A DNA stretch of 64,000 nt from Lewinella sp. 4G2 (GTDB lineage Bacteria; Bacteroidota; Bacteroidia; Chitinophagales; Saprospiraceae). The stretch is taken from the NCBI RefSeq assembly GCF_001625015.1, contig NZ_LVWJ02000014.1, positions 1,240,001 to 1,304,000 of the forward strand. The letters run 5' to 3'. How positions within the stretch are numbered: position 1 is the stretch's first letter; each line of letters starts with the position of its first letter. Made by a program: the position numbers and the translations under genes. Shown piece after piece: positions 1 through 64,000 of the stretch. The notes beneath the pieces were generated by a model. That model ran no database searches. It had not been told where the DNA came from and worked only from the letters and a program-made list of their open reading frames with translations.

Positions 1-504
1 GCGGAGGTCGATTACGTCAACAAAAACAACTGGACGGCCCTCATCGAGGCGGCCGACGAAGATGCCCTCGAATGCGCCAGGATCCTGCTGAAGGCCGGCG
101 CGTCCGTTGATCTTCCCGGCCTCCCACGGTCGGCGCTCACCATGGCCGCCAGCGAGGGCCACGCCGAAATGATCGGCCTGCTCATCGCGGCGGGGGCGAG
201 CGTCAACCGGTCAGGCCAGCAAAATCACCCCCTCCACGCCGCCGCCGAAGAGAACAATCTCGACATCGTCAAACTCCTCATCAGAAAGGGCGCTGACGCA
301 GGTACAGTGGATGGATACGGGCGCAATGCCCTGCACTACGCCGCCGAGGAAGGAAATACGCGGATCGTGAGTTACTTACTGGCAAAGGGAGTACAACCGG
401 ACCTGGTAGATACCTACGGCCGCACTCCCCTGAGTTACGCCGCCGAAGAAGGAGAAACCCGCATCGTTAACCTCCTCCTTGACGCCGGGGCGACGGTACG
501 GTAA
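1..504 (+). CDS. Ankyrin-repeat protein, 5' end outside window
   Basis: Frame 1 is open from the first base to a TAA at 502-504, so this is the C-terminal 167 residues of a longer protein. It consists of about five ankyrin repeats of 33 residues, recognisable by the pattern G-x-TALxxAAxxG followed by a leucine-rich helix and a short turn (for example GRNALHYAAEEGNTRIV and GRTPLSYAAEEGETRIV). Ankyrin repeats bind proteins; no catalytic part is visible. The Met at 142 is inside a repeat and is not the start. The protein ends right after the last repeat without a sorting domain, so it is probably cytoplasmic or periplasmic. Partner and role unknown. Confidence 0.88.
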   Translation, partial: AEVDYVNKNNWTALIEAADEDALECARILLKAGASVDLPGLPRSALTMAASEGHAEMIGLLIAAGASVNRSGQQNHPLHAAAEENNLDIVKLLIRKGADAGTVDGYGRNALHYAAEEGNTRIVSYLLAKGVQPDLVDTYGRTPLSYAAEEGETRIVNLLLDAGATVR

Positions 505-643
505 GGCTCCAATCTTTCAATGATAATGTTAGCCGGGATACCGCGCTGAATTACGTTCAGGCCTGGTGTCCCGGCCCGGAACGGCGATCTCTCCCGGGTG
601 GATCGCTGAATCTTGATCCCAATACCCTAAAACCACCACCCCC

Positions 644-3043
644 ATGAAGTTCTTGTTTTTCCTGAGCCTGCTGGCCTCCGCCGGTAGCCTCCTGGCTACT
701 GCCTTGCCCGCTTCTTCCCTAAAAGCCAGCCTCCGCGGAACGGTGGAGGCCGACGGCACCGGCCCCCTCGAATACGCAACGGTCTCCGCCTTCCTGCCGG
801 ATAGCAGCCTGGTGGACGGGACGGTGACTGACGCCAACGGCGCCTTCGCCCTCAGCCTGCCGAAGGGTGGCTACCGCCTGCGGATCGAATTCATCGGTTT
901 CGCCGCCCGCGAAATGGCAGTGAACCTCACGGGTAATCTGGACCTCGGGGCCATCAATCTAAGTGGTGGGGTGGACCTCAGCACCGTCGAGGTAAGGGCC
1001 GAACGGAGTTCCATGACCCTCCAGCTGGATAAGAAGGTCTTCAACGTCGGGGAAGACGCCCTGGCGGCCGGCGGCACGGCGAATGAGGTGCTGGAGCAAA
1101 TCCCCTCCGTCACCGTAAGCCCGGACGGCGCGGTAGCCCTGCGGGGTGACGGGGGCGTCCGGATCCTGATCAACGGACGGCCCTCGGCGCTGGCGGACCG
1201 GGGTGGCCTGGCCGGCATCCCCGCCGCGAGCATCGAACGGGTGGAGGTGATCACTAACCCGTCGGCCAAATACGAGGCGTCGGGGACGGCGGGCATCCTC
1301 AATATCATCCTTAAACAGGAAAGCCAACGCGGTTACGGCGGCAGCGTCAGCGTCGGGGCGGGCATTCCGGACAACCACACGCTGGACGTCAACCTCAACT
1401 ACCGCAGTGAGAAATTACTTGCCTTTGCGACGGTGGGCGGGCGCTACTCCAACTTCAACGGGTCGAGTGAACTGCGGCGCATCACGCTGGAAGATGGGAA
1501 CACTTCCCTCCTGAGCCAGTCCTTGGATATGGCCCGGAATGACCTGGCGGGGAACGGATTTTTTGGCGCCGACTACAACCTTTCTTCCACGGCGGTGCTA
1601 TCCGGCAGTTACTCGGTCTTCCACATGCGGAACGATGACGTCTCGACGCTTGGCTTTGCCTTCGTCCCCAACCTTGCACCCGCGGCAGCGCCCAACTCCG
1701 TACTGCAACAGCGCACGGAATACCTGGAGCCGGGCACCTACCAACAGACGGACTTGACCTTCGCCAGAACCCTGCCGCAAGCGGGGAGAAAGTACACCGT
1801 GTACTTCAAGAATGACCGCTGGCGGGAACCCGAATACGAGGACATTTCCCTGACGCGGAGCGTGCCCGTTGAGGAACAAGCCTTCCGCTACCGCACCGAT
1901 ACGGACGAGGGGAGCAACGATTTTTTGTTGCAGGCCGACTACGAAACCCCACTCGGCGAAGGCGGCCAGTTGGAGGTGGGCGCTCGTGGTGAGACCAGGA
2001 TCATTTCCTCCACCTACTCGGCCGAACTGGACCGGGATAATGGTTTCGAGCCGATCCCCGGTTTCACCAACGATTTTGATTACTACGAGCGGATCGGAGC
2101 CGTTTACGCCCAGTACGGCCGCCAGTTTGAGAAGGTGAGTTTGCGGGCCGGCCTCCGTGCCGAAGCCACGGCGGTCAGAACGGAAGACGAACTGGAAACC
2201 ACCACGGAGGTGGACCGGGATTACCTGAATCTCTTCCCGTCCCTGAGCCTTCAGTATGCGCTTTCGGAGGCCGTCAGTAGCCAGGTCAGTTACGGGCGCC
2301 GGATCCGCCGGCCGGCATTCTGGATGCTCAATCCATTCGGTGGAATTGGCAACCCCACCCAAATCTACCGCGGTAACCCCTTGGTGGACCCGATCTACAT
2401 CAGCCGGGTAGAGTGGAATTTGCTCGTGCGGGCGGATAAGTGGACCTTCAACCCGGCCGTATACGCCAGCCGGGTGAAGGATTTCCTCAAGACCATTTAC
2501 GAACGCGAGCCGGAGAATATCTTCGGCCTACCGGACGGTACGGTAACGGCATTGCCGGTTAACCTGGGCAACGAAGATCTGCTCGGGGTGGAACTGACGG
2601 CCAGTTACCGGCCCACCGAAAAGATCACCTTGAACGGTGAATTCAACTACTTCGGCTTTCGGGAAACGGGCGTACTGGAAGGGCGGGATTTTGCCGCCAG
2701 CGGTGGTGCCTGGCGGGGCAGCCTCCGGACGCAGGTGCAGTTGCCGCGGGAGATCAATCTCAGCGCCTTCTGCGCCTACAACGGCGGACGGCGGGATGCC
2801 CAGGAGCTGATCCGGGCCAATTACATCACGGATTTCAGCCTGAGCAAAAAGTGGTCCGACCAGTACACCCTCAGCCTGAACCTGCGGAGCCCGCGTTTCC
2901 GGAATACGGAGAGCTTCCGCCCCAGCTTCACCCAGACCGAAGACTTTACCTGGACGGGTTGGCGGGCCGGCCTTACCCTCCGCTACCAATTTGACCGGGG
3001 GGCTGGCTCCGAAGGCCGCCGGGCGCGGGGGAGCATCCGGTAG
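644..3043 (+). CDS. TonB-dependent-receptor-like outer membrane beta-barrel protein
   Basis: 799 residues. A signal peptide (about 1-24) is followed by a carboxypeptidase-regulatory-like beta-sandwich (about 27-105; ATVSAFLPDSSLVDGTVTD and a GxYxLRIEFIGF-type strand), a plug domain (about 115-225; LEQIPSVTVSPDGAV, ILINGRP, IERVEVITNPSAKYEASG, ILNIILK) and a C-terminal barrel of alternating aromatic/polar strands. This is the order of the outer membrane beta-barrel family common in Bacteroidota, near SusC/TonB receptors but shorter. Substrate cannot be told from the sequence; no SusD-like partner is adjacent. The ATG at 644 is chosen because it immediately precedes the signal peptide. A dispersed repeat copy (1674-1696) encodes the stretch APAAAPN in a barrel loop. 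Confidence 0.88.
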   Translation: MKFLFFLSLLASAGSLLATALPASSLKASLRGTVEADGTGPLEYATVSAFLPDSSLVDGTVTDANGAFALSLPKGGYRLRIEFIGFAAREMAVNLTGNLDLGAINLSGGVDLSTVEVRAERSSMTLQLDKKVFNVGEDALAAGGTANEVLEQIPSVTVSPDGAVALRGDGGVRILINGRPSALADRGGLAGIPAASIERVEVITNPSAKYEASGTAGILNIILKQESQRGYGGSVSVGAGIPDNHTLDVNLNYRSEKLLAFATVGGRYSNFNGSSELRRITLEDGNTSLLSQSLDMARNDLAGNGFFGADYNLSSTAVLSGSYSVFHMRNDDVSTLGFAFVPNLAPAAAPNSVLQQRTEYLEPGTYQQTDLTFARTLPQAGRKYTVYFKNDRWREPEYEDISLTRSVPVEEQAFRYRTDTDEGSNDFLLQADYETPLGEGGQLEVGARGETRIISSTYSAELDRDNGFEPIPGFTNDFDYYERIGAVYAQYGRQFEKVSLRAGLRAEATAVRTEDELETTTEVDRDYLNLFPSLSLQYALSEAVSSQVSYGRRIRRPAFWMLNPFGGIGNPTQIYRGNPLVDPIYISRVEWNLLVRADKWTFNPAVYASRVKDFLKTIYEREPENIFGLPDGTVTALPVNLGNEDLLGVELTASYRPTEKITLNGEFNYFGFRETGVLEGRDFAASGGAWRGSLRTQVQLPREINLSAFCAYNGGRRDAQELIRANYITDFSLSKKWSDQYTLSLNLRSPRFRNTESFRPSFTQTEDFTWTGWRAGLTLRYQFDRGAGSEGRRARGSIR
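1674..1696. repeat. Dispersed 33-bp element, copy 1 (inside CDS)
   Basis: Reverse-strand match to the core GGGCGCTGTCGCGGGTGC, with the flanking GGTTGGGGA also present. It lies in frame in the receptor gene and encodes APAAAPN in a presumed extracellular loop. Confidence 0.6.
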
Positions 3044-3050
3044 GTGGAGA

Positions 3051-3082
3051 AGACGATAGACGTTAGATTCTAGATTTTAGAC
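3051..3082. repeat. Heptamer array, AGANNNN type
   Basis: Four and a half 7-nt units in a row (AGACGAT AGACGTT AGATTCT AGATTTT AGACT), starting 8 bases after the stop codon of the receptor gene. Same family as the arrays near 14.0 and 37.6 kb. No inverted partner arm is seen here. Confidence 0.7.
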
Positions 3083-3157
3083 TGGCGGAAGACCTGCATC
3101 ACCGTTCCCCCCATCTTCCGTAAATTGCCCTCCCTTAACCCAACCGCCCGGCCCTAG

Positions 3158-4315
3158 ATGCGCATTAGTGTTCTCGTAATTGCCTTTCTCTACCTGCTGC
3201 CCCTTGCCGGACAGCAGAATACCAACGCCGACGTACTGGCGCGGGCGGAACTGGCGAGTAAGGACATTGAGATCGGAGACCAGATCTACCTCAAGGTGAA
3301 CCTTTCGGCGCCACCGGGGACGAACATCACCGGCCTCGAACCCGCCTTCCTGAATACCATTACCGGTATTGAATTGGTCAACGGGGGCCAGCTCAACGTC
3401 GTGGCCGAAACACCGGAGCGGCTGCTGGAGCAACGCTTCCTCATCACCAGTTTTGATACGGGCTACATTGCGATTGCTCCTCTTCCGTACGTATTTACCG
3501 GGGCGGATGGTGTCCTCGATACGGCCTATACGAATGACCTGCTGTTACACGTGAGCGCCTACCCCGTCACGGAGGATTCGGAGTTGCAGCCCATTAAACC
3601 CATCATCGAAGAGCCGCGGAACTGGCTGGATTTCTGGCCGCTCTACGTCGTGCTGCTCCTCGCCGGGTTAGGCTACGCGGCTTACGTCTGGAACGAGCGG
3701 CGGCAACGCGTGGCTCCGCCGCCGCCACCTCCCCCACCGGCGGATCTGCAGGCACTCAATGCGCTCAAGGCCCTCGAGGCGAAATCCCTCTGGCAGGCCG
3801 GCAACACCAAGGCTTACTACACGGAACTGACGGACATCCTGCGTACTTACCTGCAGGACCGGTTCCAGGTTCAGGCCAAAGAGATGACGTCGCGGCAGAT
3901 CACCACGGCCCTGACGAAAAACGTCGGGATGCAACCCAAGCTGACGGGAGAGCTTGCACAGCTCCTCCAACTTTCCGACCTCGTCAAATTTGCGCAGGCG
4001 ACGCCGGCTGCGGAGCTCCACCCACGAAGTTTGGAGCGGGTCCGGGAGTTCGTGCGGGAGACGGCTGACGTTAGTACGTCCACCACTCCAGCCGATCTGG
4101 CTAGTACGGATGCGGTCGTCCCTCCCGAAGTTGTGGGGGAAGGCCCACGTGCGATTGCTCCTCCGTCCCCCAACCCCGCACCTGCGCGAGCGCCCAACTC
4201 GCCCCGCATTGAATCGGGGACAGCGCCGGAAAATGATGGTGTTGATCCGCCGACGCCGCTGAAAAATATTCTTCTTCCTACGCCCCCCACTACCCTAAAC
4301 ACCGAAGAGGAATGA
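3158..4315 (+). CDS. Bat-locus membrane protein (DUF4381/BatD-like)
   Basis: 385 residues. A signal peptide (1-19) leads into a periplasmic beta-rich region (20-150), one membrane helix at about 157-178 (PLYVVLLLAGLGYAAYVW), a proline run and a cytoplasmic helical domain (about 195-300; ALEAKSLWQAGNTKAYYTEL, ILRTYLQDRF). This topology and its position directly before batA match the protein usually found between the DUF58 and batA genes of Bacteroidota aerotolerance loci, where it is thought to act with VWA proteins at the inner membrane. The last 85 residues are low-complexity and carry a copy of the dispersed repeat (4178-4232). Stop and next start overlap as ATGA. moxR and DUF58 genes are not upstream. 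Confidence 0.72.
   Translation: MRISVLVIAFLYLLPLAGQQNTNADVLARAELASKDIEIGDQIYLKVNLSAPPGTNITGLEPAFLNTITGIELVNGGQLNVVAETPERLLEQRFLITSFDTGYIAIAPLPYVFTGADGVLDTAYTNDLLLHVSAYPVTEDSELQPIKPIIEEPRNWLDFWPLYVVLLLAGLGYAAYVWNERRQRVAPPPPPPPPADLQALNALKALEAKSLWQAGNTKAYYTELTDILRTYLQDRFQVQAKEMTSRQITTALTKNVGMQPKLTGELAQLLQLSDLVKFAQATPAAELHPRSLERVREFVRETADVSTSTTPADLASTDAVVPPEVVGEGPRAIAPPSPNPAPARAPNSPRIESGTAPENDGVDPPTPLKNILLPTPPTTLNTEEE
4178..4232. repeat. Dispersed element, long copy in Bat-locus CDS
   Basis: About 54 bp whose reverse complement is nearly identical (about three differences) to 18097-18150 in the SDR gene. It includes the usual core and the flanking GGTTGGGGGA. It lies in the disordered tail of the host protein (PAPARAPNSPRIESGTAP). 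Confidence 0.75.
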
Positions 4316-5304
4316 TGTCTCAATTCCAGTTCGTCTACCCCTGGTTGCTGCCACTGGTCGTGATCCCGCCGCTGCTGTTTCTGTGGAACCTGCGCCGTGA
4401 CGGGGAGGTATCGCTGCGCCTGCCGAGCACGGCATCGGTGAGTGGTTTGCGGAGTTGGAAAAGCGTAGTACGGCCCTGGTTGCCATTATTGAGAGTAGCG
4501 GCCTTGTGCCTGTTCATCGTCGCCCTGGCCCGGCCCCGGCTGGATTTGAGCGAAGAATCCGTCACGGCTGAGGGGATTGACATCGTGCTCACGATGGACC
4601 TCTCGACCTCGATGGGCGCGACCGACTTCCAACCCAACCGCCTGGAGGTGGCAAAGATGGTGGCGCGCAATTTTGTGGCCCAGCGGGAATTCGACCGGAT
4701 CGGCCTCGTCGTCTACGCCGGCGAAGCCTACACGAAGAGCCCGCTGACGGTGGATAAGGAGATCATCGACCGCTTCATCGCCGAACTGGAAATGGGGGAG
4801 ATCACCGACGGAACGGCCATCGGCACCGGGCTGGCGACGGCCGTCAACCGCCTGAAAGACAGCGACGTAGCGAGTAAGATCATCATCCTGCTGACGGACG
4901 GGGAGAACAACGCCGGCTACCATAGCCCCGAGCTGGCCGCCGAACTGGCGAAGGAGTACGGCATCCGAGTGTACACGATCGGCGTCGGCTCCGGGCAGGC
5001 GACTTACATGCCCTCGAGCCCCCTCGGTGGCGGTGGCTACTCCTTCAAACCCACCCGCGGCACGGTGGACGATAAACTGCTTGGTTACATCGCCCAAACG
5101 ACGAACGGCCGGTACTTCCGCGCGCGGGATACCGAAGAGTTAGAATCCATCTACGGCTACATCGACGAGCTGGAAAAGACGGAGATCGAGACGACGGTCT
5201 TCAAGCGCTACGAGGAGCGGTTTGGCTACTTCTTGCTGATTGGGTTGGGGCTGTTGTTGTTGGAGACGGTGCTGCGGTATACGGTGCTGAAGAGTGTGCC
5301 TTAG
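4312..5304 (+). CDS. batA: VWA-domain inner membrane protein BatA
   Basis: 330 residues. Two N-terminal membrane helices (about 10-25 and 57-74), a von Willebrand factor A domain (about 88-290) and a C-terminal membrane helix (about 306-326). The metal-ion adhesion site DxSxS is intact (DLSTSMG, residues 96-102), with the later conserved segments TDGTAIGTGLATAV and ILLTDGENN. This is the arrangement of BatA of the Bacteroidota aerotolerance locus; such VWA proteins usually work with a MoxR AAA+ ATPase. Translation is coupled to the preceding gene by the ATGA overlap. Oddly, neither batB/batC/batD downstream nor moxR/DUF58 upstream is present, so this pair is separated from the rest of the locus. 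Confidence 0.85.
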   Translation: MMSQFQFVYPWLLPLVVIPPLLFLWNLRRDGEVSLRLPSTASVSGLRSWKSVVRPWLPLLRVAALCLFIVALARPRLDLSEESVTAEGIDIVLTMDLSTSMGATDFQPNRLEVAKMVARNFVAQREFDRIGLVVYAGEAYTKSPLTVDKEIIDRFIAELEMGEITDGTAIGTGLATAVNRLKDSDVASKIIILLTDGENNAGYHSPELAAELAKEYGIRVYTIGVGSGQATYMPSSPLGGGGYSFKPTRGTVDDKLLGYIAQTTNGRYFRARDTEELESIYGYIDELEKTEIETTVFKRYEERFGYFLLIGLGLLLLETVLRYTVLKSVP

Positions 5305-5318
5305 GTGCCTGCGGCACG

Positions 5319-5423
5319 GTTTTCTGCAAGAAGCAAAGGAGGGAAAAGAGGATAAAGGAGGGCGCCTGCGGCGTGTCTCGCTTCTTATTCTCCTTTATCT
5401 TCTTTAGCCTCTTGTCGAGAAAA
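5319..5423. repeat. Palindromic intergenic element, copy 1 of 3
   Basis: About 105 bp. A purine-rich left arm (CAAGAAGCAAAGGAGGGAA and on), a centre containing CGCCTGCGGCGTGT and a pyrimidine-rich right arm (CTCCTTTATCTTCTTTAGCC) can fold into a long hairpin. It lies between convergent batA and CotH genes and has two relatives at 8389 and 9796. It could act as a bidirectional terminator. Confidence 0.75.
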
Positions 5424-5548
5424 GGCTCCGAGCAGCTCCTTCTGCGCAAAGAAGATTAAGACGAGAGAGACGTTAGAGGAGTACTGTTTGGACTTTCCTG
5501 TAGCGGGGTTGCGTGAGGAAAGCAATGGTTTTACAACTGACGATTTGG

Positions 5549-7252
5549 CTAGCGCTTGATGAACTTGGCCCGTACTCCATCTGCCTCCAGGATGTAGAGA
5601 CCGCTGCTTAGGCGGGAAATATCCAGGGAGATATTGTTGACCGTTGAAGAAGGGGGGATTTGCCGGTCCAGTACCTGGCGGCCTTCCAGGTTCCAAATCC
5701 GAATGTGTGATCCCTCGGCCGCACGGTGGGGCAGACGCAGGGTAAGGCGGTCTACGACGGGGTTGGGGCTGATCTTTATCTCCGTGGCCGTCGCTGCGGT
5801 TTCCGGTGTCGATACGACGGTTCCGGCCGGGCAGTAGAAGGAATCCAGGTATTCAAGCCGCTGGATTAACCAGTTTTTGGTGTAGTCGATCTCCTCCTGG
5901 TCGGCGGACAGGGTAGAGGACCAGACCAGATTCTCGCGCGCGTAGATTTGTTCCGCATTGAGGGTATCGTACAAGGCTTGAAATCGAGCGTTGATATTTC
6001 GGGCGGAAAAGACGCCGGATTCGCGCAACTCGGCGTACCGGGCGCACCGGGCGTCGGCGTAATCGTCGCCCTCTTCTTGTTGGACGACATCCTGATAAAG
6101 CGGGGTGAAGTAGCGGTCTCCCCACTCTACGCGGGTGCCATCCCAGTTATTACCGAAGGAGGCGTCGAGATCCCAGGGGATGTAGAAGTAGGGCTCGTCC
6201 ACGTCCCGCCGGGCGAAGTAGATGTTCTTACCCTCATTGTCGATACCACCGATCACGTTGATGAAAAGATCGTAGTCGATGCTGTTGGCCAAATCGAGGT
6301 GCCGGCCCATGATGGCGCCTTCGCTTGGGTCCGGGTCGGTGATGAATCGCTCGTGGAGTTGGGAGAGTGGGTCCCAGTTGATGGTATCATTGGGGTTGGG
6401 GTACTTCAGTTCGTAGCCGCTCCATGTTTCCTCCATCGGGTTGGGGGGGCCGACGTCGTTGAAGGAGGGGCTGGTGGGGATGGCCCATACCTTGACGAGG
6501 TAGCCACGCATTCCCTCTTCATTAGTTTTTTTCAGGCGAAGTAATTTCCGATCGACCTGTTCCCCCAGCGTGTAGAGGCCCTGGTAATTACCATTCAAAA
6601 AGACCTCCACGAATTCCTGATTCGCCCCACCGCGAGCGCGGTCGTCATCCGCTACCCAGGGGAGTTCGTACATGTCATTCCAGAGCCCTTGGGCGATGAA
6701 TGCGTTAATGCGAAGGGGTTCGTTGTACACAGCGTCCAGGACCCAATCGTCGTCCTCGCGCATTCCGGCCAGGGTGACGTCCTGGCTCTCGCCGTCCGTA
6801 TCCGTCCAGAATTCGAGATCGTAGGATTTTTTGGGGTATAACAAGGCCGTGGCTCCGCGGAATTCAATGCCCGCGCCGGCCACAATTTGCTGCTCCCGGT
6901 CGAGGTAAGTTATTTCGGACCGGACTTTAGTGTCGTTATTCAGTGATGAATCGGCCGTAATGTTGATGAGCGGGCGCTTAGAAAAGTAAACAGCGTACTG
7001 GTCACCAAATCCCCCAGTAGCATTGAATGATTCCGTAAGGGAAGGGGTGATGCGGCCGGGGAAAGTGAGTTTAAAATTATCACTCCCGTTCAGCGCCCTG
7101 ACCGAGCGCAAGGTTTCCCCTTCTTCCGTTAGGGTACAAACCACAATCTTCAGATCGTCGTCGGCCAAACAACTTGGGCCCGTTTGGGCCCGAACGGTTA
7201 CCGCGAGACAGGGCAGTAGAAACGCAGCAAGGAGGATCAGGAAAGATTTGAT
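5549..7252 (-). CDS. CotH-kinase-family secreted protein with T9SS sorting domain
   Basis: The N-terminal two thirds is a CotH domain: the spore-coat-kinase-like fold with RGGANQEFVEVFLNGNYQGLY, YELKYPNP, a DYDLFINVIGG segment and IPWDLDASFGNNWDGTR. The C-terminus is a T9SS type A sorting domain (ISPNPVVDRLTLRLP, GRQVLD, LSSGLYILEADG, KFIKR). The first TTG (7166-7168) would give 539 residues without export signal, but the same frame runs upstream through a perfect signal peptide (KSFLILLAAFLLPCLAV, then RAQ). No ATG, GTG or TTG precedes that peptide before the in-frame TAG at 7313-7315; ATC at 7250-7252 sits exactly where Met is expected. The start given here is therefore inferred. Probably surface attached or secreted; substrate unknown. 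Confidence 0.82.
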   Translation of the reverse strand: MKSFLILLAAFLLPCLAVTVRAQTGPSCLADDDLKIVVCTLTEEGETLRSVRALNGSDNFKLTFPGRITPSLTESFNATGGFGDQYAVYFSKRPLINITADSSLNNDTKVRSEITYLDREQQIVAGAGIEFRGATALLYPKKSYDLEFWTDTDGESQDVTLAGMREDDDWVLDAVYNEPLRINAFIAQGLWNDMYELPWVADDDRARGGANQEFVEVFLNGNYQGLYTLGEQVDRKLLRLKKTNEEGMRGYLVKVWAIPTSPSFNDVGPPNPMEETWSGYELKYPNPNDTINWDPLSQLHERFITDPDPSEGAIMGRHLDLANSIDYDLFINVIGGIDNEGKNIYFARRDVDEPYFYIPWDLDASFGNNWDGTRVEWGDRYFTPLYQDVVQQEEGDDYADARCARYAELRESGVFSARNINARFQALYDTLNAEQIYARENLVWSSTLSADQEEIDYTKNWLIQRLEYLDSFYCPAGTVVSTPETAATATEIKISPNPVVDRLTLRLPHRAAEGSHIRIWNLEGRQVLDRQIPPSSTVNNISLDISRLSSGLYILEADGVRAKFIKR

Positions 7253-7288
7253 AATTGGTGTATTGTTGATGGGAGAATGGAGGCGTTC

Positions 7289-7321
7289 TTTCGTCCGGAT
7301 AATAAGCGGGCGCTACTTTTG
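7289..7321 (+). promoter_or_regulatory. Candidate Bacteroidota-type promoter
   Basis: TACTTTTG at 7314-7321 fits the Bacteroidota -7 consensus TAnnTTTG exactly, and TTTC at 7289-7292 lies 21 bases upstream near the -33 TTTG position. It would start transcription about 30 bases before the TTG start of the acyltransferase gene. Confidence 0.4.
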
Positions 7322-7356
7322 CTGACAGAATTGTAACGGAATCAGACAATCAGTGT

Positions 7357-8370
7357 TTGGGAATAAAACTACACTACGACTTGACAAATAGGGATTACCA
7401 AGGTACTGATTTTGAGGATAACCTCTTCCGGGGGGAGGCTTGGGCCCGAGCCGTCACGGCCCCCTACGGGCTTGATTTACGCTGGGCCGAAGGGTGGTCA
7501 GCCACCGCCCCGCCACTTCCCTACGTACTGCGGAAATCCCTGGGTGGAACGCGGGTGCTGGCCCTTCCCTTCAGTGATTACCTCCCGTTGAAGAATGCGT
7601 CCGAAGTAAGCCAGCTGGCTCAGTATTTGCGGGATGTACACCCAGAAGCGGCCATTACGATCAAGACCGAACTTCCCAACGATACGGAGCTAGCTGGCGC
7701 GCGCGTCGTCCGCACCGCCGTACTCCACACCATCACCCCGGATGGCCCCGGGCCGAATGGAAAGTTCCGCGCCAACGCCCGCCGCGCCACCCGTGATGGC
7801 GTGACCGTCCGTAAAGCCACCGACGAAGGGGCCCTGGAGCGCTTTTACGCGATGTACGCCAATCTCCGTACCCGGAAGTTCCGGAGCATCCCCCAGCCCT
7901 ACGTTTTCTTCAAGTCGATCTTCGATGCTTTCATCGCCACCGGGCGGGGTTATTTGGTGGAGGCCCTCTACGAAGGCCGGATGATTGCCAGTTTCGTCAT
8001 CCTCCTCACGGGCAAACGGGCCTTCCACAAGTTTTCGGCCTCCAGCCTTGATACCCTGGTGCCCAGGCCTAACAACCTGATCTTTAGCTTCCTGCACGAA
8101 GAGCTGGCCGCCGGCCGCATCGAAAGCCTCGATCTTGGTCTGAGTGGCCTCAGCGAGAAATACGCCGGGCTGCGCTATTTCAAATCGACGGCTGGGGGCG
8201 TCGAATCCCCCCTCACTTACTACGAATGGATGCCGGCCGGCTTTGACGTGGCGGCGGAAAAACAATTCAAAGAACACCTGGGCGAGCTGACCAAGAAGAT
8301 GGTGAACGCGAATCTCACTCCGGAGCAGTTGAGTAGCCTGAGTTTGGTGATTTACCCCAATTTTGCTTGA
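7357..8370 (+). CDS. FemAB/GNAT-like acyltransferase (BioF2-like)
   Basis: 337 residues. The protein resembles the double-GNAT acyltransferases of the FemAB/BioF2-like type. It has an N-terminal half of GNAT-like strands (LFRGEAWARAV, VLALPFSDYLPL) and a C-terminal half with NARRATRDGVTVRKA, the helix FFKSIFDAFIATGRGYLVEA, the strand MIASFVILLTG and SLDLGLSGLSEKYAGLRYFK. Such enzymes transfer amino-acyl or acyl groups to cell-wall precursors or polysaccharides; the substrate here is unknown. The start is TTG at 7357; no in-frame ATG lies upstream near a promoter, and an upstream promoter-like motif supports it. Cytoplasmic; transcribed divergently from CotH. Confidence 0.75.
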   Translation: MGIKLHYDLTNRDYQGTDFEDNLFRGEAWARAVTAPYGLDLRWAEGWSATAPPLPYVLRKSLGGTRVLALPFSDYLPLKNASEVSQLAQYLRDVHPEAAITIKTELPNDTELAGARVVRTAVLHTITPDGPGPNGKFRANARRATRDGVTVRKATDEGALERFYAMYANLRTRKFRSIPQPYVFFKSIFDAFIATGRGYLVEALYEGRMIASFVILLTGKRAFHKFSASSLDTLVPRPNNLIFSFLHEELAAGRIESLDLGLSGLSEKYAGLRYFKSTAGGVESPLTYYEWMPAGFDVAAEKQFKEHLGELTKKMVNANLTPEQLSSLSLVIYPNFA

Positions 8371-8388
8371 GGAGGGACTTGTGGCATT

Positions 8389-8493
8389 GTTTTCGACAAG
8401 AAGGATAGAAGGGAAAAGGGGGAAAGGGGGCGCGCGCCTGCGGCGTGTTTCGCTTCTTACCCTCCTTTTTCTTCTTTAGCCCCTTGTCGAAGA
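8389..8493. repeat. Palindromic intergenic element, copy 2 of 3
   Basis: Same structure as 5319-5423: TTTTCGACAAGAAGG left arm, centre CGCCTGCGGCGTGTTTCGC and right arm ending AGCCCCTTGTCGAAG. It lies 19 bases after the acyltransferase stop. The rest of the 254-bp gap holds a partial repeat of the left arm (8512-8550) and no gene. Confidence 0.75.
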
Positions 8494-8624
8494 TAAAGCT
8501 CCCAGCGGTTCAGTTTTCTGCAAGAAGGAAAAGTGAGAAAAGGACAATAAGTAGTTCGGCTCCTGAGTGAGTGTGTATAACCGCGCTAATTGTATAGGTC
8601 CGGAATTTCTTTCAACTTTGGAGA

Positions 8625-9728
8625 ATGCAAAGCGTACGTTCCTTCCTTACGTGGCTGATGATTTTATTCTGTACCTGCGGCCAAGCCCAGGAAATTGTAA
8701 ACGGCAGTTTCGAACGGGGCGATGCGAACCCGAGTGTGTCCTCCGTCAACATCCTGGAGGGAGACGGCCGGATTGACGGGTGGGAGGTGACCCAAAATCT
8801 AGATTACGTCGGTGGCTCCTGGGCGGCGGCTGACGGCGAACGGAGTATCGACTTGAATGGCTCCTTACCGGGGACGATCAGCCAACGAATACCGACCATC
8901 CCTGGCCGGAACTACATTATCCTTTTCGACCTGGCGGGAAACATCATTTGCGGGCCCAACGTGAAATTCTTGCGCGTCAGCGCCGCTGAAACGGAGGCAC
9001 GGTACCAATTTGACATAAATGGCAAGTCGGCATCAACTATGGGCTGGCGAACGGAGCGGTTTGAATTTCAGGCGGTGGCCGATACTACCGTACTGGCCTT
9101 TGCGAGTGATATGTCGGGAATCTGCGGCCCGGCCCTGGATAACGTGAGGCGCATTGACTGCAACGGCATCCTGAATGGCCGCGCTACCCGGGACAGTTGT
9201 AACCTGTGCCTTACTCCGGAAGACCCCACCTTCAATGCCTGCCTGGACTGCGCCGGGCGACCCAACGGTGCATCCATTATCGATGACTGTGGGCAATGTG
9301 CCAGCCCTTCATCACCAACATTTAATGCTTGTTTTGATTGCTTTGGCGTCCAGGACGGCGGTGCCACCTTCGATAGTTGTGGCGTCTGCCGTAACCCCAG
9401 CGACCCGGCCTTCAGTCGTTTCTGCGACGCTGGAAAAGTCTTTGCTCCCACCGCTTTTTCACCGAACGGCGATGGCATCAACGATGTGTTCAAAGTCTAT
9501 ACCTCGACGTTGGAGGACGCTCAAATATCTTACTACGCAATCTATGATCGCTGGGGTGCGCTCATCTATCGCAACCAAAATATTGCTTTCGAATCGGAGG
9601 AACAATGGTGGAATGGCCGGGTAGATGACCAGCCCGCACCAGCTGGTCTGTACGTTTATGTAATCGAAGCCATTTTTAGAAGTGACCCGCCCATTACCCT
9701 GCGTGGACACGTAGCCCTGGTCAGGTAA
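8625..9728 (+). CDS. Secreted protein with anchor-C/DUF642-like domain, Cys repeats and type B sorting domain
   Basis: 367 residues. A signal peptide (1-22) is followed by a DUF642/choice-of-anchor-C-like beta sandwich (about 23-175; VNGSFERG, DGWEVT, GERSIDLNG, PGRNYIILFDLAGN). Three and a half Cys-rich repeats of about 30 residues follow (about 178-275; DSCNLC, DDCGQC, DSCGVC, each preceded by FNACxDC). The last ~85 residues are a gliding-motility-associated, T9SS type B sorting domain (APTAFSPNGDGINDVFKV, YDRWGALIY, WNGRVDDQPAPAGLYVYVI). Export by T9SS to the surface or medium is expected. The Cys repeats look like paired disulfide knots linking anchor and cargo; function unknown. Confidence 0.85.
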   Translation: MQSVRSFLTWLMILFCTCGQAQEIVNGSFERGDANPSVSSVNILEGDGRIDGWEVTQNLDYVGGSWAAADGERSIDLNGSLPGTISQRIPTIPGRNYIILFDLAGNIICGPNVKFLRVSAAETEARYQFDINGKSASTMGWRTERFEFQAVADTTVLAFASDMSGICGPALDNVRRIDCNGILNGRATRDSCNLCLTPEDPTFNACLDCAGRPNGASIIDDCGQCASPSSPTFNACFDCFGVQDGGATFDSCGVCRNPSDPAFSRFCDAGKVFAPTAFSPNGDGINDVFKVYTSTLEDAQISYYAIYDRWGALIYRNQNIAFESEEQWWNGRVDDQPAPAGLYVYVIEAIFRSDPPITLRGHVALVR

Positions 9729-9795
9729 TATGGCGTCTGAGACGCTTCTCCTACTTTACTCTTCTATTTCCCTTCGGTGGGAAGGGACGTGCTTG

Positions 9796-9907
9796 CGGGG
9801 TTGTTTTCTACAAGGAGATTAGGAGGGAAAAGAGGCTAAAGGGGCACGACTACGGCGTGTTTCGCTTCTTATACTCCTTTTCCCTCTTTTTCCTCTTGTA
9901 GACCCCG
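9796..9907. repeat. Palindromic intergenic element, copy 3 of 3
   Basis: Outer arms CGGGGTTGTTTTCTACAAGG and CCTCTTGTAGACCCCG pair, with purine-rich and pyrimidine-rich inner arms around GACTACGGCGTGTTTCGC. It is the third member of the family, between the type B sorting protein and lgt. Confidence 0.75.
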
Positions 9908-9943
9908 TAGGAGCAGCGTAGCTAAAATAAAGCAGCCCGCAGC

Positions 9944-9951
9944 TACCTTTG
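9944..9951 (+). promoter_or_regulatory. Candidate -7 element of lgt
   Basis: TACCTTTG fits TAnnTTTG and would place the transcript start about 8 bases before the ATG at 9967, giving a very short leader. No good -33 box is visible. If real, it rules out the TTG at 9949 as start, because that codon lies in the promoter. Confidence 0.35.
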
Positions 9952-9966
9952 CCCCAAACCCTTTCC

Positions 9967-10779
9967 ATGCTCACCTACATCACCTGGGACGTCTCCCCCG
10001 AAATCTTCTCCATCGGCCCCCTCCAAGTTCGCTGGTACGGGTTGATGTTTGCGCTGGGCTTCATGATTGGGTTCTGGCTCGTGCGGAAGATGTTCCTCAA
10101 AGAAGGCGCCCCCGAAGCCTGGCTGGACTACGTCTTCTACTTCCTCATCGGCGGAACGATCCTTGGCGCGCGGCTCGGCCACGTCCTCTTTTACCAGTGG
10201 GATTACTACAGCAGCCACCCGGGTGAGATCATCCGTATCTGGGAGGGCGGTTTGGCATCGCACGGTGGGGTGATCGGCGTCGTAACGGCGCTGTGGCTCT
10301 TTAGCTATTTCGTTTCTAAGAAGTCCTTTTTCTGGATTTCCGATAAGGTCGCCGCGCCCATCGCGCTCGTGGGGGCCATGATCCGTTTCGGCAACCTGAT
10401 GAACAGCGAGATCGTCGGTATTCCCAGCGATAAGCCCTGGGCCTTCAAGTTCGTCAACGCCGCCCGGGCGAGCCTCGCCGAGGTGCCCCGCCACCCCGTG
10501 CAGATCTACGAAAGCCTGTCCTACCTGTTCACCTTCGCCGTCCTCCTTTGGCTGTACTGGCAGAAGGATATGTGGAAAAAGCCCGGCTTCCTAACGGGCC
10601 TTTGGTTCGTGATGATCTTCGGCTTCCGCTTCGTGTGGGAGTACTTCAAAAGTGACCAGGGCGGCTTCGGCCAGGCGCTGACGACGGGCCAGTGGCTCTC
10701 CATCCCCTGCGTCCTGCTGGGCTTAGGGATGATGGCTTACGGGATGAGTAGGAAGGAGATGTCGGAAATAAAAGCGTAG
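9967..10779 (+). CDS. lgt: Prolipoprotein diacylglyceryl transferase Lgt
   Basis: 270 residues, about seven membrane helices. Lgt moves the diacylglyceryl group of phosphatidylglycerol to the lipobox cysteine of prolipoproteins in the inner membrane. Seen here are the N-terminal RWYGLMFALGF segment, the conserved WEGGLASHGGVIG block with the essential His, the signature IRFGNLMNSEIVG with its Arg/Asn, RHPVQIYES, and the late GFRFVWEYFKSDQ with the conserved Arg. Length and motif order fit the family. The ATG at 9967 is chosen over an upstream in-frame TTG (9949) because MLTYITWDVSPEIF is the usual N-terminus. It stands alone as a transcription unit. Confidence 0.93.
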   Translation: MLTYITWDVSPEIFSIGPLQVRWYGLMFALGFMIGFWLVRKMFLKEGAPEAWLDYVFYFLIGGTILGARLGHVLFYQWDYYSSHPGEIIRIWEGGLASHGGVIGVVTALWLFSYFVSKKSFFWISDKVAAPIALVGAMIRFGNLMNSEIVGIPSDKPWAFKFVNAARASLAEVPRHPVQIYESLSYLFTFAVLLWLYWQKDMWKKPGFLTGLWFVMIFGFRFVWEYFKSDQGGFGQALTTGQWLSIPCVLLGLGMMAYGMSRKEMSEIKA

Positions 10780-10833
10780 GGGTTAATAGCATTCAGTTCT
10801 TTAGCGCCTAAAAATTAATTGAAACCATGGGTA

Positions 10834-10853
10834 TGGGCGCTGTCGCAGGATGC
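10834..10853. repeat. Dispersed element copy (intergenic)
   Basis: TGGGCGCTGTCGCAGGATGC, forward orientation, in the 190-bp gap between lgt and the convergent T9SS gene. Nothing else was recognised in this gap. Confidence 0.55.
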
Positions 10854-10969
10854 TGTGAAATGGGAATTGAGGTATCTCCTAAATGGGTAGGTGTCCTCTT
10901 TTTTGATCGTGTTGAATTATTGTGGTGGACTGCCAATAGAAGATCAGTTCTACCGATCACTGGCAAAAC

Positions 10970-11896
10970 CTATTGGCCTACTACAATTCTCCTTACGCCC
11001 CTCTCTGAAGAGGTGCTCCACTCTAAGTAGTAAATTCCTTGCGCTAGGCCGCTTAGGTTTAATGTCAGTTCTTTATCCCCGATGACAGGCTCGTATGCTT
11101 GCACCACCCGTCCAGAGCCATCAATAACGCTGAGGCGAGCATTAGGCCGTGTAGCTAGATTTGAGGTTAAGGTGACCGTAACCCGCCGGTTCGAACCAAT
11201 AGGGTTTGGGGATACCTTCATTTCACTAGAAACGTTTTGGTAATTTACGCTTGCGCCAAGGGTGTCACACGGTGAACCATGATCCCCTTGGGCCGCTCCT
11301 ACTTGAGGCATATTATAGCATACTTGTCCATTTGGGCAACCATTGTCACAGCTTACTTCACTAAATGGTACGAAGTAGGTTTCAATGTTTCCTAAAAACT
11401 CAACGGACCAGCCGTACCATCTAAAAATCGTGGTATTCCCCGCAAAAGTGTTCAGATACTGAGCCCGCACGGAATCTTTTCTGATTGGTGCTCGTAGCTC
11501 CACGGAGTCTACGCGTACTGAAATGAAAGTGGGAAATCCGGTTAGCGCCGTTTCTTCGGGGACGTATACATCGTAAGTATCCCCCACATCCAGTGAAAAA
11601 TCGTATAATTTCCAAAATTGCCCGTCCGCGTAGCGATAGACGATATCACCTTCCGCGTATATGATAATATCCGCTAAAAACTCATAATTAGCCTCGGAGG
11701 GTACCATTACGACACATGCAGTATCGTTGATCATCGTGTCTCTGTCAACAGTAAGAGAGAAGGGTTCGAAGGATTGACCTCCACCATCGAAAGAGTAGAA
11801 ATACTGATTTTGCAGGTGCGTCCAACTTTCACTTTGAGCCGTGATGGGAGAGGTGAGGAGGAGCAGTAAGAGCGGCAGGTAGTTTTGAAATTTCAA
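10970..11896 (-). CDS. Secreted protein of unknown function with T9SS sorting domain
   Basis: 308 residues. A signal peptide (KFQNYLPLLLLLLTSPITAQ) leads into a beta-rich mature part of about 200 residues that I do not recognise. A small Cys cluster follows (CDNGCPNGQVCYN). The C-terminal ~80 residues are a T9SS type A sorting domain (VSPNPIGSNRRVTVTL, SVIDGSGRVVQ, LNLSGLAQGIYYLEW, RRIVVGQ). The start is TTG at 11894-11896; the frame upstream has no ATG before the stop at 11915-11917. Flanked upstream by a foldback element. Confidence 0.8.
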   Translation of the reverse strand: MKFQNYLPLLLLLLTSPITAQSESWTHLQNQYFYSFDGGGQSFEPFSLTVDRDTMINDTACVVMVPSEANYEFLADIIIYAEGDIVYRYADGQFWKLYDFSLDVGDTYDVYVPEETALTGFPTFISVRVDSVELRAPIRKDSVRAQYLNTFAGNTTIFRWYGWSVEFLGNIETYFVPFSEVSCDNGCPNGQVCYNMPQVGAAQGDHGSPCDTLGASVNYQNVSSEMKVSPNPIGSNRRVTVTLTSNLATRPNARLSVIDGSGRVVQAYEPVIGDKELTLNLSGLAQGIYYLEWSTSSERGVRRIVVGQ

Positions 11897-11915
11897 TTTT
11901 AGGTGATTTAATAAC

Positions 11916-12084
11916 TAGTGGTCTGTCAATGTTTAATTTTCGGGTAGAATGGTGTTGGATTTTCGTTGCTAGTGAGGCGCTCGAACCGGAGTTTAGCCAT
12001 AGCTAAATGAGGACGCGAGCAACGAAGCTAGCGACGAAAAGACTCACCAGGTCACCCGAAAAAAATTAGCTTGACAGACCACTA
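11916..12084. mobile_element. 169-bp foldback (MITE-like) element
   Basis: Terminal arms of about 30 bp are complementary: TAGTGGTCTGTCAA at the left end and TTGACAGACCACTA at the right end, continuing as ATTTTCGGGT / ACCCGAAAAAAAT. Inner arms also pair (TTTTCGTTGCTAG with GCTAGCGACGAAAA). There is no coding capacity. No clear target duplication is seen. It fills most of the gap between the T9SS gene and the M3 peptidase gene. Confidence 0.7.
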
Positions 12085-12193
12085 AAACAGAAATACGCAT
12101 TTCCTTTTTTGTGAAATCAAATTCCTTTTCAATGTTCGTCACCTACTTGATGAATAACAAATGGCCTACGTATCACCTTGCCAGGATGAGTTT

Positions 12194-13876
12194 TTACTGT
12201 AACTCCCCCAACCGCTCCCGAATAACTCCGGCAATCTTCTCCATCACCCCAGCCTCGAAGGGGTTCTCCAGCTTGGCCAATTCCACGAGTTGGAGGAAGG
12301 ACCGTGAACCACCGGCCTTGCACAAAGTGACGTAATCCGCCCAGGCGGAGGCGTGGTCCTGCCGGTCCTTAAGCCAAAATTGGAAGGCACAGATCTGGGC
12401 CAGGCAGTAATCAATGTAGTAGAAGGGCATTCCGAAGATGTGGCTCTGCCCCTGCCAGAAAGTCCCCGCGTCCAGGTGGGGCATATCCGAATAGTCGAGG
12501 TGGGGCAGGTACTCCGCCTCCAGTCTTTTCCACGCGGCGTTGCGCTCGGCGGGCGACCAGTCCGGGTTCTCGTAGACGAGGTGCTGGAACTCATCCACCG
12601 CACAACCGTAGGGTAGGAAGCGCATTGCGCCCGCCAGGTGGTTGAAGTAGTACTTATCGGCATCGTCGCCAAAAAAATCCGGGACGCCCGGGTACGCAAA
12701 GAACTCCATCGACATCGAGTGGATCTCCGCCGCATCGTAGGTCGGCCAGTTGTACTCCATCGGCTTCTGGTGGCGGCTGGAGTATACTTGGAAGGCGTGG
12801 CCGAATTCGTGGGTGAGCACGTCCACGTCGTGGCTCGTCCGGTTGAAATTGGAAAAGATGAAGGGCGCGCCGTAGTCGTTGATGTAGGTGCAGTACCCAC
12901 CGGTGGCCTTGCCGTCCTTGGCTTCCAGATCCATCAGTTGGCGCTCTTCCAGGAGGCGGAAGAAGTCGCCGGTTTCCTTACTCAGCCCGTCGTAGAGTTT
13001 ACGGGCCGCATCGATGGTATCTGCCATCTCCCCTTTAGGGGTAGGGTTACCGTCGGGGAACTGGAAGGCGGTATCGTAGTAGTGCAGCCGATCTACCCCG
13101 ATCCGCTCGGTCTGGAGCCGGTACAATTCCTGGGCGATGGGAACGATGTGCCGCTTCACCTCATCCCGAAAGACGGCGACCTGTTCGGGCCCGTAATCCG
13201 TCCGGTTCATCTTGGCGTAACCGAGGGCGACGTAATTGTCGTAGCCCAACTTCCTCGCCATATTGGTGCGCAGGCCGACGAGGGAGTCGTAGATCCCTTC
13301 AATCTCCTCCCGGTTCTCCGCGTACCAACCCCACTTGGCGGAGCTGGCGGCCTTCCGCTTTTCCCGGTCGGGGTCTTGTTCCAGCGGGGTGATGCTGCTG
13401 AGGTTGTAGGTTTCCCCGTCGAGTTCAATCTCGGCTCCACCCTTTAGTTGCATGTACTGGCTGTAGCCCTTGTTTTCTTCCTGAAGGTCTTCGATCAGTT
13501 CCGGCTGGAAGGTCTTGAGACTGAGCTCGGCCGTATGGAAGAGTTGATCCCCAAAGTGTGCCCGCAATGCTTCCCGGTGGGGGCTGTCGAGCAGGGCCCG
13601 GTAGTAATCCATGCGCCACGCCTCGGTGGCGGGTAGGTGTTGGTCGAACCATTCCTTTTCCGCCTTGTAGAACTCGTCCCGCGTATCAATGGAGTGCCGC
13701 ACGTACCCAATATTATAAGCCGTCGCTACCCCGGACCGGATCAAATCAATCTGCTCCACCGCGGCAATCGCTTCGTTGATGCCGTCTGCCGCGGTCAGCT
13801 CGGCGAGTACGGCGCGAAATGCTATTTCTTGTTGTTCCAAGTCGGGCCGGGAGTAGGGGAAGTCGGGAAATTTCAT
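12194..13876 (-). CDS. M3-family oligoendopeptidase
   Basis: 560 residues, typical for PepF-like zinc oligopeptidases, which cut short peptides in the cytoplasm. The zinc site HEFGH is at about residue 355 (VDVLTHEFGHAFQ), followed by the third-ligand region AEIHSMSMEFF with its Glu. Upstream are NGYCT/FN segments typical of the family and the GYDNYVALGYAKM block. No signal peptide. The ATG at 13876 is a good start (MKFPDFPYSRPDLEQQEIAF). A single-gene unit flanked by repeat-rich gaps. Confidence 0.9.
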   Translation of the reverse strand: MKFPDFPYSRPDLEQQEIAFRAVLAELTAADGINEAIAAVEQIDLIRSGVATAYNIGYVRHSIDTRDEFYKAEKEWFDQHLPATEAWRMDYYRALLDSPHREALRAHFGDQLFHTAELSLKTFQPELIEDLQEENKGYSQYMQLKGGAEIELDGETYNLSSITPLEQDPDREKRKAASSAKWGWYAENREEIEGIYDSLVGLRTNMARKLGYDNYVALGYAKMNRTDYGPEQVAVFRDEVKRHIVPIAQELYRLQTERIGVDRLHYYDTAFQFPDGNPTPKGEMADTIDAARKLYDGLSKETGDFFRLLEERQLMDLEAKDGKATGGYCTYINDYGAPFIFSNFNRTSHDVDVLTHEFGHAFQVYSSRHQKPMEYNWPTYDAAEIHSMSMEFFAYPGVPDFFGDDADKYYFNHLAGAMRFLPYGCAVDEFQHLVYENPDWSPAERNAAWKRLEAEYLPHLDYSDMPHLDAGTFWQGQSHIFGMPFYYIDYCLAQICAFQFWLKDRQDHASAWADYVTLCKAGGSRSFLQLVELAKLENPFEAGVMEKIAGVIRERLGELQ

Positions 13877-13947
13877 TTGGTAGGAGGTTGTTTGGTTAGC
13901 TCGGATTAAGGCAACGCTTGGTGGGGGTGGTGGTTTTGGTGGGAGGA

Positions 13948-14222
13948 TTTTAGACGTTGGATTTTAGATTTTGGACGGGATGTGCCTGAAGCTCCGAGAA
14001 GATTATCCGTCCCTTTACTGTGGTAGTGATTTCTCGGCAGGAAGGCGGGAGGGACTTTAGACGTTGGATTCTAGATTTTGGACGGGATATCTGGAGACTT
14101 GGGAGAGATGTCCATATTAATCGTGGTAGTGATTTCTTGAAGGTGTTGCGGAAGGGACATTAGACGTTAGATTTTAGATTTTGGACGGGATACCTAACCC
14201 CCTGGGAGTATATCCGTCCCTT
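13948..14222. repeat. Tandem ~105-bp repeat, 2.6 copies
   Basis: Units begin at 13948, 14056 and 14160. Each starts with heptamers of the TTNGANN type (TTAGACG TTGGATT TTAGATT TTGGACG) followed by GGAT, a variable middle, and GTGGTAG. The third unit runs into the foldback element at 14223. This is the first part of a 720-bp gap with no gene. Confidence 0.75.
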
Positions 14223-14402
14223 GCAGGTGGTAGCAAAATTTCTTCGGATTGGCGTTAAGAACGCTGCACTGTTCGAGCTGATGCAGGTTTCTGTGTAAAA
14301 GCTAAATTTAGTGCAACCCTAAGGTTGAGCTTGAAAACACGATCGTTGAGCGAGTTTGCAGAGTTTAGCCAATCCGAAGAAATTTTGCGTTAAGCCACCT
14401 GC
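14223..14402. mobile_element. 180-bp foldback element
   Basis: Perfect 21-bp arms at 14233-14253 and 14368-14388 (core CAAAATTTCTTCGGATTGG) lie inside a second pair GCAGGTGG / CCACCTGC at the very ends. The inner 113 bp also contains a small hairpin (AAGCTAAATTTAG and GGTTGAGCTT). Non-coding. Downstream up to 14596 there is only simple repeat-like sequence (CTTCTTTTGGTCACAAAAGA, TCGACCTAAAGGTCGA). Confidence 0.7.
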
Positions 14403-14596
14403 ACAGGACAAGACTTTTGCTTCTTTTGGTCACAAAAGAAGTGCTAGAAAAGAAGTGACGTAAAGCATCGACCTAAAGGTCGACGTACCGGAAGTAAACC
14501 CGCCCTGGAGGTGCTATCAGCTTTTCAAAGCCGCGGAGCCTCCAAACAACCATCATTACCAGAAAACCCACCCAAAACAAATAACGTTTCCACCAC

Positions 14597-15139
14597 GTGC
14601 CCACTCCCCAACAACTCCGCCAACAACTAGATCAAGTCTACGACCAAATGGCCCTAACCGGCCGCCGCAGCCGCCAACAAGTCGTCTTCGGGGAAGGCGC
14701 CTTCGCTCTACTGCTGGAGTTCCTGGAAATGGTCCCCGCCGAGAAGGCCACCGACATCATCTTCCGCCTCTCCCCCCAGCGACCGGCCATCATGATCGCC
14801 GAACTATTCAACGTCCTCATCTGGAGCGCCGATGGTAAGGATGGCATCGACCTGGAAGGCATCGCCGAATGGTTCTACTCCGGTCAGCCCCGCAAGGTCG
14901 AGATCGCGCTCCAGGTCGACATCTTCCCCAGCAACAGCATGCAGGAATCCCAGCGCATCATTGAGGAGATCGAGCAGAAGTTCCCCCACCTCCGTTACCT
15001 CTGCGAAGCCCTCCGCGCCGAAGTGGATCACCGCCTCGCCGAAGAAGAAAGCTGGGCCAAGTACCGCCGCGATACCTTCGAAATGCCCAAGGAAATGACG
15101 GGGAGTATCATGGAAATTATTGAACGGATTAAGAAGTGA
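14597..15139 (+). CDS. Conserved helical protein of unknown function
   Basis: 180 residues, soluble, largely alpha-helical; no signal peptide or membrane segment. The sequence has a central block IAEWFYSGQPRKVEIALQVD and a long C-terminal helix rich in Glu/Arg (IIEEIEQKFPHLRYLCEAL). I do not recognise a family. The start is GTG at 14597 (MPTPQQLRQQLDQVYDQM). It precedes a repeat region and the DUF6427-like/lpxK cluster on the same strand, but 750 bp of repeats separate them, so a shared transcript is uncertain. Confidence 0.65.
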   Translation: MPTPQQLRQQLDQVYDQMALTGRRSRQQVVFGEGAFALLLEFLEMVPAEKATDIIFRLSPQRPAIMIAELFNVLIWSADGKDGIDLEGIAEWFYSGQPRKVEIALQVDIFPSNSMQESQRIIEEIEQKFPHLRYLCEALRAEVDHRLAEEESWAKYRRDTFEMPKEMTGSIMEIIERIKK

Positions 15140-15169
15140 TGGTGGTTTGCTACTGAACGGACGGTTTCG

Positions 15170-15870
15170 TACGGGCGGCCAAGCGCCGCAGGCCTCCCCA
15201 ACCTCCCCAACCTCCCCAACACCTGCGTGCACGAAGTACTGCGAAGCAAAAATGCGCCGCACTAGTAGAGTGGGCCACCTAACGGTGTGCCACCGCTACC
15301 CAAGCCGGCCCTTCGGGACGGGCAGTTACGCAGCGCCGCAGGCCTCCCCAACCTCCCCAACTCCTGCGAAAAAATGCGCCGCACTAGTAGAGTGGGCCAC
15401 CTGCCGGTGTGCCACCGCTACCCAAGCCGGCCCTTCGGGGCGGGTAGTTGCGCAGCGCCGCAGGCCTCCCCAACCTCTCCGACTCCTGCGAAAAAATTAC
15501 GTTGAGCTAGAATTTATGAGATGAGCAAGAAATACCTCAGTTTCTCCATCTCCTCCTCTTCCTCCCTGGCAACTGCCGGAGGCAATACGCGGCCAGAGGC
15601 CACGCCTCCAAAAGCCCAAACCGCAAATGCCATCAAACGCCGCAAAGTAGAGTGGGCCACCTAACGGTGTGCCACCGCTACCCAAGCCGGCCCTTCGGGA
15701 CGGGTAGTGGCGCAGCGCCGCAGGCCTCATTTACTCTACTACTCCTGCGAACAAATCCCACGCAAGCAAGCGCCGCAGGCCTCTCTTCCTCTAAATCTCT
15801 ACCTCTCCTGCGAATCAAGCGCCGCAGGCCTCCCCAACCTCCCCTACTCCTGCGAAACAAAACTCACCAC
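15170..15870. repeat. Intergenic repeat cluster, ~122-bp units
   Basis: A module beginning GTAGAGTGGGCCACCT, passing through CCGCTACCCAAGCCGGCCCT and ending GCGCCGCAGGCCTCCCCAA...CTCCTGCGA occurs at about 15263, 15385 and 15648. Extra copies of the terminal GCGCCGCAGGCCTC piece lie at 15180, 15768 and 15820. GCGC-CGCAGG and CCTGCG-GCGC can pair as a hairpin in each module. Open frames across it are by-products of the repeat. It fills the 750-bp gap before the DUF6427-like gene. Confidence 0.75.
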
Positions 15871-15886
15871 CCCGTACCTTCGCCCA

Positions 15887-16867
15887 GTGCTCACCTTCTT
15901 CCGCTCCACCCAGGCCTACGCCGGCCTCCCATTCCTGCTCTACGCCCTCGCGCTGCAGCTACCGGTATTCTTCGGCGGCGCGGCCGTCCCGACGGAAGCC
16001 ACCACCGGCCACGGGATCTTCGGCAACTACCTGAGCAACTACGCCGTGGCCCACCCCTGGCAGGCCGTCGCGCTGCCCGTGGTGTTGATGGGCATCCTCG
16101 CCCTCCAGGCAAGCGTACTCTCCAACCGCCACAACCTGACGCGCTCCGCTACCCAACTCGCCGCCCTGGGCGTACTCCTGGCCTGGGGGCTGACGCCCGG
16201 CTTCCGGATACTCCATCCGGCCATGCTCGCCAATATCTTTTTGCTCTTTGCCCTGCTCTCGGTGGGGAAGGTGTACAAGAACCAATACCCGCAAATTGCC
16301 CTATTCAACGCGGGGGCCTGGTTGGCCTTGGCCAGCATCTTGGCGCCGGGCTACCTCTTGTTTTTCCTACCCCTGTACATCGCCGGCGGAGTGCTGGGCC
16401 GGACGGGCCTCGCCGAACTCCTCCGCCTACTGACCGGCGTCTTCGTGCTGTACTTTCTCGTGGGGACGTTCGCCTACTTCTACGGTTTCCTGCCGGAATT
16501 TCTGGCGGCCCAAACCCCACTCTTCTCCTACGATCTGATTCCCGCCGCTCCGCTTCCGCTGGCTTTTGCGGGAGTGCTTGCCGTACTTGCCTTGCTCTTG
16601 ATAACGCAACTCAATAACATCGTCCGCGTCATCAATATCGAGGGGAATAAGGGCGTCACCATCCTCTTCTGGGTGCTCCTTTTTACGCCGCTGGTCATCC
16701 TGTTTGGTGGGGGCATCAGCATTACGTCTACCGCCACGCTCATCGTTCCGGTCGGGATCCTGCTGGGTCTGGCCCTCCACAACCTGCCGGAGCGGGCGGC
16801 GGAGCTGGCACACTTGTTGCTAGCCGTAGGTGCCCTCCTCGTGGCGGCGCTGGGTTTCCTGCAATAG
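15887..16867 (+). CDS. DUF6427-like polytopic membrane protein
   Basis: 326 residues with about nine or ten hydrophobic helices (LPFLLYALALQLPVFF, VALPVVLMGILALQA, ANIFLLFALLSVGKVY, YLLFFLPLYIAGGVLG, VILFGGGISITSTATLIVPV). The layout and the position before lpxK resemble the Bacteroidota membrane family DUF6427; its function is unknown. The open frame runs further upstream, but that part is translated repeat sequence. GTG at 15887 is therefore taken as start, directly before FFRSTQAYAG. LpxK begins 67 bases after its stop. Confidence 0.7.
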   Translation: MLTFFRSTQAYAGLPFLLYALALQLPVFFGGAAVPTEATTGHGIFGNYLSNYAVAHPWQAVALPVVLMGILALQASVLSNRHNLTRSATQLAALGVLLAWGLTPGFRILHPAMLANIFLLFALLSVGKVYKNQYPQIALFNAGAWLALASILAPGYLLFFLPLYIAGGVLGRTGLAELLRLLTGVFVLYFLVGTFAYFYGFLPEFLAAQTPLFSYDLIPAAPLPLAFAGVLAVLALLLITQLNNIVRVINIEGNKGVTILFWVLLFTPLVILFGGGISITSTATLIVPVGILLGLALHNLPERAAELAHLLLAVGALLVAALGFLQ

Positions 16868-16934
16868 GCTGGGGACCGGCGACCGGCCAACCAATCGACC
16901 GGGCAAACGTCTTATTCTTCCCAGCATCCCCCTC

Positions 16935-18002
16935 ATGGTCCAATCAAAAATTGCCAAGGCCCTCCTTTCTCCCTTCAGCCTGTTGTACGGCCTGGGGGTG
17001 GGCTTTCGTAATTGGACCTACCGGCAAAAGCTGCGCAAATCCATCGAGTTTTCGGTGCCCGTCATCTCGGTGGGCAACCTGAGCGTCGGGGGGGCGGGAA
17101 AAACGCCGCACATCGAATACCTGATCCGCGGCCTCAGCCCCTACCTCAACATCGCTACCCTCAGCCGGGGCTACCGGCGCAAGACGCGGGGCTTCCTCGA
17201 GGTCCTGCCCCAGATGAACGCCGAGCAGGTGGGTGATGAGCCCCTCCAGTACGCCCGGAAATTCCCGGATTTGATGGTCACCGTCGCCGAAGAGCGGGCC
17301 TACGCCATCCCCGAGATCATTGGTCGGCGGCCGGATACCCAGTTGGTCTTGCTCGACGATGCCTTTCAGCACCGGGCCGTCAAACCCGGCCTCAACATCC
17401 TGCTCACCGAATTCAGCAATCCCTACACCCGCGACCACCTGCTTCCCAGCGGCCGCCTACGCGAGTGGCGGTCCGGTGCGGCGCGTGCGGATCTCATCGT
17501 AGTTTCCAAGTGCCCGCGTGACCTTACCCGGGAGGCAGCCGATGCCCTCATCGCGGAAATCGATCCGCTCTCCCACCAACAAGTTTTCTTCAGTTACTAC
17601 GACTACGCCGCGCCCTACTACATGCTCGACCACCGCTACCGGCTCAAGATGGACGAGGGCGTCAACGTCCTCCTCATCTCCGCCATCGCCAATACGGAGT
17701 ACCTGATCGACCACCTCAAGCGGCAGAGCCCCCACGTCCAGAGTTTGGAGTACGAGGACCACCACTACTTCAACCGCCGCGACCTGGCCACGCTACAACT
17801 TCGCTTCCAGGAGATGCCCGCGGGCCACAAGGCCATCATCACCACCGAAAAGGACGCCACCCGCCTCGAGCTCCACCGCGATTTCATCCGCGACGAGCGC
17901 CTCCCCATCTTTGTGCTGCCCTTGGCCGTCCGTTTCCACTTCGGGGAGGGGCCGGAATTCGACCGCATCGTCCGCGATTACCTCCTCCAATTCAAAGCCT
18001 GA
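16935..18002 (+). CDS. lpxK: Tetraacyldisaccharide 4'-kinase LpxK
   Basis: 355 residues. LpxK phosphorylates the 4' position of the lipid A disaccharide precursor at the inner face of the inner membrane. The P-loop is NLSVGGAGKTP (about residue 49-59), the N-terminal helix region LLSPFSLLYGLGVGFRNW anchors it to the membrane, and the family segments LSRGYRRKT, VGDEPLQYARKFP, VLLDDAFQHRAVKP and LLPSGRLREW are present. Length fits the family. The ATG at 16935 is chosen because upstream in-frame sequence is not protein-like. Its stop lies three bases before the SDR start, indicating an operon. Confidence 0.94.
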   Translation: MVQSKIAKALLSPFSLLYGLGVGFRNWTYRQKLRKSIEFSVPVISVGNLSVGGAGKTPHIEYLIRGLSPYLNIATLSRGYRRKTRGFLEVLPQMNAEQVGDEPLQYARKFPDLMVTVAEERAYAIPEIIGRRPDTQLVLLDDAFQHRAVKPGLNILLTEFSNPYTRDHLLPSGRLREWRSGAARADLIVVSKCPRDLTREAADALIAEIDPLSHQQVFFSYYDYAAPYYMLDHRYRLKMDEGVNVLLISAIANTEYLIDHLKRQSPHVQSLEYEDHHYFNRRDLATLQLRFQEMPAGHKAIITTEKDATRLELHRDFIRDERLPIFVLPLAVRFHFGEGPEFDRIVRDYLLQFKA

Positions 18003-18005
18003 CCC

Positions 18006-19025
18006 ATGATCCTCCTCACCGGCGCCACCGGGTTCCTCGGCAGCCACCTCACCCGTGAATTACTCCGGCGCGGCGTAAAATTCAAAGCATTATGCAGGGC
18101 GCTGCCCCCGATAGAATGCGGGACGAGTTGGGCGCTCGCGCAGGTGCGGGGAGAGGGGCAAGAAAAGATGGAATGGGTCGAAGGCGACGTAAATGACCCC
18201 GAAGGTCTGTTGGAGATCTTCGAAGATGTGGACGTCATCATCCACACCGCCGCCAAAGTGAGCTTTCAGTACGAGGACCGCGACGAGCTCCTAAAGGTCA
18301 ACGGTGAAGGAACCGCCAACGTCGTAAATATGGCCCTCGAAGCCGGGGTGAAACACCTCGTTTACGTCAGCTCCGTATCCGTCCTGAACCGGGTGCCGGA
18401 TGGACCGGTCGTCACCCTCGCGGACCGCTGGCCGGCCCAACGCCCTAACTCCGCCTACGCCGAAAGTAAGTTCGACGCCGAAAGGGCCGTCTGGCGGGGG
18501 CAGGCCGAAGGGCTCTCCGTCAGCGTCGTCTACCCCTCCACCATCATCGGGGTTGGTGACTTCGCCGGAACGAATACCCCCAGCCTCTGGCGCCACGTCG
18601 CCAAAGAACGCAGCTTCTACCCCACCGGCCGCGCCGGCTTCGTGGACGTCCAGGACGTCGTGGACGCCATCCTCCACCTCGCCGACACCCAGATCGACGG
18701 CCAACGCATCCTCCTCAATGCTGACAACCTCACCTGGAAGGAATTCCTGGAGCAGGCCGCCGCCAGCATCGACGCCGAGCCACCCACCCGCTCCATGCCC
18801 GCCTGGCAGTCCGCCTTCCTCTGGCCCGTGGATAAGGTCCGCACCATGATTACCGGCCAGAAGCCCATCATCACCCGCGAAACCCACCGCTCCACCCAGT
18901 CCGACTTCCGCTACGACGGCTCCAGTTTCACGGAAATCCTCAGCAAACCTTACCGCGACATTTACGATACTATAAGACGCGTAGGCACTGCGTACCTTAG
19001 CCACAGGTCCGAAGCCCGACCCTGA
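18006..19025 (+). CDS. NAD(P)-dependent epimerase/dehydratase (extended SDR)
   Basis: 339 residues. N-terminal Rossmann motif TGATGFLGSH, an HTAAKVSF segment after strand 4, the catalytic YAESK, and the PSTIIGVGD segment typical of extended SDR enzymes that act on nucleotide sugars or dihydroflavonol-like substrates. Between the second strand (FKALCR) and WVEGDVND there is an unusually long insertion of about 20 residues; its DNA (18097-18150) is a copy of the dispersed element. Translationally next to lpxK (3-bp gap). Substrate not identifiable. Confidence 0.86.
   Translation: MILLTGATGFLGSHLTRELLRRGVKFKALCRALPPIECGTSWALAQVRGEGQEKMEWVEGDVNDPEGLLEIFEDVDVIIHTAAKVSFQYEDRDELLKVNGEGTANVVNMALEAGVKHLVYVSSVSVLNRVPDGPVVTLADRWPAQRPNSAYAESKFDAERAVWRGQAEGLSVSVVYPSTIIGVGDFAGTNTPSLWRHVAKERSFYPTGRAGFVDVQDVVDAILHLADTQIDGQRILLNADNLTWKEFLEQAAASIDAEPPTRSMPAWQSAFLWPVDKVRTMITGQKPIITRETHRSTQSDFRYDGSSFTEILSKPYRDIYDTIRRVGTAYLSHRSEARP
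18097..18150. repeat. Dispersed element, long copy inside SDR gene
   Basis: About 54 bp nearly identical to the reverse complement of 4178-4232. It is in frame and encodes an extra loop (LPPIECGTSWALAQVRGEG) in the Rossmann domain. Confidence 0.75.
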
Positions 19026-19057
19026 AAGGGTCCCCCCTAACCCAGGGTCCCAAGGCC

Positions 19058-19137
19058 GAAAGGCCGACGACCCTGGGCTAGAGGCGGACGTCCCCGGGCT
19101 AGAGGCTGACGATCCCAGGCTGAAAGCCGACGACCCT
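19058..19137. repeat. 21-bp tandem repeat, ~3.7 units
   Basis: Units GCCGACGACCCTGGGCTAGA-G, GCGGACGTCCCCGGGCTAGA-G and GCTGACGATCCCAGGCTGAA-A follow one another between the SDR stop and the next gene, preceded by the small hairpin GGCCGAAAGGCC. No coding role is seen. Confidence 0.7.
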
Positions 19138-19150
19138 CCCCCCAAACCCC

Positions 19151-19171
19151 GCACCCGCGTCAGCGCCCAAA
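19151..19171. repeat. Dispersed element copy (intergenic)
   Basis: GCACCCGCGTCAGCGCCCAA (reverse orientation) with the flanking CCCCAAACCCC, 20 bases before the next start codon; it may form part of the leader. Confidence 0.6.
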
Positions 19172-19191
19172 AACTCTCCACAACCTCCGCC

Positions 19192-20613
19192 ATGTCCAGA
19201 CAGCTACTAGAAACCGATCAGAAAGCCCTCGAGATCAACCTGAACCCGAAGATCTACGGCACCTTCGCCGAGATCGGAGCCGGACAGGAAGTCGCCCGTT
19301 ACTTTTTCCAGGTCGGGGCCGCCGCCGGGACGATCGCCAAGACGATGAGCGCCTACGATAAGGTGTACTCCGACCAGATCTACGGCACGGAACCGAGCGG
19401 GCGCTACGTGTGTGAGAGCCGGATCCACAAAATGGTGGACCACGAGTACGAACTGATGGTGGAACGCCTCCGCCACGACCGGCCGGACACCAACTTTTTC
19501 GTTTTCGCGGACACGGTAGCGGCGATCAATTACAGCCGGACGATCAAGGGCAACGGTTGGCTCGGCCTACGTTTTCAACTGGACCCGGCCGCCGGAACCC
19601 ACAACGACCTGCTCCTCCACGTGCGGATGCTCGACAACGATAACCAGCTGCAGCAGCAGGCCATTGGTATCCTCGGCGTGAACATGATCTACGGCGCCTA
19701 CCACTACCAGGATGACCCCGAAACGCTGATCCAGAGCCTCCTCGATGGGCTAAAGGGCCGCGTCGCCATCGACATGATCGTGCTGGATGGCCCCGAATTT
19801 CCGGTAGATAACCGACTACTAAGTTTGTGGCTGGTGAAGCACGGTCTGACGGACATCACGATGTTCAACCCCGCCGGGCGCAGTATTCACGCCAGCGAAT
19901 TTTTGTACCGCAAGTCGGTGATGGTCGTGCGCGGAAGCTTCCGGCCCATTACGTTGGTGAACGAGGACATGATGCGCGCCGGCTACCAACAGTTCCGGGA
20001 AAGCGAGGGCATCGACCCCGCCAAAAGCTTCCTGCTGACCGAACTTACGTTGGATAACCTCCAGGCCAGCTCCGAACTCAACGAAAGGGATTACCTCCAC
20101 CGCGCTACGCTGCTGAATGCGGCGGGGCAAACGGTGATCATCTCCAATTACGACCGTTACGGCGATCTGATCGAGTACCTCTCCAACTACCGGGTGGCGC
20201 CGGTGGGGATCGTCCTCGGGGTGAATGAACTCCTGCAACTCATCACCGATAAGTACAACAATAATCAGGACGGCCGCTTGCTCGCCGCATTCGGGGAGAT
20301 CTTTACCCGCAACGTAAAACTGTACGTCTACCCCGCTCAACAACAGGGTTCTGCTGACCTGATGACGGCCCAAAACGTACCCATCCCCGAAGGCGTAAAG
20401 TTCCTCTATAAGCACCTGTTGGACAGCGGGCAGATCGTGGATATCCAGGACGTGCGCGCCGACAACCTCAACGTGTACAGCCGCGACGTGCTGGCCTCCA
20501 TCCAGGCCGGCGACGAAGGCTGGGAGGATAAGGTGCCCTCAAAAATTGCGCGCCTGATCAAGGAAAAGAACCTGTTTGGCTTCCCGGCGGAGAAATTATC
20601 GTTCGAATATTAA
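19192..20613 (+). CDS. Conserved Bacteroidota cytoplasmic protein, unknown function
   Basis: 473 residues without signal peptide or membrane helix. It has well-kept blocks (NPKIYGTFAEIGAGQEVARY, FFQVGAAAGTIAKTMSAYDK, VFADTVAAINYSR, GWLGLRFQ) that look like a widespread conserved family; related proteins have carried misleading names such as TonB-dependent receptor in databases, which the sequence does not support. It has the look of a soluble enzyme with two alpha/beta halves. It follows the SDR gene after a 166-bp repeat-containing gap. No function is proposed. Confidence 0.75.
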   Translation: MSRQLLETDQKALEINLNPKIYGTFAEIGAGQEVARYFFQVGAAAGTIAKTMSAYDKVYSDQIYGTEPSGRYVCESRIHKMVDHEYELMVERLRHDRPDTNFFVFADTVAAINYSRTIKGNGWLGLRFQLDPAAGTHNDLLLHVRMLDNDNQLQQQAIGILGVNMIYGAYHYQDDPETLIQSLLDGLKGRVAIDMIVLDGPEFPVDNRLLSLWLVKHGLTDITMFNPAGRSIHASEFLYRKSVMVVRGSFRPITLVNEDMMRAGYQQFRESEGIDPAKSFLLTELTLDNLQASSELNERDYLHRATLLNAAGQTVIISNYDRYGDLIEYLSNYRVAPVGIVLGVNELLQLITDKYNNNQDGRLLAAFGEIFTRNVKLYVYPAQQQGSADLMTAQNVPIPEGVKFLYKHLLDSGQIVDIQDVRADNLNVYSRDVLASIQAGDEGWEDKVPSKIARLIKEKNLFGFPAEKLSFEY

Positions 20614-20640
20614 TCAGCGGCTGCGCACGGTGCCGGGCAG

Positions 20641-21162
20641 TTAGCGTACAACGTCCTTCAGAATTTCCTCTTCCACGGTCACGTCCTGGCTACCGTGGAG
20701 CACGCTGACGTCCCCGGTGGTTTCGAAAACGACGTACTTGATCTCACTGAACCGCAGCACGTTCGCCTCGCGGAGTTTGGCCATGAGGTCGGCATGGGTA
20801 ACGCCGCTGGCTTCCAGGTTTTCTTTGATGATCTCGGTCCCGATCATGAGGTATTTCGGGCTATTCTCCGCAATGGCTTCAATGGCATCCGAATCCCGTT
20901 TGAGTTTGGAGAAAACCTGTTGAAATCCAAGGGTCGCTAAAATGGCGACCGTTCCCTTCAGTAAGGAAGAGTCGGTATTCATCATGGTGGAGGCCAAGAT
21001 GGAGCCGATAGCGATCGTAGATGCAAAGTCCACGCTGGACATCTTCGCTAGTGAGCGTAGCCCAAATAATCTGATCGATACGAGTAGTACCGACATGATG
21101 ATCAGTACGGAAACAACCGTAATGAGTAAGGTAGCGGGGGAGCTGATGAGCCAGTTTTCCAT
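20641..21162 (-). CDS. DUF421 (YetF-like) membrane protein
   Basis: 173 residues. Three N-terminal membrane helices (LLITVVSVLIIMSVLLVSI, VDFASTIAIGSILAS, LLKGTVAILATLGFQQVFS) are followed by the soluble DUF421 domain (PKYLMIGTEIIKENLEASG, LMAKLREANVLRFSEIKYVV). This matches the YetF/DUF421 family, whose role is unknown though often linked to envelope or spore stress. The stop lies 27 bases from the convergent neighbour. It starts 43 bases after the CBS fusion gene on the same strand, so the two are probably co-transcribed. Confidence 0.85.
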   Translation of the reverse strand: MENWLISSPATLLITVVSVLIIMSVLLVSIRLFGLRSLAKMSSVDFASTIAIGSILASTMMNTDSSLLKGTVAILATLGFQQVFSKLKRDSDAIEAIAENSPKYLMIGTEIIKENLEASGVTHADLMAKLREANVLRFSEIKYVVFETTGDVSVLHGSQDVTVEEEILKDVVR

Positions 21163-21205
21163 TGGTAGCAGTTTTAGACGGATGGAGGAACCGGCACACT
21201 ACCGA

Positions 21206-23137
21206 TCATTTCATCCGCTCCAGCAGGCGACCACTGACGCGGAGAAAATCCATCTCCGTTATAATCCCTACGAGCTCGCCGTGTTCCCCCTTTAGCACGG
21301 GAAGGCAACCTAATTTTTCGCCCCGCATGATGATCATGGCCTCCTTGATCGTGTTTTGGGGGGAGATCGTCTTCGGGTCCGGGATCATTAAATCCTTGAC
21401 GGTGACGAACTTACCTTCGGGCGCATCCGGCCGTCCTTTGCGGGTGTAGTAACGCAATAACTTACGGGTGGTGATGAGGCCACAGAGGTGGCCTTGGTCG
21501 TCCTCCACGGGGATGTAGCGGAGCCGCCGCCATTCAATGAGGTCGGCGACGAGGTCGATCAGATCATCTTCGTGGACGGTGAAGAGGTCCGTTTCCATGA
21601 ACTCCTCTACCCGCAAGCCGGCCGGGCGGTAACTCCGGAGGTCCTCAGCTTTAGGGAGGGACCAGGTGTGAACGGGCTTTTCAGACATCTGCCGTTTGAT
21701 CATCGCCGCCGTGATGATGGTCAGGCTTTCATCCTGGTTGACACTGGCGTCCAGTTCCGTGTAGGATTTGAGTAGCCACCGCGCACCATTTTGTTGGGCC
21801 AGGGCACGGCCTTCAATAACCCCTAGGTAACGGTCAATATCCTGTGGGACAATGCCCTGCAGTTCTAAGCCTTTACGAGCGATGGGTAATAACTTATTGA
21901 GGACGAGGTCGCAGCAACTGATCTTCTCGTTGTTGAACCAGGTGAACTGGGTATCAATACCGAATTGGGCGGCCTTAACGAAGTTGTCCTTCACGTCCGC
22001 AAAGCTCATGTGTTGGCGAATATCTTTGATCTCGTGGGCCATGCCTACAACGCAGCCCAACCAGAAGGCGGCGTTGGCGATCTGATCCACCACGGTGGGG
22101 CCGGCGGGGATAACCCGGGCCTCGATGCGGAGGTGGGGCATACCGTTATCGCTGATGCCGTAGCAGGGCCGGTTCCAGCGGTAAACGGTACCGTTGTGAA
22201 TCTGCAGGGCGCGGAGTTTCGGAATTTCCTTTCGCGCCACCATGTCCAGGCTGTTCTCCGTGATGGTATCCCCGAGGAGGACGCGGTAGCGGGAGATGTC
22301 TTCCTTGTAGATCTCCAGGATGCTGCTATCAAGCCAGTCGTTACCGAAACTCACCCGTGGTTCGGGTTGGCGGAGGTGGTCCTGCGAAGTCCGCACGTCG
22401 AGCGCCTGCTGGAAAAGGGCGATTCGGCTTTCGTGCCACAAGCGTTTGCCGAAAACGAGGGGGCTGTTGGCGGCCATCCCCAGGACGGGCGCCGTCACCG
22501 CCTGAGCGATATTGTACAGGGGCGCAAAGGTATCCGGCGTTACTTGTAGGTGGACCTGGAAGCTGGTGTTACAGGCTTCCATTAAGGGGCTGTCGTGGCG
22601 GATCCGTAGTTCGTCGATGCCGGCCAGGCGCAGCTCAAAGTCCTTTCCCGGTTTCTTGAGGGCCTTGATGGCTTCCATCAGTGCCTTGTAGCGCGGTTTT
22701 GGCGTCAGGTTGGTTTCTTCCAGGTCGAATTTCCGGAGGGTGGGAAGGATACCCGTGAGCACCACTTTTGCATTCTTCTTTTCAGCCGCTTTGCAGATGG
22801 TGTCCAATTGGTAACGGTTCTCCGTTTCCATCAGCCGAAGGGCGTCGCCCGTAAACTTTTGGGGGCTGAGGTTGGATTCAATGTTGAACTGGGCAATCTC
22901 AGTGGTGGCCCAGGGGTGTTCCTTCAGCCGCTCGAGAATGGAAATATTCTTGGGCGTCGGCTTGAGGGTTTTCTTATCGACGAGGCACATCTCCTGCTCG
23001 GCGCCGATGCGGATGGTGTCCGTTTCGAACCACTGGTTCTTCAGCATGTATTCTAATGCCTGGACGTCCTGCAACAGGTGGCGGGTAAATTCCGCCCGGC
23101 TTTGTTTAGTAGGTACGTTTACTCTTTCTTCTCCCAT
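21206..23137 (-). CDS. Glutamate-cysteine-ligase-like protein fused to two CBS domains
   Basis: 643 residues. The first ~500 residues belong to the GCS2-like carboxylate-amine ligase fold: the ATP/metal site GAEQE at 45-49, FNIESNLSPQ, the RHDSPLMEACNTSFQVHLQV block, AVTAPVLGMAANSPLV, and HLRIEARVIPAGPT. A pair of CBS domains follows (about 518-570, VEEFMETDLFTVHEDD; about 583-640, VKDLMIPDPKTISPQNTI and LVGIITEMDFL). The likely reaction is ATP-dependent formation of a gamma-glutamyl or similar amide, controlled by adenine nucleotides bound to the CBS pair; substrate unknown. Upstream of the DUF421 gene, 43 bp apart. Start ATG at 23137. Confidence 0.85.
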   Translation of the reverse strand: MGEERVNVPTKQSRAEFTRHLLQDVQALEYMLKNQWFETDTIRIGAEQEMCLVDKKTLKPTPKNISILERLKEHPWATTEIAQFNIESNLSPQKFTGDALRLMETENRYQLDTICKAAEKKNAKVVLTGILPTLRKFDLEETNLTPKPRYKALMEAIKALKKPGKDFELRLAGIDELRIRHDSPLMEACNTSFQVHLQVTPDTFAPLYNIAQAVTAPVLGMAANSPLVFGKRLWHESRIALFQQALDVRTSQDHLRQPEPRVSFGNDWLDSSILEIYKEDISRYRVLLGDTITENSLDMVARKEIPKLRALQIHNGTVYRWNRPCYGISDNGMPHLRIEARVIPAGPTVVDQIANAAFWLGCVVGMAHEIKDIRQHMSFADVKDNFVKAAQFGIDTQFTWFNNEKISCCDLVLNKLLPIARKGLELQGIVPQDIDRYLGVIEGRALAQQNGARWLLKSYTELDASVNQDESLTIITAAMIKRQMSEKPVHTWSLPKAEDLRSYRPAGLRVEEFMETDLFTVHEDDLIDLVADLIEWRRLRYIPVEDDQGHLCGLITTRKLLRYYTRKGRPDAPEGKFVTVKDLMIPDPKTISPQNTIKEAMIIMRGEKLGCLPVLKGEHGELVGIITEMDFLRVSGRLLERMK

Positions 23138-23278
23138 AGTGTATGCGGCCTCGTGCTTATGGTTCCCGTCTCAGGACCAAGACCTAAGGTAGAAACTGCA
23201 CCCGACAATACCGTATAGAATTTTCCGGGCGGATGTTCGGCTCCGTGAGAATTATGTTAGGTCGCGTTGTAAACTGGT

Positions 23279-24925
23279 CTAGCGCCGCACTACCCGGTCG
23301 TAACGGACATCTCCCCCCTTAAGCACCGCCAGTACGACGTAGGTGCCAGATGGGTAGCCACTTAAGTCCACTCCCGAATTGACTGGTGGGTGGGTTACGG
23401 ATTGCAGCAATTGGCCGGTGGCCGAATACACTTCGACCAGTTCGAGCTCTGATTCGCTGAAATTGTTGAAGTAAGCGATGCCGGCCGTAGGGTTGGGGCT
23501 CAGAATCATGATCGGGTCAACCTCTTCGGGAAGGCCGGTTTCCAGGGCGGGAATGGCCGCATCGAGCCAGGCCAAGCGTTCGGTGAGCCAGCCCTCAAGG
23601 TAGGCGACTTCACTGGCGTAAGTCCGGCCCTGAAATGCATTGGGCCAAACGTATTTGCCCTCCAGGACGGGCCAACGCTCGAAGTTGCGATCTACGGCAT
23701 CCGTCATTTCCGCCGTCAGGGAATCGATGGTACCAAAGACTTGCCCGTTGCTCAGGTGGCTTCGCCTTAGCTCGGTCCAGCGCTCCTGAAGGAGGGTGAC
23801 GAAGGCGGGGTCCTCCAGCATGCGTTTCCACCAGAAGGGGACCTGCCGTTGGTCGTAGTCGCAAACAATATTGAAGTCGATCGCCCAGCCGGCGGTATTC
23901 GCGCCCTGGCAGTAGTTGGCGTTGCCCAGCGCGATGTTAAAATCCCAAACGGAACCCATCTTCAGCCGTGCGTCGTTGCTGTCCTTATCCTTGTAGAGGT
24001 AGGTGCTGATGCGGTAGCCATCCACGTTGCGGGTGAGCTCGTTAACGATGAAGAAGTCCACGAAGGATTGCAGGTCGACGAAGGGTTTGTAGCCACTGAT
24101 GGGTTCGAGGAAATCATCGCCGGCGAGGGCGCCCTCAAAGTCCGCCATGAAGCCCTGGATGTAGGTGCGTTGCTCGGCGGTGATGTCGTCCGGCTTAGGG
24201 TAGTGGTACAAGTAGGTGATGGCCCACTGGCGCATGGTCCCGGCCCGAAAGTCGGAGGTAAAGAAGAAGGGCTTGTCCCCCGCTTCCCCGGTGGGCTTGT
24301 CGATCTTGATGATGTACCCGCCGGTCAGGTCATCGCCCGCATTTTCGTCCTCGGAGAGTTTAGCGATGTCGATCCGATTCTTGTCCCGTTTGATCCTTTC
24401 GGTAAAGAGGTAGACGCCGCGGTAGTCGCCGTCGATGATGACTTCCACCATGCGGACGCGGGGTGCCCAGGCCATGAATTGCCCCGCGAGGTGATAGGTC
24501 AGGGCATTGCGGATGAGGGACTTGTCGGAGTAGGGACCGTGCAGGATCCAATCCTCTTCCTTCGGAAAACCGAGGAGGCTGACTTGGCGGTCTTCGCCGT
24601 CGGCATCCCGTGTCTCAAAGCCGTAGCCGATCTTGGGGAACAGGGCCTGGCTGGAGGAGCCGCGGCCCTCAATGCCGATGAAGCCATCGTATTCATTCCA
24701 GTCGTCGGTGGGGCGGTTCGTCTGGCCCGGTCCGTTATCGATGACGCCTAACCGCGCCGTCACCTTGGGCTCATCCTGGATGCCCTGGCCGTCCGTATCG
24801 ATGATCAGGATAGGGAGGGTGGAGGTGAAGTCCGTCTGGGCTACGGCGGTTTGGGAAGCCAGAAGCAAGTAGAGGACCACGAGGGTCATACGGTTCGCCT
24901 TTAGAATTGGAATGGACGGCTTCAT
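23279..24925 (-). CDS. CotH-kinase-family secreted protein with T9SS sorting domain (paralog 2)
   Basis: 548 residues with a signal peptide (about 1-29, LTLVVLYLLLASQTAVAQ region). The CotH domain includes IEGRGSSSQALFPKIGYGFE, EDWILHGPYSDKSLIRN, VRMVEVIIDGDYRGVYLFTE, GGYIIKIDKP and the aspartate-rich GSVWDFNIALGNANY. The C-terminal ~75 residues form a T9SS type A sorting domain (ILSPNPTAGIAYFNNFS, VEVYSATGQLLQSV, LSGYPSGTYVVLAV, RYDRVVRR). It is a distant paralog of the CotH protein at 5.5 kb and, unlike that gene, has a normal ATG. Surface or secreted; substrate unknown. Confidence 0.88.
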   Translation of the reverse strand: MKPSIPILKANRMTLVVLYLLLASQTAVAQTDFTSTLPILIIDTDGQGIQDEPKVTARLGVIDNGPGQTNRPTDDWNEYDGFIGIEGRGSSSQALFPKIGYGFETRDADGEDRQVSLLGFPKEEDWILHGPYSDKSLIRNALTYHLAGQFMAWAPRVRMVEVIIDGDYRGVYLFTERIKRDKNRIDIAKLSEDENAGDDLTGGYIIKIDKPTGEAGDKPFFFTSDFRAGTMRQWAITYLYHYPKPDDITAEQRTYIQGFMADFEGALAGDDFLEPISGYKPFVDLQSFVDFFIVNELTRNVDGYRISTYLYKDKDSNDARLKMGSVWDFNIALGNANYCQGANTAGWAIDFNIVCDYDQRQVPFWWKRMLEDPAFVTLLQERWTELRRSHLSNGQVFGTIDSLTAEMTDAVDRNFERWPVLEGKYVWPNAFQGRTYASEVAYLEGWLTERLAWLDAAIPALETGLPEEVDPIMILSPNPTAGIAYFNNFSESELELVEVYSATGQLLQSVTHPPVNSGVDLSGYPSGTYVVLAVLKGGDVRYDRVVRR

Positions 24926-24944
24926 GGGTGATTAGGTGATATAA

Positions 24945-25160
24945 ATCCCTCTCCCCCGGCCCCTCTCCAATGGAGAGGGGTGACCTGACCTCCTGGACGT
25001 GAGTAAAGAAAGATGGATTTACAAGTAATACTGCTCTCGGTGAACGAGACTCGCGATAGAATTATATACTTTAATAATCGTTTCATGCCCAGGAATTCTA
25101 GCTCCCCTCTCCTTTGGACCACGCAGTAACCACGTAGCGAAAGGGGCGGGGGGGAGAGGG
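24945..25160. repeat. Intergenic inverted repeats with CCCCTCTCC/GGGGAGAGG arms
   Basis: 25102-25160 (CTCCCCTCTCCTTTGGACCA ... GCGAAAGGGGCGGGG) folds on itself and is about 88% identical to 41352-41408. 24945-24985 is a partial copy in opposite orientation. They lie in a 538-bp gap; the rest of it (25161-25463) is AT-rich sequence in which I see no gene. Confidence 0.7.
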
Positions 25161-25463
25161 TTTGCGAGGCCTTTAATCATACTATACTTTAGCGCTAGAC
25201 CTAGTTTTTTCCATAGAAATGGAAGACTGGTAGGTGTTACACGGGTTAAGTATGGTCAAATAACGCTTAGGACAGATAAAGCGTTGCTTTCGCCCAAACT
25301 GACGTTTAGATTTCAGTATCACGCCCACTGAATAAGGTAGAGCTCTCGAACGAAGCTGGTAATGCTAAGAATCTTAAAAAAAAACATCACGCAGTAGCGC
25401 TATCGCTGAGAAATGAGCCAGTCAGGCCCCCGGTGATAATCTAGGCCTACTTGAGAAATGGCA

Positions 25464-25859
25464 TCAGTTCAATACCTCCGGTGCTACGTGCACGAAACGG
25501 GGGACTTCTACTTCAAAGAGTTGTTCCCGGCCACGGCGGTCTTCGCGGGCCATGATGTAGCTACCTTCCATGGCGCCAACGGCGGTCTCGAACTGGACCC
25601 AGCTCGTGTACTCGTAAGTCTGGCCGGGCTGAATGATGGGTTGCTGGCCGACGACTCCTTCCCCTTCCACCTGCTTACGCTCGCCGGTACCGCTGATGAC
25701 CGTCCAACGGCGGGCCAGGAGCTGGACCGGGCGGCCGGAGACGTTGCGGACCTGGATCCGGTAGGAGAAGACGAATTGGTTCCGCACCGGCTCGCTGTAC
25801 TGGTCCTGGTAAGCGCTATCAGCGGTGACCGTTACTTCGTTAGTTGTCAGGGTAGCCAT
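25464..25859 (-). CDS. apaG: ApaG domain protein
   Basis: 131 residues, the usual size of ApaG, a small all-beta protein (Co2+/Mg2+ efflux-associated in enterobacteria, exact role unsettled). Seen are VRNQFVFSYRIQVRN, VQLLARRWTVISGTGE, the glycine motif VEGEGVVGQQPIIQPGQTY and the late GSYIMAREDR/FEVEVPRF strands. The longer open frame upstream is not protein-like, so the ATG at 25859 (MATLTTNEVTVTADSAY) is used. Encoded 79 bases downstream of the DUF3127 gene, same strand. Confidence 0.92.
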   Translation of the reverse strand: MATLTTNEVTVTADSAYQDQYSEPVRNQFVFSYRIQVRNVSGRPVQLLARRWTVISGTGERKQVEGEGVVGQQPIIQPGQTYEYTSWVQFETAVGAMEGSYIMAREDRRGREQLFEVEVPRFVHVAPEVLN

Positions 25860-25938
25860 GGCGGAAGGTTTTAAGGTATAAAGTGGAGCGTGCGCCCGGA
25901 CTACCAGTAGGTAGTTGGTGCGCACGCCCGTAGTTAGG

Positions 25939-26319
25939 TTAGAACGGAAGATCGTCCGTTGCCTCAGCGGCGGGTTCGCTGCCGGCGGCGGGGACGTCCG
26001 TGAAGCTGGGAGCTTCCGTCTTCGGGGCCGAAGCAGCACCGGAGGCACCAGCCAGGTTTTCTACGCGCCAGGCGTTGAGGTTGGTGAAGTACTTATCCTG
26101 CCACTGGCGGCCGCGGAGGTCAAAGTGCACCTTGATCTCATCCCCTTCGTTGATGTCGTCCACGAGTGCGGTACGGTCCTGCGTAGTTTGGAATTTTACG
26201 AAGTTGTCGTACTGGCCACCGTCATTGGCTTTGATCACGAAGTCGCGAACGCGGAAGGACTCTCCCTTCGTTTCCACTTCATACTTTTTGACGAGGGTTC
26301 CAGTAATTTCGAAAGACAT
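25939..26319 (-). CDS. DUF3127 protein, OB-fold-like, SSB-type acidic tip
   Basis: 126 residues. The first ~85 residues match the Bacteroidota family DUF3127 (SFEITGTLVKKYEV, FRVRDFVIKANDGGQY, GDEIKVHFDLRGRQW), which has an OB-fold-like character reminiscent of single-stranded DNA binding proteins. A disordered Ala/Pro/Glu-rich linker of ~35 residues ends in DDLPF. That tip resembles the DDDIPF peptide by which bacterial SSB recruits partner proteins. A role in DNA or RNA metabolism is inferred only from this likeness. Confidence 0.85.
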   Translation of the reverse strand: MSFEITGTLVKKYEVETKGESFRVRDFVIKANDGGQYDNFVKFQTTQDRTALVDDINEGDEIKVHFDLRGRQWQDKYFTNLNAWRVENLAGASGAASAPKTEAPSFTDVPAAGSEPAAEATDDLPF

Positions 26320-26375
26320 ATTCTCTATCTTTTAGGTTTAGTAAATGGCTGAATGCCGATTCTTGTTCCCAACAT

Positions 26376-26395
26376 TGCACCTGCGGCAGCGCATT
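26376..26395. repeat. Dispersed element copy (intergenic)
   Basis: TGCACCTGCGGCAGCGCATT with the left-flank TTCCCAACAT, in the gap upstream of the DUF3127 gene, immediately beside an octamer array. Confidence 0.55.
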
Positions 26396-26398
26396 GGT

Positions 26399-26532
26399 GT
26401 AGTCGGGTAGTAGCGTAGTCTGGTAGTAGCGTAGTGCGAGAGGGCAACTCCTAAGAATTTACTACCAGATTAAGGGGTGTAAAGATACGGAACGGGAGGC
26501 CGACTACCCGACTAAAAACTACCCGATTAACC
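26399..26532. repeat. Octamer array with inverted arms, GTAGTCGG type
   Basis: Left arm GTAGTCGG GTAGTAGC GTAGTCTG GTAGTAGC GTAGT; right arm GACTACCCGACTAAAAACTA and CCCGATTAACCCC. The stop codon of the Fur-type gene (TAA on the minus strand, 26527-26529) lies inside the right arm. Confidence 0.75.
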
Positions 26533-26991
26533 CCGTGTTTTCTCGCATCCGCCGTCGCAATCGCCGTACAGATTGAGGGAGTGCGAGGTCACATTGAAGT
26601 TGAGGATCTCCCCCATCATGTTCTTGATCTGCTGGACGCGCGGGTCGCAGAATTCGAGCACTTTACCGCAGTCATTACAGATCAGGTGGTCGTGCTGCTT
26701 GTAGCCGTAACTCTTCTCGTACTGGGCCAAATTCTTGCCGAATTGGTGCTTCTTGACGAGGTCGCAGCTCACCAGTAATTCCAACGTGTTGTAGACCGTG
26801 GCGCGGGATACGCGGTAGTTGTTGGTCTTCATGTGGATGTAGAGACTCTCCGCGTCGAAGTGGTCGTCGCGGCTGTAGATCTCTTCCAGGATCGCGTAGC
26901 GTTCGGGCGTTCGCCGGGCTTTGCGCTCCCGCAGGTGGTTGGTGAAGAGTTCCTTGACAACCTCGATGTCGGTACTGGCCTTGCTCTGCAT
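26527..26991 (-). CDS. Fur-family metal-dependent transcriptional repressor
   Basis: 154 residues. Winged-helix DNA-binding half (RRTPERYAILEEIYSRDDHF, DAESLYIHMKTNNYRVSRAT, VYNTLELLVSCDLV) followed by the metal-binding dimerisation half with HDHLICNDCGKVLEFCDP and a C-terminal second Cys pair (DCDGGCEK) forming a structural zinc site. Family members sense iron, zinc or peroxide; which applies is not clear. The ATG at 26991 (MQSKASTDIEVVKELF) is used because the frame further upstream is translated array sequence. Arrays flank the gene on both sides. Confidence 0.9.
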   Translation of the reverse strand: MQSKASTDIEVVKELFTNHLRERKARRTPERYAILEEIYSRDDHFDAESLYIHMKTNNYRVSRATVYNTLELLVSCDLVKKHQFGKNLAQYEKSYGYKQHDHLICNDCGKVLEFCDPRVQQIKNMMGEILNFNVTSHSLNLYGDCDGGCEKTRG

Positions 26992-27000
26992 TGTTTTAGT

Positions 27001-27085
27001 ATTTAGTCGGGTAGTAGCGTAGTCGGGTAGTAGCACGACGGCACTACCCGACTACGCTACTACCAGACTACACGACTACACCCGG
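27001..27085. repeat. Octamer array with inverted arms, GTAGTCGG type
   Basis: Left arm GTCGGGTAGTAGCGTAGTCG GGTAGTAG; right arm CTACCCGACTACGCTACTAC CAGACTACACGACTACACCC. The TAG stop codon of the RelA/SpoT gene (minus strand, 27076-27078) is one of the array's repeated TAG triplets. Confidence 0.8.
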
Positions 27086-29295
27086 GAAACGGTTGAGACG
27101 TAAGCTAAGTTTTTGAGCGACTGCATGGCGAGGTACAATTGGTCGGTATTCCGGACGAGCAGCGACACGTTGGCCTCGTAAAAACCATCGTTGCCAGAGA
27201 TGTTGAAGCTGCGGATGTTCAGGCCCAACTCCGTGATCTCGTGGCTGATGCGCTCGATCACGCCCGTCCCGCTGTCCAGCCCCGTCAGGCGAAGGTCGAC
27301 AACGAAACTGCTCTGGCTCGTGCTGACCCACTCCGCTTTCATAATGCGGTAGCCGTAGTTGGCCATCAGATTCTGCGCGTTGGGGCAGGTGCTGCGGTGG
27401 ATCTTCAGGCCGGCGCCCGTGGTGAGGTAGGCGAAGACCTGGTCGCCCTGCACCGGGTTGCAGCAACTGGCCATGGAGTACTCGAGCTGGTCGCCCGGCT
27501 CGCCGTTGATGAGGAGTTTGGAGTGCCCCTCCACCTTATTCGCCCGGCTGCGGCGGATGGTCGCCGGATCGCGCGGCTCCTCCGGTGGTAGCTCGACGGC
27601 CTTCGGCGTAAGCTTGCCCGCTTCCACGATGAAGGGCTCCAGCAACTGCGCGATGGTGACGTGCTCCTCGGCCAGCGCGAAGAACATCTCCAAATGGCTG
27701 TTCTCGAAGTGGTGCTTGGCCAGCACTTCCACGGCGGCGGGGATGTCGTTGATCCGCATGTTCTTCAGCTTCCGGTAAAGGGCTTCCTTGCCCAACTCAC
27801 CGGCAGCTTTTCGCTCCGCCTTGAGTGCCTGGCGAATCTTCGACCGCGCCTTCCCGGTGACGACCATCTTCAGCCACCCTTCGTTCGGCTTTTGCTGCTT
27901 GTTGGTAATGACTTTAAGCCGATCGCCGTTCTGTAACTCGTAGCTGAGGGGGACGATCTTTTCATCGCGCAAAACGCTCTGGGTGTGGTAGCCAACTTCG
28001 GTGTGGACGGAAAAAGCAAAATCTAAGGCCGTGGCGCCCTTCGGCAGGGTGCGCATGTCACCGTCGGGCGTCCAGACGTAGACCTCTTCGTTGAAGAAGT
28101 TATTGGCCCGGAAGTCACCCAGGAATTGGACGGAATCCGACGTCGGGTCGTCGAGGATGTCCCGCACGGAATCGAACCACTGTTCGTAGACGTCCGGTTG
28201 GTCGCTCACGCCCTTGTACTTCCAGTGGGCGGCGAAACCGCGTTCGGCGATCTCGTTCATCCGTTCGCTGCGGATCTGTACTTCTACGAAGCGGGCGTCG
28301 GGGCCCACGACCGTCGTGTGCAGGCTTTCGTAGCCGTTGGATTTGGGCAGCGTAACCCAGTCCTTGAGGCGTTCGGGGACGCCCTTGTACACGTCCGTCA
28401 CCACCGTGTAGGCGCTCCAGCAGGCCAGTTTCTCCTTCTTGGGTGGCACGTCCATGATGATGCGGACGGCAAAGAGGTCGTAGATCTGTTCGAAGGGGAC
28501 CTGCTTCTTTTTGATCTTGTTGGCAATGGAGTAGATCGACTTCGGCCGGCCGAAGATCCGGTAGGTGTAGCCCAGCTCGTCGAGCCCTTCGCGGAGGGGT
28601 TGGATGAAACGGTCGATGTAGCCCTCCCGCGTCCGTTTCGTTTCCTGCAGCTTGCGGGCGACGGCTTGGTACTCGTCGCGTTCGAGGACCTTCATGCAGA
28701 GATCGAGGAATTCCGACCGGAAATTGTACAGCCCCAGGCGGTGGGCGAGCGGCGCGTAGATGTAGCTTGTTTCGGCCGCGATCTTGAACTGCTTGTGCTC
28801 GGGCATGGACTTGATCGTCCGCATATTATGCAGCCGGTCCGCCATTTTGATGAGGACGATGCGGACATCGTCCACCAGCGTGCTCAGTACCTTTTTGAAG
28901 TTAGCGGCCTGCTTGGATTCGTCGGAGTAGGCGCTGTCCAGCTTCGTAAGGCCGCCTACCATCTGGGCGATGCGGTCGCCAAACTGGTCGCGGATATCGG
29001 CGAGTGTAACGGGGGTGTCTTCCACGACGTCGTGCAGTAACGCCGCGCAGATAGCGGTGGGGCCAAGGCCAATCTCCTCGGCGCAGATCCGCGCTACGGC
29101 GATGGGGTGGTACATGTAAGGCTCGCCCGATTTCCGCCGTTGGTAGCGGTGGCTGTAGTTGGCCAGGTCGTAGGCGCGGCCCATCTGTTCGAGGTCGGCC
29201 TCGTTGGGCGTTTTGGCCAGGGTGGCGATCATCTCGTCGTAGGCCGTGCGTAGCCCCGCCTGCTCTTCTACCGTCGTTTCGATTACTTCCGCCAT
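27076..29295 (-). CDS. Bifunctional (p)ppGpp synthetase/hydrolase, RelA/SpoT family
   Basis: 739 residues. Order: HD hydrolase domain (GEPYMYHPIAVARI, AALLHDVVEDTPV, KMADRLHNMRTI), synthetase domain (IYDLFAVRIIMD, LPKSNGYESLHTTVVGPD, VEVQIRSERMNEIAERG, AAHWKYK), TGS domain (VWTPDGDMRTLPKGATALDF), a zinc-finger/helical region (YSMASCCNPVQGD) and a C-terminal ACT domain (GVIERISHEITELGLNIRSF). HD residues are intact, so it should both make and break the alarmone. The ATG at 29295 (MAEVIETTVEEQAG) is chosen; the longer frame is an artefact of an upstream heptamer array. Its stop codon is supplied by another array. Confidence 0.95.
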   Translation of the reverse strand: MAEVIETTVEEQAGLRTAYDEMIATLAKTPNEADLEQMGRAYDLANYSHRYQRRKSGEPYMYHPIAVARICAEEIGLGPTAICAALLHDVVEDTPVTLADIRDQFGDRIAQMVGGLTKLDSAYSDESKQAANFKKVLSTLVDDVRIVLIKMADRLHNMRTIKSMPEHKQFKIAAETSYIYAPLAHRLGLYNFRSEFLDLCMKVLERDEYQAVARKLQETKRTREGYIDRFIQPLREGLDELGYTYRIFGRPKSIYSIANKIKKKQVPFEQIYDLFAVRIIMDVPPKKEKLACWSAYTVVTDVYKGVPERLKDWVTLPKSNGYESLHTTVVGPDARFVEVQIRSERMNEIAERGFAAHWKYKGVSDQPDVYEQWFDSVRDILDDPTSDSVQFLGDFRANNFFNEEVYVWTPDGDMRTLPKGATALDFAFSVHTEVGYHTQSVLRDEKIVPLSYELQNGDRLKVITNKQQKPNEGWLKMVVTGKARSKIRQALKAERKAAGELGKEALYRKLKNMRINDIPAAVEVLAKHHFENSHLEMFFALAEEHVTIAQLLEPFIVEAGKLTPKAVELPPEEPRDPATIRRSRANKVEGHSKLLINGEPGDQLEYSMASCCNPVQGDQVFAYLTTGAGLKIHRSTCPNAQNLMANYGYRIMKAEWVSTSQSSFVVDLRLTGLDSGTGVIERISHEITELGLNIRSFNISGNDGFYEANVSLLVRNTDQLYLAMQSLKNLAYVSTVSRV

Positions 29296-29375
29296 GTCCC
29301 CTGGTTTGCTTGCTTTGGAAATCCCTGGTAAGGTATGGAATGGGTAACGGATGGGTGGGGGGAAACGTTGCCAGG

Positions 29376-29445
29376 TGGGAGTTGCGAGTTGCGAGTTGCG
29401 AGTTGCGAGTACTCGCAACTTGCTACTTAATACTCGCAACTTGTC
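29376..29445. repeat. Heptamer array with inverted arms, GAGTTGC type
   Basis: Four units of GAGTTGC followed by GAGT, then ACTCGCAACTTGCTACTTAA and a second ACTCGCAACTTG. The arms pair as a hairpin. It lies between the restriction-locus remnant and the RelA/SpoT start. Confidence 0.8.
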
Positions 29446-29898
29446 CTACACCATCCGCTCCTCCAACACCCGCTTCCACTTCACCCACGCCGGATACTCC
29501 CGCGCCTGCAGGGCCTGAAACGCCTTCCCGTGGTTGTGGTGGGCCAGGTGGCATAGCTCGTGGACGATCACGTACTCAATGCAGCCACGCGGGGCACGGA
29601 TCAACTCCGTATTCAGGATGAGCTTGCCTTTCGCCGTGCAGCTGCCCCACTCATGATCTCCGGCCGGTCCTGCTTTTTGAAGCGTTCGACGAGGTTTTCC
29701 TGGTATTTTTTGGGCCGTGCCGTGCTCGTCCATCATCTGTTTCCAGAAACGCTTGATCAGGTCGTCGCTCTCGGCGTAGATGCTGTCTTCGCCCTCGCAC
29801 ATGTCGGGCGGGCTGAAGATCAGGGCCGATTGCACGCCGCCGGGGATGGCATCGAGGGCGCGTTTGTGCTTCACGGCGGTGAGTTTGTCGGGCGTCAC
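29446..29898 (-). pseudogene. Chimeric remnant: internal HsdR fragment joined to C-terminal M48/YgjP-like metallopeptidase
   Basis: The frame starting at GTG 29898 first encodes an HsdR-like stretch (ALIFSPPDM, GEDSIYAESDDLIKRFW, KQMMDEHGTA). At the A-run near 29703-29713 the HsdR reading continues in another frame: YQENLVERFKKQDRPEI, which in intact type I restriction subunits leads to the VVDKLLTGFDAP motif. Near 29650-29660 that is cut off and the first frame resumes as the end of a DUF45/YgjP metallopeptidase (EWGSCTAKGKLILNTELIR, VIVHELCHLAHHNHG). Thus the 150-residue frame is not one natural protein but the scar of deletions plus a one-base shift. M48 genes commonly follow hsdR. The HELCH zinc motif survives but the N-terminal part of the peptidase is missing. 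Confidence 0.8.
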
Positions 29899-30114
29899 GA
29901 TTTGGCCCGCTCGGCGTCGCCCGCGTATTTTTCGAGGTATACGGCCAGCCGGTCCCGGTACACGTCCGATACGTACTTCAGGAACAGCATCGTGAGAATG
30001 TAGTCCTTATACTGGCTCGGGTCGATGACGCCGCGGAAGGTATCACAAGCCTTCCAGATAATGCCGTTGATGAGTTCGCGTTGCTCTTCGTCGCTCAGTT
30101 TTTTGGGGGGGGAT
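29895..30114 (-). pseudogene. HsdM N-terminal remnant
   Basis: On the minus strand the stretch before a TGA at 29895-29897 encodes KKLSDEEQRELINGIIWKAC, DTFRGVIDPSQYKDYILTML and FLKYVSDVYRDRLAVYLEKY. This is the N-terminal helical domain of type I methyltransferase HsdM. No start codon precedes it (the frame runs into a C8 tract and repeats) and only ~70 residues are left of about 500. It abuts the HsdR remnant, so the catalytic part of hsdM, any hsdS, and most of hsdR have been deleted. Confidence 0.82.
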
Positions 30115-30175
30115 TTAGGCGGTAGGGCACAGTCTCCAGGTGAGAGGAGCCCTACCGCCTATCCGCCTACCGCCT
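30115..30175. repeat. Short-period array with inverted arms, CTACCGCC type
   Basis: Left arm GGCGGTAGGGC, right arm GCCCTACCGCCTATCCGCCT followed by ACCGCC; the arms pair across ~22 bp. It lies exactly at the outer end of the hsdM remnant and continues into the direct repeat at 30151. Confidence 0.65.
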
Positions 30176-30245
30176 TTGGTCCCTAAAACTAGAAACCGAC
30201 GAATTCAACACTCCCCTGAACCAAGCCGATGAACAAGTCAAATCC
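30151..30245. repeat. Direct repeat A flanking the giant surface protein gene
   Basis: About 95 bp (CCTATCCGCCTACCGCCTTT ... ATTCAACACTCCCCTGAACC ... GATGAA) that recurs at 35482-35582 with roughly 85% identity and the same orientation. On the minus strand both copies keep a frame ending FDLFI(G/S)LVQGSVE before a stop, as if they were duplicated gene ends. From 30246 to 30510 no gene is visible. Confidence 0.75.
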
Positions 30246-30276
30246 AGCTTAGTCAGCGCAGAAATAGCCTCCTCAT

Positions 30277-30296
30277 GCGCGGTCGCGGGTGCACTG
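30277..30296. repeat. Divergent dispersed-element copy
   Basis: GCGCGGTCGCGGGTGCACTG resembles the core of the dispersed family with one block changed; beside direct repeat A. Tentative. Confidence 0.35.
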
Positions 30297-30510
30297 TTCT
30301 GGGACGGAGCGCAGGGTAAAGGACATCGTGTCCTCCAAGTTCTGGGGCGAGCACTTTAACTATCGGGTCAGAACCCTTCAATATTGGATCAAACCTCCAA
30401 AAACTTAGCTTAGTCATCTGAGTAAGTCGATTAATCACCAGTACTTAGGGGGCGCAAGATCGACCTCTAGGTAAGACAATGGATCGGTCGATTTCCATAA
30501 ACACCCTGCC

Positions 30511-33500
30511 ATGACGATTCGAGTTCCCTTCAACCAAGTTCCTTTTGCGATGATCTTTTGTTTACGCCGACGGGTGTTTTCTCATCTCGTCAGTGGGATC
30601 ATCTTCCTATTTGCTTGCGCCTTTACCGCGTCGGTGACGGGTCAAACGTTCCCTTTAATCCTCGATGGAAGCTTGCAAACCGTCGACAATGACAACGTAC
30701 GGCCCGTAGTCGGTTTCATAGAGTTCAGCGTGCCTGACGACGCTACGGGGGACATTCGCTTCGTCTTAAGGGGCGGAGATGGAGGCTCGGCTGCATTTGA
30801 CCGGGATGGCAGCCCACGAGCCCCCGGGGGCGGTGGCGCCAACGTTACGGTGGATTACCGTTTTGGGAATGCGCCCGGCCAAATTGCTCCTGGGAGCACC
30901 CTGCGAATGGTATTGGGCCGTAGAGGAGAATCGTACGACCGGCTTGGCAACTTCCTTCACTCCAGCCTCAATGCTGGTGGCGGCGGAGGGGCTTCCGCGG
31001 TGATCATCAAACGCCCGACTGAGTCTACCTTCACTCCCATCGCAATTGCCGGAGGTGGCGGCGGTGCCGCCATGGTTCATATTCCGTTCTTTGGGACTAA
31101 CTCATACGTCAGCTCACCAGGCGGAAATGCACAGACTGGGACGAACGGCGGAAATGGTACAGGCGTCCTGGCGGGGCAGGGGGGCGTGAACGGAGCGGGA
31201 GGAGGAGATCAGAACGGGCAGTACCCCTCCGGTGGCGCGGGCGGCGGCTACCTGACGGACGGCGCCGGGGCGTCTTGCGACGGGACGATCCTGTACGGCG
31301 GTTTACGCAGCGGTCTGTACGAGACCGGGCCGTGGCGGCCGGAATGTAGCTTGTACAGTACCCTTTTCTTCGAGGATAACGAGGGCGGGCGCGGCTTTGG
31401 CTTCGGGGGCTACGCCATTCAGCCGGTCATTGAGTTGACTGGCGGAGGTGGCGGCGGAGGTGGATATTCCGGCGGTGGGAAGGGAGGAGACTCCGGCGGC
31501 GGAGGTGGCGGGGGCAGCTATACGATGCCAGGACATACATTCCTTACCTCCAGCCAGAGGGTTGGCGCGGACCAGACTGGTGTAATCACCTACCAGGTCA
31601 ACCGACCGATCGATAACGACATGTGCGAAGGTGCCTTTCGCCTCGTTGACGGCGTTGAGGTTACCGGGACTACTTCCGGCAGTACCGCCCTATTCGGGCA
31701 GTTGGCCTGTGGTGCGGTCAATACCAGGGGAGTTTGGTATCGGTTCACCGGTACGGGTAACCAGGCCGAGCTATCGACCGAAGGGAGCAGCTTCGACACC
31801 CGCTTGACGGTTTATTCAGGCGCGTGTACTACCCTCACTTGCGTAGGGTCGAATGACGACGCCTCTTCTAGCGTGGCCACCTCCGCCATCAGCCTTTGTA
31901 CGAGGGCGGGCCTGGAATACTACGTGTACCTCGACTCCAAAAACGGCGAAACGGGAGATTTCAACTTACTCTACGACGCGACGCCCGCCAGCCCTCCGCT
32001 CCCCGGTTGCGCTACGATCGATGGGTCCACGCAATCCTTGGGGTACAGTAACACCATACAGCGATACGTCGTCCCCAACGCCCTTGGTGCCTTTATTGAC
32101 TTGTCAGCCACGGGGGCATCCGGCGGATATGCCGCCTTTAATGGCGGCCTATCCCAAGGCTTTGCCAAAGGTGGAGGAGGGGCAACCGCTAATGGACGAT
32201 TCCAAATCGGTACCGGGGCGGGGCAAATCCCGCCCTACAGCGTAATTAAATTCATCGTCGGCCAAGCTGGCCGATCGGATATTGTCACCACTCCACCGAA
32301 CGGAAGTGAACAGCGCTCAGCGGGTGGTGGCGGAGCAACGGGGATCTTCGCTGAGATCGACGGGCAAGCGCCCAGATTACTCGTCGTAGCGGGCGGCGGG
32401 GGCGGCGGGCATGTTTCCTACGACCCAGGCTTTTTGGGCGCCGGGGCCCAGTATTTCGAGTTTGCGGGGAAGAGCGCGGTCACTACTGAAGGCGGGACGA
32501 GCGGGGGAGGCCCGGCATCAAGCAACCCCGGGGCGGGTGGCACCACTGGCAACGGAGGCGGCCGCAACCAGGGCGGAACGACAAATGGCGGCGGTGGCGG
32601 CGGCGGTCTCAACACCCGCGGAGGCGGCAATGATTGCGGGGGCACCGGCAACGGGGGCACTTACGGAGGGAAGGGAAGTTTTTCTTTCGTTTCATCCGGA
32701 GGGGCCGCCTGCGACGCTTTCTTTACCGCCGGCGGTAATGGTTTCGGCGGGGGAGGCGCCGGCGTAAAGGGTAACAATGCCTTTGGCGGTGGCGGAGGTG
32801 GATATTCCGGCGGCGGCCACGGAGGGCAGGGCTATGGCGGCGGCGGTGGTGGCAGCTTCACGCTGGAGAGCAACCCCGACCGACCCGATGTGGCGGGTAG
32901 TACGCCCGGGTTGAACCCTAATAATGGATCGGCTTCCTACCGTCTATTTTACGACCCGCCTGCCAATGACCTGTGCGAAATGGCTACATCCATGGCAGTT
33001 GGTGCACAATTACGAGGCAGTACCCAAAACAGCTCCAATAGGGGCTTCCCCCCAAGCTGTGAGGAGACCATCAACCCAGGCGTCTGGTTTACGTTTGTCG
33101 GCACGGGTGATCTGGCCGATCTGGCTTTACTTTCCACGGATTTAGACAGCCGCCTGACGGTCTACTCGGGTAGCTGCACTCAGCTGACCTGTGAAGGTTT
33201 TAGCGCCGATCCGGTCAGTTTCGGGACGACCCTGACCGTCCCGACCGTCAACGGCCGACAGTATTTTGTATACCTGGACGGCGAGGAGAATGACGTGGGG
33301 AACTATCTCCTCTTGTACACCACTTCACCCGTCCCCCCGCCAAACGATCTCTGTAATACGGCGACATTATTAAAGGGTACCCAGCAAATCTCCGGCACTA
33401 CCCGGGGTAGCGTGGCCACGGGTGCGGTAGCGTGTAGCGGACAATCACCCAGCAGCGGGGTTTGGTTTTCCTTCACCGGCACGGGCGCGCCCACCTTGAT

Positions 33501-35451
33501 CAGTACCGAGGGCGCCAGCTTCGACACCCGCTTATTCCTGTACTCCGGTAGCTGCGGCAACCTTACTTGCGTTGATTTTAACGACGACGCCCCGGACGGT
33601 AGCCTCGGAGCCGCCTCGGCACTGCTTATTTGCACGGACGTGGAAACAACCTATTATTTGTATCTGGACGGCGTTAGCGGAGCGACGGGAGATTACGTCC
33701 TTTCCTTTGCCGAACAGCTTAATCCTCCCGCCCTCGTTTGCCCAGCTAACGTAAGCGTCGGTACTGACGCTAACGGGTGCGATGCAGTCGTAACCTACTC
33801 CCTTCCGGTTCCGGAAAGCCCATGCCCGGGAACGCTGGTAACGCCTACTGTACTGAACCTGGCCAGTGGTTCAACTTTTCCGCAAGGAACTACCACGGTC
33901 ACCCTGATCGCGGTGAACCCAGCCGGCCAATCCGCCACCTGCAATTTTACCGTCACGGTAACGGACGATGAGCCCCCCAGCATTCTTTGTCCACCAAACG
34001 TAAACGTTGCTACTGTTGCCGGCCAGTGCCAGGCACCCGCGACTTTCGCCGACCCCACTTTTAGCGATAACTGCCCCGGAGCCACCCTATCCAGAACGGC
34101 AGGCTCAGCCAGTGGTTCCTCGTTTGATAAGGGAAGTAATCTGATCACTTACCGGGCAACCGATGCTGCGGGCCTGACCAAGGACTGCAGTTTCACCGTA
34201 ACGGTCACGGACACCGAGCCTCCGCAAATCAACTGCCCTTCAGCCGTAACCGTGGATGCCGAGCCAGGCACCTGTGCGGCAACGGTCACCTTCCCCGTAC
34301 CCGTCGGAACGGACAATTGCTCCCCAGTAACGACCGAACGCATTGCGGGGCCGGAGAGCGGCGGCTCCTTCCCCGTCGGAACTACCACCGTCACCTACCG
34401 GGCAACCGACATAGCGGCGCTGACCGACGAGTGTAGCTTCACGGTGATGGTTACCGATCGGCAAGCCCCTACCACGAATTGCGTGGCAGAATTTAGCCGT
34501 AGCCTTGGCGAAGAAAACCAGGTTTTGCTGGAGGTCGTTGACATCGACAACGGAAGTAGTGATGCCTGTGGGATTACTAATGCAAGCATCGACATTACTC
34601 GCCTCGACTGTGAGGCTCTCGGACCGAATACCATTACCCTAACCGTCACCGACGCGGCTGGCAACGCCCAACAGTGTACAACAACCGTTACCGTGACCGA
34701 CCTGGAGTCACCCATCGCGGTTTGCCAGGATTTCAGTTTCATCACCCCGCGCAACGAAACCTTTACCTATACTGCCGACCAAGTCTCCAGCGCTAGTACC
34801 GACAACTGCGGCGTCACCAGTGCCACTTTAAGCAAGACAGACTTTACCTGCGCCGATGCTGGCCCGAATCTTGTCACCCTCACGGTTTTCGATGCCTCCG
34901 GCAATGAGAATGCCTGCCAAGTGACGGTTACCGTATTGACCCAAGCAGAGATCCAGACCAATGCGGCAACTGCTGCCACGGAGTTTGGCGAAATCGTGGT
35001 CAACCAGAATGACGCCACGCTAAATTTCACGGCAACCAACATAGGCTCCGGGGCGGCGGAAAATATCAGCATTACCAGTGATAACAGCGACTTCACCCTT
35101 GAAGGCCTTTCGGAGACACGATTACCTTCGGCTTGTGGCGCCACGCCGAGCGAACTGGGCTTCACGGTACGCTTCACCCCAACCTCCCAAGGGCCACAGA
35201 CTGCAATTATTACGCTGTCGGCAATAGGTAGTCCCCCCGTTAGCTTCCAGGTGACGGGCAATGGTGAGGACGGCCGGGTGTACAATGCGACGCTGCGGAA
35301 ATACTACTTATCCGTAACTGCTGCCCTCGATGAGATTCCCGAAGGCGAGCCGACTGAATTGTATATCGAAGGAGGCGCCTATCCCGAAAATATCAACTTT
35401 GGGGAGAAGCAGATCCGTCTCAAAATTGGCCTACCCGAAGTGGTGGATTAA
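30511..35451 (+). CDS. Giant secreted Gly-rich / HYR / choice-of-anchor protein, 3' end probably truncated
   Basis: 1646 residues. An N-terminal signal region (GIIFLFACAFTASVTGQ) precedes two glycine-rich domains (about 65-360 and 500-800; runs such as GGGGGGGGYSGGG, similar to receptor-type Gly_rich domains). Three beta-sandwich repeats of ~120 residues (GVWYRFTGTG, DTRLTVYSGACTTLTCVGSN, YYVYLDG) alternate with them. Then come three HYR domains (about 1075-1325; TVTVTDTEPPQINCP), two Ig-like repeats and a choice-of-anchor D domain (about 1480-1590; NFTATNIGSGAAENISI). The last ~55 residues (ATLRKYYLSVTAALDEIPEG, YPENINFGEKQIRL) look like the first coil of a beta-helix that is then cut by the stop; no T9SS sorting domain follows. 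Likely an adhesin or matrix protein, perhaps now unanchored. Confidence 0.82.
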   Translation: MTIRVPFNQVPFAMIFCLRRRVFSHLVSGIIFLFACAFTASVTGQTFPLILDGSLQTVDNDNVRPVVGFIEFSVPDDATGDIRFVLRGGDGGSAAFDRDGSPRAPGGGGANVTVDYRFGNAPGQIAPGSTLRMVLGRRGESYDRLGNFLHSSLNAGGGGGASAVIIKRPTESTFTPIAIAGGGGGAAMVHIPFFGTNSYVSSPGGNAQTGTNGGNGTGVLAGQGGVNGAGGGDQNGQYPSGGAGGGYLTDGAGASCDGTILYGGLRSGLYETGPWRPECSLYSTLFFEDNEGGRGFGFGGYAIQPVIELTGGGGGGGGYSGGGKGGDSGGGGGGGSYTMPGHTFLTSSQRVGADQTGVITYQVNRPIDNDMCEGAFRLVDGVEVTGTTSGSTALFGQLACGAVNTRGVWYRFTGTGNQAELSTEGSSFDTRLTVYSGACTTLTCVGSNDDASSSVATSAISLCTRAGLEYYVYLDSKNGETGDFNLLYDATPASPPLPGCATIDGSTQSLGYSNTIQRYVVPNALGAFIDLSATGASGGYAAFNGGLSQGFAKGGGGATANGRFQIGTGAGQIPPYSVIKFIVGQAGRSDIVTTPPNGSEQRSAGGGGATGIFAEIDGQAPRLLVVAGGGGGGHVSYDPGFLGAGAQYFEFAGKSAVTTEGGTSGGGPASSNPGAGGTTGNGGGRNQGGTTNGGGGGGGLNTRGGGNDCGGTGNGGTYGGKGSFSFVSSGGAACDAFFTAGGNGFGGGGAGVKGNNAFGGGGGGYSGGGHGGQGYGGGGGGSFTLESNPDRPDVAGSTPGLNPNNGSASYRLFYDPPANDLCEMATSMAVGAQLRGSTQNSSNRGFPPSCEETINPGVWFTFVGTGDLADLALLSTDLDSRLTVYSGSCTQLTCEGFSADPVSFGTTLTVPTVNGRQYFVYLDGEENDVGNYLLLYTTSPVPPPNDLCNTATLLKGTQQISGTTRGSVATGAVACSGQSPSSGVWFSFTGTGAPTLISTEGASFDTRLFLYSGSCGNLTCVDFNDDAPDGSLGAASALLICTDVETTYYLYLDGVSGATGDYVLSFAEQLNPPALVCPANVSVGTDANGCDAVVTYSLPVPESPCPGTLVTPTVLNLASGSTFPQGTTTVTLIAVNPAGQSATCNFTVTVTDDEPPSILCPPNVNVATVAGQCQAPATFADPTFSDNCPGATLSRTAGSASGSSFDKGSNLITYRATDAAGLTKDCSFTVTVTDTEPPQINCPSAVTVDAEPGTCAATVTFPVPVGTDNCSPVTTERIAGPESGGSFPVGTTTVTYRATDIAALTDECSFTVMVTDRQAPTTNCVAEFSRSLGEENQVLLEVVDIDNGSSDACGITNASIDITRLDCEALGPNTITLTVTDAAGNAQQCTTTVTVTDLESPIAVCQDFSFITPRNETFTYTADQVSSASTDNCGVTSATLSKTDFTCADAGPNLVTLTVFDASGNENACQVTVTVLTQAEIQTNAATAATEFGEIVVNQNDATLNFTATNIGSGAAENISITSDNSDFTLEGLSETRLPSACGATPSELGFTVRFTPTSQGPQTAIITLSAIGSPPVSFQVTGNGEDGRVYNATLRKYYLSVTAALDEIPEGEPTELYIEGGAYPENINFGEKQIRLKIGLPEVVD

Positions 35452-35481
35452 CACGCGGCCTAAAGATCAGTCAATATTGCG

Positions 35482-35582
35482 TACTGCCTATCCGCCTACA
35501 GCTTACCGCCTTTGGTACCTAAAAATAGAAATCGGTCAATTCAACACTCCCCTGAACCAAGCTGATGAATAAATCAAATGCT
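35482..35582. repeat. Direct repeat B flanking the giant surface protein gene
   Basis: Partner of 30151-30245, starting 30 bases after the stop of the giant gene. A dispersed-element copy follows immediately (35592-35610). No gene in the rest of the 227-bp gap. Confidence 0.75.
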
Positions 35583-35591
35583 ACCTCCCCC

Positions 35592-35610
35592 TGCACCCGC
35601 GACAGCGCAA
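35592..35610. repeat. Dispersed element copy (intergenic)
   Basis: TGCACCCGCGACAGCGCAA, reverse orientation, between direct repeat B and the next gene. Confidence 0.6.
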
Positions 35611-35678
35611 AATTAATCTACCCCAACCCGTAACAATGCCTCTAGCCGCAGGATAAAGCCATAAACAAACCTGCCACC

Positions 35679-36380
35679 ATGAAGCAATCTTACTTATTGT
35701 TTTGCCTGTTACTCACGACGATGACCCTTTCCGCCCAAGTGGGCGTCAACAATAGTAGTCCCGAACAGACGCTCGACGTGAACGGCAAAGTCAAGATCGG
35801 CAACGATGGCGCCACGCCTTCCGACGGGACGCTGCGCTACAACTCCTCGGAAGAAAGCTTTGAAGGCTACGCCGGTGGCGAATGGCAGTCGCTCAACAAA
35901 GCGGCGTCGGGGCAGAACGTGCGGGCGCTTTCCTTCCACGAAGCCATCGTTTCCGTAGCCGGCGGGACGGGTACGACCAACTTCACCCTCATCAGAAATA
36001 CGATTGATTCGGAAACGGGTGGCTTTATCAATAGCGGAAATAACCCGTACGTCACACCGACAGGCAAATTGATTGCCATCGACCGCATCACCGTAATTGC
36101 CAGCGACGGCGTGCCGGATGAGTTTTTCTACGTGGGCGTCGCGCCCGCCTCGTACAATGCGCAAACCAATGAGATCAGTTCCATTAGGAACCCGCGGATC
36201 TACGTCAGTGGCAGCTCCTCCACCGGGCCGGCGATCCACATGGCTAACCATGCACCCTTGTTCGTCCTGCGGCCGGGGCAGGTGCTCAGCATTAACAATA
36301 CACCATCGTCACAGACGCGGGTGCGGGTGGTCGTACACGGCTTCGAGGTGGACTCTTTGGAAGATTATTACGGGCTGTAG
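35679..36380 (+). CDS. Secreted protein with Bacteroidota tail-fibre-like N-terminus
   Basis: 233 residues. A signal peptide (1-19) precedes the stretch VGVNNSSPEQTLDVNGKVKI, DGTLRYNSSEESFEGYAGGE and WQSLN. This is the common N-terminal module of Bacteroidota surface proteins that resemble phage tail fibres. The C-terminal half is beta-rich and unfamiliar (FTLIRNTIDSETGGFINSG, FVLRPGQVLSINN). No sorting domain is visible. Function unknown; probably exported. Confidence 0.7.
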   Translation: MKQSYLLFCLLLTTMTLSAQVGVNNSSPEQTLDVNGKVKIGNDGATPSDGTLRYNSSEESFEGYAGGEWQSLNKAASGQNVRALSFHEAIVSVAGGTGTTNFTLIRNTIDSETGGFINSGNNPYVTPTGKLIAIDRITVIASDGVPDEFFYVGVAPASYNAQTNEISSIRNPRIYVSGSSSTGPAIHMANHAPLFVLRPGQVLSINNTPSSQTRVRVVVHGFEVDSLEDYYGL

Positions 36381-36460
36381 AGATTCGAGTATTTGAGTAT
36401 CAAGTGTCGAGTTGCGAGTATCAAGTACTTGTAACTCGCAACTCGATACTCGCAACTCTA
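36381..36460. repeat. Heptamer array with inverted arms, GAGTATN/GAGTTGC type
   Basis: Left arm GATTCGAGTATTTGAGTATC AAGTGTCGAGTTGCGAGTAT; right arm ACTCGCAACTCGATACTCGC AACTC. It fills the gap between convergent genes. The stop codon TAG of the HMG-CoA reductase gene (36458-36460) abuts the right arm. Confidence 0.8.
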
Positions 36461-37561
36461 CCCCCGCCCCAACCGCTCATGCGCCGCCGAAAAATGCCCC
36501 GCCGCCAACGCCGCCAAAATCGATAACTCCCCCGCCAAACAAACTCCTGCGGTGATCTCCGCCAGCTTATTCGCCTTGCCCGCTCCGAAGCAGTCCATAA
36601 GCTCCAGGCACTCGCGCTGGGTGGGCAGGCCCGTACCGCCGCCGACCGTTCCGACGATCAGGTTGGGAAGGGTGACGGATGCGTAAAGGTTCCCCTCCGG
36701 CGTAGCTTCCATCCGGACGGTCCCCACCGCCGCTTCCGCCACGCAGGCCGCATCCTGCCCGCAGGCGATGAAGAGCGCGGCGAGGCCGTTGGCGAGGTGG
36801 GCGTGGACGCCAATCGTCCCCGTCTGGAGAGCGCCGTAGCAGGCGGCCCGGCCGAAACGGTCGATGGTTTCCGGCGTGGTTTTTAGGACGGCCTTTACGA
36901 CGGCCCGCGGCAGAATTAATTCCGCGCAAACCCGCTTCCCCCGCACCCGCTGGAAGTTGGCGTAATTAGCCTTCTTATCTCCCGAAGCATTCACCTCCAG
37001 GTACCAGACTTTGATGTCGCCGGAAAACTGAGCGGCGATATAGCGGCAGATCCGGTCCGTACAGATCGTGACCATGTTTTGCCCGGCCGCGTCGCCCGTA
37101 GTGTAAGTGAAGCGCAGGGTCACCGCGTTACCCTCCAGCGTCGGGACGACGGATTTCAGTTGCGCGTACCGACTGTTCTCCCCGGTGATCGTCCGGAACG
37201 CTTCCGTCTGCCCCGCTACCCAGGCGATGAAGTTGGCGGCGGTGGTCAGGTCCGCCAGCTCAAAGTAGGGGGCCCGCTGTACGCCTTCGTCAATCACCTT
37301 CACGGTAGCGCCGCCGCTCTCCGTGATGGCCTTCATGCCGCGGGAAAAGGAGGCGACCAGGGCGCCTTCCGTAGTGGCCAGCGGGACGCTAAAGTCCCCC
37401 CGCGCGTGGTCCCCGTTCAACTGCATTGGTCCGGCCAGCCCCACCGGAACGCGGGCCATCCCAATATAATTCTCAATGTTGCCCCGTAGCCCTTCGGCGG
37501 TAGGGTTCGGCGCTTCGCCGGATAGGTGCGGATGGGTGGTGAGGAGTTCGATTGGGCTGAT
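36458..37561 (-). CDS. Hydroxymethylglutaryl-CoA reductase, class I-like
   Basis: HMG-CoA reductase makes mevalonate from HMG-CoA with NAD(P)H, the committed step of the mevalonate isoprenoid route. Seen are the ENYIGMARVPVGLAGP entry motif, LATTEGALVASFSRG with the catalytic Glu, EVNASGDKKANYANF with the catalytic Lys, ACGQDAACVAEAA with the catalytic Asp, GTVGGGTGLPTQRECLE, and a C-terminal AHERLG His. From the ATG at 37459 the product would be 333 residues but would lose EGLRGNIENYIG, which is conserved. The frame is open to a TAA at 37565 and contains no ATG, GTG or TTG there, so the true start is unclear (ATC at 37559 or 37550 possible). Confidence 0.9.
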   Translation of the reverse strand: MSPIELLTTHPHLSGEAPNPTAEGLRGNIENYIGMARVPVGLAGPMQLNGDHARGDFSVPLATTEGALVASFSRGMKAITESGGATVKVIDEGVQRAPYFELADLTTAANFIAWVAGQTEAFRTITGENSRYAQLKSVVPTLEGNAVTLRFTYTTGDAAGQNMVTICTDRICRYIAAQFSGDIKVWYLEVNASGDKKANYANFQRVRGKRVCAELILPRAVVKAVLKTTPETIDRFGRAACYGALQTGTIGVHAHLANGLAALFIACGQDAACVAEAAVGTVRMEATPEGNLYASVTLPNLIVGTVGGGTGLPTQRECLELMDCFGAGKANKLAEITAGVCLAGELSILAALAAGHFSAAHERLGRG

Positions 37562-37631
37562 GGATTAGTCTTCGTGGGTGACGTAGAAAGGACTTGAATT
37601 GTTCTCTACAACGATTGATGTGGGAGGCAGG

Positions 37632-37714
37632 GACGTTAGATTTTAGACTTTAGATGTTAGACGTTGGAGTGCGTCTAAAATCTAAATTCTAGAGTCTATC
37701 GTCTAACTTCTAAT
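37632..37714. repeat. Heptamer array with inverted arms, TTAGANN type
   Basis: Left arm TTAGATT TTAGACT TTAGATG TTAGACG; right arm TCTAAAA TCTAAAT TCTAGAG TCTATCG TCTAACT TCTAA, in perfect register of seven. The stop codon (TAG, minus strand 37710-37712) of the rhomboid gene is the last unit. Confidence 0.85.
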
Positions 37715-38579
37715 TCAACCTCCGAATATGCGGCGGCACCGTAGTCTTAGCAAAGTAGTACGCCAACGCCGCCCCCGTAATCGCCCCACCCAAATGCGCC
37801 CAGTGCGCGATGTTATCCCCCGTGATGTTGAGGACGCCGAGCACCAGGTCCACCCCGAAGACGACTAAGACCATCACCCAGGCCGGGAAGCCGAAGGGTA
37901 GGAAAAGCGGATAGACCTTCTGATTCGGATAGAAAACAGCGAAGGAAGCAAAGACACCCGAAACGGCGCCGGAGGCACCGAGCATCGGCACGAGGATCCA
38001 CCGCTCCAACTCATCCTGCATGAGGACTTTGGCGTCGCGGACGGCCCCTTCCACGTCCACCGGGTCGCCGAAGGCTAGCTTATTTTGCAGGTCGCCCAAA
38101 ATGCTGGCCCCCGTTTCTCTACCGATGATGTTACCCGACCCATCCTTAGTGACGTAAGGGATTCCACTCAGGTCCTTTCCCCGGAAAAAGGCGTCGAAAG
38201 TTTCCAGGGTAGGGTCCGCGGCAAACGCCTCCAGGGCCGTTTCAAGCCCTGCCGTATTCCAGTACACGAAGCCAAAGTGCATCGCCACCGCCCCGAATAA
38301 AGAAGCGAAGTACAGCAGCGTAAAATTCTTTGCTCCTAGCCGCGTCTCGATGACCGGTCCGAAGAAGTACAGGCCCAGCATGTTGAAAGCAATGTGGAAT
38401 TCATCTGCGTGCATAAAGGCGTGCGTCACCAGCTGCCAGGGTTTGAAATTGGGCGTCGATGGGTAGTAAAGGACGAGTTCATTCGCCAGCGGCCCGTTCT
38501 CACCGGTCGCCAAGATGAGCACGAACAGGAGTGCGTTCGCGATCAACAGGTACTTTACGATGGGGGTGATGGAACGCAT
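37710..38579 (-). CDS. Rhomboid-family intramembrane serine protease
   Basis: 289 residues, about six membrane helices. The catalytic serine is in GASGAVSGVFASF (about residue 200) and the catalytic histidine in WAHLGGAITGAALAYYF near the C-terminus, with the first-helix HAFMHADEFHIAFNMLGLYFFG block also typical. A soluble insertion of about 75 residues (SGIPYVTKDGSGN region) sits between helices 3 and 4. Rhomboids cut transmembrane substrates within the bilayer; substrate unknown. The ATG at 38579 (MRSITPIVKYLLIANALLF) is chosen. Downstream of mutL on the same strand; the stop codon is in an array. Confidence 0.9.
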   Translation of the reverse strand: MRSITPIVKYLLIANALLFVLILATGENGPLANELVLYYPSTPNFKPWQLVTHAFMHADEFHIAFNMLGLYFFGPVIETRLGAKNFTLLYFASLFGAVAMHFGFVYWNTAGLETALEAFAADPTLETFDAFFRGKDLSGIPYVTKDGSGNIIGRETGASILGDLQNKLAFGDPVDVEGAVRDAKVLMQDELERWILVPMLGASGAVSGVFASFAVFYPNQKVYPLFLPFGFPAWVMVLVVFGVDLVLGVLNITGDNIAHWAHLGGAITGAALAYYFAKTTVPPHIRRLN

Positions 38580-38582
38580 GAT

Positions 38583-38668
38583 TAGTCTGTAGTCTATAGT
38601 CTTTAGTCTCCAGTACTCCACGGCGATCGAAACGTCGGAAGTCTAAAATCTAAGATCTAACCTCTAAA
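38583..38668. repeat. Heptamer array, TAGTCTN left arm and TCTAANN right arm
   Basis: Left arm TAGTCTG TAGTCTA TAGTCTT TAGTCTC; right arm AGTCTAAAATCTAAGATCTA ACCTCTAAATT. It lies between the rhomboid start and the mutL stop. Confidence 0.75.
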
Positions 38669-38710
38669 TTCCGTGAGGTCAGTAATGGTTCTTTCCGTCA
38701 GATAGATTCA

Positions 38711-40720
38711 TCAGCTCGCGAAGAGCTTATCTACCTCTTCCAGTTCGTACTTCACGAAAGTTTTGCCGCCACTCGGCCCCGTTTGTGGTTGCTCGCAGGC
38801 GAAGAGTTGGTTCATCAGGCTGCGCATTTCGGCGACGTCCAGGGCGGCACCGCGGCGGATGGCGGCGTTGCGGGCCAGGGCCTTGGCGAGGCGTTGGTGG
38901 CCGCTGTTGCTGAGGTCCACGTCGTCGCGGTACTGTTGCAGGAGGCGTTCGAGGATCTCCTTTTCGTTCTTGTGGCCAGCGATTTCGGCGGGGATGCCCC
39001 GGATGATGAAGCTGTTCCCGCCGAAAGGTTCCACGTCGAAACCGAGCAGTTTGAGGTCCGGTAGGAGGTCGGTCATCACCCCGACGTCGGCGTGGGGGAG
39101 TTCCACCGTTTGGGGGAAGAGGCTCTGCTGGCTCGCGGCCGGGATGGTCTCGAGGTTGCGCAGGAAGCGTTCGTAGAGGATCCGCTGGTGGGCCGTCCGT
39201 TGGTCGATCAGCAGCCACCCGGATTTGATCGGGCTCACGATGTAGCGGCCGTGCAACTGGTAGGGTTTGCGGTCCTGAGCGCTGCCGCCGGGCGTTTCTT
39301 CTTCGTTGCCGACGCGGCTGGGCAGCACGTCCTCGCTCACCTTGCTTTGCAGGATTTCCCCGGTATCGAGGTCCACGAGCGCGGCGCCGAATTCATCCGT
39401 AGCCTGGAAGTCGATCGTATTATCGGGCGTCGTTTCGCTGTCCCCGCCGAGGCCCCGGTACAGTTCTTCCCAGTGCCGCAGGTTATTGGCCTGCCGCTGG
39501 GCTTCGCTGCCACTCGGTTGGTAACTGCTCCCACTATTTTGGGCGCTGCCGCGGGTGCCAGGGAATTGGGAACGCGGTGGCGAATAGTCCGCATTCATCT
39601 TGCTACCCAGGACCTCCCCTTCTTCCTCCGTATCCGCATTGAGGCGGGAGGAAAGGACGGTCGCCGCCGGAGCCGTTTTGGAGGGCGAAAAGACGTTGTC
39701 CACCTCAAAATCAATGGAAGGCATAATGCTCGCCCGCCCCAGCCCGTGGCGGATGGTCGCCTTCAGGTAGTTGTAGATCATCCGCTCGTCCTCAAACTTG
39801 ATCTCCTGTTTGGTGGGGTGAACGTTCACGTCAATCCGCGCGGGATCGATCCGCATGTAGATGACGTAAAAGGGGTAACTATCCTTATTCAGCAGGTCAT
39901 CGTAAGCCCCAACCACCGCGTGGTGGAGGTAGGAGGACTTGATGAAGCGGTCGTTAATAAAAAAGAATTGCCCCACCCGACTCTTACGGGCCGCCTCGGG
40001 CTTACCCACGTAACCGGTGATTTGCAGTACGTCGGTATCCTCATCAATCGGGACGAGCAGCGAATCGTACTTCCGCCCGAATACCTGGACGACCCGTTGC
40101 CGCAGCTTACCAATGGGTAAAGCGAGATCCAACCGGTCATTAACGATCAGGTCGAAGCGGACGCCGGGGTAGGCCAGGGCAATCCGGATGAACTCATCGC
40201 GGATGTGGCGCAGCTCCACCGTATCACTCTTCAGGAAATTGCGGCGGGCCGGGACGTTGAAGAAGAGGTTCCGCACCGCCATCGTCGTGCCTGCGGGGGC
40301 GGCGACCGGTTCTTGGACCTTCACTTCGCTGCCTTCCACCAGGATGCGGGTACCCAGTTCGTCGGGCGCCCGGCGGGTTTTGATCTCCAGTTGGGCGACG
40401 GCCGCAATACTGGGCAGGGCTTCTCCGCGGAAACCCATCGTCCGGAGGTTGAACAGATCGTCGGCGGAGCGGAGCTTACTCGTCGCGTGCCGCTCCAGGG
40501 CCATCCGGGCGTCGGTTTCGGACATCCCGCAACCGTTGTCCCGCACCTGGATGAGCGTCTTTCCGCTATCCTTAATGGCCAACTCGATCTCACTGGCGCC
40601 GGAATCAATGGCGTTCTCCACGAGCTCCTTCACGACGCTGGAGGGCCGCTGAATGACTTCGCCGGCCGCAATTTGGTTAGCGATGGCGTCGGGAAGCAGG
40701 TGAACCAGGTTATCGGTCAT
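38711..40720 (-). CDS. mutL: DNA mismatch repair protein MutL
   Basis: 669 residues. The N-terminal GHKL ATPase is complete: IAAGEVIQRPSSVVKELVEN, AIDSGA, VRDNGCGM, HATSKL, TMGFRGEALPSIA. A disordered linker (about 350-470) carries two short repeats (LSSRLNADTEEEGEVLGSKM region) and an inserted dispersed-element copy. The C-terminal dimerisation domain is present (HGRYIVSPIKSGWLLIDQ), but the endonuclease motif DQHAxxExxxxE reads DQRTAHQRILYE, so the His and first Glu are replaced. Mismatch recognition partner MutS is not in the window. The ATG at 40720 fits MTDNLVHLLPDAIANQIAAG. Confidence 0.95.
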   Translation of the reverse strand: MTDNLVHLLPDAIANQIAAGEVIQRPSSVVKELVENAIDSGASEIELAIKDSGKTLIQVRDNGCGMSETDARMALERHATSKLRSADDLFNLRTMGFRGEALPSIAAVAQLEIKTRRAPDELGTRILVEGSEVKVQEPVAAPAGTTMAVRNLFFNVPARRNFLKSDTVELRHIRDEFIRIALAYPGVRFDLIVNDRLDLALPIGKLRQRVVQVFGRKYDSLLVPIDEDTDVLQITGYVGKPEAARKSRVGQFFFINDRFIKSSYLHHAVVGAYDDLLNKDSYPFYVIYMRIDPARIDVNVHPTKQEIKFEDERMIYNYLKATIRHGLGRASIMPSIDFEVDNVFSPSKTAPAATVLSSRLNADTEEEGEVLGSKMNADYSPPRSQFPGTRGSAQNSGSSYQPSGSEAQRQANNLRHWEELYRGLGGDSETTPDNTIDFQATDEFGAALVDLDTGEILQSKVSEDVLPSRVGNEEETPGGSAQDRKPYQLHGRYIVSPIKSGWLLIDQRTAHQRILYERFLRNLETIPAASQQSLFPQTVELPHADVGVMTDLLPDLKLLGFDVEPFGGNSFIIRGIPAEIAGHKNEKEILERLLQQYRDDVDLSNSGHQRLAKALARNAAIRRGAALDVAEMRSLMNQLFACEQPQTGPSGGKTFVKYELEEVDKLFAS
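39537..39570. repeat. Dispersed element copy inside mutL linker
   Basis: TTTTGGGCGCTGCCGCGGGT followed by GCCAGGGAATTGGGAA matches both the core and the flank of the family. In frame, it encodes part of the linker (QFPGTRGSAQNS). Confidence 0.7.
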
Positions 40721-40812
40721 ATAAATCTTAGTAAGCGGGAAGGGCAAGATACGACTTCAAACATCAGCAGGGAACAAAGACAAACAATTTGTTGGTATCT
40801 TGTTAGTTGGCG

Positions 40813-41214
40813 TCACAGTTCCTCCAACTGCAGCGGCTCGGTCGGTGCCGGCGGAGGCGCCAACTCCTGATTAGGGTCGGCGACGGGTAATTCCGTTTCT
40901 AACCAACCGGAAATATCCGGAAAGTACACCTCAATGGCGAAGTAACTGATGATGAGCAGGGCGATGATGACGATGAAGAGCGTCCCGTTCGCCTTCTTCA
41001 CCCGTTGGTTGCGGTAGGTCCCCGCGGCGGCTCCCCCGGCACCTTTACGGAAGCCACCGGCGATGCGGGCCTTCATGGCGTCCACCCCACCGGTTTGGAG
41101 GAGTTCTACGCGGGCCTTGCGCTGCTCGGCTTCCTCCTTCTTGGGGTCCCAGTAACGAGGTTTATAACTGAACTGCTGGTGGGTCGGTGGTTTCAGGAAT
41201 TTGAAGATGCCCAT
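40813..41214 (-). CDS. Small single-pass membrane protein, unknown function
   Basis: 133 residues. The N-terminus is cytoplasmic and basic (FKPRYWDPKK-like segment SYKPRYWDPKKEEAEQRKAR), followed by RNQRVKKANG and one membrane helix (TLFIVIIALLIISYFAIEVY), then an acidic proline-rich tail. I do not recognise a family, but the gene lies upstream of mutL on the same strand, 92 bp apart, and has a normal ATG (41214). The longer upstream frame runs through a repeat and is discarded. Confidence 0.72.
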   Translation of the reverse strand: MGIFKFLKPPTHQQFSYKPRYWDPKKEEAEQRKARVELLQTGGVDAMKARIAGGFRKGAGGAAAGTYRNQRVKKANGTLFIVIIALLIISYFAIEVYFPDISGWLETELPVADPNQELAPPPAPTEPLQLEEL

Positions 41215-41322
41215 GGTCGGTAGATTTTGGGAGTAGCTTAAAGGTCGGAGCGTATCCGGTAAATGGTAACGAATGGCTCCCTCCAAAGATGCGTCATCCA
41301 CCGGACTTGGTGGGTATTCATA

Positions 41323-41437
41323 CACTGTTATACATGAGACGATTATCACGTCTCCCCTCTCCTTTGGACCACTCAGTAGCCGCGAAGCGAAAGGGGCCGG
41401 GGGAGAGGAATACACAACGTCATGTATAGCAGTGGAT
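41323..41437. mobile_element. 115-bp foldback element
   Basis: Outer arms CACTGTTATACATGA and TCATGTATAGCAGTG pair almost perfectly, and inside them lies a CTCCCCTCTCC / GGGGGAGAGG pair. The inner 57 bp (41352-41408) is a second copy of 25102-25160. Non-coding, between divergent genes. Confidence 0.7.
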
Positions 41438-41542
41438 GGGTATTCTACTATCCGGATGACTCAGTAGTTTAGCGCTTTGCTTTTGGACTGAGCTAGGGCC
41501 AATACCCAGCCGACCATCGCGTTTAGTATCCAAATATTCCTG

Positions 41543-42391
41543 ATGCGCACACTGATCTTACTCACCACACTCATCTTGCTTTCCACCGGGGCCGACGCCC
41601 AGACGCGGATGGCCACGTATTACCACCAGAAGTTCTACGGCCGGCTGACGAGTACCGGTGAAAAGCTCAACCCACGGCTCTTTACCGCCGCCAGTAAACA
41701 GTACGACTGGGGCACGATACTGGAAGTCACCAACTTGGACAATGGCCGGACGACCCAGGTCCGCGTCAACGACTGCGGGCCGCACGCCAAAGGGAATATT
41801 CTCGACCTCTCTCAAGCGGCTGCCGAAGAGTTGGACATGATCCGGGCGGGGCGGGTGCCCGTCTCCGTTAAGGTTATTCGCCAGAGTACGGCTGGTCCCA
41901 CTTGTTCCCGGGGGGCTTGGTCCAAAAGGTTACGGGCGGAAGGCCGGCCCATTCCGCCACCGCCGCCCAACTGGAAACCGGGGGATACGCCATCCGCAGC
42001 CGTCGCTAGCGCCCCACCCGCTTCAGTTGAGCGCCGTCCTGAGCGTGAAAGAGTTCCCCAACCCACTGGATTTCCCAACCAGCCCGCAACGGTGCCACCG
42101 GGTTACTTGCCCGCCGACTTCATACCCGCGGCAGCGCCCGAAAGAACGGTGAATGGATCGGGGAATTTCCGCGTTTTGGTGGGGACGTACGAAGACCCGG
42201 AGAACGCCAGGAAGATGGCCCTGCGGCTCAGTAAGGCGGCGAAAGAAGACGTGGTAATTATTAGCGATGGCCGCTTCAACCGGGTCTATGCGGGGCAGTA
42301 CGAGCAACAACGGCAGGCCGAAGCGCTACGCAAACGGCTCAAACGGGCGGGCTTTAAGTACGCGATCGTGCGCGACGTGCCCGGCCGCTAA
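41543..42391 (+). CDS. RlpA-like double-psi beta-barrel protein with SPOR domain
   Basis: 282 residues. Signal peptide (1-19), a double-psi beta-barrel of the RlpA type (about 23-110; ATYYHQKFYGRLTSTGE, LEVTNLDNGRTTQVRVNDCG, ILDLSQAAAEEL), a proline-rich linker, and a C-terminal SPOR domain (about 205-280; FRVLVGTYEDPENARKMALR, YAGQYEQQRQAEALRKRLK). RlpA proteins are septal lytic transglycosylases that act on denuded glycan strands bound by SPOR. The catalytic Asp of the barrel (VNDCG) is present. Periplasmic. The linker has a dispersed-element copy at 42119-42141. Confidence 0.88.
   Translation: MRTLILLTTLILLSTGADAQTRMATYYHQKFYGRLTSTGEKLNPRLFTAASKQYDWGTILEVTNLDNGRTTQVRVNDCGPHAKGNILDLSQAAAEELDMIRAGRVPVSVKVIRQSTAGPTCSRGAWSKRLRAEGRPIPPPPPNWKPGDTPSAAVASAPPASVERRPERERVPQPTGFPNQPATVPPGYLPADFIPAAAPERTVNGSGNFRVLVGTYEDPENARKMALRLSKAAKEDVVIISDGRFNRVYAGQYEQQRQAEALRKRLKRAGFKYAIVRDVPGR
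42119..42141. repeat. Dispersed element copy inside the RlpA-like gene
   Basis: CATACCCGCGGCAGCGCCCG, reverse orientation, encoding IPAAAPE in the linker between the beta-barrel and SPOR domain. Confidence 0.55.
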
Positions 42392-42598
42392 ACCGGGAGT
42401 AGCGAGAGGATGAGGGCGGGGGCGATCAGCAACATAAAGAGGAGCGCGAGCCGCCATGCTTTGGGGAGAACTTGCATGCCCTGGAGACGCCCAAACGGGG
42501 CCAAAAGGTACTTTTTGAATCCGCTTTAATCATTTGCTAACAATTTGCTGTTGGGGAGAAGACTCGCCTTTCTTTTTATTTTCTATCACCCACCCAGC

Positions 42599-43525
42599 AT
42601 GATCATTTATAAGACTAACGGCCCCTGGTTCAAGGACCTCGGCCACCTGTTTACTTCTTACACGATGACGCGGATCTCGAAGTCCGTCATCGCCATCGGC
42701 ATCTACGCCGCCCTGTTCGTCGGCGCCGTGGAATACTGGGATCTCCACGAGTACCTGGCCATGGATACGATGATGTTTTCCGTGCTCGGTCTCATCCTCG
42801 GTCTCTTTCTGGGCTTCCGGACGAACACCGCCTACGACCGCTGGTGGGAAGCCCGCAAACAGTGGGGCGCCCTCGTGAACCACAGCCGGAACATGGCGAT
42901 CTACGTCGATTCCATGTGGCCGGAATCCGACACGGGCATCCGCCGCTTCATGGCCAAGCACATCGGGAATTTCTGCCTCGCGCTGGCTTGGCACCTGCGC
43001 GACGGCGTCAAGCTCGACAACCTCGTTTACCTCAGCGAAGAAGAGATCGCTTATTACTCCACCAAAGATCACGTCCCCAATTTCATCGCCCTGCGCATCT
43101 TCCAGCGCATGGCCGAGGCCCACCGGAACGGCGACATCAACGAGGGGGATTACATCAACATCAAGGCCCAGCACCAGGCCCTGCTGGACATCCTCGGCGC
43201 CTGCGAACGCATCAAGAAAACGCCGATCCCGTTCAGCTACAACGTCTACCTCAAGCTGTTCGTGACGGCCTACGGTATCCTGCTGCCCATGGGCCTGGAG
43301 GAGAGTTTTGGTTGGACGACCGTGCCCCTCACCATGCTCGTTTTCTTCGCCCTGCTCGGCATCGAACTCATGGGTGAAGAGATCGAAGACCCCTTCGGCC
43401 TCGACTGCAACGACCTACCGACGAACGACATCGCCCACACCATCAAGGGTAATGTTTTCGAGATCCTCGAAGACCGTAAGCCCGTGGAGCATGACCGGGT
43501 AGAGCAGTATTCGAAAGTATTTTAG
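42599..43525 (+). CDS. Bestrophin-family anion channel
   Basis: 308 residues, matching the bacterial bestrophin-like (UPF0187/YneE) family. Seen are an N-terminal helix before LFTSYTMTRISKSVIAIGIY, the signature GLFLGFRTNTAYDRWWEARK with QWGALVNHSRNMA, IPFSYNVYLKLFVTAYGIL in the third helix, and the late GEEIEDPFGLDCNDLP motif. These proteins form pentameric anion or cation channels in the inner membrane. The ATG at 42599 (MIIYKTNGPWFKDLGHLF) is used. The TAG stop (43523-43525) is the first triplet of an octamer array. Confidence 0.92.
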   Translation: MIIYKTNGPWFKDLGHLFTSYTMTRISKSVIAIGIYAALFVGAVEYWDLHEYLAMDTMMFSVLGLILGLFLGFRTNTAYDRWWEARKQWGALVNHSRNMAIYVDSMWPESDTGIRRFMAKHIGNFCLALAWHLRDGVKLDNLVYLSEEEIAYYSTKDHVPNFIALRIFQRMAEAHRNGDINEGDYINIKAQHQALLDILGACERIKKTPIPFSYNVYLKLFVTAYGILLPMGLEESFGWTTVPLTMLVFFALLGIELMGEEIEDPFGLDCNDLPTNDIAHTIKGNVFEILEDRKPVEHDRVEQYSKVF

Positions 43526-43608
43526 TCGGGTAGTCGGGTAGTCAGGTAGTACGTGCATGACACACGTGCACTACCCGACTACGCTACTACCCGACTACCG
43601 TACTACCA
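43523..43608. repeat. Octamer array with inverted arms ending both convergent genes
   Basis: Left arm TAGTCGGG TAGTCGGG TAGTCAGG TAGTACG; centre GTGCATGACACACGTGCAC; right arm TACCCGACTACGCTACTACC CGACTACCGTACTACC. The bestrophin stop TAG is the first unit of the left arm and the stop of the facing T9SS gene (TAG on the minus strand, 43595-43597) is in the right arm. Confidence 0.85.
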
Positions 43609-44734
43609 CCGGTCGAGTAACCCGCGCACCCGTAGCATCCGTCAGCCGAACGAAAATGATGCCGTGGCGGCGGGGGAGATCGGGCCGCAGCGTGATTTCA
43701 TTTGCGCCGGCGAAGACTGGCGAGATTAGTTCGTAGAGCAGTTGTCCCCTGGCGTCCACCAACTCAATTTGCAGCGTACCGGTTTCGGGGAGCGTCAGTT
43801 GCAGGCGCAGTTTGCGCACCATCGGGTTCGGTGAGATGACGACGTTTTCCAGGTATTCCGGAGCCAATGGGCGCTGTCGCGGGTGCTCAGAAAGTGGGCG
43901 AGCGCTGGGATCGGGAGCAGAGAACGTATCGACGATGGTATCGCGGACGAGGTCCCAGCCAGTAGGTTTCGATGGCTCTATGTAGACGATGCCCATGGTC
44001 GTCTCGATATCGTCGTATTCCGGCGGTGGCGGCGGGAGTGGAGGAGTGGCGATATCTCTTACCTGAAGGTTTCCTGTAATCGTTTCTCCTCCCCCAGAGC
44101 TATCGACTTCAATCCTTGGCGGCAGGTACGTCTCAGTATGAGGCATTGTGCCGCACTTAATAATAATTGGTGGTGGCGGCGGTGGCGGTGGAATAGCCGG
44201 AATAGAATCAACGGTAGGAGCGGGTACCGGTGGTGGCGGGGACATCGGCGTAGCTATCCGCCCCATGATCATATGATGTTGAATGATCGGTGTATCCAAT
44301 TGCTTCGGTGGGGCCGGCGGCAGCGTATCCACCAACTCAGGAATGAGCGGCGCAGCGATCTCCCCCATGATTTCCGGGTAATCGATCTCAATCGGGTCCG
44401 CCGGTGGCGGGGTGGGTGTAGCCTGCGCATCTAACCCGGTCGAGCCGAAGAGCATCCCCGCGGCGGTGGCGGCCACTTTGAGTGGAGTGTAGCTGGGTTT
44501 GTGGGTGGCGCGGAGTTCGCGGCCGAGTTGGTCCGGGCGGAAGCGGCCGCAGATCTTGGCGCCATTTTCTTTGGTGTAGGCCCGCAGTTCGGCATCGGAA
44601 AAGCCGGTGAAGTCGACGACGTTCTTGGCGCAGGAGTCGCAGTGGCGGGCGGTGGTCCCATCGACGGGCGTCATGCCATTCCAATCTTCGTGGCAGGGTT
44701 CGGGGACGGAAATACGGAGGGGAGTGTAAGCCAT
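43595..44734 (-). CDS. Protein with N-terminal Cys-rich motif, proline-rich middle and T9SS sorting domain
   Basis: 379 residues. The first ~70 residues form the Bacteroidota motif ISVPEPCHEDWNGMTP, RHCDSCAKNVVDFTGFSDAE and GAKICGRFRPDQLGRELR, with four cysteines that could bind metal. A hydrophobic stretch (LKVAATAAGMLFGSTGL) follows, then a long Pro/Thr-rich region, and finally a T9SS type A sorting domain (VISPNPMVRKLRLQLTLPE, VDARGQLLYEL, VRPVVVR-like end). The combination implies that the Cys motif stays cytoplasmic until export or that the helix at ~75-95 acts as an internal signal. A dispersed-element copy lies at 43868-43888. Function unknown. Confidence 0.78.
   Translation of the reverse strand: MAYTPLRISVPEPCHEDWNGMTPVDGTTARHCDSCAKNVVDFTGFSDAELRAYTKENGAKICGRFRPDQLGRELRATHKPSYTPLKVAATAAGMLFGSTGLDAQATPTPPPADPIEIDYPEIMGEIAAPLIPELVDTLPPAPPKQLDTPIIQHHMIMGRIATPMSPPPPVPAPTVDSIPAIPPPPPPPPIIIKCGTMPHTETYLPPRIEVDSSGGGETITGNLQVRDIATPPLPPPPPEYDDIETTMGIVYIEPSKPTGWDLVRDTIVDTFSAPDPSARPLSEHPRQRPLAPEYLENVVISPNPMVRKLRLQLTLPETGTLQIELVDARGQLLYELISPVFAGANEITLRPDLPRRHGIIFVRLTDATGARVTRPVVVR
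43868..43888. repeat. Dispersed element copy inside T9SS gene
   Basis: TGGGCGCTGTCGCGGGTGCT, forward orientation; encodes HPRQRPLA on the minus strand, just before the sorting domain. Confidence 0.6.
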
Positions 44735-44800
44735 GGTGTGCGTGATTTGCTGGGTAGATGCAGGGATCTTTGGGTTTGCACACTGGGGGGCTAAAAAAAT

Positions 44801-45376
44801 TTATGTTTTCTGCTTTCCGGCATTTAGGTGATACTCTGAACGCAGCAAACGGTAACGAGCAATATCTCGAAACTTCCCGAAGCGCTTGCTGTCGGCGATG
44901 GATACGCCTTCCTGCACCATGCCATTCTTGATCATCACCTTTCCGGAAGCGGGGTTCTCGAGGAGGTGGACGGCCTCCAATTTATTCATTCCTAATTCCT
45001 CAAAGGCGAAGCAAATGATGGCTCCCAGCGCTTCCGTTACGTAACCCTTGTTCCAGTGCGGTTCCCCGACCCAGTAGCCGATGACCGCTTTTTCGTCGGC
45101 CGCGTGGACGTGTAACCCAATCCCGCCCAGAAATTCTTCAGTGGTGCCATTACGGATGGCGAAAATGTAGGCGGTTTTATTTGCAAAACCTTCGTTAGCC
45201 ATATTCAGCCAAAACACGGCGTGTTCCTCACCGTAGGGGAAGGGCATATTCGCCGTAGTACGCGAAACGTTTTCGTTGTTGGCCAACGCGATGATGGCGG
45301 GGACGTCCTTTACGGCTGGTTTGGAAAGGCGTAGTCGTTCGGTTTGCAGAATGGGGTGCGTGGAAGGTTCCGCCAT
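44801..45376 (-). CDS. GNAT N-acetyltransferase (RimJ/RimL-like)
   Basis: 191 residues. The GNAT fold is of the RimJ/RimL type: ILQTERLRLSKPAVKDVPAI, the strand IGYWVGEPHWNKGYVTEALG with the acetyl-CoA loop, and a late segment LEAVHLLENPASGKVMIKNG. Members acetylate N-terminal amines of ribosomal proteins or small metabolites; the substrate is unknown. The ATG at 45376 (MAEPSTHPILQTERL) replaces an unlikely upstream extension. Cytoplasmic. Confidence 0.86.
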   Translation of the reverse strand: MAEPSTHPILQTERLRLSKPAVKDVPAIIALANNENVSRTTANMPFPYGEEHAVFWLNMANEGFANKTAYIFAIRNGTTEEFLGGIGLHVHAADEKAVIGYWVGEPHWNKGYVTEALGAIICFAFEELGMNKLEAVHLLENPASGKVMIKNGMVQEGVSIADSKRFGKFRDIARYRLLRSEYHLNAGKQKT

Positions 45377-45447
45377 GGCGTTTGCAGGTTTGAGTTGCGG
45401 AAGTATGTCGAGTGACGCACGTAAAGTTCCGCCGGCCAACCGAATTT

Positions 45448-45903
45448 TCAGGTCAACAGGAACGGAGCAAACCGTGCCACCATCGTAAACGCCCAAACCA
45501 GCGTCCACACCAAAGTCCGCGCCGCGTTGATGCGCAGGAGACGGGAACTAAGCGGTAAGTGGTCGTCCGGCCCATCGAGAGCAGCGTGGAGGGGGACAGC
45601 CCCGAAGAAGGTCAACCCCCAGGCGATGAGGATCAGCGTACTGTTGGCGACCACGTTCCACTCCGTCGGCGGCGATAAACAGAGGTAGGCGTACAGGGCC
45701 AGCTGCCCCAGCATGATGGGCATCACAACGAAGGTGACCCGCCGGGTATACACCGGGTGCCAACTGACGAAATCCGACCGCTGCATCCGCAGGAACACGG
45801 GGTAAATAACGAGTTGCACCAACCAGATCAGGACTAGCGCGCCCGTATCGAAGACCAGCCTCAGGGCACCCGCCGTCTCCACACTCAGGCCGTAAGCTTC
45901 CAT
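45448..45903 (-). CDS. Small four-helix membrane protein, unknown function
   Basis: 151 residues with about four membrane helices (FDTGALVLIWLVQLVIYPVF, VTFVVMPIMLGQLALYAYL, STLILIAWGLTFFGAVPLHA, LVWTLVWAFTMVA). The segment HAALDGPDDHLPLSSRLLRI resembles small membrane proteins of unknown role. It overlaps the end of the upstream gene by 19 bases, so the two are likely translated together. Confidence 0.72.
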   Translation of the reverse strand: MEAYGLSVETAGALRLVFDTGALVLIWLVQLVIYPVFLRMQRSDFVSWHPVYTRRVTFVVMPIMLGQLALYAYLCLSPPTEWNVVANSTLILIAWGLTFFGAVPLHAALDGPDDHLPLSSRLLRINAARTLVWTLVWAFTMVARFAPFLLT

Positions 45904-46295
45904 CGGTACACTTTATGGACGCGCCAGAGGATGAGGCCGAAAGGAATCCACCAAATAAAATCGTTGGTGATGAGCGTGTAGAAAAATCCGAAGGGGACGA
46001 GGCCCAGCGCAAAGTTCATCACGAAACCAATGGGCCCGAAGATCTTCCCCAGTGCCCCGACGGCAACGATGGGCCAGTGCCGCATCGGGTCGTAACTCGC
46101 CAGCCAGTAACCGATGCCGTAGACGCCGATGACCATCCCCATCCCCTGCCAGACCATCGGGTGGCGCATGGGCTCCATCCCCACCAACTCCCAAAACTGC
46201 TGGGGAAAGAGGACGACCCAGGCGCCCCAGAGGAGGTTGTAGACCGCGGCCAGGCGGAGGGTTAGGCGCATCCAGGGGGGGGAGGTTGGGGTCAT
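45885..46295 (-). CDS. Small membrane protein, unknown function
   Basis: 136 residues with about four membrane helices (LAAVYNLLWGAWVVLFPQQF, MVIGVYGIGYWLASYDPMRH, PIVAVGALGKIFGPIGFVMN, FGFFYTLITNDFIWWIPFGL). The pattern WLAS-YDP-RHWPIV recurs in a family of small Bacteroidota membrane proteins of unsettled role. Start ATG at 46295 chosen as the nearest to the first helix. Overlaps its downstream partner by 19 bases. Confidence 0.72.
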   Translation of the reverse strand: MTPTSPPWMRLTLRLAAVYNLLWGAWVVLFPQQFWELVGMEPMRHPMVWQGMGMVIGVYGIGYWLASYDPMRHWPIVAVGALGKIFGPIGFVMNFALGLVPFGFFYTLITNDFIWWIPFGLILWRVHKVYRWKLTA

Positions 46296-47046
46296 ATATG
46301 CTGAGGTTAGTAGACACACCGTAATGCTAAAAGAGCAGTTATGGTTTCGGCAGGTATAAATCGTAGCACGGCTCCGCTAGAGCTTCGCTTCAGTCGTATA
46401 AGTGAACTTGTTTTAGAAAATATACGAGCCTACTCATCATCCTTCGGTTAAGCGAACTTGAATACAGCGTACTAATGTTGCGAACGTATAGTTTGTCAAT
46501 TTTGAAAAAGATTATCGGCTGTTATCGCTAAATCTTGGAAGCGATGGGTTAGGTTAAGAGACCCAATGTTACTTTAAATTCAGAATTATATTTTGTTCTT
46601 ATTATATAGTAAGAATATTATTCTTCAAATACGCCTTTATAATCAAATGATATTTCATCGAGATGTGTTAAGGAAATCTTAAGATTATGTGCATTTTTGT
46701 CCATTTAAGTGCCAAATTTCACGATAAGTGGTAATAAATCTGTCGATATCGGAAACATATGGCGATTAAATAGCACGTTTGATGTATATTAAAAGGCGTA
46801 AGAAAAAGGACATGTTGTTTTATTGATATATTTGTGCACTTCAGGGTTGCCCGTTTTCAATATTGCTTTTCCGGGTAATTGCCTTCATTCACACTGTTTC
46901 CAACAACTCCAATTTATTCTTCCTATTCGCTATTCGCGGGTAGAATTCACTTCCTATGCTTATTGTCGGCATAGGAGCCTTTCCTCATTACGTCAAATCT
47001 TGCCTATGATAGTAACTTCATTTTAATAACTAATAAATTATTATTT
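46296..47046. other. AT-rich intergenic region
   Basis: About 750 bp without a convincing gene, markedly richer in A and T than its surroundings, especially 46490-46800 (TTATATTTTGTTCTTATTAT and similar). The only open frame of note (46823-47026) lacks protein character. It may hold the control region of the T9SS/collagen pair or be imported DNA. Confidence 0.5.
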
Positions 47047-47586
47047 ATGCTTATGAAATTAGGCTGCCTGGTTCTCCTGCTTGGTGGCGTCATACTATTC
47101 CCATGTCAATTATTTGGGCAATTGGAAATAGAAAGGGAGTTAATTGGAGCCGCTGCTTACCATTCCGTGAGCAATAACGACTTGTCGGTCGACGCTAGTT
47201 TTGGCGAGCCCTTGATTGGCTTTTCTTCTGGTGATTTGATTGTAACTGTTGGTTTTCATCAAACGGAAAGCAGCGCGCCGGGGCCCGCTCCCCAAACGCG
47301 AGCGGGTAATACAAACACGGCCGATGTTGAGGTTGACGTGGCGGCATATCCAAATCCAGCGGTTGAAAGGCTGGTGGTGGATCTTGCCGAGCACGTAAAT
47401 GCTTTTGTTGAACTCGAACTCGTAAACTTAAATGGTGTCACTGTACGAAAGTTGAAGACTTTTGAGCAACCGCGCGTCACGTTTACTAACCTCACCAACC
47501 TCGAGAACGCCACTTACTTTCTTCGGGGTATAAATAGTCGCGGAAAGGCTTTTCACCTCGGTAAAATTGTTATTGTCACCCATTAA
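47047..47586 (+). CDS. Small secreted protein with T9SS sorting domain
   Basis: 179 residues. Signal peptide (about 1-25, KLGCLVLLLGGVILFPCQLF), a short mature part of about 75 residues (LEIERELIGAAAYHSVSNND, SVDASFGEPLIGFSSGDLIV) and a T9SS type A sorting domain (AYPNPAVERLVVDLAE, VELELVNLNGVTVRKL, NATYFLRGI, FHLGKIVIVTH). The mature part resembles an N-terminal strand set found in many Bacteroidota surface proteins that carry little else. It precedes the collagen-like gene by 101 bases on the same strand and may be expressed with it. Confidence 0.78.
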   Translation: MLMKLGCLVLLLGGVILFPCQLFGQLEIERELIGAAAYHSVSNNDLSVDASFGEPLIGFSSGDLIVTVGFHQTESSAPGPAPQTRAGNTNTADVEVDVAAYPNPAVERLVVDLAEHVNAFVELELVNLNGVTVRKLKTFEQPRVTFTNLTNLENATYFLRGINSRGKAFHLGKIVIVTH

Positions 47587-47687
47587 TTAAATCACATACT
47601 AATTGTGCATTTTTTCTCTTGCCCTAAGGCGAGGCAGAGTTCTAATGCCATTTATACACACATATCAAGAATATAACTCTGGTTATT

Positions 47688-50600
47688 ATGAACAATAAAT
47701 TACTACAATTATTGGTGCTTCTCCTGCTCTGCACGGGAGGCGCCTTCGCGCAGACCTCGGGCGCGTTAAACTATCAGGCCGCAGTTCGCGATGCAAACGG
47801 TGACGTACTGGCCCAAGAGAATGTATCCCTAACTTTTACCCTTGTCAGGATCAACGATAACGTCACCTCTTATACCGAGATGGTAGATGCTACTACGAAT
47901 GCCTACGGCATCGTTAACGCTCAAGTTGGTGAAGACGGAGAACTACTGCTGATCGATTGGGAGAATGGCCCTTACCTACTTCGGACCGTCATCGAAGCGG
48001 AAGACGGCTCCACGCTGATTACCGAACGTGAACTTACGGCGGTGCCTTACGCACTCTACGCTCTGAATGGATCCGAAGGCGAACAAGGTCCGGAAGGCGA
48101 ACAAGGGCCGCAGGGAGTTCCAGGCGTCCAAGGTGTTCAGGGTCTGCAGGGGCCTCGTGGTCCTCAAGGCCAAAGAGGTCGCAGAGGCCGCATTGGTGCT
48201 ACTGGTGATACCGGCCCACAAGGACCTCAGGGCGAACAAGGCCCGCAAGGAGAGCAAGGACCTCAAGGTGAACGCGGACAACGAGGCCAACGCGGTCAGC
48301 GTGGCTTACGCGGCCTTCCCGGAGCTGACGGTGAGAATGGCCTTAATGGTCTGAATGGTTTGAATGGTGAGGACGGCGCTACTGGTCCAGAGGGCCCTCA
48401 AGGCGAGACTGGCGCTCAAGGCCCCGAAGGTCCCCAAGGTCCTGCTGGTGCTGATGGTGCTCAAGGTCCTCAGGGCGAACAGGGTATCCAAGGTGTAGCT
48501 GGACCACAAGGTGAAGCTGGTGCTCAAGGTCCTGCTGGTGCTGACGGCGCTGATGGTGCTCAAGGTCCTCAGGGCGAACAGGGCATCCAAGGTATAGCTG
48601 GCCCGCAAGGTGAAACTGGTGCTCAGGGTCCCGCTGGTAATGACGGCGCTGATGGTGCTGACGGAGCTCAAGGGCCTCAGGGCGAACAGGGGCCCCAGGG
48701 CGAACAGGGTATCCAAGGTGTAGCTGGCCCCCAAGGTGAAACTGGAGCTCAAGGTCCTGCTGGTAATGACGGCGCTGATGGCGCTACTGGTGCTCAAGGT
48801 CCTCAAGGCGAACAGGGTATCCAAGGTATAGCTGGACCACAAGGTGAAACCGGCGCTCAAGGTCCTGCTGGTGCTGACGGCGCTGATGGCGCTACTGGTG
48901 CTCAAGGTCCTCAGGGCGAACAGGGCATCCAAGGTATAGCTGGACCGCAAGGTGAAACTGGTGCTCAAGGTCCTGCTGGTAATGACGGTGCAGACGGCGC
49001 TGACGGTGCTACTGGCGCTCAAGGTCCTCAAGGCGAACAGGGCATCCAAGGTATAGCTGGCCCGCAAGGTGAAACTGGTGCTCAAGGTCCTGCTGGTAAT
49101 GACGGTGCTGATGGTGCTGACGGCGCTACTGGCGCTCAAGGTCCTCAGGGCGAACAGGGCATCCAAGGTGTAGCTGGCCCCCAAGGTGAAACTGGTGCTC
49201 AAGGTCCTGCTGGTAATGACGGCGCTGATGGCGCTACTGGTGCTCAAGGTCCCCAAGGCGAACAGGGCATCCAAGGTATAGCTGGCCCGCAAGGTGAAAC
49301 TGGTGCTCAAGGTCCTGCTGGTAATGACGGTGCTGATGGTGCTGACGGCGCTACTGGCGCTCAAGGTCCTCAGGGCGAACAGGGTATCCAAGGTATAGCT
49401 GGACCACAAGGTGAAACCGGTGCTCAAGGTCCCCAAGGCGAACAAGGTATCCAAGGTATAGCTGGACCGCAAGGTGAAACTGGAGCTCAAGGTCCTGCTG
49501 GTAATGACGGTGCTGATGGTGCTCAAGGTCCCGCTGGTACCGACGGCGCTGATGGCGCTACTGGTGCTCAAGGTCCCCAAGGCGAACAGGGTATCCAAGG
49601 TATAGCTGGCCCCCAAGGTGAAACTGGCGCTCAAGGTCCTGCTGGTAATGACGGCGCTGATGGCGCTACTGGCGCTCAAGGTCCTCAAGGCGAACAGGGC
49701 ATCCAAGGTATAGCTGGCCCCCAAGGTGAAACTGGTGCTCAAGGTCCTGCTGGTGCTGACGGCGCTGATGGCGCTACTGGTGCTCAAGGTCCTCAGGGCG
49801 AACAGGGCATCCAAGGTATAGCTGGACCACAAGGTGAAACTGGTGCTCAAGGTCCTGCTGGTACTGACGGTGCTGATGGCGCTGACGGTGCTACTGGTGC
49901 TCAAGGTCCTGCTGGTAATGACGGTGCTGATGGTGCTGACGGCGCTACTGGCGCTCAAGGTCCTCAGGGCGAACAGGGTATCCAGGGTATAGCTGGACCA
50001 CAAGGTGAAACCGGTGCTCAAGGTCCTGCTGGTAATGACGGCGCTGATGGTGCTACTGGCGCTCAAGGTCCCGCTGGTAATGACGGCGCTGATGGCGCTA
50101 CTGGTGCTCAAGGTCCCCAAGGCGAACAGGGTATCCAAGGTATAGCTGGCCCCCAAGGTGAAACTGGCGCTCAAGGTCCTGCTGGTAATAACGGCGCTGA
50201 CGGCGCTGATGGCGCTACTGGTGCTCAAGGTCCCCAGGGCGAACAGGGCATCCAAGGTATAGCTGGACCGCAAGGTGAAGCTGGTGCTCAAGGTCCCCAA
50301 GGCGAACAGGGTATCCAAGGTGTAGCTGGCCCCCAAGGTGAAACTGGTGCTCAGGGTCCTGCTGGTAATGACGGCGCTGACGGTGCTGATGGCGCTACTG
50401 GTGCTCAAGGTCCTCAGGGCGAACAGGGTATCCAAGGTATAGCTGGACCACAAGGTGAAACTGGCGCTCAAGGTCCTGCTGGTAATGACGGCGCTGACGG
50501 TGCTGATGGCGCTACTGGCGCTCAAGGTCCTCAGGGCGAACAGGGTATCCAAGGTATAGCTGGCCCCCAAGGTGAAACTGGTGCTCAAGGTCCTGCTGGT

Positions 50601-52496
50601 AATGACGGTAATGATGGCGCTACTGGTGCTCAAGGTCCTCAGGGCGAACAGGGCATCCAAGGTGTAGCTGGACCCCAAGGTGAAACTGGTGCTCAGGGTC
50701 CTGCTGGCAATGATGGTGCTGACGGCGCTGACGGCGCTCAAGGGCCTCAGGGCGAACAGGGCATCCAAGGTATAGCTGGACCACAAGGTGAAACCGGTGC
50801 TCAAGGTCCTGCTGGTAATGACGGTGCAGACGGTACAGACGGCGCTGACGGTGCTACTGGCGCTCAAGGTCCTCAGGGCGAACAGGGCATCCAAGGTATA
50901 GCTGGACCGCAAGGTGAAACTGGCGCTCAAGGTCCCGCTGGTAATGACGGTGCTGACGGCGCTGATGGTGCTCAAGGTCCTCAGGGCGAACAGGGTATCC
51001 AAGGTGTAGCTGGACCACAAGGTGAAACCGGTGCTCAAGGTCCTGCTGGTAATGACGGCGCTGATGGCGCTACTGGCGCTCAAGGTCCTCAAGGCGAACA
51101 GGGTATCCAAGGTATAGCTGGCCCCCAAGGTGAAACTGGTGCTCAAGGTCCTGCTGGTAATGACGGTGCTGATGGCGCTGACGGCGCTACTGGTGCTCAA
51201 GGTCCTCAGGGCGAACAGGGTATCCAAGGTATAGCTGGACCGCAAGGTGAAACTGGAGCTCAAGGTCCTGCTGGTACTGACGGCGCTGATGGTGCTACTG
51301 GCGCTCAAGGTCCTCAAGGCGAACAGGGTATCCAAGGTATAGCTGGCCCCCAAGGTGAAACTGGTGCTCAGGGTCCTGCTGGTAATGACGGCGCTGATGG
51401 CGCTACTGGCGCTCAAGGTCCTCAGGGCGAACAGGGTATCCAAGGTATAGCTGGACCACAGGGTGAAACTGGCGCTCAAGGTCCTGCTGGTAATGACGGT
51501 GCAGACGGCGCTGATGGCGCTACTGGTGCTCAAGGTCCTCAGGGCGAACAGGGCATCCAAGGTATAGCTGGCCCTCAAGGTGAAACTGGTGCTCAAGGTT
51601 CTGCTGGTAATGACGGCGCTGATGGCGCTCAAGGTCCCCAAGGCGAACAGGGTATCCAAGGTATAGCTGGCCCGCAAGGTGAAACTGGTGCTCAAGGTCC
51701 TGCTGGTAATGACGGCGCTACTGGTGCTCAAGGTCCTCAGGGCGAACAGGGTATCCAAGGTGTAGCTGGCCCCCAAGGTGAAACTGGCGCTCAAGGTCCC
51801 GCTGGTACTGACGGCGCTACTGGCGCTCAAGGTCCCGCTGGAAATGACGGCGCTGATGGTGCCGACGGTATGACCGGCCCCAAAGGCGAAAGAGGCGCAA
51901 CCGGGCCTAAAGGCGACCAGGGTGACCAAGGCGAAACCGGCATGACTGGCGCCCAAGGCGAACAAGGCATGCAAGGCATAGCCGGTCCCCAAGGCCCAGC
52001 TGGCCCCGCAGGCCAAGACGGCCTCAACGGCGAAACCGGTGCCCGTGGCCCACAGGGAATCCAGGGAGTTCAGGGTAACGAAGGTATCCGTGGCCCCGAA
52101 GGCCCACGTGGCCCCACGGGTTCACAGGGCGTCCAGGGTGTACAGGGCGAAGCTGGTCCTGCGGGCCCGGTAGGTCCTCGTGGCCCATCCGGAGTAGCCA
52201 AAGGAGCGGCGAAGTACAATGCCGCGACCAGCTCCGAAGTCTATGATGCAGGCAATAATATCATCTTCGGAACCATGGAAGCATCCGGTACGACCGACGA
52301 AACCTCCCTCACCGTGAGTATGGCGGGCATGATGCTTACCGCCTCGAATAGTGTGATTCAGGTCAACCCCAATGCGCGCGGCGTTTTCTATGAAGTGACC
52401 TACAGCGGCGGTGCTGCGGTAATCAGCTTCTACAACTCTGCGGGTGCTACCGTTGATCTCGATGTCCTCAGTAACGTATCCGTTTCGGCTTTCTAA
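47688..52496 (+). CDS. Giant collagen-like Gly-X-Y repeat protein
   Basis: 1602 residues. A signal peptide (1-22) and a Bacteroidota N-terminal domain (about 23-125; [49 protein letters not shown]) precede about 1370 residues of uninterrupted Gly-X-Y triplets. The main module, about 33-39 residues ([20 protein letters not shown] then [16 protein letters not shown]), occurs about 30 times with small length changes in multiples of a triplet. The C-terminal ~100 residues are a globular beta-rich head ([40 protein letters not shown]) that could serve as a trimerisation knob. Codons in the repeat favour GGT and GCT. No T9SS domain; anchoring unknown. Probably a long surface fibre. Confidence 0.92.
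48400..51860 (+). repeat. Collagen-coding tandem repeat DNA
   Basis: Nearly identical units of about 99-117 bp with high synonymous identity; unit lengths differ only by multiples of 9 bp (one triplet of residues). The minus strand is also open for 1236 codons, a consequence of the GGN/GCN/CAR codon set and not a second gene. Confidence 0.9.
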
Positions 52497-52539
52497 GCTA
52501 ACGACTACCGGAGTCCACTTCGATAAGGTGGAAATGACA

Positions 52540-52585
52540 AGAATCCGCATCACGTGCTCGTGGTGCGGATTCTTTCGTTTTAGCT
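52540..52585 (+). terminator. Rho-independent-type terminator of the collagen-like gene
   Basis: Stem AGAATCCGCATCACG / CGTGGTGCGGATTCT with the loop TGCT, followed by TTCGTTTT. It lies 45 bases after the stop and is followed by the convergent PhyH gene. Confidence 0.8.
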
Positions 52586-52615
52586 GGTGAGCTGGTAACA
52601 GGTATAACACCACCC

Positions 52616-53539
52616 CTACATCAACGCCGGCCGTTGCGTAATCTCATGGTAACAAACCCGCTCCACGTCAAAGTAGTGCAGCACCATGCTCTTGCGCGTC
52701 AATTCCTTATTCAAATGGGGCTCTCCACCGTGAAGGAGGTTGGCGTGCCAGATGAAGAGATCGCCCTTTTTAGCGAGGAAGGTCTTGCGCTCGTAATCGG
52801 TGGCCGCCACCTTTTCAGCGATCATCTTTTCGTAGTCACCGTACAACTTTTCGCCGGTCCGCCACCAATCGCCTTCGTTGTCGTATTCGGGGTTGAGGTA
52901 GTACGGCATTTTGTGGCTGCCGGGGTAGTAGTGGAGGGGGCCCTGGTCCGGACCAATATCCTCCAGCGCCAGCCACACGCCGAGTAATCCGCCGAGGGGG
53001 AAGGTCGTCATGTGGATACTGTCCGAATGCGTTTTCTGTTGGCTTCCCTGCGTGAAGTTGATGCTCTGAAAAAGCCGCGCGCGGCCTTGGAGGAGCGCAC
53101 TCAGGAATTCCGTCAGCCGTTCGTTGGTCCACAAGTCCCGCAGCCGGTCGCTGTGGCGGATGGCGAACATTAGTTTGCTGTTGTACTGGTACGTCAGCGT
53201 GCCGTCCTTGACCATCCGGTCGATCTCCTCATTGATCCGGTCCGCCACCTCGGCGTCGATAAAGTTGGGCAGGACGCAATAGCCCACCTCCTCAAAAGCA
53301 TCCACCGAAGCCCGATCCGCTGCGGGAAGGGAGCGGTACAGTTCAGTTTCCGTTACCCGGATGGCCGGTTTCCCCTCCTTCAGCTTAGCCGGGTCCTTCC
53401 CCTCAAAGTCCTTGCTGGATACGGGGGAGAAGTAGGTTTTCTCCAGCCCCAGTTTGTCGTAGGCCGCCACGTTGTGATCGAGCCGTTTCCGGTTGAACAG
53501 GTTGTACAGGCTGTAGGCGATCTTGAGTCGGCGGAGCAT
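52616..53539 (-). CDS. Phytanoyl-CoA dioxygenase (PhyH) family protein
   Basis: 307 residues, matching the PhyH family of Fe(II)/2-oxoglutarate-dependent oxygenases. The iron site H-x-D is QKTHSDSIHMTT, the distal His is in WHANLLHGGEPHLN, and the region GVWLALEDIGPDQGPLHYYP followed by GSHKMP is the usual jelly-roll strand set; a conserved Arg follows for 2-oxoglutarate. Substrate unknown (members act on CoA esters, antibiotics, ectoine and others). The N-terminal ~60 residues (YSLYNLFNRKRLDHN) are outside the core. Start ATG at 53539. Confidence 0.88.
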   Translation of the reverse strand: MLRRLKIAYSLYNLFNRKRLDHNVAAYDKLGLEKTYFSPVSSKDFEGKDPAKLKEGKPAIRVTETELYRSLPAADRASVDAFEEVGYCVLPNFIDAEVADRINEEIDRMVKDGTLTYQYNSKLMFAIRHSDRLRDLWTNERLTEFLSALLQGRARLFQSINFTQGSQQKTHSDSIHMTTFPLGGLLGVWLALEDIGPDQGPLHYYPGSHKMPYYLNPEYDNEGDWWRTGEKLYGDYEKMIAEKVAATDYERKTFLAKKGDLFIWHANLLHGGEPHLNKELTRKSMVLHYFDVERVCYHEITQRPALM

Positions 53540-53578
53540 GAAAGGTGGTTGAGAGTTGTAAGGTAGGGGTTTGTGGTA

Positions 53579-53650
53579 AAGTCTGTAGTCTATAGTCTAT
53601 AGTGCGCCGCCCCTAAGACTGCAGACTACAGACTACAGACTACAGACTAA
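53579..53650. repeat. Heptamer array with inverted arms, AGTCTAT/AGACTAC type
   Basis: Left arm AGTCTGT AGTCTAT AGTCTAT AGT; right arm AGACTGC AGACTAC AGACTAC AGACTAC AGACTAA. The GNAT gene ends inside the right arm: its last residues (RLVCSL) and its TAG stop (minus strand, 53633-53635) are array sequence. Confidence 0.85.
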
Positions 53651-54181
53651 TCGCCAATCCTCCATCAAGTACCCATTCCCAATATCCGTATCGAAGCGAT
53701 CCAGTTTCACGAAGCCGAGATGCTCGTACAGGCCGATGGCTTTATTCTGGTAATTCACGTCCAGCCGCAGTTTTTTCTGGCCTTCGTTTTTGGCAATTCG
53801 CTTAACGGTATCGATGAGCGCGCGCCCGTACCCTTTCCCGTGCCGGTCCGGCAGCACGTAGAGTTTGTGGAGTTTGGCCGTGGCCGGTAAATAATTTAAT
53901 TGGTAACTAACGTAACCTACGGCGCTGAATTTATTTGATTTCCCTTTTGCGTAGCCATTTTCAACGGCGTGTGCGGTGTTCTCCAGTATCAAATAAAATA
54001 CGTGGCCCTCCGCCACCTGTCGTTCAATGGCGGCGTAGCTGTACATCCGCTCCAGCATATATTCAATTTGCTCGGGGGAGAGAATATCCCCAAACGTATC
54101 TGGCCAGGTAGCGTGGGCGATCCGTTGAATTACCGCATAGTCGGACGGTGTGGCGGGTATGATTTTAAAGGGGTGAGGCAT
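53633..54181 (-). CDS. GNAT family N-acetyltransferase
   Basis: 182 residues. A single GNAT domain: FKIIPATPSDYAVIQRIAHA, VGYVSYQLNYLPATAKLHKL, YVLPDRHGKGYGRALIDTVK with the acetyl-CoA pyrophosphate loop (RHGKGYG), LRLDVNYQNKAIGLYEHLGF. Substrate unknown. The C-terminal residues come from an array, so the natural end of the protein may have been shorter or longer. Start ATG at 54181. Confidence 0.86.
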   Translation of the reverse strand: MPHPFKIIPATPSDYAVIQRIAHATWPDTFGDILSPEQIEYMLERMYSYAAIERQVAEGHVFYLILENTAHAVENGYAKGKSNKFSAVGYVSYQLNYLPATAKLHKLYVLPDRHGKGYGRALIDTVKRIAKNEGQKKLRLDVNYQNKAIGLYEHLGFVKLDRFDTDIGNGYLMEDWRLVCSL

Positions 54182-54220
54182 ACGCTAAATAATTACTTAA
54201 TTTATTTTGGAGGATACAAA

Positions 54221-54901
54221 TCACCCCACCCGCTCGTGCAACTCCGCCCCGTTATTCCTTACGTTCCCCACCATCGCCGAAACGGGGTACGCCGTCAGTG
54301 TCCCGTCCGGCGGCGTCCGTAGTAGGTCTTTTACTCCCGCTAGTGAAGTCGAATCGTCCAGCCACGCATTTTGGAGGTCCGTTTGTTGGAGGAGCATGGG
54401 CATCCGGTCGTGCAAGGGTTCCATTTCCGCGTTGGGGGCGCCGGTGATGATGGAGTAGGTATGGACGGCCTCCGCGTCGGGGTCATTCTTGTCCTTCCAG
54501 GTTTCCCAGATACCGGCCATTACGAGTAGGCTACCGTCGGCCGGGAAGATGCGGTGGGGGTATTTCTTGCCGTCTTTACGTTGCCATTCGTAGAAGGAAT
54601 CCGCCACCACCAGGCACCGCCGTTCGCGGATGGCCTTGCGGAAACTCGGCTTATCCTCGATCCCCTCGCGCCGCGCGTTGATCATCCGCGCCCCAATTTT
54701 TAGGTCCTTGGCCCAGAACGGCACGAGTCCCCAGCGAAATAAATTTAATCGGTCCGGGTCCGCATTCGTAATTACGGGGTTCCGCTGCGTCGGGGCCACG
54801 TTGTAGTTCTTCACCAGCGCATTTGTAGGCGTAAAGAGGTCGCGGGTAAATTGCTCCCGCAGCTTCGCTTCGTCGATGACAACACTGTAGCGTCCACACA
54901 T
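54221..54901 (-). CDS. SRAP-domain (YedK/HMCES-like) protein
   Basis: 226 residues. The SRAP domain covalently caps abasic sites in single-stranded DNA through its Cys2, made available after Met removal; the start MCGRYSVVIDEA is therefore decisive and the ATG at 54901 is used. The catalytic-site features are present: NVAPTQRNPVITNADPD, WGLVPFWAKDLKIGARMINA, RREGIEDKPSFRKAIRERRC, LVVADSFYEWQ (active-site Glu) and EPLHDRMPMLL (active-site His). Cytoplasmic DNA repair role. The upstream longer frame runs through an array. Confidence 0.95.
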   Translation of the reverse strand: MCGRYSVVIDEAKLREQFTRDLFTPTNALVKNYNVAPTQRNPVITNADPDRLNLFRWGLVPFWAKDLKIGARMINARREGIEDKPSFRKAIRERRCLVVADSFYEWQRKDGKKYPHRIFPADGSLLVMAGIWETWKDKNDPDAEAVHTYSIITGAPNAEMEPLHDRMPMLLQQTDLQNAWLDDSTSLAGVKDLLRTPPDGTLTAYPVSAMVGNVRNNGAELHERVG

Positions 54902-54993
54902 AATTGGTGCTTTGGTGATTTGGTAACCGAAATATCCCCACTCCCGTTCGATGGTGGCCACCAAAGCACCAAGATACCAAAGCACCAAAACCG
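54902..54993. repeat. Short-period array with inverted arms, TTTGGTGN type
   Basis: Left arm TTGGTGC TTTGGTGA TTTGGTAA; right arm CACCAAAGCACCAAGATACC AAAGCACCAAAACC. It fills the gap between the SRAP start and the DUF5682 stop (54994-54996), which abuts the right arm. Confidence 0.75.
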
Positions 54994-57366
54994 CTACCCC
55001 ATCCACCCCAAAAGCGCTTCTACCAAATCTTCGTGTTCCCCCTCAACCACTTCCGCTTCCTCCCGAAGGTAATCCACTTCATCTATCGGCGCTGCCGCAG
55101 GTGCGGGGTTATGGACAGAAGCTGCGCCTGCCACATCAACCCTTTCCCCGGCACCCGCGACAGCGCCCTGATTATCGGACTGGGCTAAGCGGAGTAGACG
55201 CTGGCGGTCGAAGACGCTAAAGTCAGCAAAAGTGCGGCGGAGGAGGGGGAGAATGGCCTCGAAATCTTCCCACGCAAGACCGGCCACCCACCCATCGACA
55301 AGCGCCCAGAGCGGCGGATAATGAAAGAGTAATTGGCCACTACCGTGCAAAAACCCGCTGAGCCACTGGGCCACGTAATGAGCGGAATTGGCCGCCGAAA
55401 GGGCCCGCGAAAAGCGCTTGGCCGCCGCGGCGTCGTCGAACAAACCACGGTCGTAAAGGAGGCGCACGCAGTGGCCCTCGATGAGGGGATGAATGCCCCC
55501 GGCGGCAACGGCCCGGCGCAGGCCGCCCTCCCAAACGTCGTCGTGCAACTCATTTTCGAGCTGGGCGATGGCGTAGTTGGCCGCCGCCAAATGGCCGAGT
55601 AAATCGGTGGCCTGGTCGTCGTCAATGTTGGTCGCCGCGGCGGGCAAACCAGCGACGAGGCGCGGTAATAATTCGTCGATGACCTGCAACAGCGCCGTCG
55701 TATCCGTCTTGCGGGAATCCCCGTAACGGCTGGTCTGCACGAGCGTGGGGATGGCCGCGAGCAGCGCCGCCACGTCGGTCGTTTCGGCGGCCCGCTGGCG
55801 CAGGAGATCCATGAGGGTGGGGACGACGTCCGGCAAGTCCGCCCGCAAACAATCGAGGGTAAGTTGGGCGAGGGGGAGGACGGTCGTCAGCTCCTGCGCC
55901 CTTTCCTCACTGTACTTGGCCGCGGCGCTGGCGACGGTATTGCCGTAACTCGCCCGCTCGATGAGGTAGAGTGAAAACTCGGGCTTCCACTCCAGTAACC
56001 AGATCTCCTTGAAGCTGCTGATGGTGTCCGGGCCGAGTGGCTGTAAGCTCCCCCAATGGATGCCGAGCAGGTTGAGGCGGTGGAGAAGGTGGCTCTTCCG
56101 CAGGTCATTGGAAGCGCGCAGATCGATGCCGCCCCGCGGGTTGGTCTTGGTGGCCTTGAGGTATAACTGGCCCGCAGTTTCCCAGAGCTTGGCCATCCGG
56201 GTGCTCTTGATCTCCTTATTGAAGTTCTCGACGAGCGGGACGGACGTGACCCCCGGCGGGACGAACCCGACCGTCGTACCAATCGTCAGTTTTTCGTGAA
56301 TGATTGCCAGCCGTTCTGGGCGGCCCGCGGCGAGGGTGCCGAGGAGGGCTTGCTCCAATTCCTGGATGCCGGGGGCTTCGTGATCGCGTAAATTGGCCAG
56401 GGCGCCGGCGAGGGCGACGGCCTCCGTAGCCATGGCCGGGCTGGCGTCGTAACCTTCTTCGCGGAGGAGTTTGCCGGCCGTGGCCATCCATCTTGCCGTG
56501 GCGTTTTCGGGGAAGTCGTGGAGTAATTTGTACCAGGATGGGCTCAGTACCCCGGCCCCGTACCCACCCGACCGGGCCAGGCGGGGGTAGGACCAAGGCA
56601 CCCACGCCGTCGCCACCTTGACGCGGGGCAGACCCTTGAGCCGCGCCTTATCCGTGGAGGCTTTGTACCGGCCGATGTCGTTCACCGCCGGCCCGTGGAA
56701 GGCCCCGACGATGATGGCGATCCGCTCCGCCCCGGATTTCATGGCCTTGCGGATCTCGGTGCGCATAAAGGCCTCCCGCCGCTCGTTTTCCGCATCGGAT
56801 GCCGAAGGAAAGGCTTCCCGGAGTTCACCGATCATTTCCAAGAGGGCGGTAAAGGTGGCTTCCGGATTGTCCGTGCCGCGCTCCAGCGTAGCATCCCACC
56901 AGGATTCAGAATCTTCGTAACCGGCCAGTTCCGCCATCAGCGAAAGTGGGTCGCGGCGCAGTTGGCGGTTGAGTTGTTTGCGCGTCTTCCCCGGTAGCAG
57001 GGAGGGCGTTTCCGGCGGGGGCTCCTCCGTTTGGAAAAGGGTGGGCGGCACGTGGGCGGCCGTTTCGGCGAGGTAGTTCTTGGCGGGCAGGTCGATGGGC
57101 GTCACCGTCACCCCGTGCTCCACCGCCCAGTCGATGGCCTGGTACTCGGGGCTGAAACTGGCGAAGGGGTAGAAGCTGGCCCGCTCAATGTCCTTAGCGT
57201 CGTAGAGCACCATGGCGACGGGTGGCCGCAGGTCCTTGGCCACGACGTCCGTCAGGTTCACCGCGTCGGCCGGCCATTCGAGGAGAATGAGGTCGGGGGC
57301 GTAGGCGTCCAGCGCGGCGCGGAGGCGGCGGGCGGAGTTGGGGCCGTGGTGGCGGATGGCATAGAT
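54994..57366 (-). CDS. DUF5682 family protein, start codon missing
   Basis: About 790 residues. The N-terminus has the DUF5682 hallmark RIYAIRHHGPNSARRLRAAL, APDLILLEWPADA, later PFASFSPEYQAIDWA, the EAFMRTEIRKA helix and IAIIVGAFHGPA, all like the TraB/ChaN-type fold; the C-terminal 500 residues are helical repeats. DUF5682 genes usually sit with MoxR AAA+, VWA and SWIM genes; none is nearby. From GTG 57261 the protein would lose the HHG motif, while the open frame upstream contains no ATG/GTG/TTG. ATC at 57364-57366 lies at the expected spot, immediately beyond a heptamer array. Two dispersed-element copies are in the C-terminal linker. Confidence 0.82.
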   Translation of the reverse strand: MYAIRHHGPNSARRLRAALDAYAPDLILLEWPADAVNLTDVVAKDLRPPVAMVLYDAKDIERASFYPFASFSPEYQAIDWAVEHGVTVTPIDLPAKNYLAETAAHVPPTLFQTEEPPPETPSLLPGKTRKQLNRQLRRDPLSLMAELAGYEDSESWWDATLERGTDNPEATFTALLEMIGELREAFPSASDAENERREAFMRTEIRKAMKSGAERIAIIVGAFHGPAVNDIGRYKASTDKARLKGLPRVKVATAWVPWSYPRLARSGGYGAGVLSPSWYKLLHDFPENATARWMATAGKLLREEGYDASPAMATEAVALAGALANLRDHEAPGIQELEQALLGTLAAGRPERLAIIHEKLTIGTTVGFVPPGVTSVPLVENFNKEIKSTRMAKLWETAGQLYLKATKTNPRGGIDLRASNDLRKSHLLHRLNLLGIHWGSLQPLGPDTISSFKEIWLLEWKPEFSLYLIERASYGNTVASAAAKYSEERAQELTTVLPLAQLTLDCLRADLPDVVPTLMDLLRQRAAETTDVAALLAAIPTLVQTSRYGDSRKTDTTALLQVIDELLPRLVAGLPAAATNIDDDQATDLLGHLAAANYAIAQLENELHDDVWEGGLRRAVAAGGIHPLIEGHCVRLLYDRGLFDDAAAAKRFSRALSAANSAHYVAQWLSGFLHGSGQLLFHYPPLWALVDGWVAGLAWEDFEAILPLLRRTFADFSVFDRQRLLRLAQSDNQGAVAGAGERVDVAGAASVHNPAPAAAPIDEVDYLREEAEVVEGEHEDLVEALLGWMG
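55087..55106. repeat. Dispersed element copy inside DUF5682 gene
   Basis: GGCGCTGCCGCAGGTGCGGG, forward, encoding NPAPAAAPID in the acidic C-terminal linker. Confidence 0.65.
55150..55169. repeat. Dispersed element copy inside DUF5682 gene
   Basis: GGCACCCGCGACAGCGCCCT, reverse orientation relative to the copy at 55087, encoding QGAVAGAGE. Confidence 0.65.
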
Positions 57367-58252
57367 GCGATTCTCGATTCTCGATTCTCGATTGGCGAGG
57401 ACTGATTGTGCTGCCGCACGGCTCTGTCGTGCTTTGCACTCCCTCGGGTTTTAACTGGACGTGGAGTTGTGGTAAATATCGGGAGAAGAAGATCTAAATG
57501 ATTCTCGAATCTCGATTTGTTGCGCAGTACTTCATGCTCTCGATCGGCGAGGACTGATGAACTACGTTGCTGCTTCGCGGCTGCCGCACGGCTCTGTCGT
57601 GCTTTGCACTCCCTCGGGTTTTAACTAGACGTGGAGTTGTGGTAAATATCGCTCGGGAGGTGCTATGCTCTTCTATCTGCTAAACCTCTACCTGCATTTA
57701 ACTTTTTGTCGAGCGATCGGACGGTGGCTACAAAAATGCTGATGAGTTCGTTATTTTCAACGATGAGGTCTTTAAGCCTGTGGTCGGATAAATATTTAGC
57801 CCCGAGGATGATCTTAAGATTTATGTAGGTCTCCCGTAACTCCTTTAGCGCAATACTGCTTTTGTGCCGAAAATCTTTATCCGATTGAGCTCCGCGGGCT
57901 TCCCCATAAAGCAAAGCTGGAGCACTTCCTGATCGCACAATCTGCTTGCTAAAGTGCTGGCCGCTGAATGTTTTTGGCAAGTTGTCTGCCACTTTAATAA
58001 TACGAATAGCGAACGCAATCAGTCTGTCTTCTAAAATCTGGGCTTTTTGGTTGGATGTCATGTCTGCTGTTTATCCAAAGCTACGGAAAAGCAGCAAATG
58101 AAACAAATAGTGTTTAATGTATTTCGAATGCAACACAAGCAACACCTTCTTGAGCACGCAGTGCGAAAAAGCCGTGCGGTAGCCACTCAGTCCTCATTTA
58201 TCGAGAATCGAGTATCGAGAATCAAAATTTGAGAATCAAAATTTGAGAATCA
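57367..58252. mobile_element. Repeat-bounded cassette carrying a four-helix-bundle gene
   Basis: The left side has heptamers (CGATTCT)n, then CGATTGGCGAGGACTGAT and GCTGCCGCACGGCT (57369-57440); this block is repeated at 57541-57651. The right side (58150-58252) carries the reverse complement, AGCCGTGCGGTAG, CAGTCCTC and (GAGAATC)n units. The interior codes only for the four-helix-bundle protein. The two ends thus form long complementary arms around one gene. It sits between the 5' end of the DUF5682 gene and the 3' end of the NTF2-like gene, whose TGA stop (58250-58252) is array sequence. Confidence 0.6.
57663..58061 (-). CDS. Four-helix bundle protein (23S rRNA IVP/S23-like)
   Basis: 132 residues. 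It fits the four-helix bundle family first known from intervening sequences of 23S rRNA genes: ILEDRLIAFAIRIIKVADNL, the conserved turn IVRSGSAPALLYGEARGA, DFRHKSSIALKELRETYINL, and a last helix ENNELISIFVATVRSLDKKL. Members are small cytoplasmic, often pentameric proteins of unclear role, some as accessory proteins of diversity-generating retroelements. Here there is no rRNA or reverse transcriptase nearby; the gene lies inside inverted repeats. Start ATG at 58061. Confidence 0.85.
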   Translation of the reverse strand: MTSNQKAQILEDRLIAFAIRIIKVADNLPKTFSGQHFSKQIVRSGSAPALLYGEARGAQSDKDFRHKSSIALKELRETYINLKIILGAKYLSDHRLKDLIVENNELISIFVATVRSLDKKLNAGRGLADRRA

Positions 58253-58810
58253 CATATTTTTGGTGGCCTCATCCAAAACCGCCCGATTCCCCGTCCCCCA
58301 ACGAACATCCTGTTCCCAGCCGCTAATACGCCACCCGTCATCCGTACGCATCAGGGTATGCCGGTAAGTACCTTTTTGTACGAAAGTTGGCGATCCATCG
58401 GGGTTGGCCAGGTAGTGACTGGCCTGGAAGTGGCTGACGGCTACCGCCTCGTCGTTATTTAAATTGATATAGTCAACAACGACTTCGTGGTGGGTGCTAT
58501 CGTAGGGCTCGAAACTGGCGGCGGCCACTTTCTTCCAAGCTGCGATGGGCACGGGAGCGGGTGGGCTGGGGGCCGTCCGTGGGTCCATGTTTACGGATAC
58601 CATTGTAGTGAAGAGATCGGCGAAGGCATCCCAATCCCGGAAATCAATACCGCAGGCAAAGCGGCCCACCAGGCTTTGGATGGCCGCGCGGTCACGCAGT
58701 TGCTGGAGGGTGGCGTGGTTCCAATCGCAAACGCCGTCAGTAGGTAGCGCTTCCGCTGGCTTTTCGGGTTTATCGGGGGAGGATTTCTTTTTGGAGGTAA
58801 ACAGGCCCAT
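58250..58810 (-). CDS. NTF2/SnoaL-like domain protein
   Basis: 186 residues. A ~35-residue charged N-terminus precedes a SnoaL/NTF2-like cone domain: LRDRAAIQSLVGRFACGIDF, RDWDAFADLFT, HHEVVVDYINLNNDEAVAVS, HFQASHYLANPDGSPTFVQK and GTYRHTLMRTDDGWRISGW. Such domains occur as small-molecule isomerases/hydrolases or as binding modules. The gene ends ATG-TGA where TGA is supplied by the adjoining array. Cytoplasmic; function unknown. Confidence 0.82.
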   Translation of the reverse strand: MGLFTSKKKSSPDKPEKPAEALPTDGVCDWNHATLQQLRDRAAIQSLVGRFACGIDFRDWDAFADLFTTMVSVNMDPRTAPSPPAPVPIAAWKKVAAASFEPYDSTHHEVVVDYINLNNDEAVAVSHFQASHYLANPDGSPTFVQKGTYRHTLMRTDDGWRISGWEQDVRWGTGNRAVLDEATKNM

Positions 58811-58951
58811 GGTGCGGAATTTTTACCACATCAAGGCTAAATCAGAGGCCATGTTCGTCCACGCAAAAGAATTTAAAACATAACAGGTTGCTTACGGCTT
58901 GCGGATTGATTTGATATGGCAGCATTTTGCGAAGTCAGTTACGTATAAACC

Positions 58952-58990
58952 AAAAAAGAGGACCCTCATTAATGAAGATCCTCTCTCTAG
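58952..58990 (-). terminator. Rho-independent-type terminator of the lipoprotein gene
   Basis: On the minus strand: GGATCTTCATTAATGAGGGTCC forms the stem in two halves (GGATCTTCATT / AATGAGGGTCC), followed by TCTTTTTTGG. It lies 23 bases after the TAA/stop of the lipocalin-like gene. The remaining gap to 58811 shows nothing else. Confidence 0.75.
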
Positions 58991-59012
58991 GTTTTAAAAC
59001 TTAGTGCTTTGA

Positions 59013-59570
59013 TTACTGTCGTTCCCAAATGGATTCAGAAAAGGATCTCGTCTCAGTCGTAACCTCACCTGAAGTAATCTCCGATTCATCATCTTGGGTG
59101 AATTTCAATGTGTTACCGTTAATTTCAAAAGGCACAACTTGTGGCCCGCCAACGCCGGAAATCTGCATGCCTTGAAATTCCAAAGTGAAGAAGCTGCCAT
59201 CCACACTGATTAGGTTTCCGTCCACGGTGTAGGTTCCCGTGTTATTTACCGAGGTGTAATCGTTAGGCGTAGAGGCTTGGCGAACCCCATCAACCGTAGA
59301 CGTAATGGTAACGGAATAAGAACCCGTAGCCGTCCAGGTGCCATTATCTGTAAAAGTGACTTGATAATCGCTAGCGGTTGCCGTGCCACTAGTCACGGAT
59401 TCACTATTAAATAGTGGGCTTGTCGTGGAGGATTCCACATCGAATTCAAAGGTTTGTAAGTCCCAGGTTCCGACGATGCCGTCATCGCTGCTCACCGGGT
59501 CTTCCTCATCGTCACAAGACGCAAAGGTCAGCGACACCAACAGGATAAAAAATAAATTAAACAGTTTCAT
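59013..59570 (-). CDS. Lipocalin-like lipoprotein
   Basis: 185 residues. A lipoprotein signal with lipobox FASC (Cys19) is followed by an acidic stretch (DDEEDPVSSDD) of the kind that can direct Bacteroidota lipoproteins to the outer surface. The mature part is a beta-barrel of lipocalin-like type (IVGTWDLQTFEFD, YQVTFTDNGTWTATGSYSV, NTGTYTVDGNLISVDGSFFT, FEINGNTLKFTQ). Substrate unknown. It has its own terminator downstream. Confidence 0.85.
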   Translation of the reverse strand: MKLFNLFFILLVSLTFASCDDEEDPVSSDDGIVGTWDLQTFEFDVESSTTSPLFNSESVTSGTATASDYQVTFTDNGTWTATGSYSVTITSTVDGVRQASTPNDYTSVNNTGTYTVDGNLISVDGSFFTLEFQGMQISGVGGPQVVPFEINGNTLKFTQDDESEITSGEVTTETRSFSESIWERQ

Positions 59571-59716
59571 GAAGTTTAGATTTGTAAAACACGGTAGGGT
59601 TTTATCCGCATTTCGGGGTTAAAAAGTAATGGGTATTTCGCTTAAAGAATAACAAAGGGTAATATCCTTAAAGTGTAAGTTAACTATAGTTTTAGGCGGC
59701 TGACCTAAAACGGAAG

Positions 59717-59762
59717 TGAGCACGCAGTGTGAAAAAGCCGTGCGGTAGGCAAATCAGCCCTC
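59717..59762. repeat. Solo copy of the cassette end sequence
   Basis: GAGCACGCAGTGTGAAAAAG and CCGTGCGGTAG match 58152-58185, the right arm of the four-helix-bundle cassette, with CAGCCCTC following. It stands alone in the 232-bp gap upstream of the lipoprotein gene. Confidence 0.65.
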
Positions 59763-59802
59763 ACATATCATATAGCAAATATACCTATCAAGTCGCATCG
59801 CG

Positions 59803-61269
59803 CTACCCAATCACCTCCCTAATCACCTCCCCGTGCACATCCGTCAACCGGAAATCTCTACCCTGAAAGGAATGGGTAAATTTTTTGTGATTAAAGCCCA
59901 TCAATTCCAATAGGGTAGCTTGTACATCGTGAACGTGCATCCGGTTTTCAACGCCAGCGTAACCAATGGCATCCGTTTGTCCGTAGGTTACCCCAGGCCG
60001 GGCGCCACCGCCAGCCATCCACATGGTGAAAGCTTCACCGTTGTGGTCGCGCCCCAAAAAGGAATTGACCGTTCCGCCCCGATTTTCCTGCATGGGTGTT
60101 CTCCCAAATTCACTGCCCCAGACAACGAGGGTATCTTCGAGCATTCCCCGTTGTTTCAGATCTGCGATGAGGGCTGTCATGGGCCGGTCGATCTCCCGGC
60201 AGCGGTCCTTCAGTCCGATGTTGAGGCTTTCGCTGGCGGTCGTTCCGTGCGTATCCCAACCCCAGTGGTAGAGTTGCACGAACCGCACGCCAGATTCCGC
60301 CAAGCGGCGCGCCAGCAGGCAGTTGTTGGCGAATGAAGTTTTGCCCGGCTCCGTTCCGTAAAAGTCGTGCATGGCGGCTGGTTCCTTACTGATGTCCATC
60401 ACTTCCGGGACGGACACCTGCATGCGGTAAGCCATTTCGTACTGCTTGATCCGGGTAATTGTTTCGGGGTTGCCGACTTCCTCGTGCTGGATCTTATTGA
60501 TCTTGTTAATGGCCGCAATGCTGCGCCCCCTCAGATCGCGCGACATGTCGTCCGGATCGGAAAGGTGCAGAATGGGGTCTCCCGCCGTCCGTACCTGAAT
60601 GCCCTGATGGATGGATGGCAAAAAACCGCTACTCCACAAGCGCTTACCTGCACTGGGTTCCTGACCACCAGATGCCAGCACCATGAAGCTCGGTAGGTCT
60701 TCGTTCTCCGAACCCAGCCCGTAGCTTAGCCACGACCCCAGGGAAGGCCGCCCACCTCGAGGGTCGCCAGTCTGCATGAGCAATTGCGCTGGCGCGTGAT
60801 TAAATTCTTTAGTGTGGACGGCCTTCATGAAGCATACCTCATCCACCACCGATTGGAAGTGGGGCAGCAAGTTTGAAACGGTAGCACCACTTTCGCCGTA
60901 CCGGCCAAACGTCGCCTGTGGTCCTAGCATCTTCGGGACGCCCTGAATGAAGGCAAAGCGCTTCCCCTCCAGTAAGCTTGCGGGGCAATCCTGTCCGTGG
61001 AGTCGCTCAAGTTCCGGTTTGTAGTCAAACAGCTCTAATTGAGAGGGTGCTCCGGCCATGTGCAGGTAGATCACGCGCTTAGCCCGGGGAGCGTGGCGGA
61101 GGGCTTGCCGAACCGATTGCGGTAAAGTGTCGGCTTCCACATCCGGCCCGCAACCAAGCAGCCCACCCAGGGCAACGCCACCCAGCGCCAGGGTAGACTT
61201 TCTCAGGAAGGTCCGCCGGCTATTCATCGTTGCGAAGCGGTCGAGCACTTCATTGGCTATTCCGCTCAT
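59803..61269 (-). CDS. DUF1501 domain protein, Tat-exported
   Basis: 488 residues. A twin-arginine signal (SRRTFLRKSTLALGGVALGG, RR at 18-19) precedes a DUF1501 domain, a sulfatase/alkaline-phosphatase-like fold: VIYLHMAGAPSQLELFDYKP, LLPHFQSVVDEVCFMKAVHT, FVQLYHWGWDTHG, LVVWGSEFGRTPMQEN, GRDHNGEAFTMWMAGGG. DUF1501 proteins are typical of Planctomycetes/Verrucomicrobia and are nearly always paired with the DUF1549/DUF1553 cytochrome protein, as here (one-base gap). The pair probably acts in the periplasm; the reaction is unknown. An internal ATG (residue 15) is an alternative start. Confidence 0.9.
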   Translation of the reverse strand: MSGIANEVLDRFATMNSRRTFLRKSTLALGGVALGGLLGCGPDVEADTLPQSVRQALRHAPRAKRVIYLHMAGAPSQLELFDYKPELERLHGQDCPASLLEGKRFAFIQGVPKMLGPQATFGRYGESGATVSNLLPHFQSVVDEVCFMKAVHTKEFNHAPAQLLMQTGDPRGGRPSLGSWLSYGLGSENEDLPSFMVLASGGQEPSAGKRLWSSGFLPSIHQGIQVRTAGDPILHLSDPDDMSRDLRGRSIAAINKINKIQHEEVGNPETITRIKQYEMAYRMQVSVPEVMDISKEPAAMHDFYGTEPGKTSFANNCLLARRLAESGVRFVQLYHWGWDTHGTTASESLNIGLKDRCREIDRPMTALIADLKQRGMLEDTLVVWGSEFGRTPMQENRGGTVNSFLGRDHNGEAFTMWMAGGGARPGVTYGQTDAIGYAGVENRMHVHDVQATLLELMGFNHKKFTHSFQGRDFRLTDVHGEVIREVIG

Positions 61270-61270
61270 A

Positions 61271-63925
61271 CTAGGATAGGTTGATGCTTTCGTCGAGGTT
61301 CAGGACGGCGTTTACGATCACGGTGGTGGCTTCTAGGTCCGCGCTGCCCTGGTTGACCGTCCAGTAATGAGCTAGCGCTTCGGCGTAAAGGCCACGTAAG
61401 ATGATCGCTTCCTCAGTTGTCGGTCGTCGCAGTAAAACACGTTGGTATAACTGCTGAATGCGATCATTGGGGTCCTCAATCTCAAGCAGGGCCGTGGCGT
61501 AGTGCCGAGCCAATTCCTGAAAGGCAGGGTCATTCAGGGTCATCAGGGCCTGGAGTGGCGTGTTGGTCGTCACCCGTTCCGAAAGACACATCTGACGGTC
61601 GGAGCCATCGAACGTAGCGAGGCCGTGGTAGGGTACGGAGCGGCGCAGAAAGGTATAGACCGCCCGGCGGTACCGGTCCTCCCCTTCACTGGTCGTCCAC
61701 TTCAAGTTGCTGTACGGAATGAAGTCCCACAATCCGTCGGGTTGAGGCGGCATGACGCCCGGGCCGTACATTTTCTGGCTCAGGGTACCGGAGACAGCCA
61801 GGGCCTGGTCGCGCACCTGTTCGCCAGTCAGGCGCTTGCGGGGCCCTCGTGCAAAGAGGTCATTTTCCGGATCCCGCTTCAACAACTCCGCGCTGGCGTA
61901 GGAACTCTGCCGGTACGTTTTGGACAGGACAATCTCCCGTAATAAGGCTTTGACGCTCCAGTTCAAATCTCCCGCAAAGCGGAGGGCAAGGTCATCTAGC
62001 AGTTTGGGGTGGCTTGGTGACGCACCCTGGCTGCCAAAATCCGCCGGCGTAGCCACCAAGCCGCGCCCGAAGAGTTGCGCCCAAAAACGATTGACCGTCA
62101 CCCGCGCAGTAAGGGGATTGGTATCGCTGACCAGCCACTGCGCAAATTCAAGGCGGTTGGCAAAATCCCCACCGTCCATCTCTTTGCCGTGGACCAACCA
62201 GTTGCCTCGTTCAAACAGGTAGGTTTTTCGGGCTTGTTCCGGAGGATTTTCTAGTAAGATCGGTGTGCGGATAGAATCGTAGGTAGTGGTTAATTCTTCG
62301 ACGAAGCGCTTGATTTCCGCGTAGCCATCCCGTTCGGCACCCGGCAGGGCATCCTCAAAACCTACGGTGTACAGGCGGACGACTTCCCCGTCACCCGGGG
62401 CGCCCTGGGCCGTTACGTGGATGCGGTGGGTACCCGACTGCCCAGCTAAATTTAACCGTTGTCGTTTCGTCCAGGCGCCTTTGTCGTTAGTAAATCGACC
62501 AATCTCCCTCCCTTGTGGGCCGTCCAGGCGAAATATCAAATCGCCGGGGCTGCGGGGTGCATACTCCAGTACCAGCGCGTCAGTATTTCCCAGGTCCCGT
62601 TCGGGTAAGATGATATGGTTACCATTGCGAAGTACGAGGACATCCTCATCACCACGTCCGGTAAAGACACCATCGTACGCCTCCAGATTGTAGGCGCGCA
62701 TCCTGGGCTCTCGCATCTTGATCCACCGCCGCCACCACTGCTGGGTGCTGTTGTCTTCCTCGGCGAGCCAGTCACTGAGTTTGCGGTACTTCCGTTCATT
62801 ATGGGCGTGAAAGGTGATGAAATTGGGGCTTTCCGTGGCGTGGTCGTGGTCCACCGTATTATTGAACAGAGCGTACGCCTCGTAGAAGCGTTCGTGTTCG
62901 ATGGGGTCATAGGGGTGGCTGTGGCACTGTACGCAGGCCATCGTAGTCCCCTGCCATATCTCGTACGTCGTGCTGACGCGGTCCATTACGGATTGGGTTC
63001 GGAACTCTTCGTTCTCCGTACCACCTTCGTCGTTCGCCGGGGTATTCCGGTGCATGGCCGTGGCGATCAATTGGTCTTCGGTGGGTGCTTCCAGTAGGTC
63101 CCCAGCCAATTGGTCGATGGTGAACTGGTCAAACGGCAGGTCCCGATTAAAGGCGCGGATCACCCAGTCGCGGTAGGGCCAGATCGTTCGGGACTGGTCT
63201 CTTTCGTTTCCCCGGCTATCCGCGTACCGGGCCAGATCGAGCCAGTAGCTCGCCAAATGTTCTCCGTAGGTAGGCTGGCTGAGTAAGGTATCTACGAGGC
63301 GTTCGTAAGCATCGGGCCGCTCATCACTCAGGTAAGCTTCCGCCAGAGCTGGCCGCGGAGGGAGGCCCGTAAGGTCAAAACTGACGCGGCGGAGTAATTT
63401 GTCCTTGTCGGCTGGTGGGTTTGGGACAATCCCCTCCGCCTTTAACTGCGCACGAACGAAATGATCAATCCGTTGGCCTGCTCCGTCAATGGCCGCGGGT
63501 ACTTCCGGTGGGACTGGGACCTCATAGGCCCAGTGCTTTTCCCATTCCGCACCCTCATCGATCCACTGGCTGAGGACGCTTATTTCCGCATCCGTAAGTG
63601 GTTGCTCACCGAGCGGCATCCGTAATTCCGGGTCCGCGTGCCGGGCGCGGACGATGACCTCACTACTGGCCGCATCACCTGGCACGATGGCGAATTTTCC
63701 GGAGGCCGTTTCCCGTAGGGCATTTTCCCTGAAAACTAGCCCAAAGCCACCCGCTTGCTTAACGCCGCCGTGGCAGCCAACGCACTTGGCATTAAAAATG
63801 GGCCGTACATCCGCCGTAAAGCTTACCGAACCTCGACTGGGACCACACCCCGTAGTCGCTAGGCTAGCGACAATCGCCAGTAGCCACAGCAGCAAAGTAG
63901 AGGCTAGTAGGTTCGCGCGTATCAT
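61271..63925 (-). CDS. PSD1/planctomycete cytochrome c protein (DUF1549/DUF1553)
   Basis: 884 residues. A lipoprotein-like signal (lipobox TTGC, Cys27) precedes a planctomycete cytochrome c domain with one heme site (CVGCHGG, 48-54, and EVIVRARHADPELRMPLG). The DUF1549 domain follows (RVSFDLTGLPPRPALAEAYL, HLASYWLDLARYADSRGNER), then a middle lectin-like beta region (FRLDGPQGREIGRF) and DUF1553 (VTVNRFWAQLFGRGLVATPA, DFGSQG, RKRLTGEQVRDQALAVSG, LNDPAFQELARHYA). It should pass electrons to or from the partner DUF1501 protein in the periplasm; the substrate is unknown. Its stop is one base from the DUF1501 start. Confidence 0.92.
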   Translation of the reverse strand: MIRANLLASTLLLWLLAIVASLATTGCGPSRGSVSFTADVRPIFNAKCVGCHGGVKQAGGFGLVFRENALRETASGKFAIVPGDAASSEVIVRARHADPELRMPLGEQPLTDAEISVLSQWIDEGAEWEKHWAYEVPVPPEVPAAIDGAGQRIDHFVRAQLKAEGIVPNPPADKDKLLRRVSFDLTGLPPRPALAEAYLSDERPDAYERLVDTLLSQPTYGEHLASYWLDLARYADSRGNERDQSRTIWPYRDWVIRAFNRDLPFDQFTIDQLAGDLLEAPTEDQLIATAMHRNTPANDEGGTENEEFRTQSVMDRVSTTYEIWQGTTMACVQCHSHPYDPIEHERFYEAYALFNNTVDHDHATESPNFITFHAHNERKYRKLSDWLAEEDNSTQQWWRRWIKMREPRMRAYNLEAYDGVFTGRGDEDVLVLRNGNHIILPERDLGNTDALVLEYAPRSPGDLIFRLDGPQGREIGRFTNDKGAWTKRQRLNLAGQSGTHRIHVTAQGAPGDGEVVRLYTVGFEDALPGAERDGYAEIKRFVEELTTTYDSIRTPILLENPPEQARKTYLFERGNWLVHGKEMDGGDFANRLEFAQWLVSDTNPLTARVTVNRFWAQLFGRGLVATPADFGSQGASPSHPKLLDDLALRFAGDLNWSVKALLREIVLSKTYRQSSYASAELLKRDPENDLFARGPRKRLTGEQVRDQALAVSGTLSQKMYGPGVMPPQPDGLWDFIPYSNLKWTTSEGEDRYRRAVYTFLRRSVPYHGLATFDGSDRQMCLSERVTTNTPLQALMTLNDPAFQELARHYATALLEIEDPNDRIQQLYQRVLLRRPTTEEAIILRGLYAEALAHYWTVNQGSADLEATTVIVNAVLNLDESINLS

Positions 63926-64000
63926 GAATTGCCTGGTACTTAGTGAAGCCTAATTTTGAGTTATGCGGGATAAACTTGGGATAAAAGGTAGGAAAATTAT

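Follow-up and report, generated by a model that had tools for sequence, protein, structure and literature searches.

Short tandem words near stop codons have been described before. In Xanthomonas, GGGAATC heptamers form convergent close pairs (70 in Xcc, 75 in Xac); most repeats found past ORFs are no further than 50 bp from the stop, some overlap the stop itself, and the repeats are mostly transcribed (Rehm 2015, PMC4692102). In Beggiatoaceae, Cyanobacteria and five Bacteroidetes, according to the excerpted text of a second study, TAACTGA heptamers supply stops in three frames and overlap stop codons; long intergenic arrays of this word occur in some Bacteroidetes and are lacking in close relatives (MacGregor 2015, PMC4679880). 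These two sources thus already cover arrays of heptamers that overlap stops as well as convergent heptamer pairs close to stops, and the remark in the initial annotation of this DNA that no link between heptamers and stop codons was known had been overtaken by work already in print. REPs within 15 nt of stops are also reported, in the portion of the RepRanger paper used here (PMC12306157), to stall ribosomes or lower translation.

The arrays described here, from a marine bacterium with a Neolewinella-like genome of 5.21 Mb, resemble the Xanthomonas type as excerpted (PMC4692102) in that paired arrays converge near stops, here in 52/52 testable elements and partly with 8-nt words. Whereas the excerpts on Xanthomonas deal with a single G-rich, G-quadruplex-forming word, there are six families of 7- or 8-nt words here, GGGAATC not among them, and the words differ between genomes while some of the sites are kept; a G3 quadruplex motif was present in 2/28 elements of one family (F1) and in 0/99 others. 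TAACTGA is, in the text consulted (PMC4679880), one fixed word, nearly always in direct orientation and mostly upstream of starts, in contrast to the inverted pairs, many words and post-stop positions seen here. Like REP/BIME elements, as portrayed in excerpts of PMC12306157 and PMC3733652, ours are numerous palindromes outside genes that could plausibly form RNA hairpins, and a share of them sit a few nucleotides past stops; with 127 elements in 1.664 Mb they exceed the 100 extragenic copies expected of a REP. Unlike GTAG/CGTC REPs as excerpted (PMC3733652), they have no single unpaired tag outside the stem, the arms being word arrays; GTAG recurs inside F1 and F2 arms, whereas the consensus words of F4-F6 do not contain it. 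They also differ from REPs in showing no clear association with a RAYT/Y1 transposase, and from intrinsic terminators in having no U-tract.

The window is the whole 64-kb stretch of DNA analysed (C14:1240001-1304000), and its features are collected in Table 1; genes were called with a simple caller of our own, a collagen-like gene being entered by hand. The initial annotation had placed eight stop codons in or against such arrays, and the sequence bears this out for all eight, each being inside a word array or immediately next to one. It was right about the TGA of the NTF2-like gene; fur, however, ends in TAA and not TAG, and the TAG of the HMG-CoA reductase gene precedes the GAGTTGC words rather than lying within one. 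Two further hairpins adjoin stops, those of the YgjP/SprT-like gene (29446) and of the gene ending at 54994. Pfam bears out the names Fur, RelA/SpoT, HMG-CoA reductase, rhomboid, bestrophin, GNAT and NTF2-like, but not 'T9SS', for which it gives no match. Among the 56 loci listed, from which the own and very near genomes are possibly omitted, the nearest RelA/SpoT is that of Neolewinella antarctica (85% identity). An Rfam search of the 64-kb window returned 0 matches at gathering score.

Table 1. Word arrays and adjoining genes in the window (positions count from its first nucleotide; a dot marks features without a strand).
Feature	Position	Strand	Remarks
F1 (GTAGTCGG/GTAGTAGC, 8-nt) element	26399..26526	.	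left arm 26399-26435, right arm from 26503; adjoins fur stop
fur (Ferric uptake regulator)	26527..27036	-	Pfam PF01475, E 1.6e-29; stop TAA at 26527
F1 hairpin between relA/spoT and fur	27004..27079	.	contains relA/spoT stop TAG 27076
relA/spoT	27076..29295	-	Pfam; C-terminal end ...VSTVSRV (stop)
F4 (GAGTTGC, 7-nt) hairpin	29367..29441	.	4 nt past YgjP/SprT-like stop
YgjP/SprT-like gene	29446..29898	-	YgjP profile match covers last third only
F4 hairpin	36381..36457	.	directly 3' of HMG-CoA reductase stop TAG 36458; below automatic thresholds and so outside the 127 counted elements
HMG-CoA reductase	36458..37459	-	PF00368, E 1.4e-107
F3 (TTAGANN, 7-nt) hairpin	37632..37713	.	overlaps rhomboid stop TAG 37710
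Rhomboid protease	37710..38621	-	PF01694
Two unpaired arrays	38583..38667	.	F2 38583-38609 and F3-like 38642-38667, different families; no inverted partner found for either
Bestrophin	42599..43525	+	PF25539, E 9.1e-72; orthologous 3' ends compared
F1 hairpin, convergent gap	43523..43607	.	holds TAG stops of both flanking genes
Gene called 'T9SS' in the initial annotation	43595..44734	-	Pfam families: 0
F2 (TAGTCTN, 7-nt) hairpin	53580..53649	.	overlaps GNAT stop TAG 53633
GNAT acetyltransferase	53633..54181	-	PF00583
F6 (TTTGGTGN, 8-nt) hairpin	54904..54989	.	just past stop TAG 54994 of gene 54994-57261; outside the 127 count, because an overlapping gene prediction closes the gap
F5 (CGATTCT, 7-nt) arrays	57368..58252	.	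57368-57393 and 58200-58252 around dispersed inner repeats, ~800 nt between the arms; right array overlaps SnoaL-like stop TGA 58250
SnoaL-like (NTF2-like, SnoaL_4) gene	58250..58810	-	PF13577

The word arrays are real, occur genome-wide and go beyond chance. Among 248 gaps (464 kb), tandem self-match segments numbered 19 at lag 7 and 11 at lag 8, compared with 0.0 and 0.2 per dinucleotide shuffle of the same gaps, so their occurrence cannot be put down to chance. Lags 4-6 and 9-13 gave 0 or 1 segment each in these gaps, lag 14 gave 17 and lag 15 gave 1, and coding interiors (365 kb) were almost free of them, with 0 at lag 7 and a single one at lag 8. An 864-kb sample gave 31 at lag 7, 14 at lag 8 and 27 at lag 14; in the loci of relatives lags 7 and 8 had 19 and 16 segments, and no other lag had more than 5. 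The 127 elements were counted in a 1.664-Mb sample of which about half was partly picked near known matches; 121 of them fell into six word families, F1 GTAGTCGG (28 elements), F2 TAGTCTN (41), F3 TTAGANN (10), F4 GAGTTGC (20), F5 CGATTCT (8) and F6 TTTGGTGC (14), and 6 were of other kinds. An even sample, made of evenly spaced stretches totalling 800 kb, held 42 elements, which scales up to ~270 genome-wide.

Within each word some positions vary while the core changes little, and the arms are convergent: in 52/52 testable elements every copy of the word precedes every copy of its complement. This test, scored on word cores, takes at least two copies of the core and at least two of its complement, which leaves 69/121 family elements untestable, and the F2 word is itself nearly self-complementary. 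The inverted arms of the initial annotation are thereby confirmed and can form hairpins, though not every array is paired: those at 38583-38667 do not pair, and the F5 arms at 57368 and 58200 stand ~800 nt apart. For the 71 elements that reach 45 nt, the median is 72 nt in length and -38.9 kcal/mol in folding energy. In 90-nt folds of the gaps of this genome the scores of array gaps were weak, with a median of -0.94 and 9/24 below -3 versus 37/201 gaps without arrays; the 90-nt windows cut through elements, and the shuffles retain repeat composition. The two arms of an element match each other no better than swapped arms do in F1 (p 0.55) and F4 (p 0.70), slightly better in F2 (p 0.03) and clearly better in F6 (p 0.001). 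Some elements also share inner parts. An inner palindrome core, GGCTGCCGC/GCGGYAGCC, lay within 150 nt of 6/8 F5 and 5/14 F6 elements, compared with 4/99 other family elements; at 6/8 places viewed, F2 arrays stood in direct orientation on both sides of a dispersed structured element of ~75 nt; and one loop was common to two F1 elements. TTTT was found within 12 nt downstream in 0/40 elements of this genome, and in 1/40 when a wider window was taken. A loose terminator search, whose positive control worked, scored 56/515 compared with 14 in shuffled sequence.

The elements are concentrated just past stop codons, so that the link between array and stop claimed by the initial annotation holds genome-wide and is strong. 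In co-directional gaps of the even sample, 19/26 elements start within 20 nt past the upstream stop; uniform placement predicts 10.0, with a maximum of 16 in 5000 simulations. The concentration is sharper in gaps of at least 150 bp, where 10/15 elements are that close to the stop versus 1.6 expected and a simulated maximum of 7. The downstream start is less often within 20 nt (9/26, and 2/15 in the long gaps), a distance affected more than the distance to stops by the approximate gene starts. When the even sample and the window are taken together, 13/42 stop-facing elements overlap the stop itself. Elements per gap were alike in co-directional (26/248), divergent (10/82) and convergent (6/60) gaps of the even sample. 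Relatives yielded 28 elements, with further words, in 800 kb of 12 genomes, and 6/13 of their co-directional elements are no more than 20 nt from the stop versus 2.1 expected, a count that is not decisive alone, the simulated maximum being 7.

The gap between relA/spoT and fur illustrates how one site varies between species. Here it holds a GTAGTCGG hairpin; by eye, the same gap has GGTCTNN words in N. antarctica, and carries GTTGCAG in N. persica, a related word in the Lewinella MAG L012, TTAGTC-like words in the Lewinella MAG L016 and GATTGGT in the more distant Saprospiraceae MAG L027. In N. lacunae, N. agarilytica and N. aurantiaca, as in several others, this gap shows no clear array by eye; the N. 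marina group has only ~20 nt between the two genes.

Four genes, picked because this genome carries an element at them (rpsB, rpsG, iscU and sucD), were searched in 21 genomes of the same genus. A hairpin with z below -2 was present between rpsB and tsf in 17/20 species (-27 to -58 kcal/mol), between rpsG and fusA in 10/20, the other 10 having z above -2, between iscU and the next gene in 8/13 folded gaps, 7/20 species having a gap of only 11 nt there and 2 one of 12 nt, and past sucD in 17/20. In this genome the genes after rpsG, rpsB and iscU encode EF-G, EF-Ts and an Fe-S_biosyn protein (Pfam). As a baseline, 50/180 co-directional gaps of relatives (28%) fell below -2 and 9 below -5; the same z formula was used throughout, and the P values, from which our own genome is left out, are nominal, shared ancestry being ignored. 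Against this baseline rpsB-tsf stands out (16/19 below -2, P 5e-7; 11 below -5, P 2.5e-10), as does iscU (7/9 gaps of at least 40 nt below -2, P 0.003); rpsG-fusA is not significant at -2 (9/19, P 0.054) and has 7 below -5 (P 2e-5). The sucD gap equals rpsB (16/19 below -2, P 5e-7), and many relatives have there, by eye, classical terminators, a hairpin with a U-run. Since sucD scores like rpsB, a high score alone does not mark the word-built type of element.

The 35 hairpins at rpsB, rpsG and iscU start a median of 3 nt past the stop (IQR 1-7) and have a median of 24 bp. They carry the period of the word arrays, with an excess of self-matches at lag 8 (0.424 vs 0.277) and lag 7 (0.332 vs 0.275) and smaller excesses at lags 3 and 11. 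Their sequences are mostly unalignable, alignability z exceeding 4 in 6/136, 1/45 and 2/28 between-species pairs for rpsB, rpsG and iscU, respectively. At one and the same place, related species often spell their hairpin differently, a hint that structure and place may count for more than letters. Base-by-base compensation in the stems is weak and covariation of the arms mostly negative: in six alignable hairpin pairs, changes on both sides kept the base pair in 9 cases and broke it in 7, and one-sided changes kept it in 16 and broke it in 27. TTTT followed within 10 nt in 1/32 of these hairpins; in a wider window the figures, which are rough, were 4/17 for rpsB-tsf, 1/10 for rpsG-fusA and 0/8 for iscU. 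Structure-based U-run classes overlook U-runs inside the stem, giving 1/17 for sucD though several are plain by eye.

The words differ between genomes, yet with overlap. A probe for one kind of word (pattern TAGTCNGN x2 + TAGTC, overlapping matches counted, 21 genomes) gave 24 matches in this genome, mostly TAGTCGGG, while G015 (49 matches) and G008 (8) had mostly TAGTCTGT, G003 (12) mostly mixtures of TAGTCAGA/TAGTCAGG/TAGTCTGG, and G004 (10) a single array of TAGTCGGT. In G007 (18 matches) TAGTCTGT and TAGTCGGG were mixed, so that the prevailing word of this genome is also found there. The probe had 0 matches in 10/21 genomes, including G030, the closest relative by rpsB search.

What might account for these arrays? 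The initial annotation took them for two-sided cassettes supplying stops in three frames on both strands, and part of this stands: with the first 28 nt scored on both strands in elements of at least 45 nt, F1 provides such stops in 16/18 cases, and the overlap with stops noted above would also suit it. The other families fare differently (F2 9/23, F3 1/4, F4 0/15, F6 0/11; no F5 element was long enough), and a supply of stops is not what places the arrays. Words free of stops sit as close to the stop, within 20 nt, in co-directional gaps (F4 11/15, F5 4/7, F6 7/11, among the 127 elements) as words bearing TAG do (F1 15/20, F2 16/24, F3 2/5), and the end of bestrophin falls on one aligned residue in 14/14 orthologues (13 KVF, one KIF) although an array was flagged in only 2, leaving 12/14 that retain the stop without one, an outcome the initial annotation had itself named as counting against its idea. 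Because of these two results the cassette is largely refuted as a cause, and we give it next to no credence. An array past rhomboid was flagged in 0/16 orthologues; for HMG-CoA reductase the finder was silent on 8 orthologues but also missed the element of this genome, so that its silence carries little weight, and by eye one orthologue, L176, has a stretch of GTAG words. It is also very improbable that the arrays are intrinsic terminators built of words. Hairpins that follow stops, the 6/42 elements of the even sample in convergent gaps, the classical terminators at many orthologues of sucD, where this genome has an F2 element, and the TTTT near the 3' end of 4/17 rpsB-tsf hairpins in the genus all point that way; however, the near-absence of TTTT from the elements of this genome leads us to reject termination as a general role, and sites between rpsB and tsf and between rpsG and fusA, as well as the similar frequency in divergent gaps, are at odds with it.

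Two further explanations dispense with a host function. The arrays might be by-products of replication, arising without selection by 7/8-nt slippage and by template switching between the arms. This would explain why lags 7 and 8 are so sharply favoured irrespective of the word, in the loci of relatives too, and Mrazek et al., as cited in the excerpted text of PMC4679880, proposed that polymerase-linked slippage favours 7 nt. Slippage alone, however, leaves unexplained both why a genome repeats its words at many loci and why they are close to stops, and copying between arms predicts that an element's own arms match better than swapped ones, which F1 and F4 do not; we therefore think this origin improbable. 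A serious rival, if one we still consider rather unlikely, is that these are selfish or neutral palindromes of REP/MITE type that multiply in the genome, are best tolerated after stops and do nothing for the host. It would account for the inner cores common to 6/8 F5 and 5/14 F6 elements, for the F2 arrays around the dispersed ~75-nt element, for the loop shared by two F1 elements and for words that differ between genomes, and it is in agreement with elements in divergent gaps and with a density that is uneven along the main contig (variance/mean ~2 over 36 even stretches). Against it stand the recurrence at rpsB-tsf in 16/19 other species, well above the 28% baseline, the concentration at stops even in long gaps, and the lack of a clear transposase link. 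Within ~1.5 kb of the 6 Y1_Tnp loci, an F4 array was present at 1, weaker arrays of other words at 2 and none at 3; with a family word array at 1/6 loci, mobility of the REP/RAYT kind is not supported.

Sites that persist while their letters are replaced, closeness to the stop and the missing U-tract together fit a different reading, namely that these are post-stop sites refilled from the genome's own pool of REP-like palindromes and acting in the mRNA as intercistronic stem-loops, for which we consider the chances to be even. An element consists of arms of tandem 7/8-nt words, the 3' arm complementing the 5' arm where both are present. Genomes prefer different words, or 'dialects', and these would spread from locus to locus inside the genome, as the words, loop and inner elements common to several loci suggest. 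Some sites persist, with a hairpin a few nucleotides past the stop, also between usual operon partners such as rpsB-tsf and rpsG-fusA, and in related species the same site has a hairpin of other sequence, presumably through wholesale replacement. By analogy with stop-proximal REPs and stabilising stem-loops, the element would be transcribed through and act in the mRNA without a U-tract, where it would protect the upstream message from 3'-5' decay, slow the ribosomes that terminate there, or do both. Several observations sit uneasily with this stem-loop reading: own arms match no better than swapped ones in F1 and F4, pair-keeping changes (9) hardly exceed pair-breaking ones (7), elements are as frequent per gap in divergent and convergent gaps as in co-directional ones, some species have no hairpin at the site (rpsG-fusA in 10/20, and the 11/12-nt gaps past iscU), and no array was flagged after rhomboid in its orthologues.

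In having a stem-loop after a gene, presumably within an operon, the proposed elements resemble those of SRPS operons (PMC8219983) and of differential operon decay (PMC5927463), the stem-loop and the post-gene position being present here and co-transcription being suggested by gene order; the excerpts of those two papers describe neither word-built hairpins nor unrelated sequence at a conserved site. What looks new is the combination of strong hairpins at kept post-stop sites with mostly unalignable sequences, few U-tracts, a 7/8-nt period and words that differ between genomes; among the openly licensed PMC papers listed we found no description of word-built hairpins with a kept site and words of the genome's own. 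A bolder formulation, which we put forward tentatively and with more doubt than belief, is a regulatory RNA element set by place and fold rather than sequence: some post-stop sites in core operons would retain a long stem whose letters are repeatedly replaced wholesale from a species-specific, genome-wide pool of 7/8-nt word palindromes. If this place-and-fold reading were true, a functional RNA hairpin would have kept its site while its sequence turned over fully by means of the same genome's repeats, and searches based on sequence would miss such elements, each genome writing its own dialect, which would explain how these hairpins could escape comparative genomics. It would also join the literatures on REP and heptamer repeats and on operon mRNA processing, and would offer a genus in which one can trace, species by species, how core operons come to co-opt repeats.

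Finally, we noted that an array can coincide with a slightly altered protein end. Where the F1 hairpin overlaps the end of relA/spoT, the encoded protein ends 1-2 residues before its Neolewinella orthologues, which terminate in ...VSTVSR(V)E(E/D) (stop) or similar.

A dispersed element of ~75 nt, with the pattern GGYTCTCCAGGCGGCC ... GAGCGCAGCGAC ... GGTTCCTGGAGCGGCCGG, is bounded on both sides by arrays of the 7-nt word TAGTCTN (F2) in direct orientation, as if it had inserted into an array. Judged by eye, the variation in its inner stem seems to be compensatory. An array with a period of 16 nt (TTCCCCTCGTTTTCGTT) adjoins a Y1_Tnp transposase gene and is similar to an unclassified element elsewhere in the same genome.

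Coordinates of repeats and genes (L, retrieved locus)
Feature	Position
~75-nt element with F2 flanks	L201:13018-13160; L222:8990-9145; L212:4255-4390
Further sites of this element	L212:10021-10158; L187:8719-8850; L197:16073-16240
16-nt-period array and look-alike	L110:1937-2038 and L212:8163-8198
GCACCTGCGGCCNCGC-like motif	window 26375-26395
Tandem repeat, 103 nt, 2.5 copies	window 13950-14208
Tandem repeat, 122 nt, 2 copies	window 15248-15497
Collagen-like gene, 1602 aa	window 47688-52496
Open frame opposite	window 48306-52016
YgjP/SprT-like gene	window 29446-29898
Overlap at predicted SRAP start	window 54890-55006

The GCACCTGCGGCCNCGC-like motif also lies upstream of relA in L012, L013, L014, L016, L017 and L057; several Neolewinella species carry it repeatedly in their gaps, and by eye it is conserved far better than the word arrays. 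Downstream of sucD, several relatives (L316, L317, L318 and L319) carry a small GC-rich palindrome (TGCGGCCTCCGGCCGCG type) in several copies, a further type of repeat occupying a post-stop site. In the own-genome sample, TAG stops were as common as TAA (210 versus 206 of 518 genes). The 103-nt tandem repeat contains TTAGA-type words.

Among individual genes, the predicted start of the SRAP gene overlaps both an F6 (8-nt word) hairpin and the end of the neighbouring gene. Because the Pfam SRAP match begins at residue 36 of the predicted protein, the real start probably lies downstream. The YgjP/SprT-like gene matched its family profile over the last third only; the upstream portion may be broken or in a different frame. 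Finally, the 1602-aa gene is made of long collagen-like repeats, and a long open frame runs on the opposite strand.
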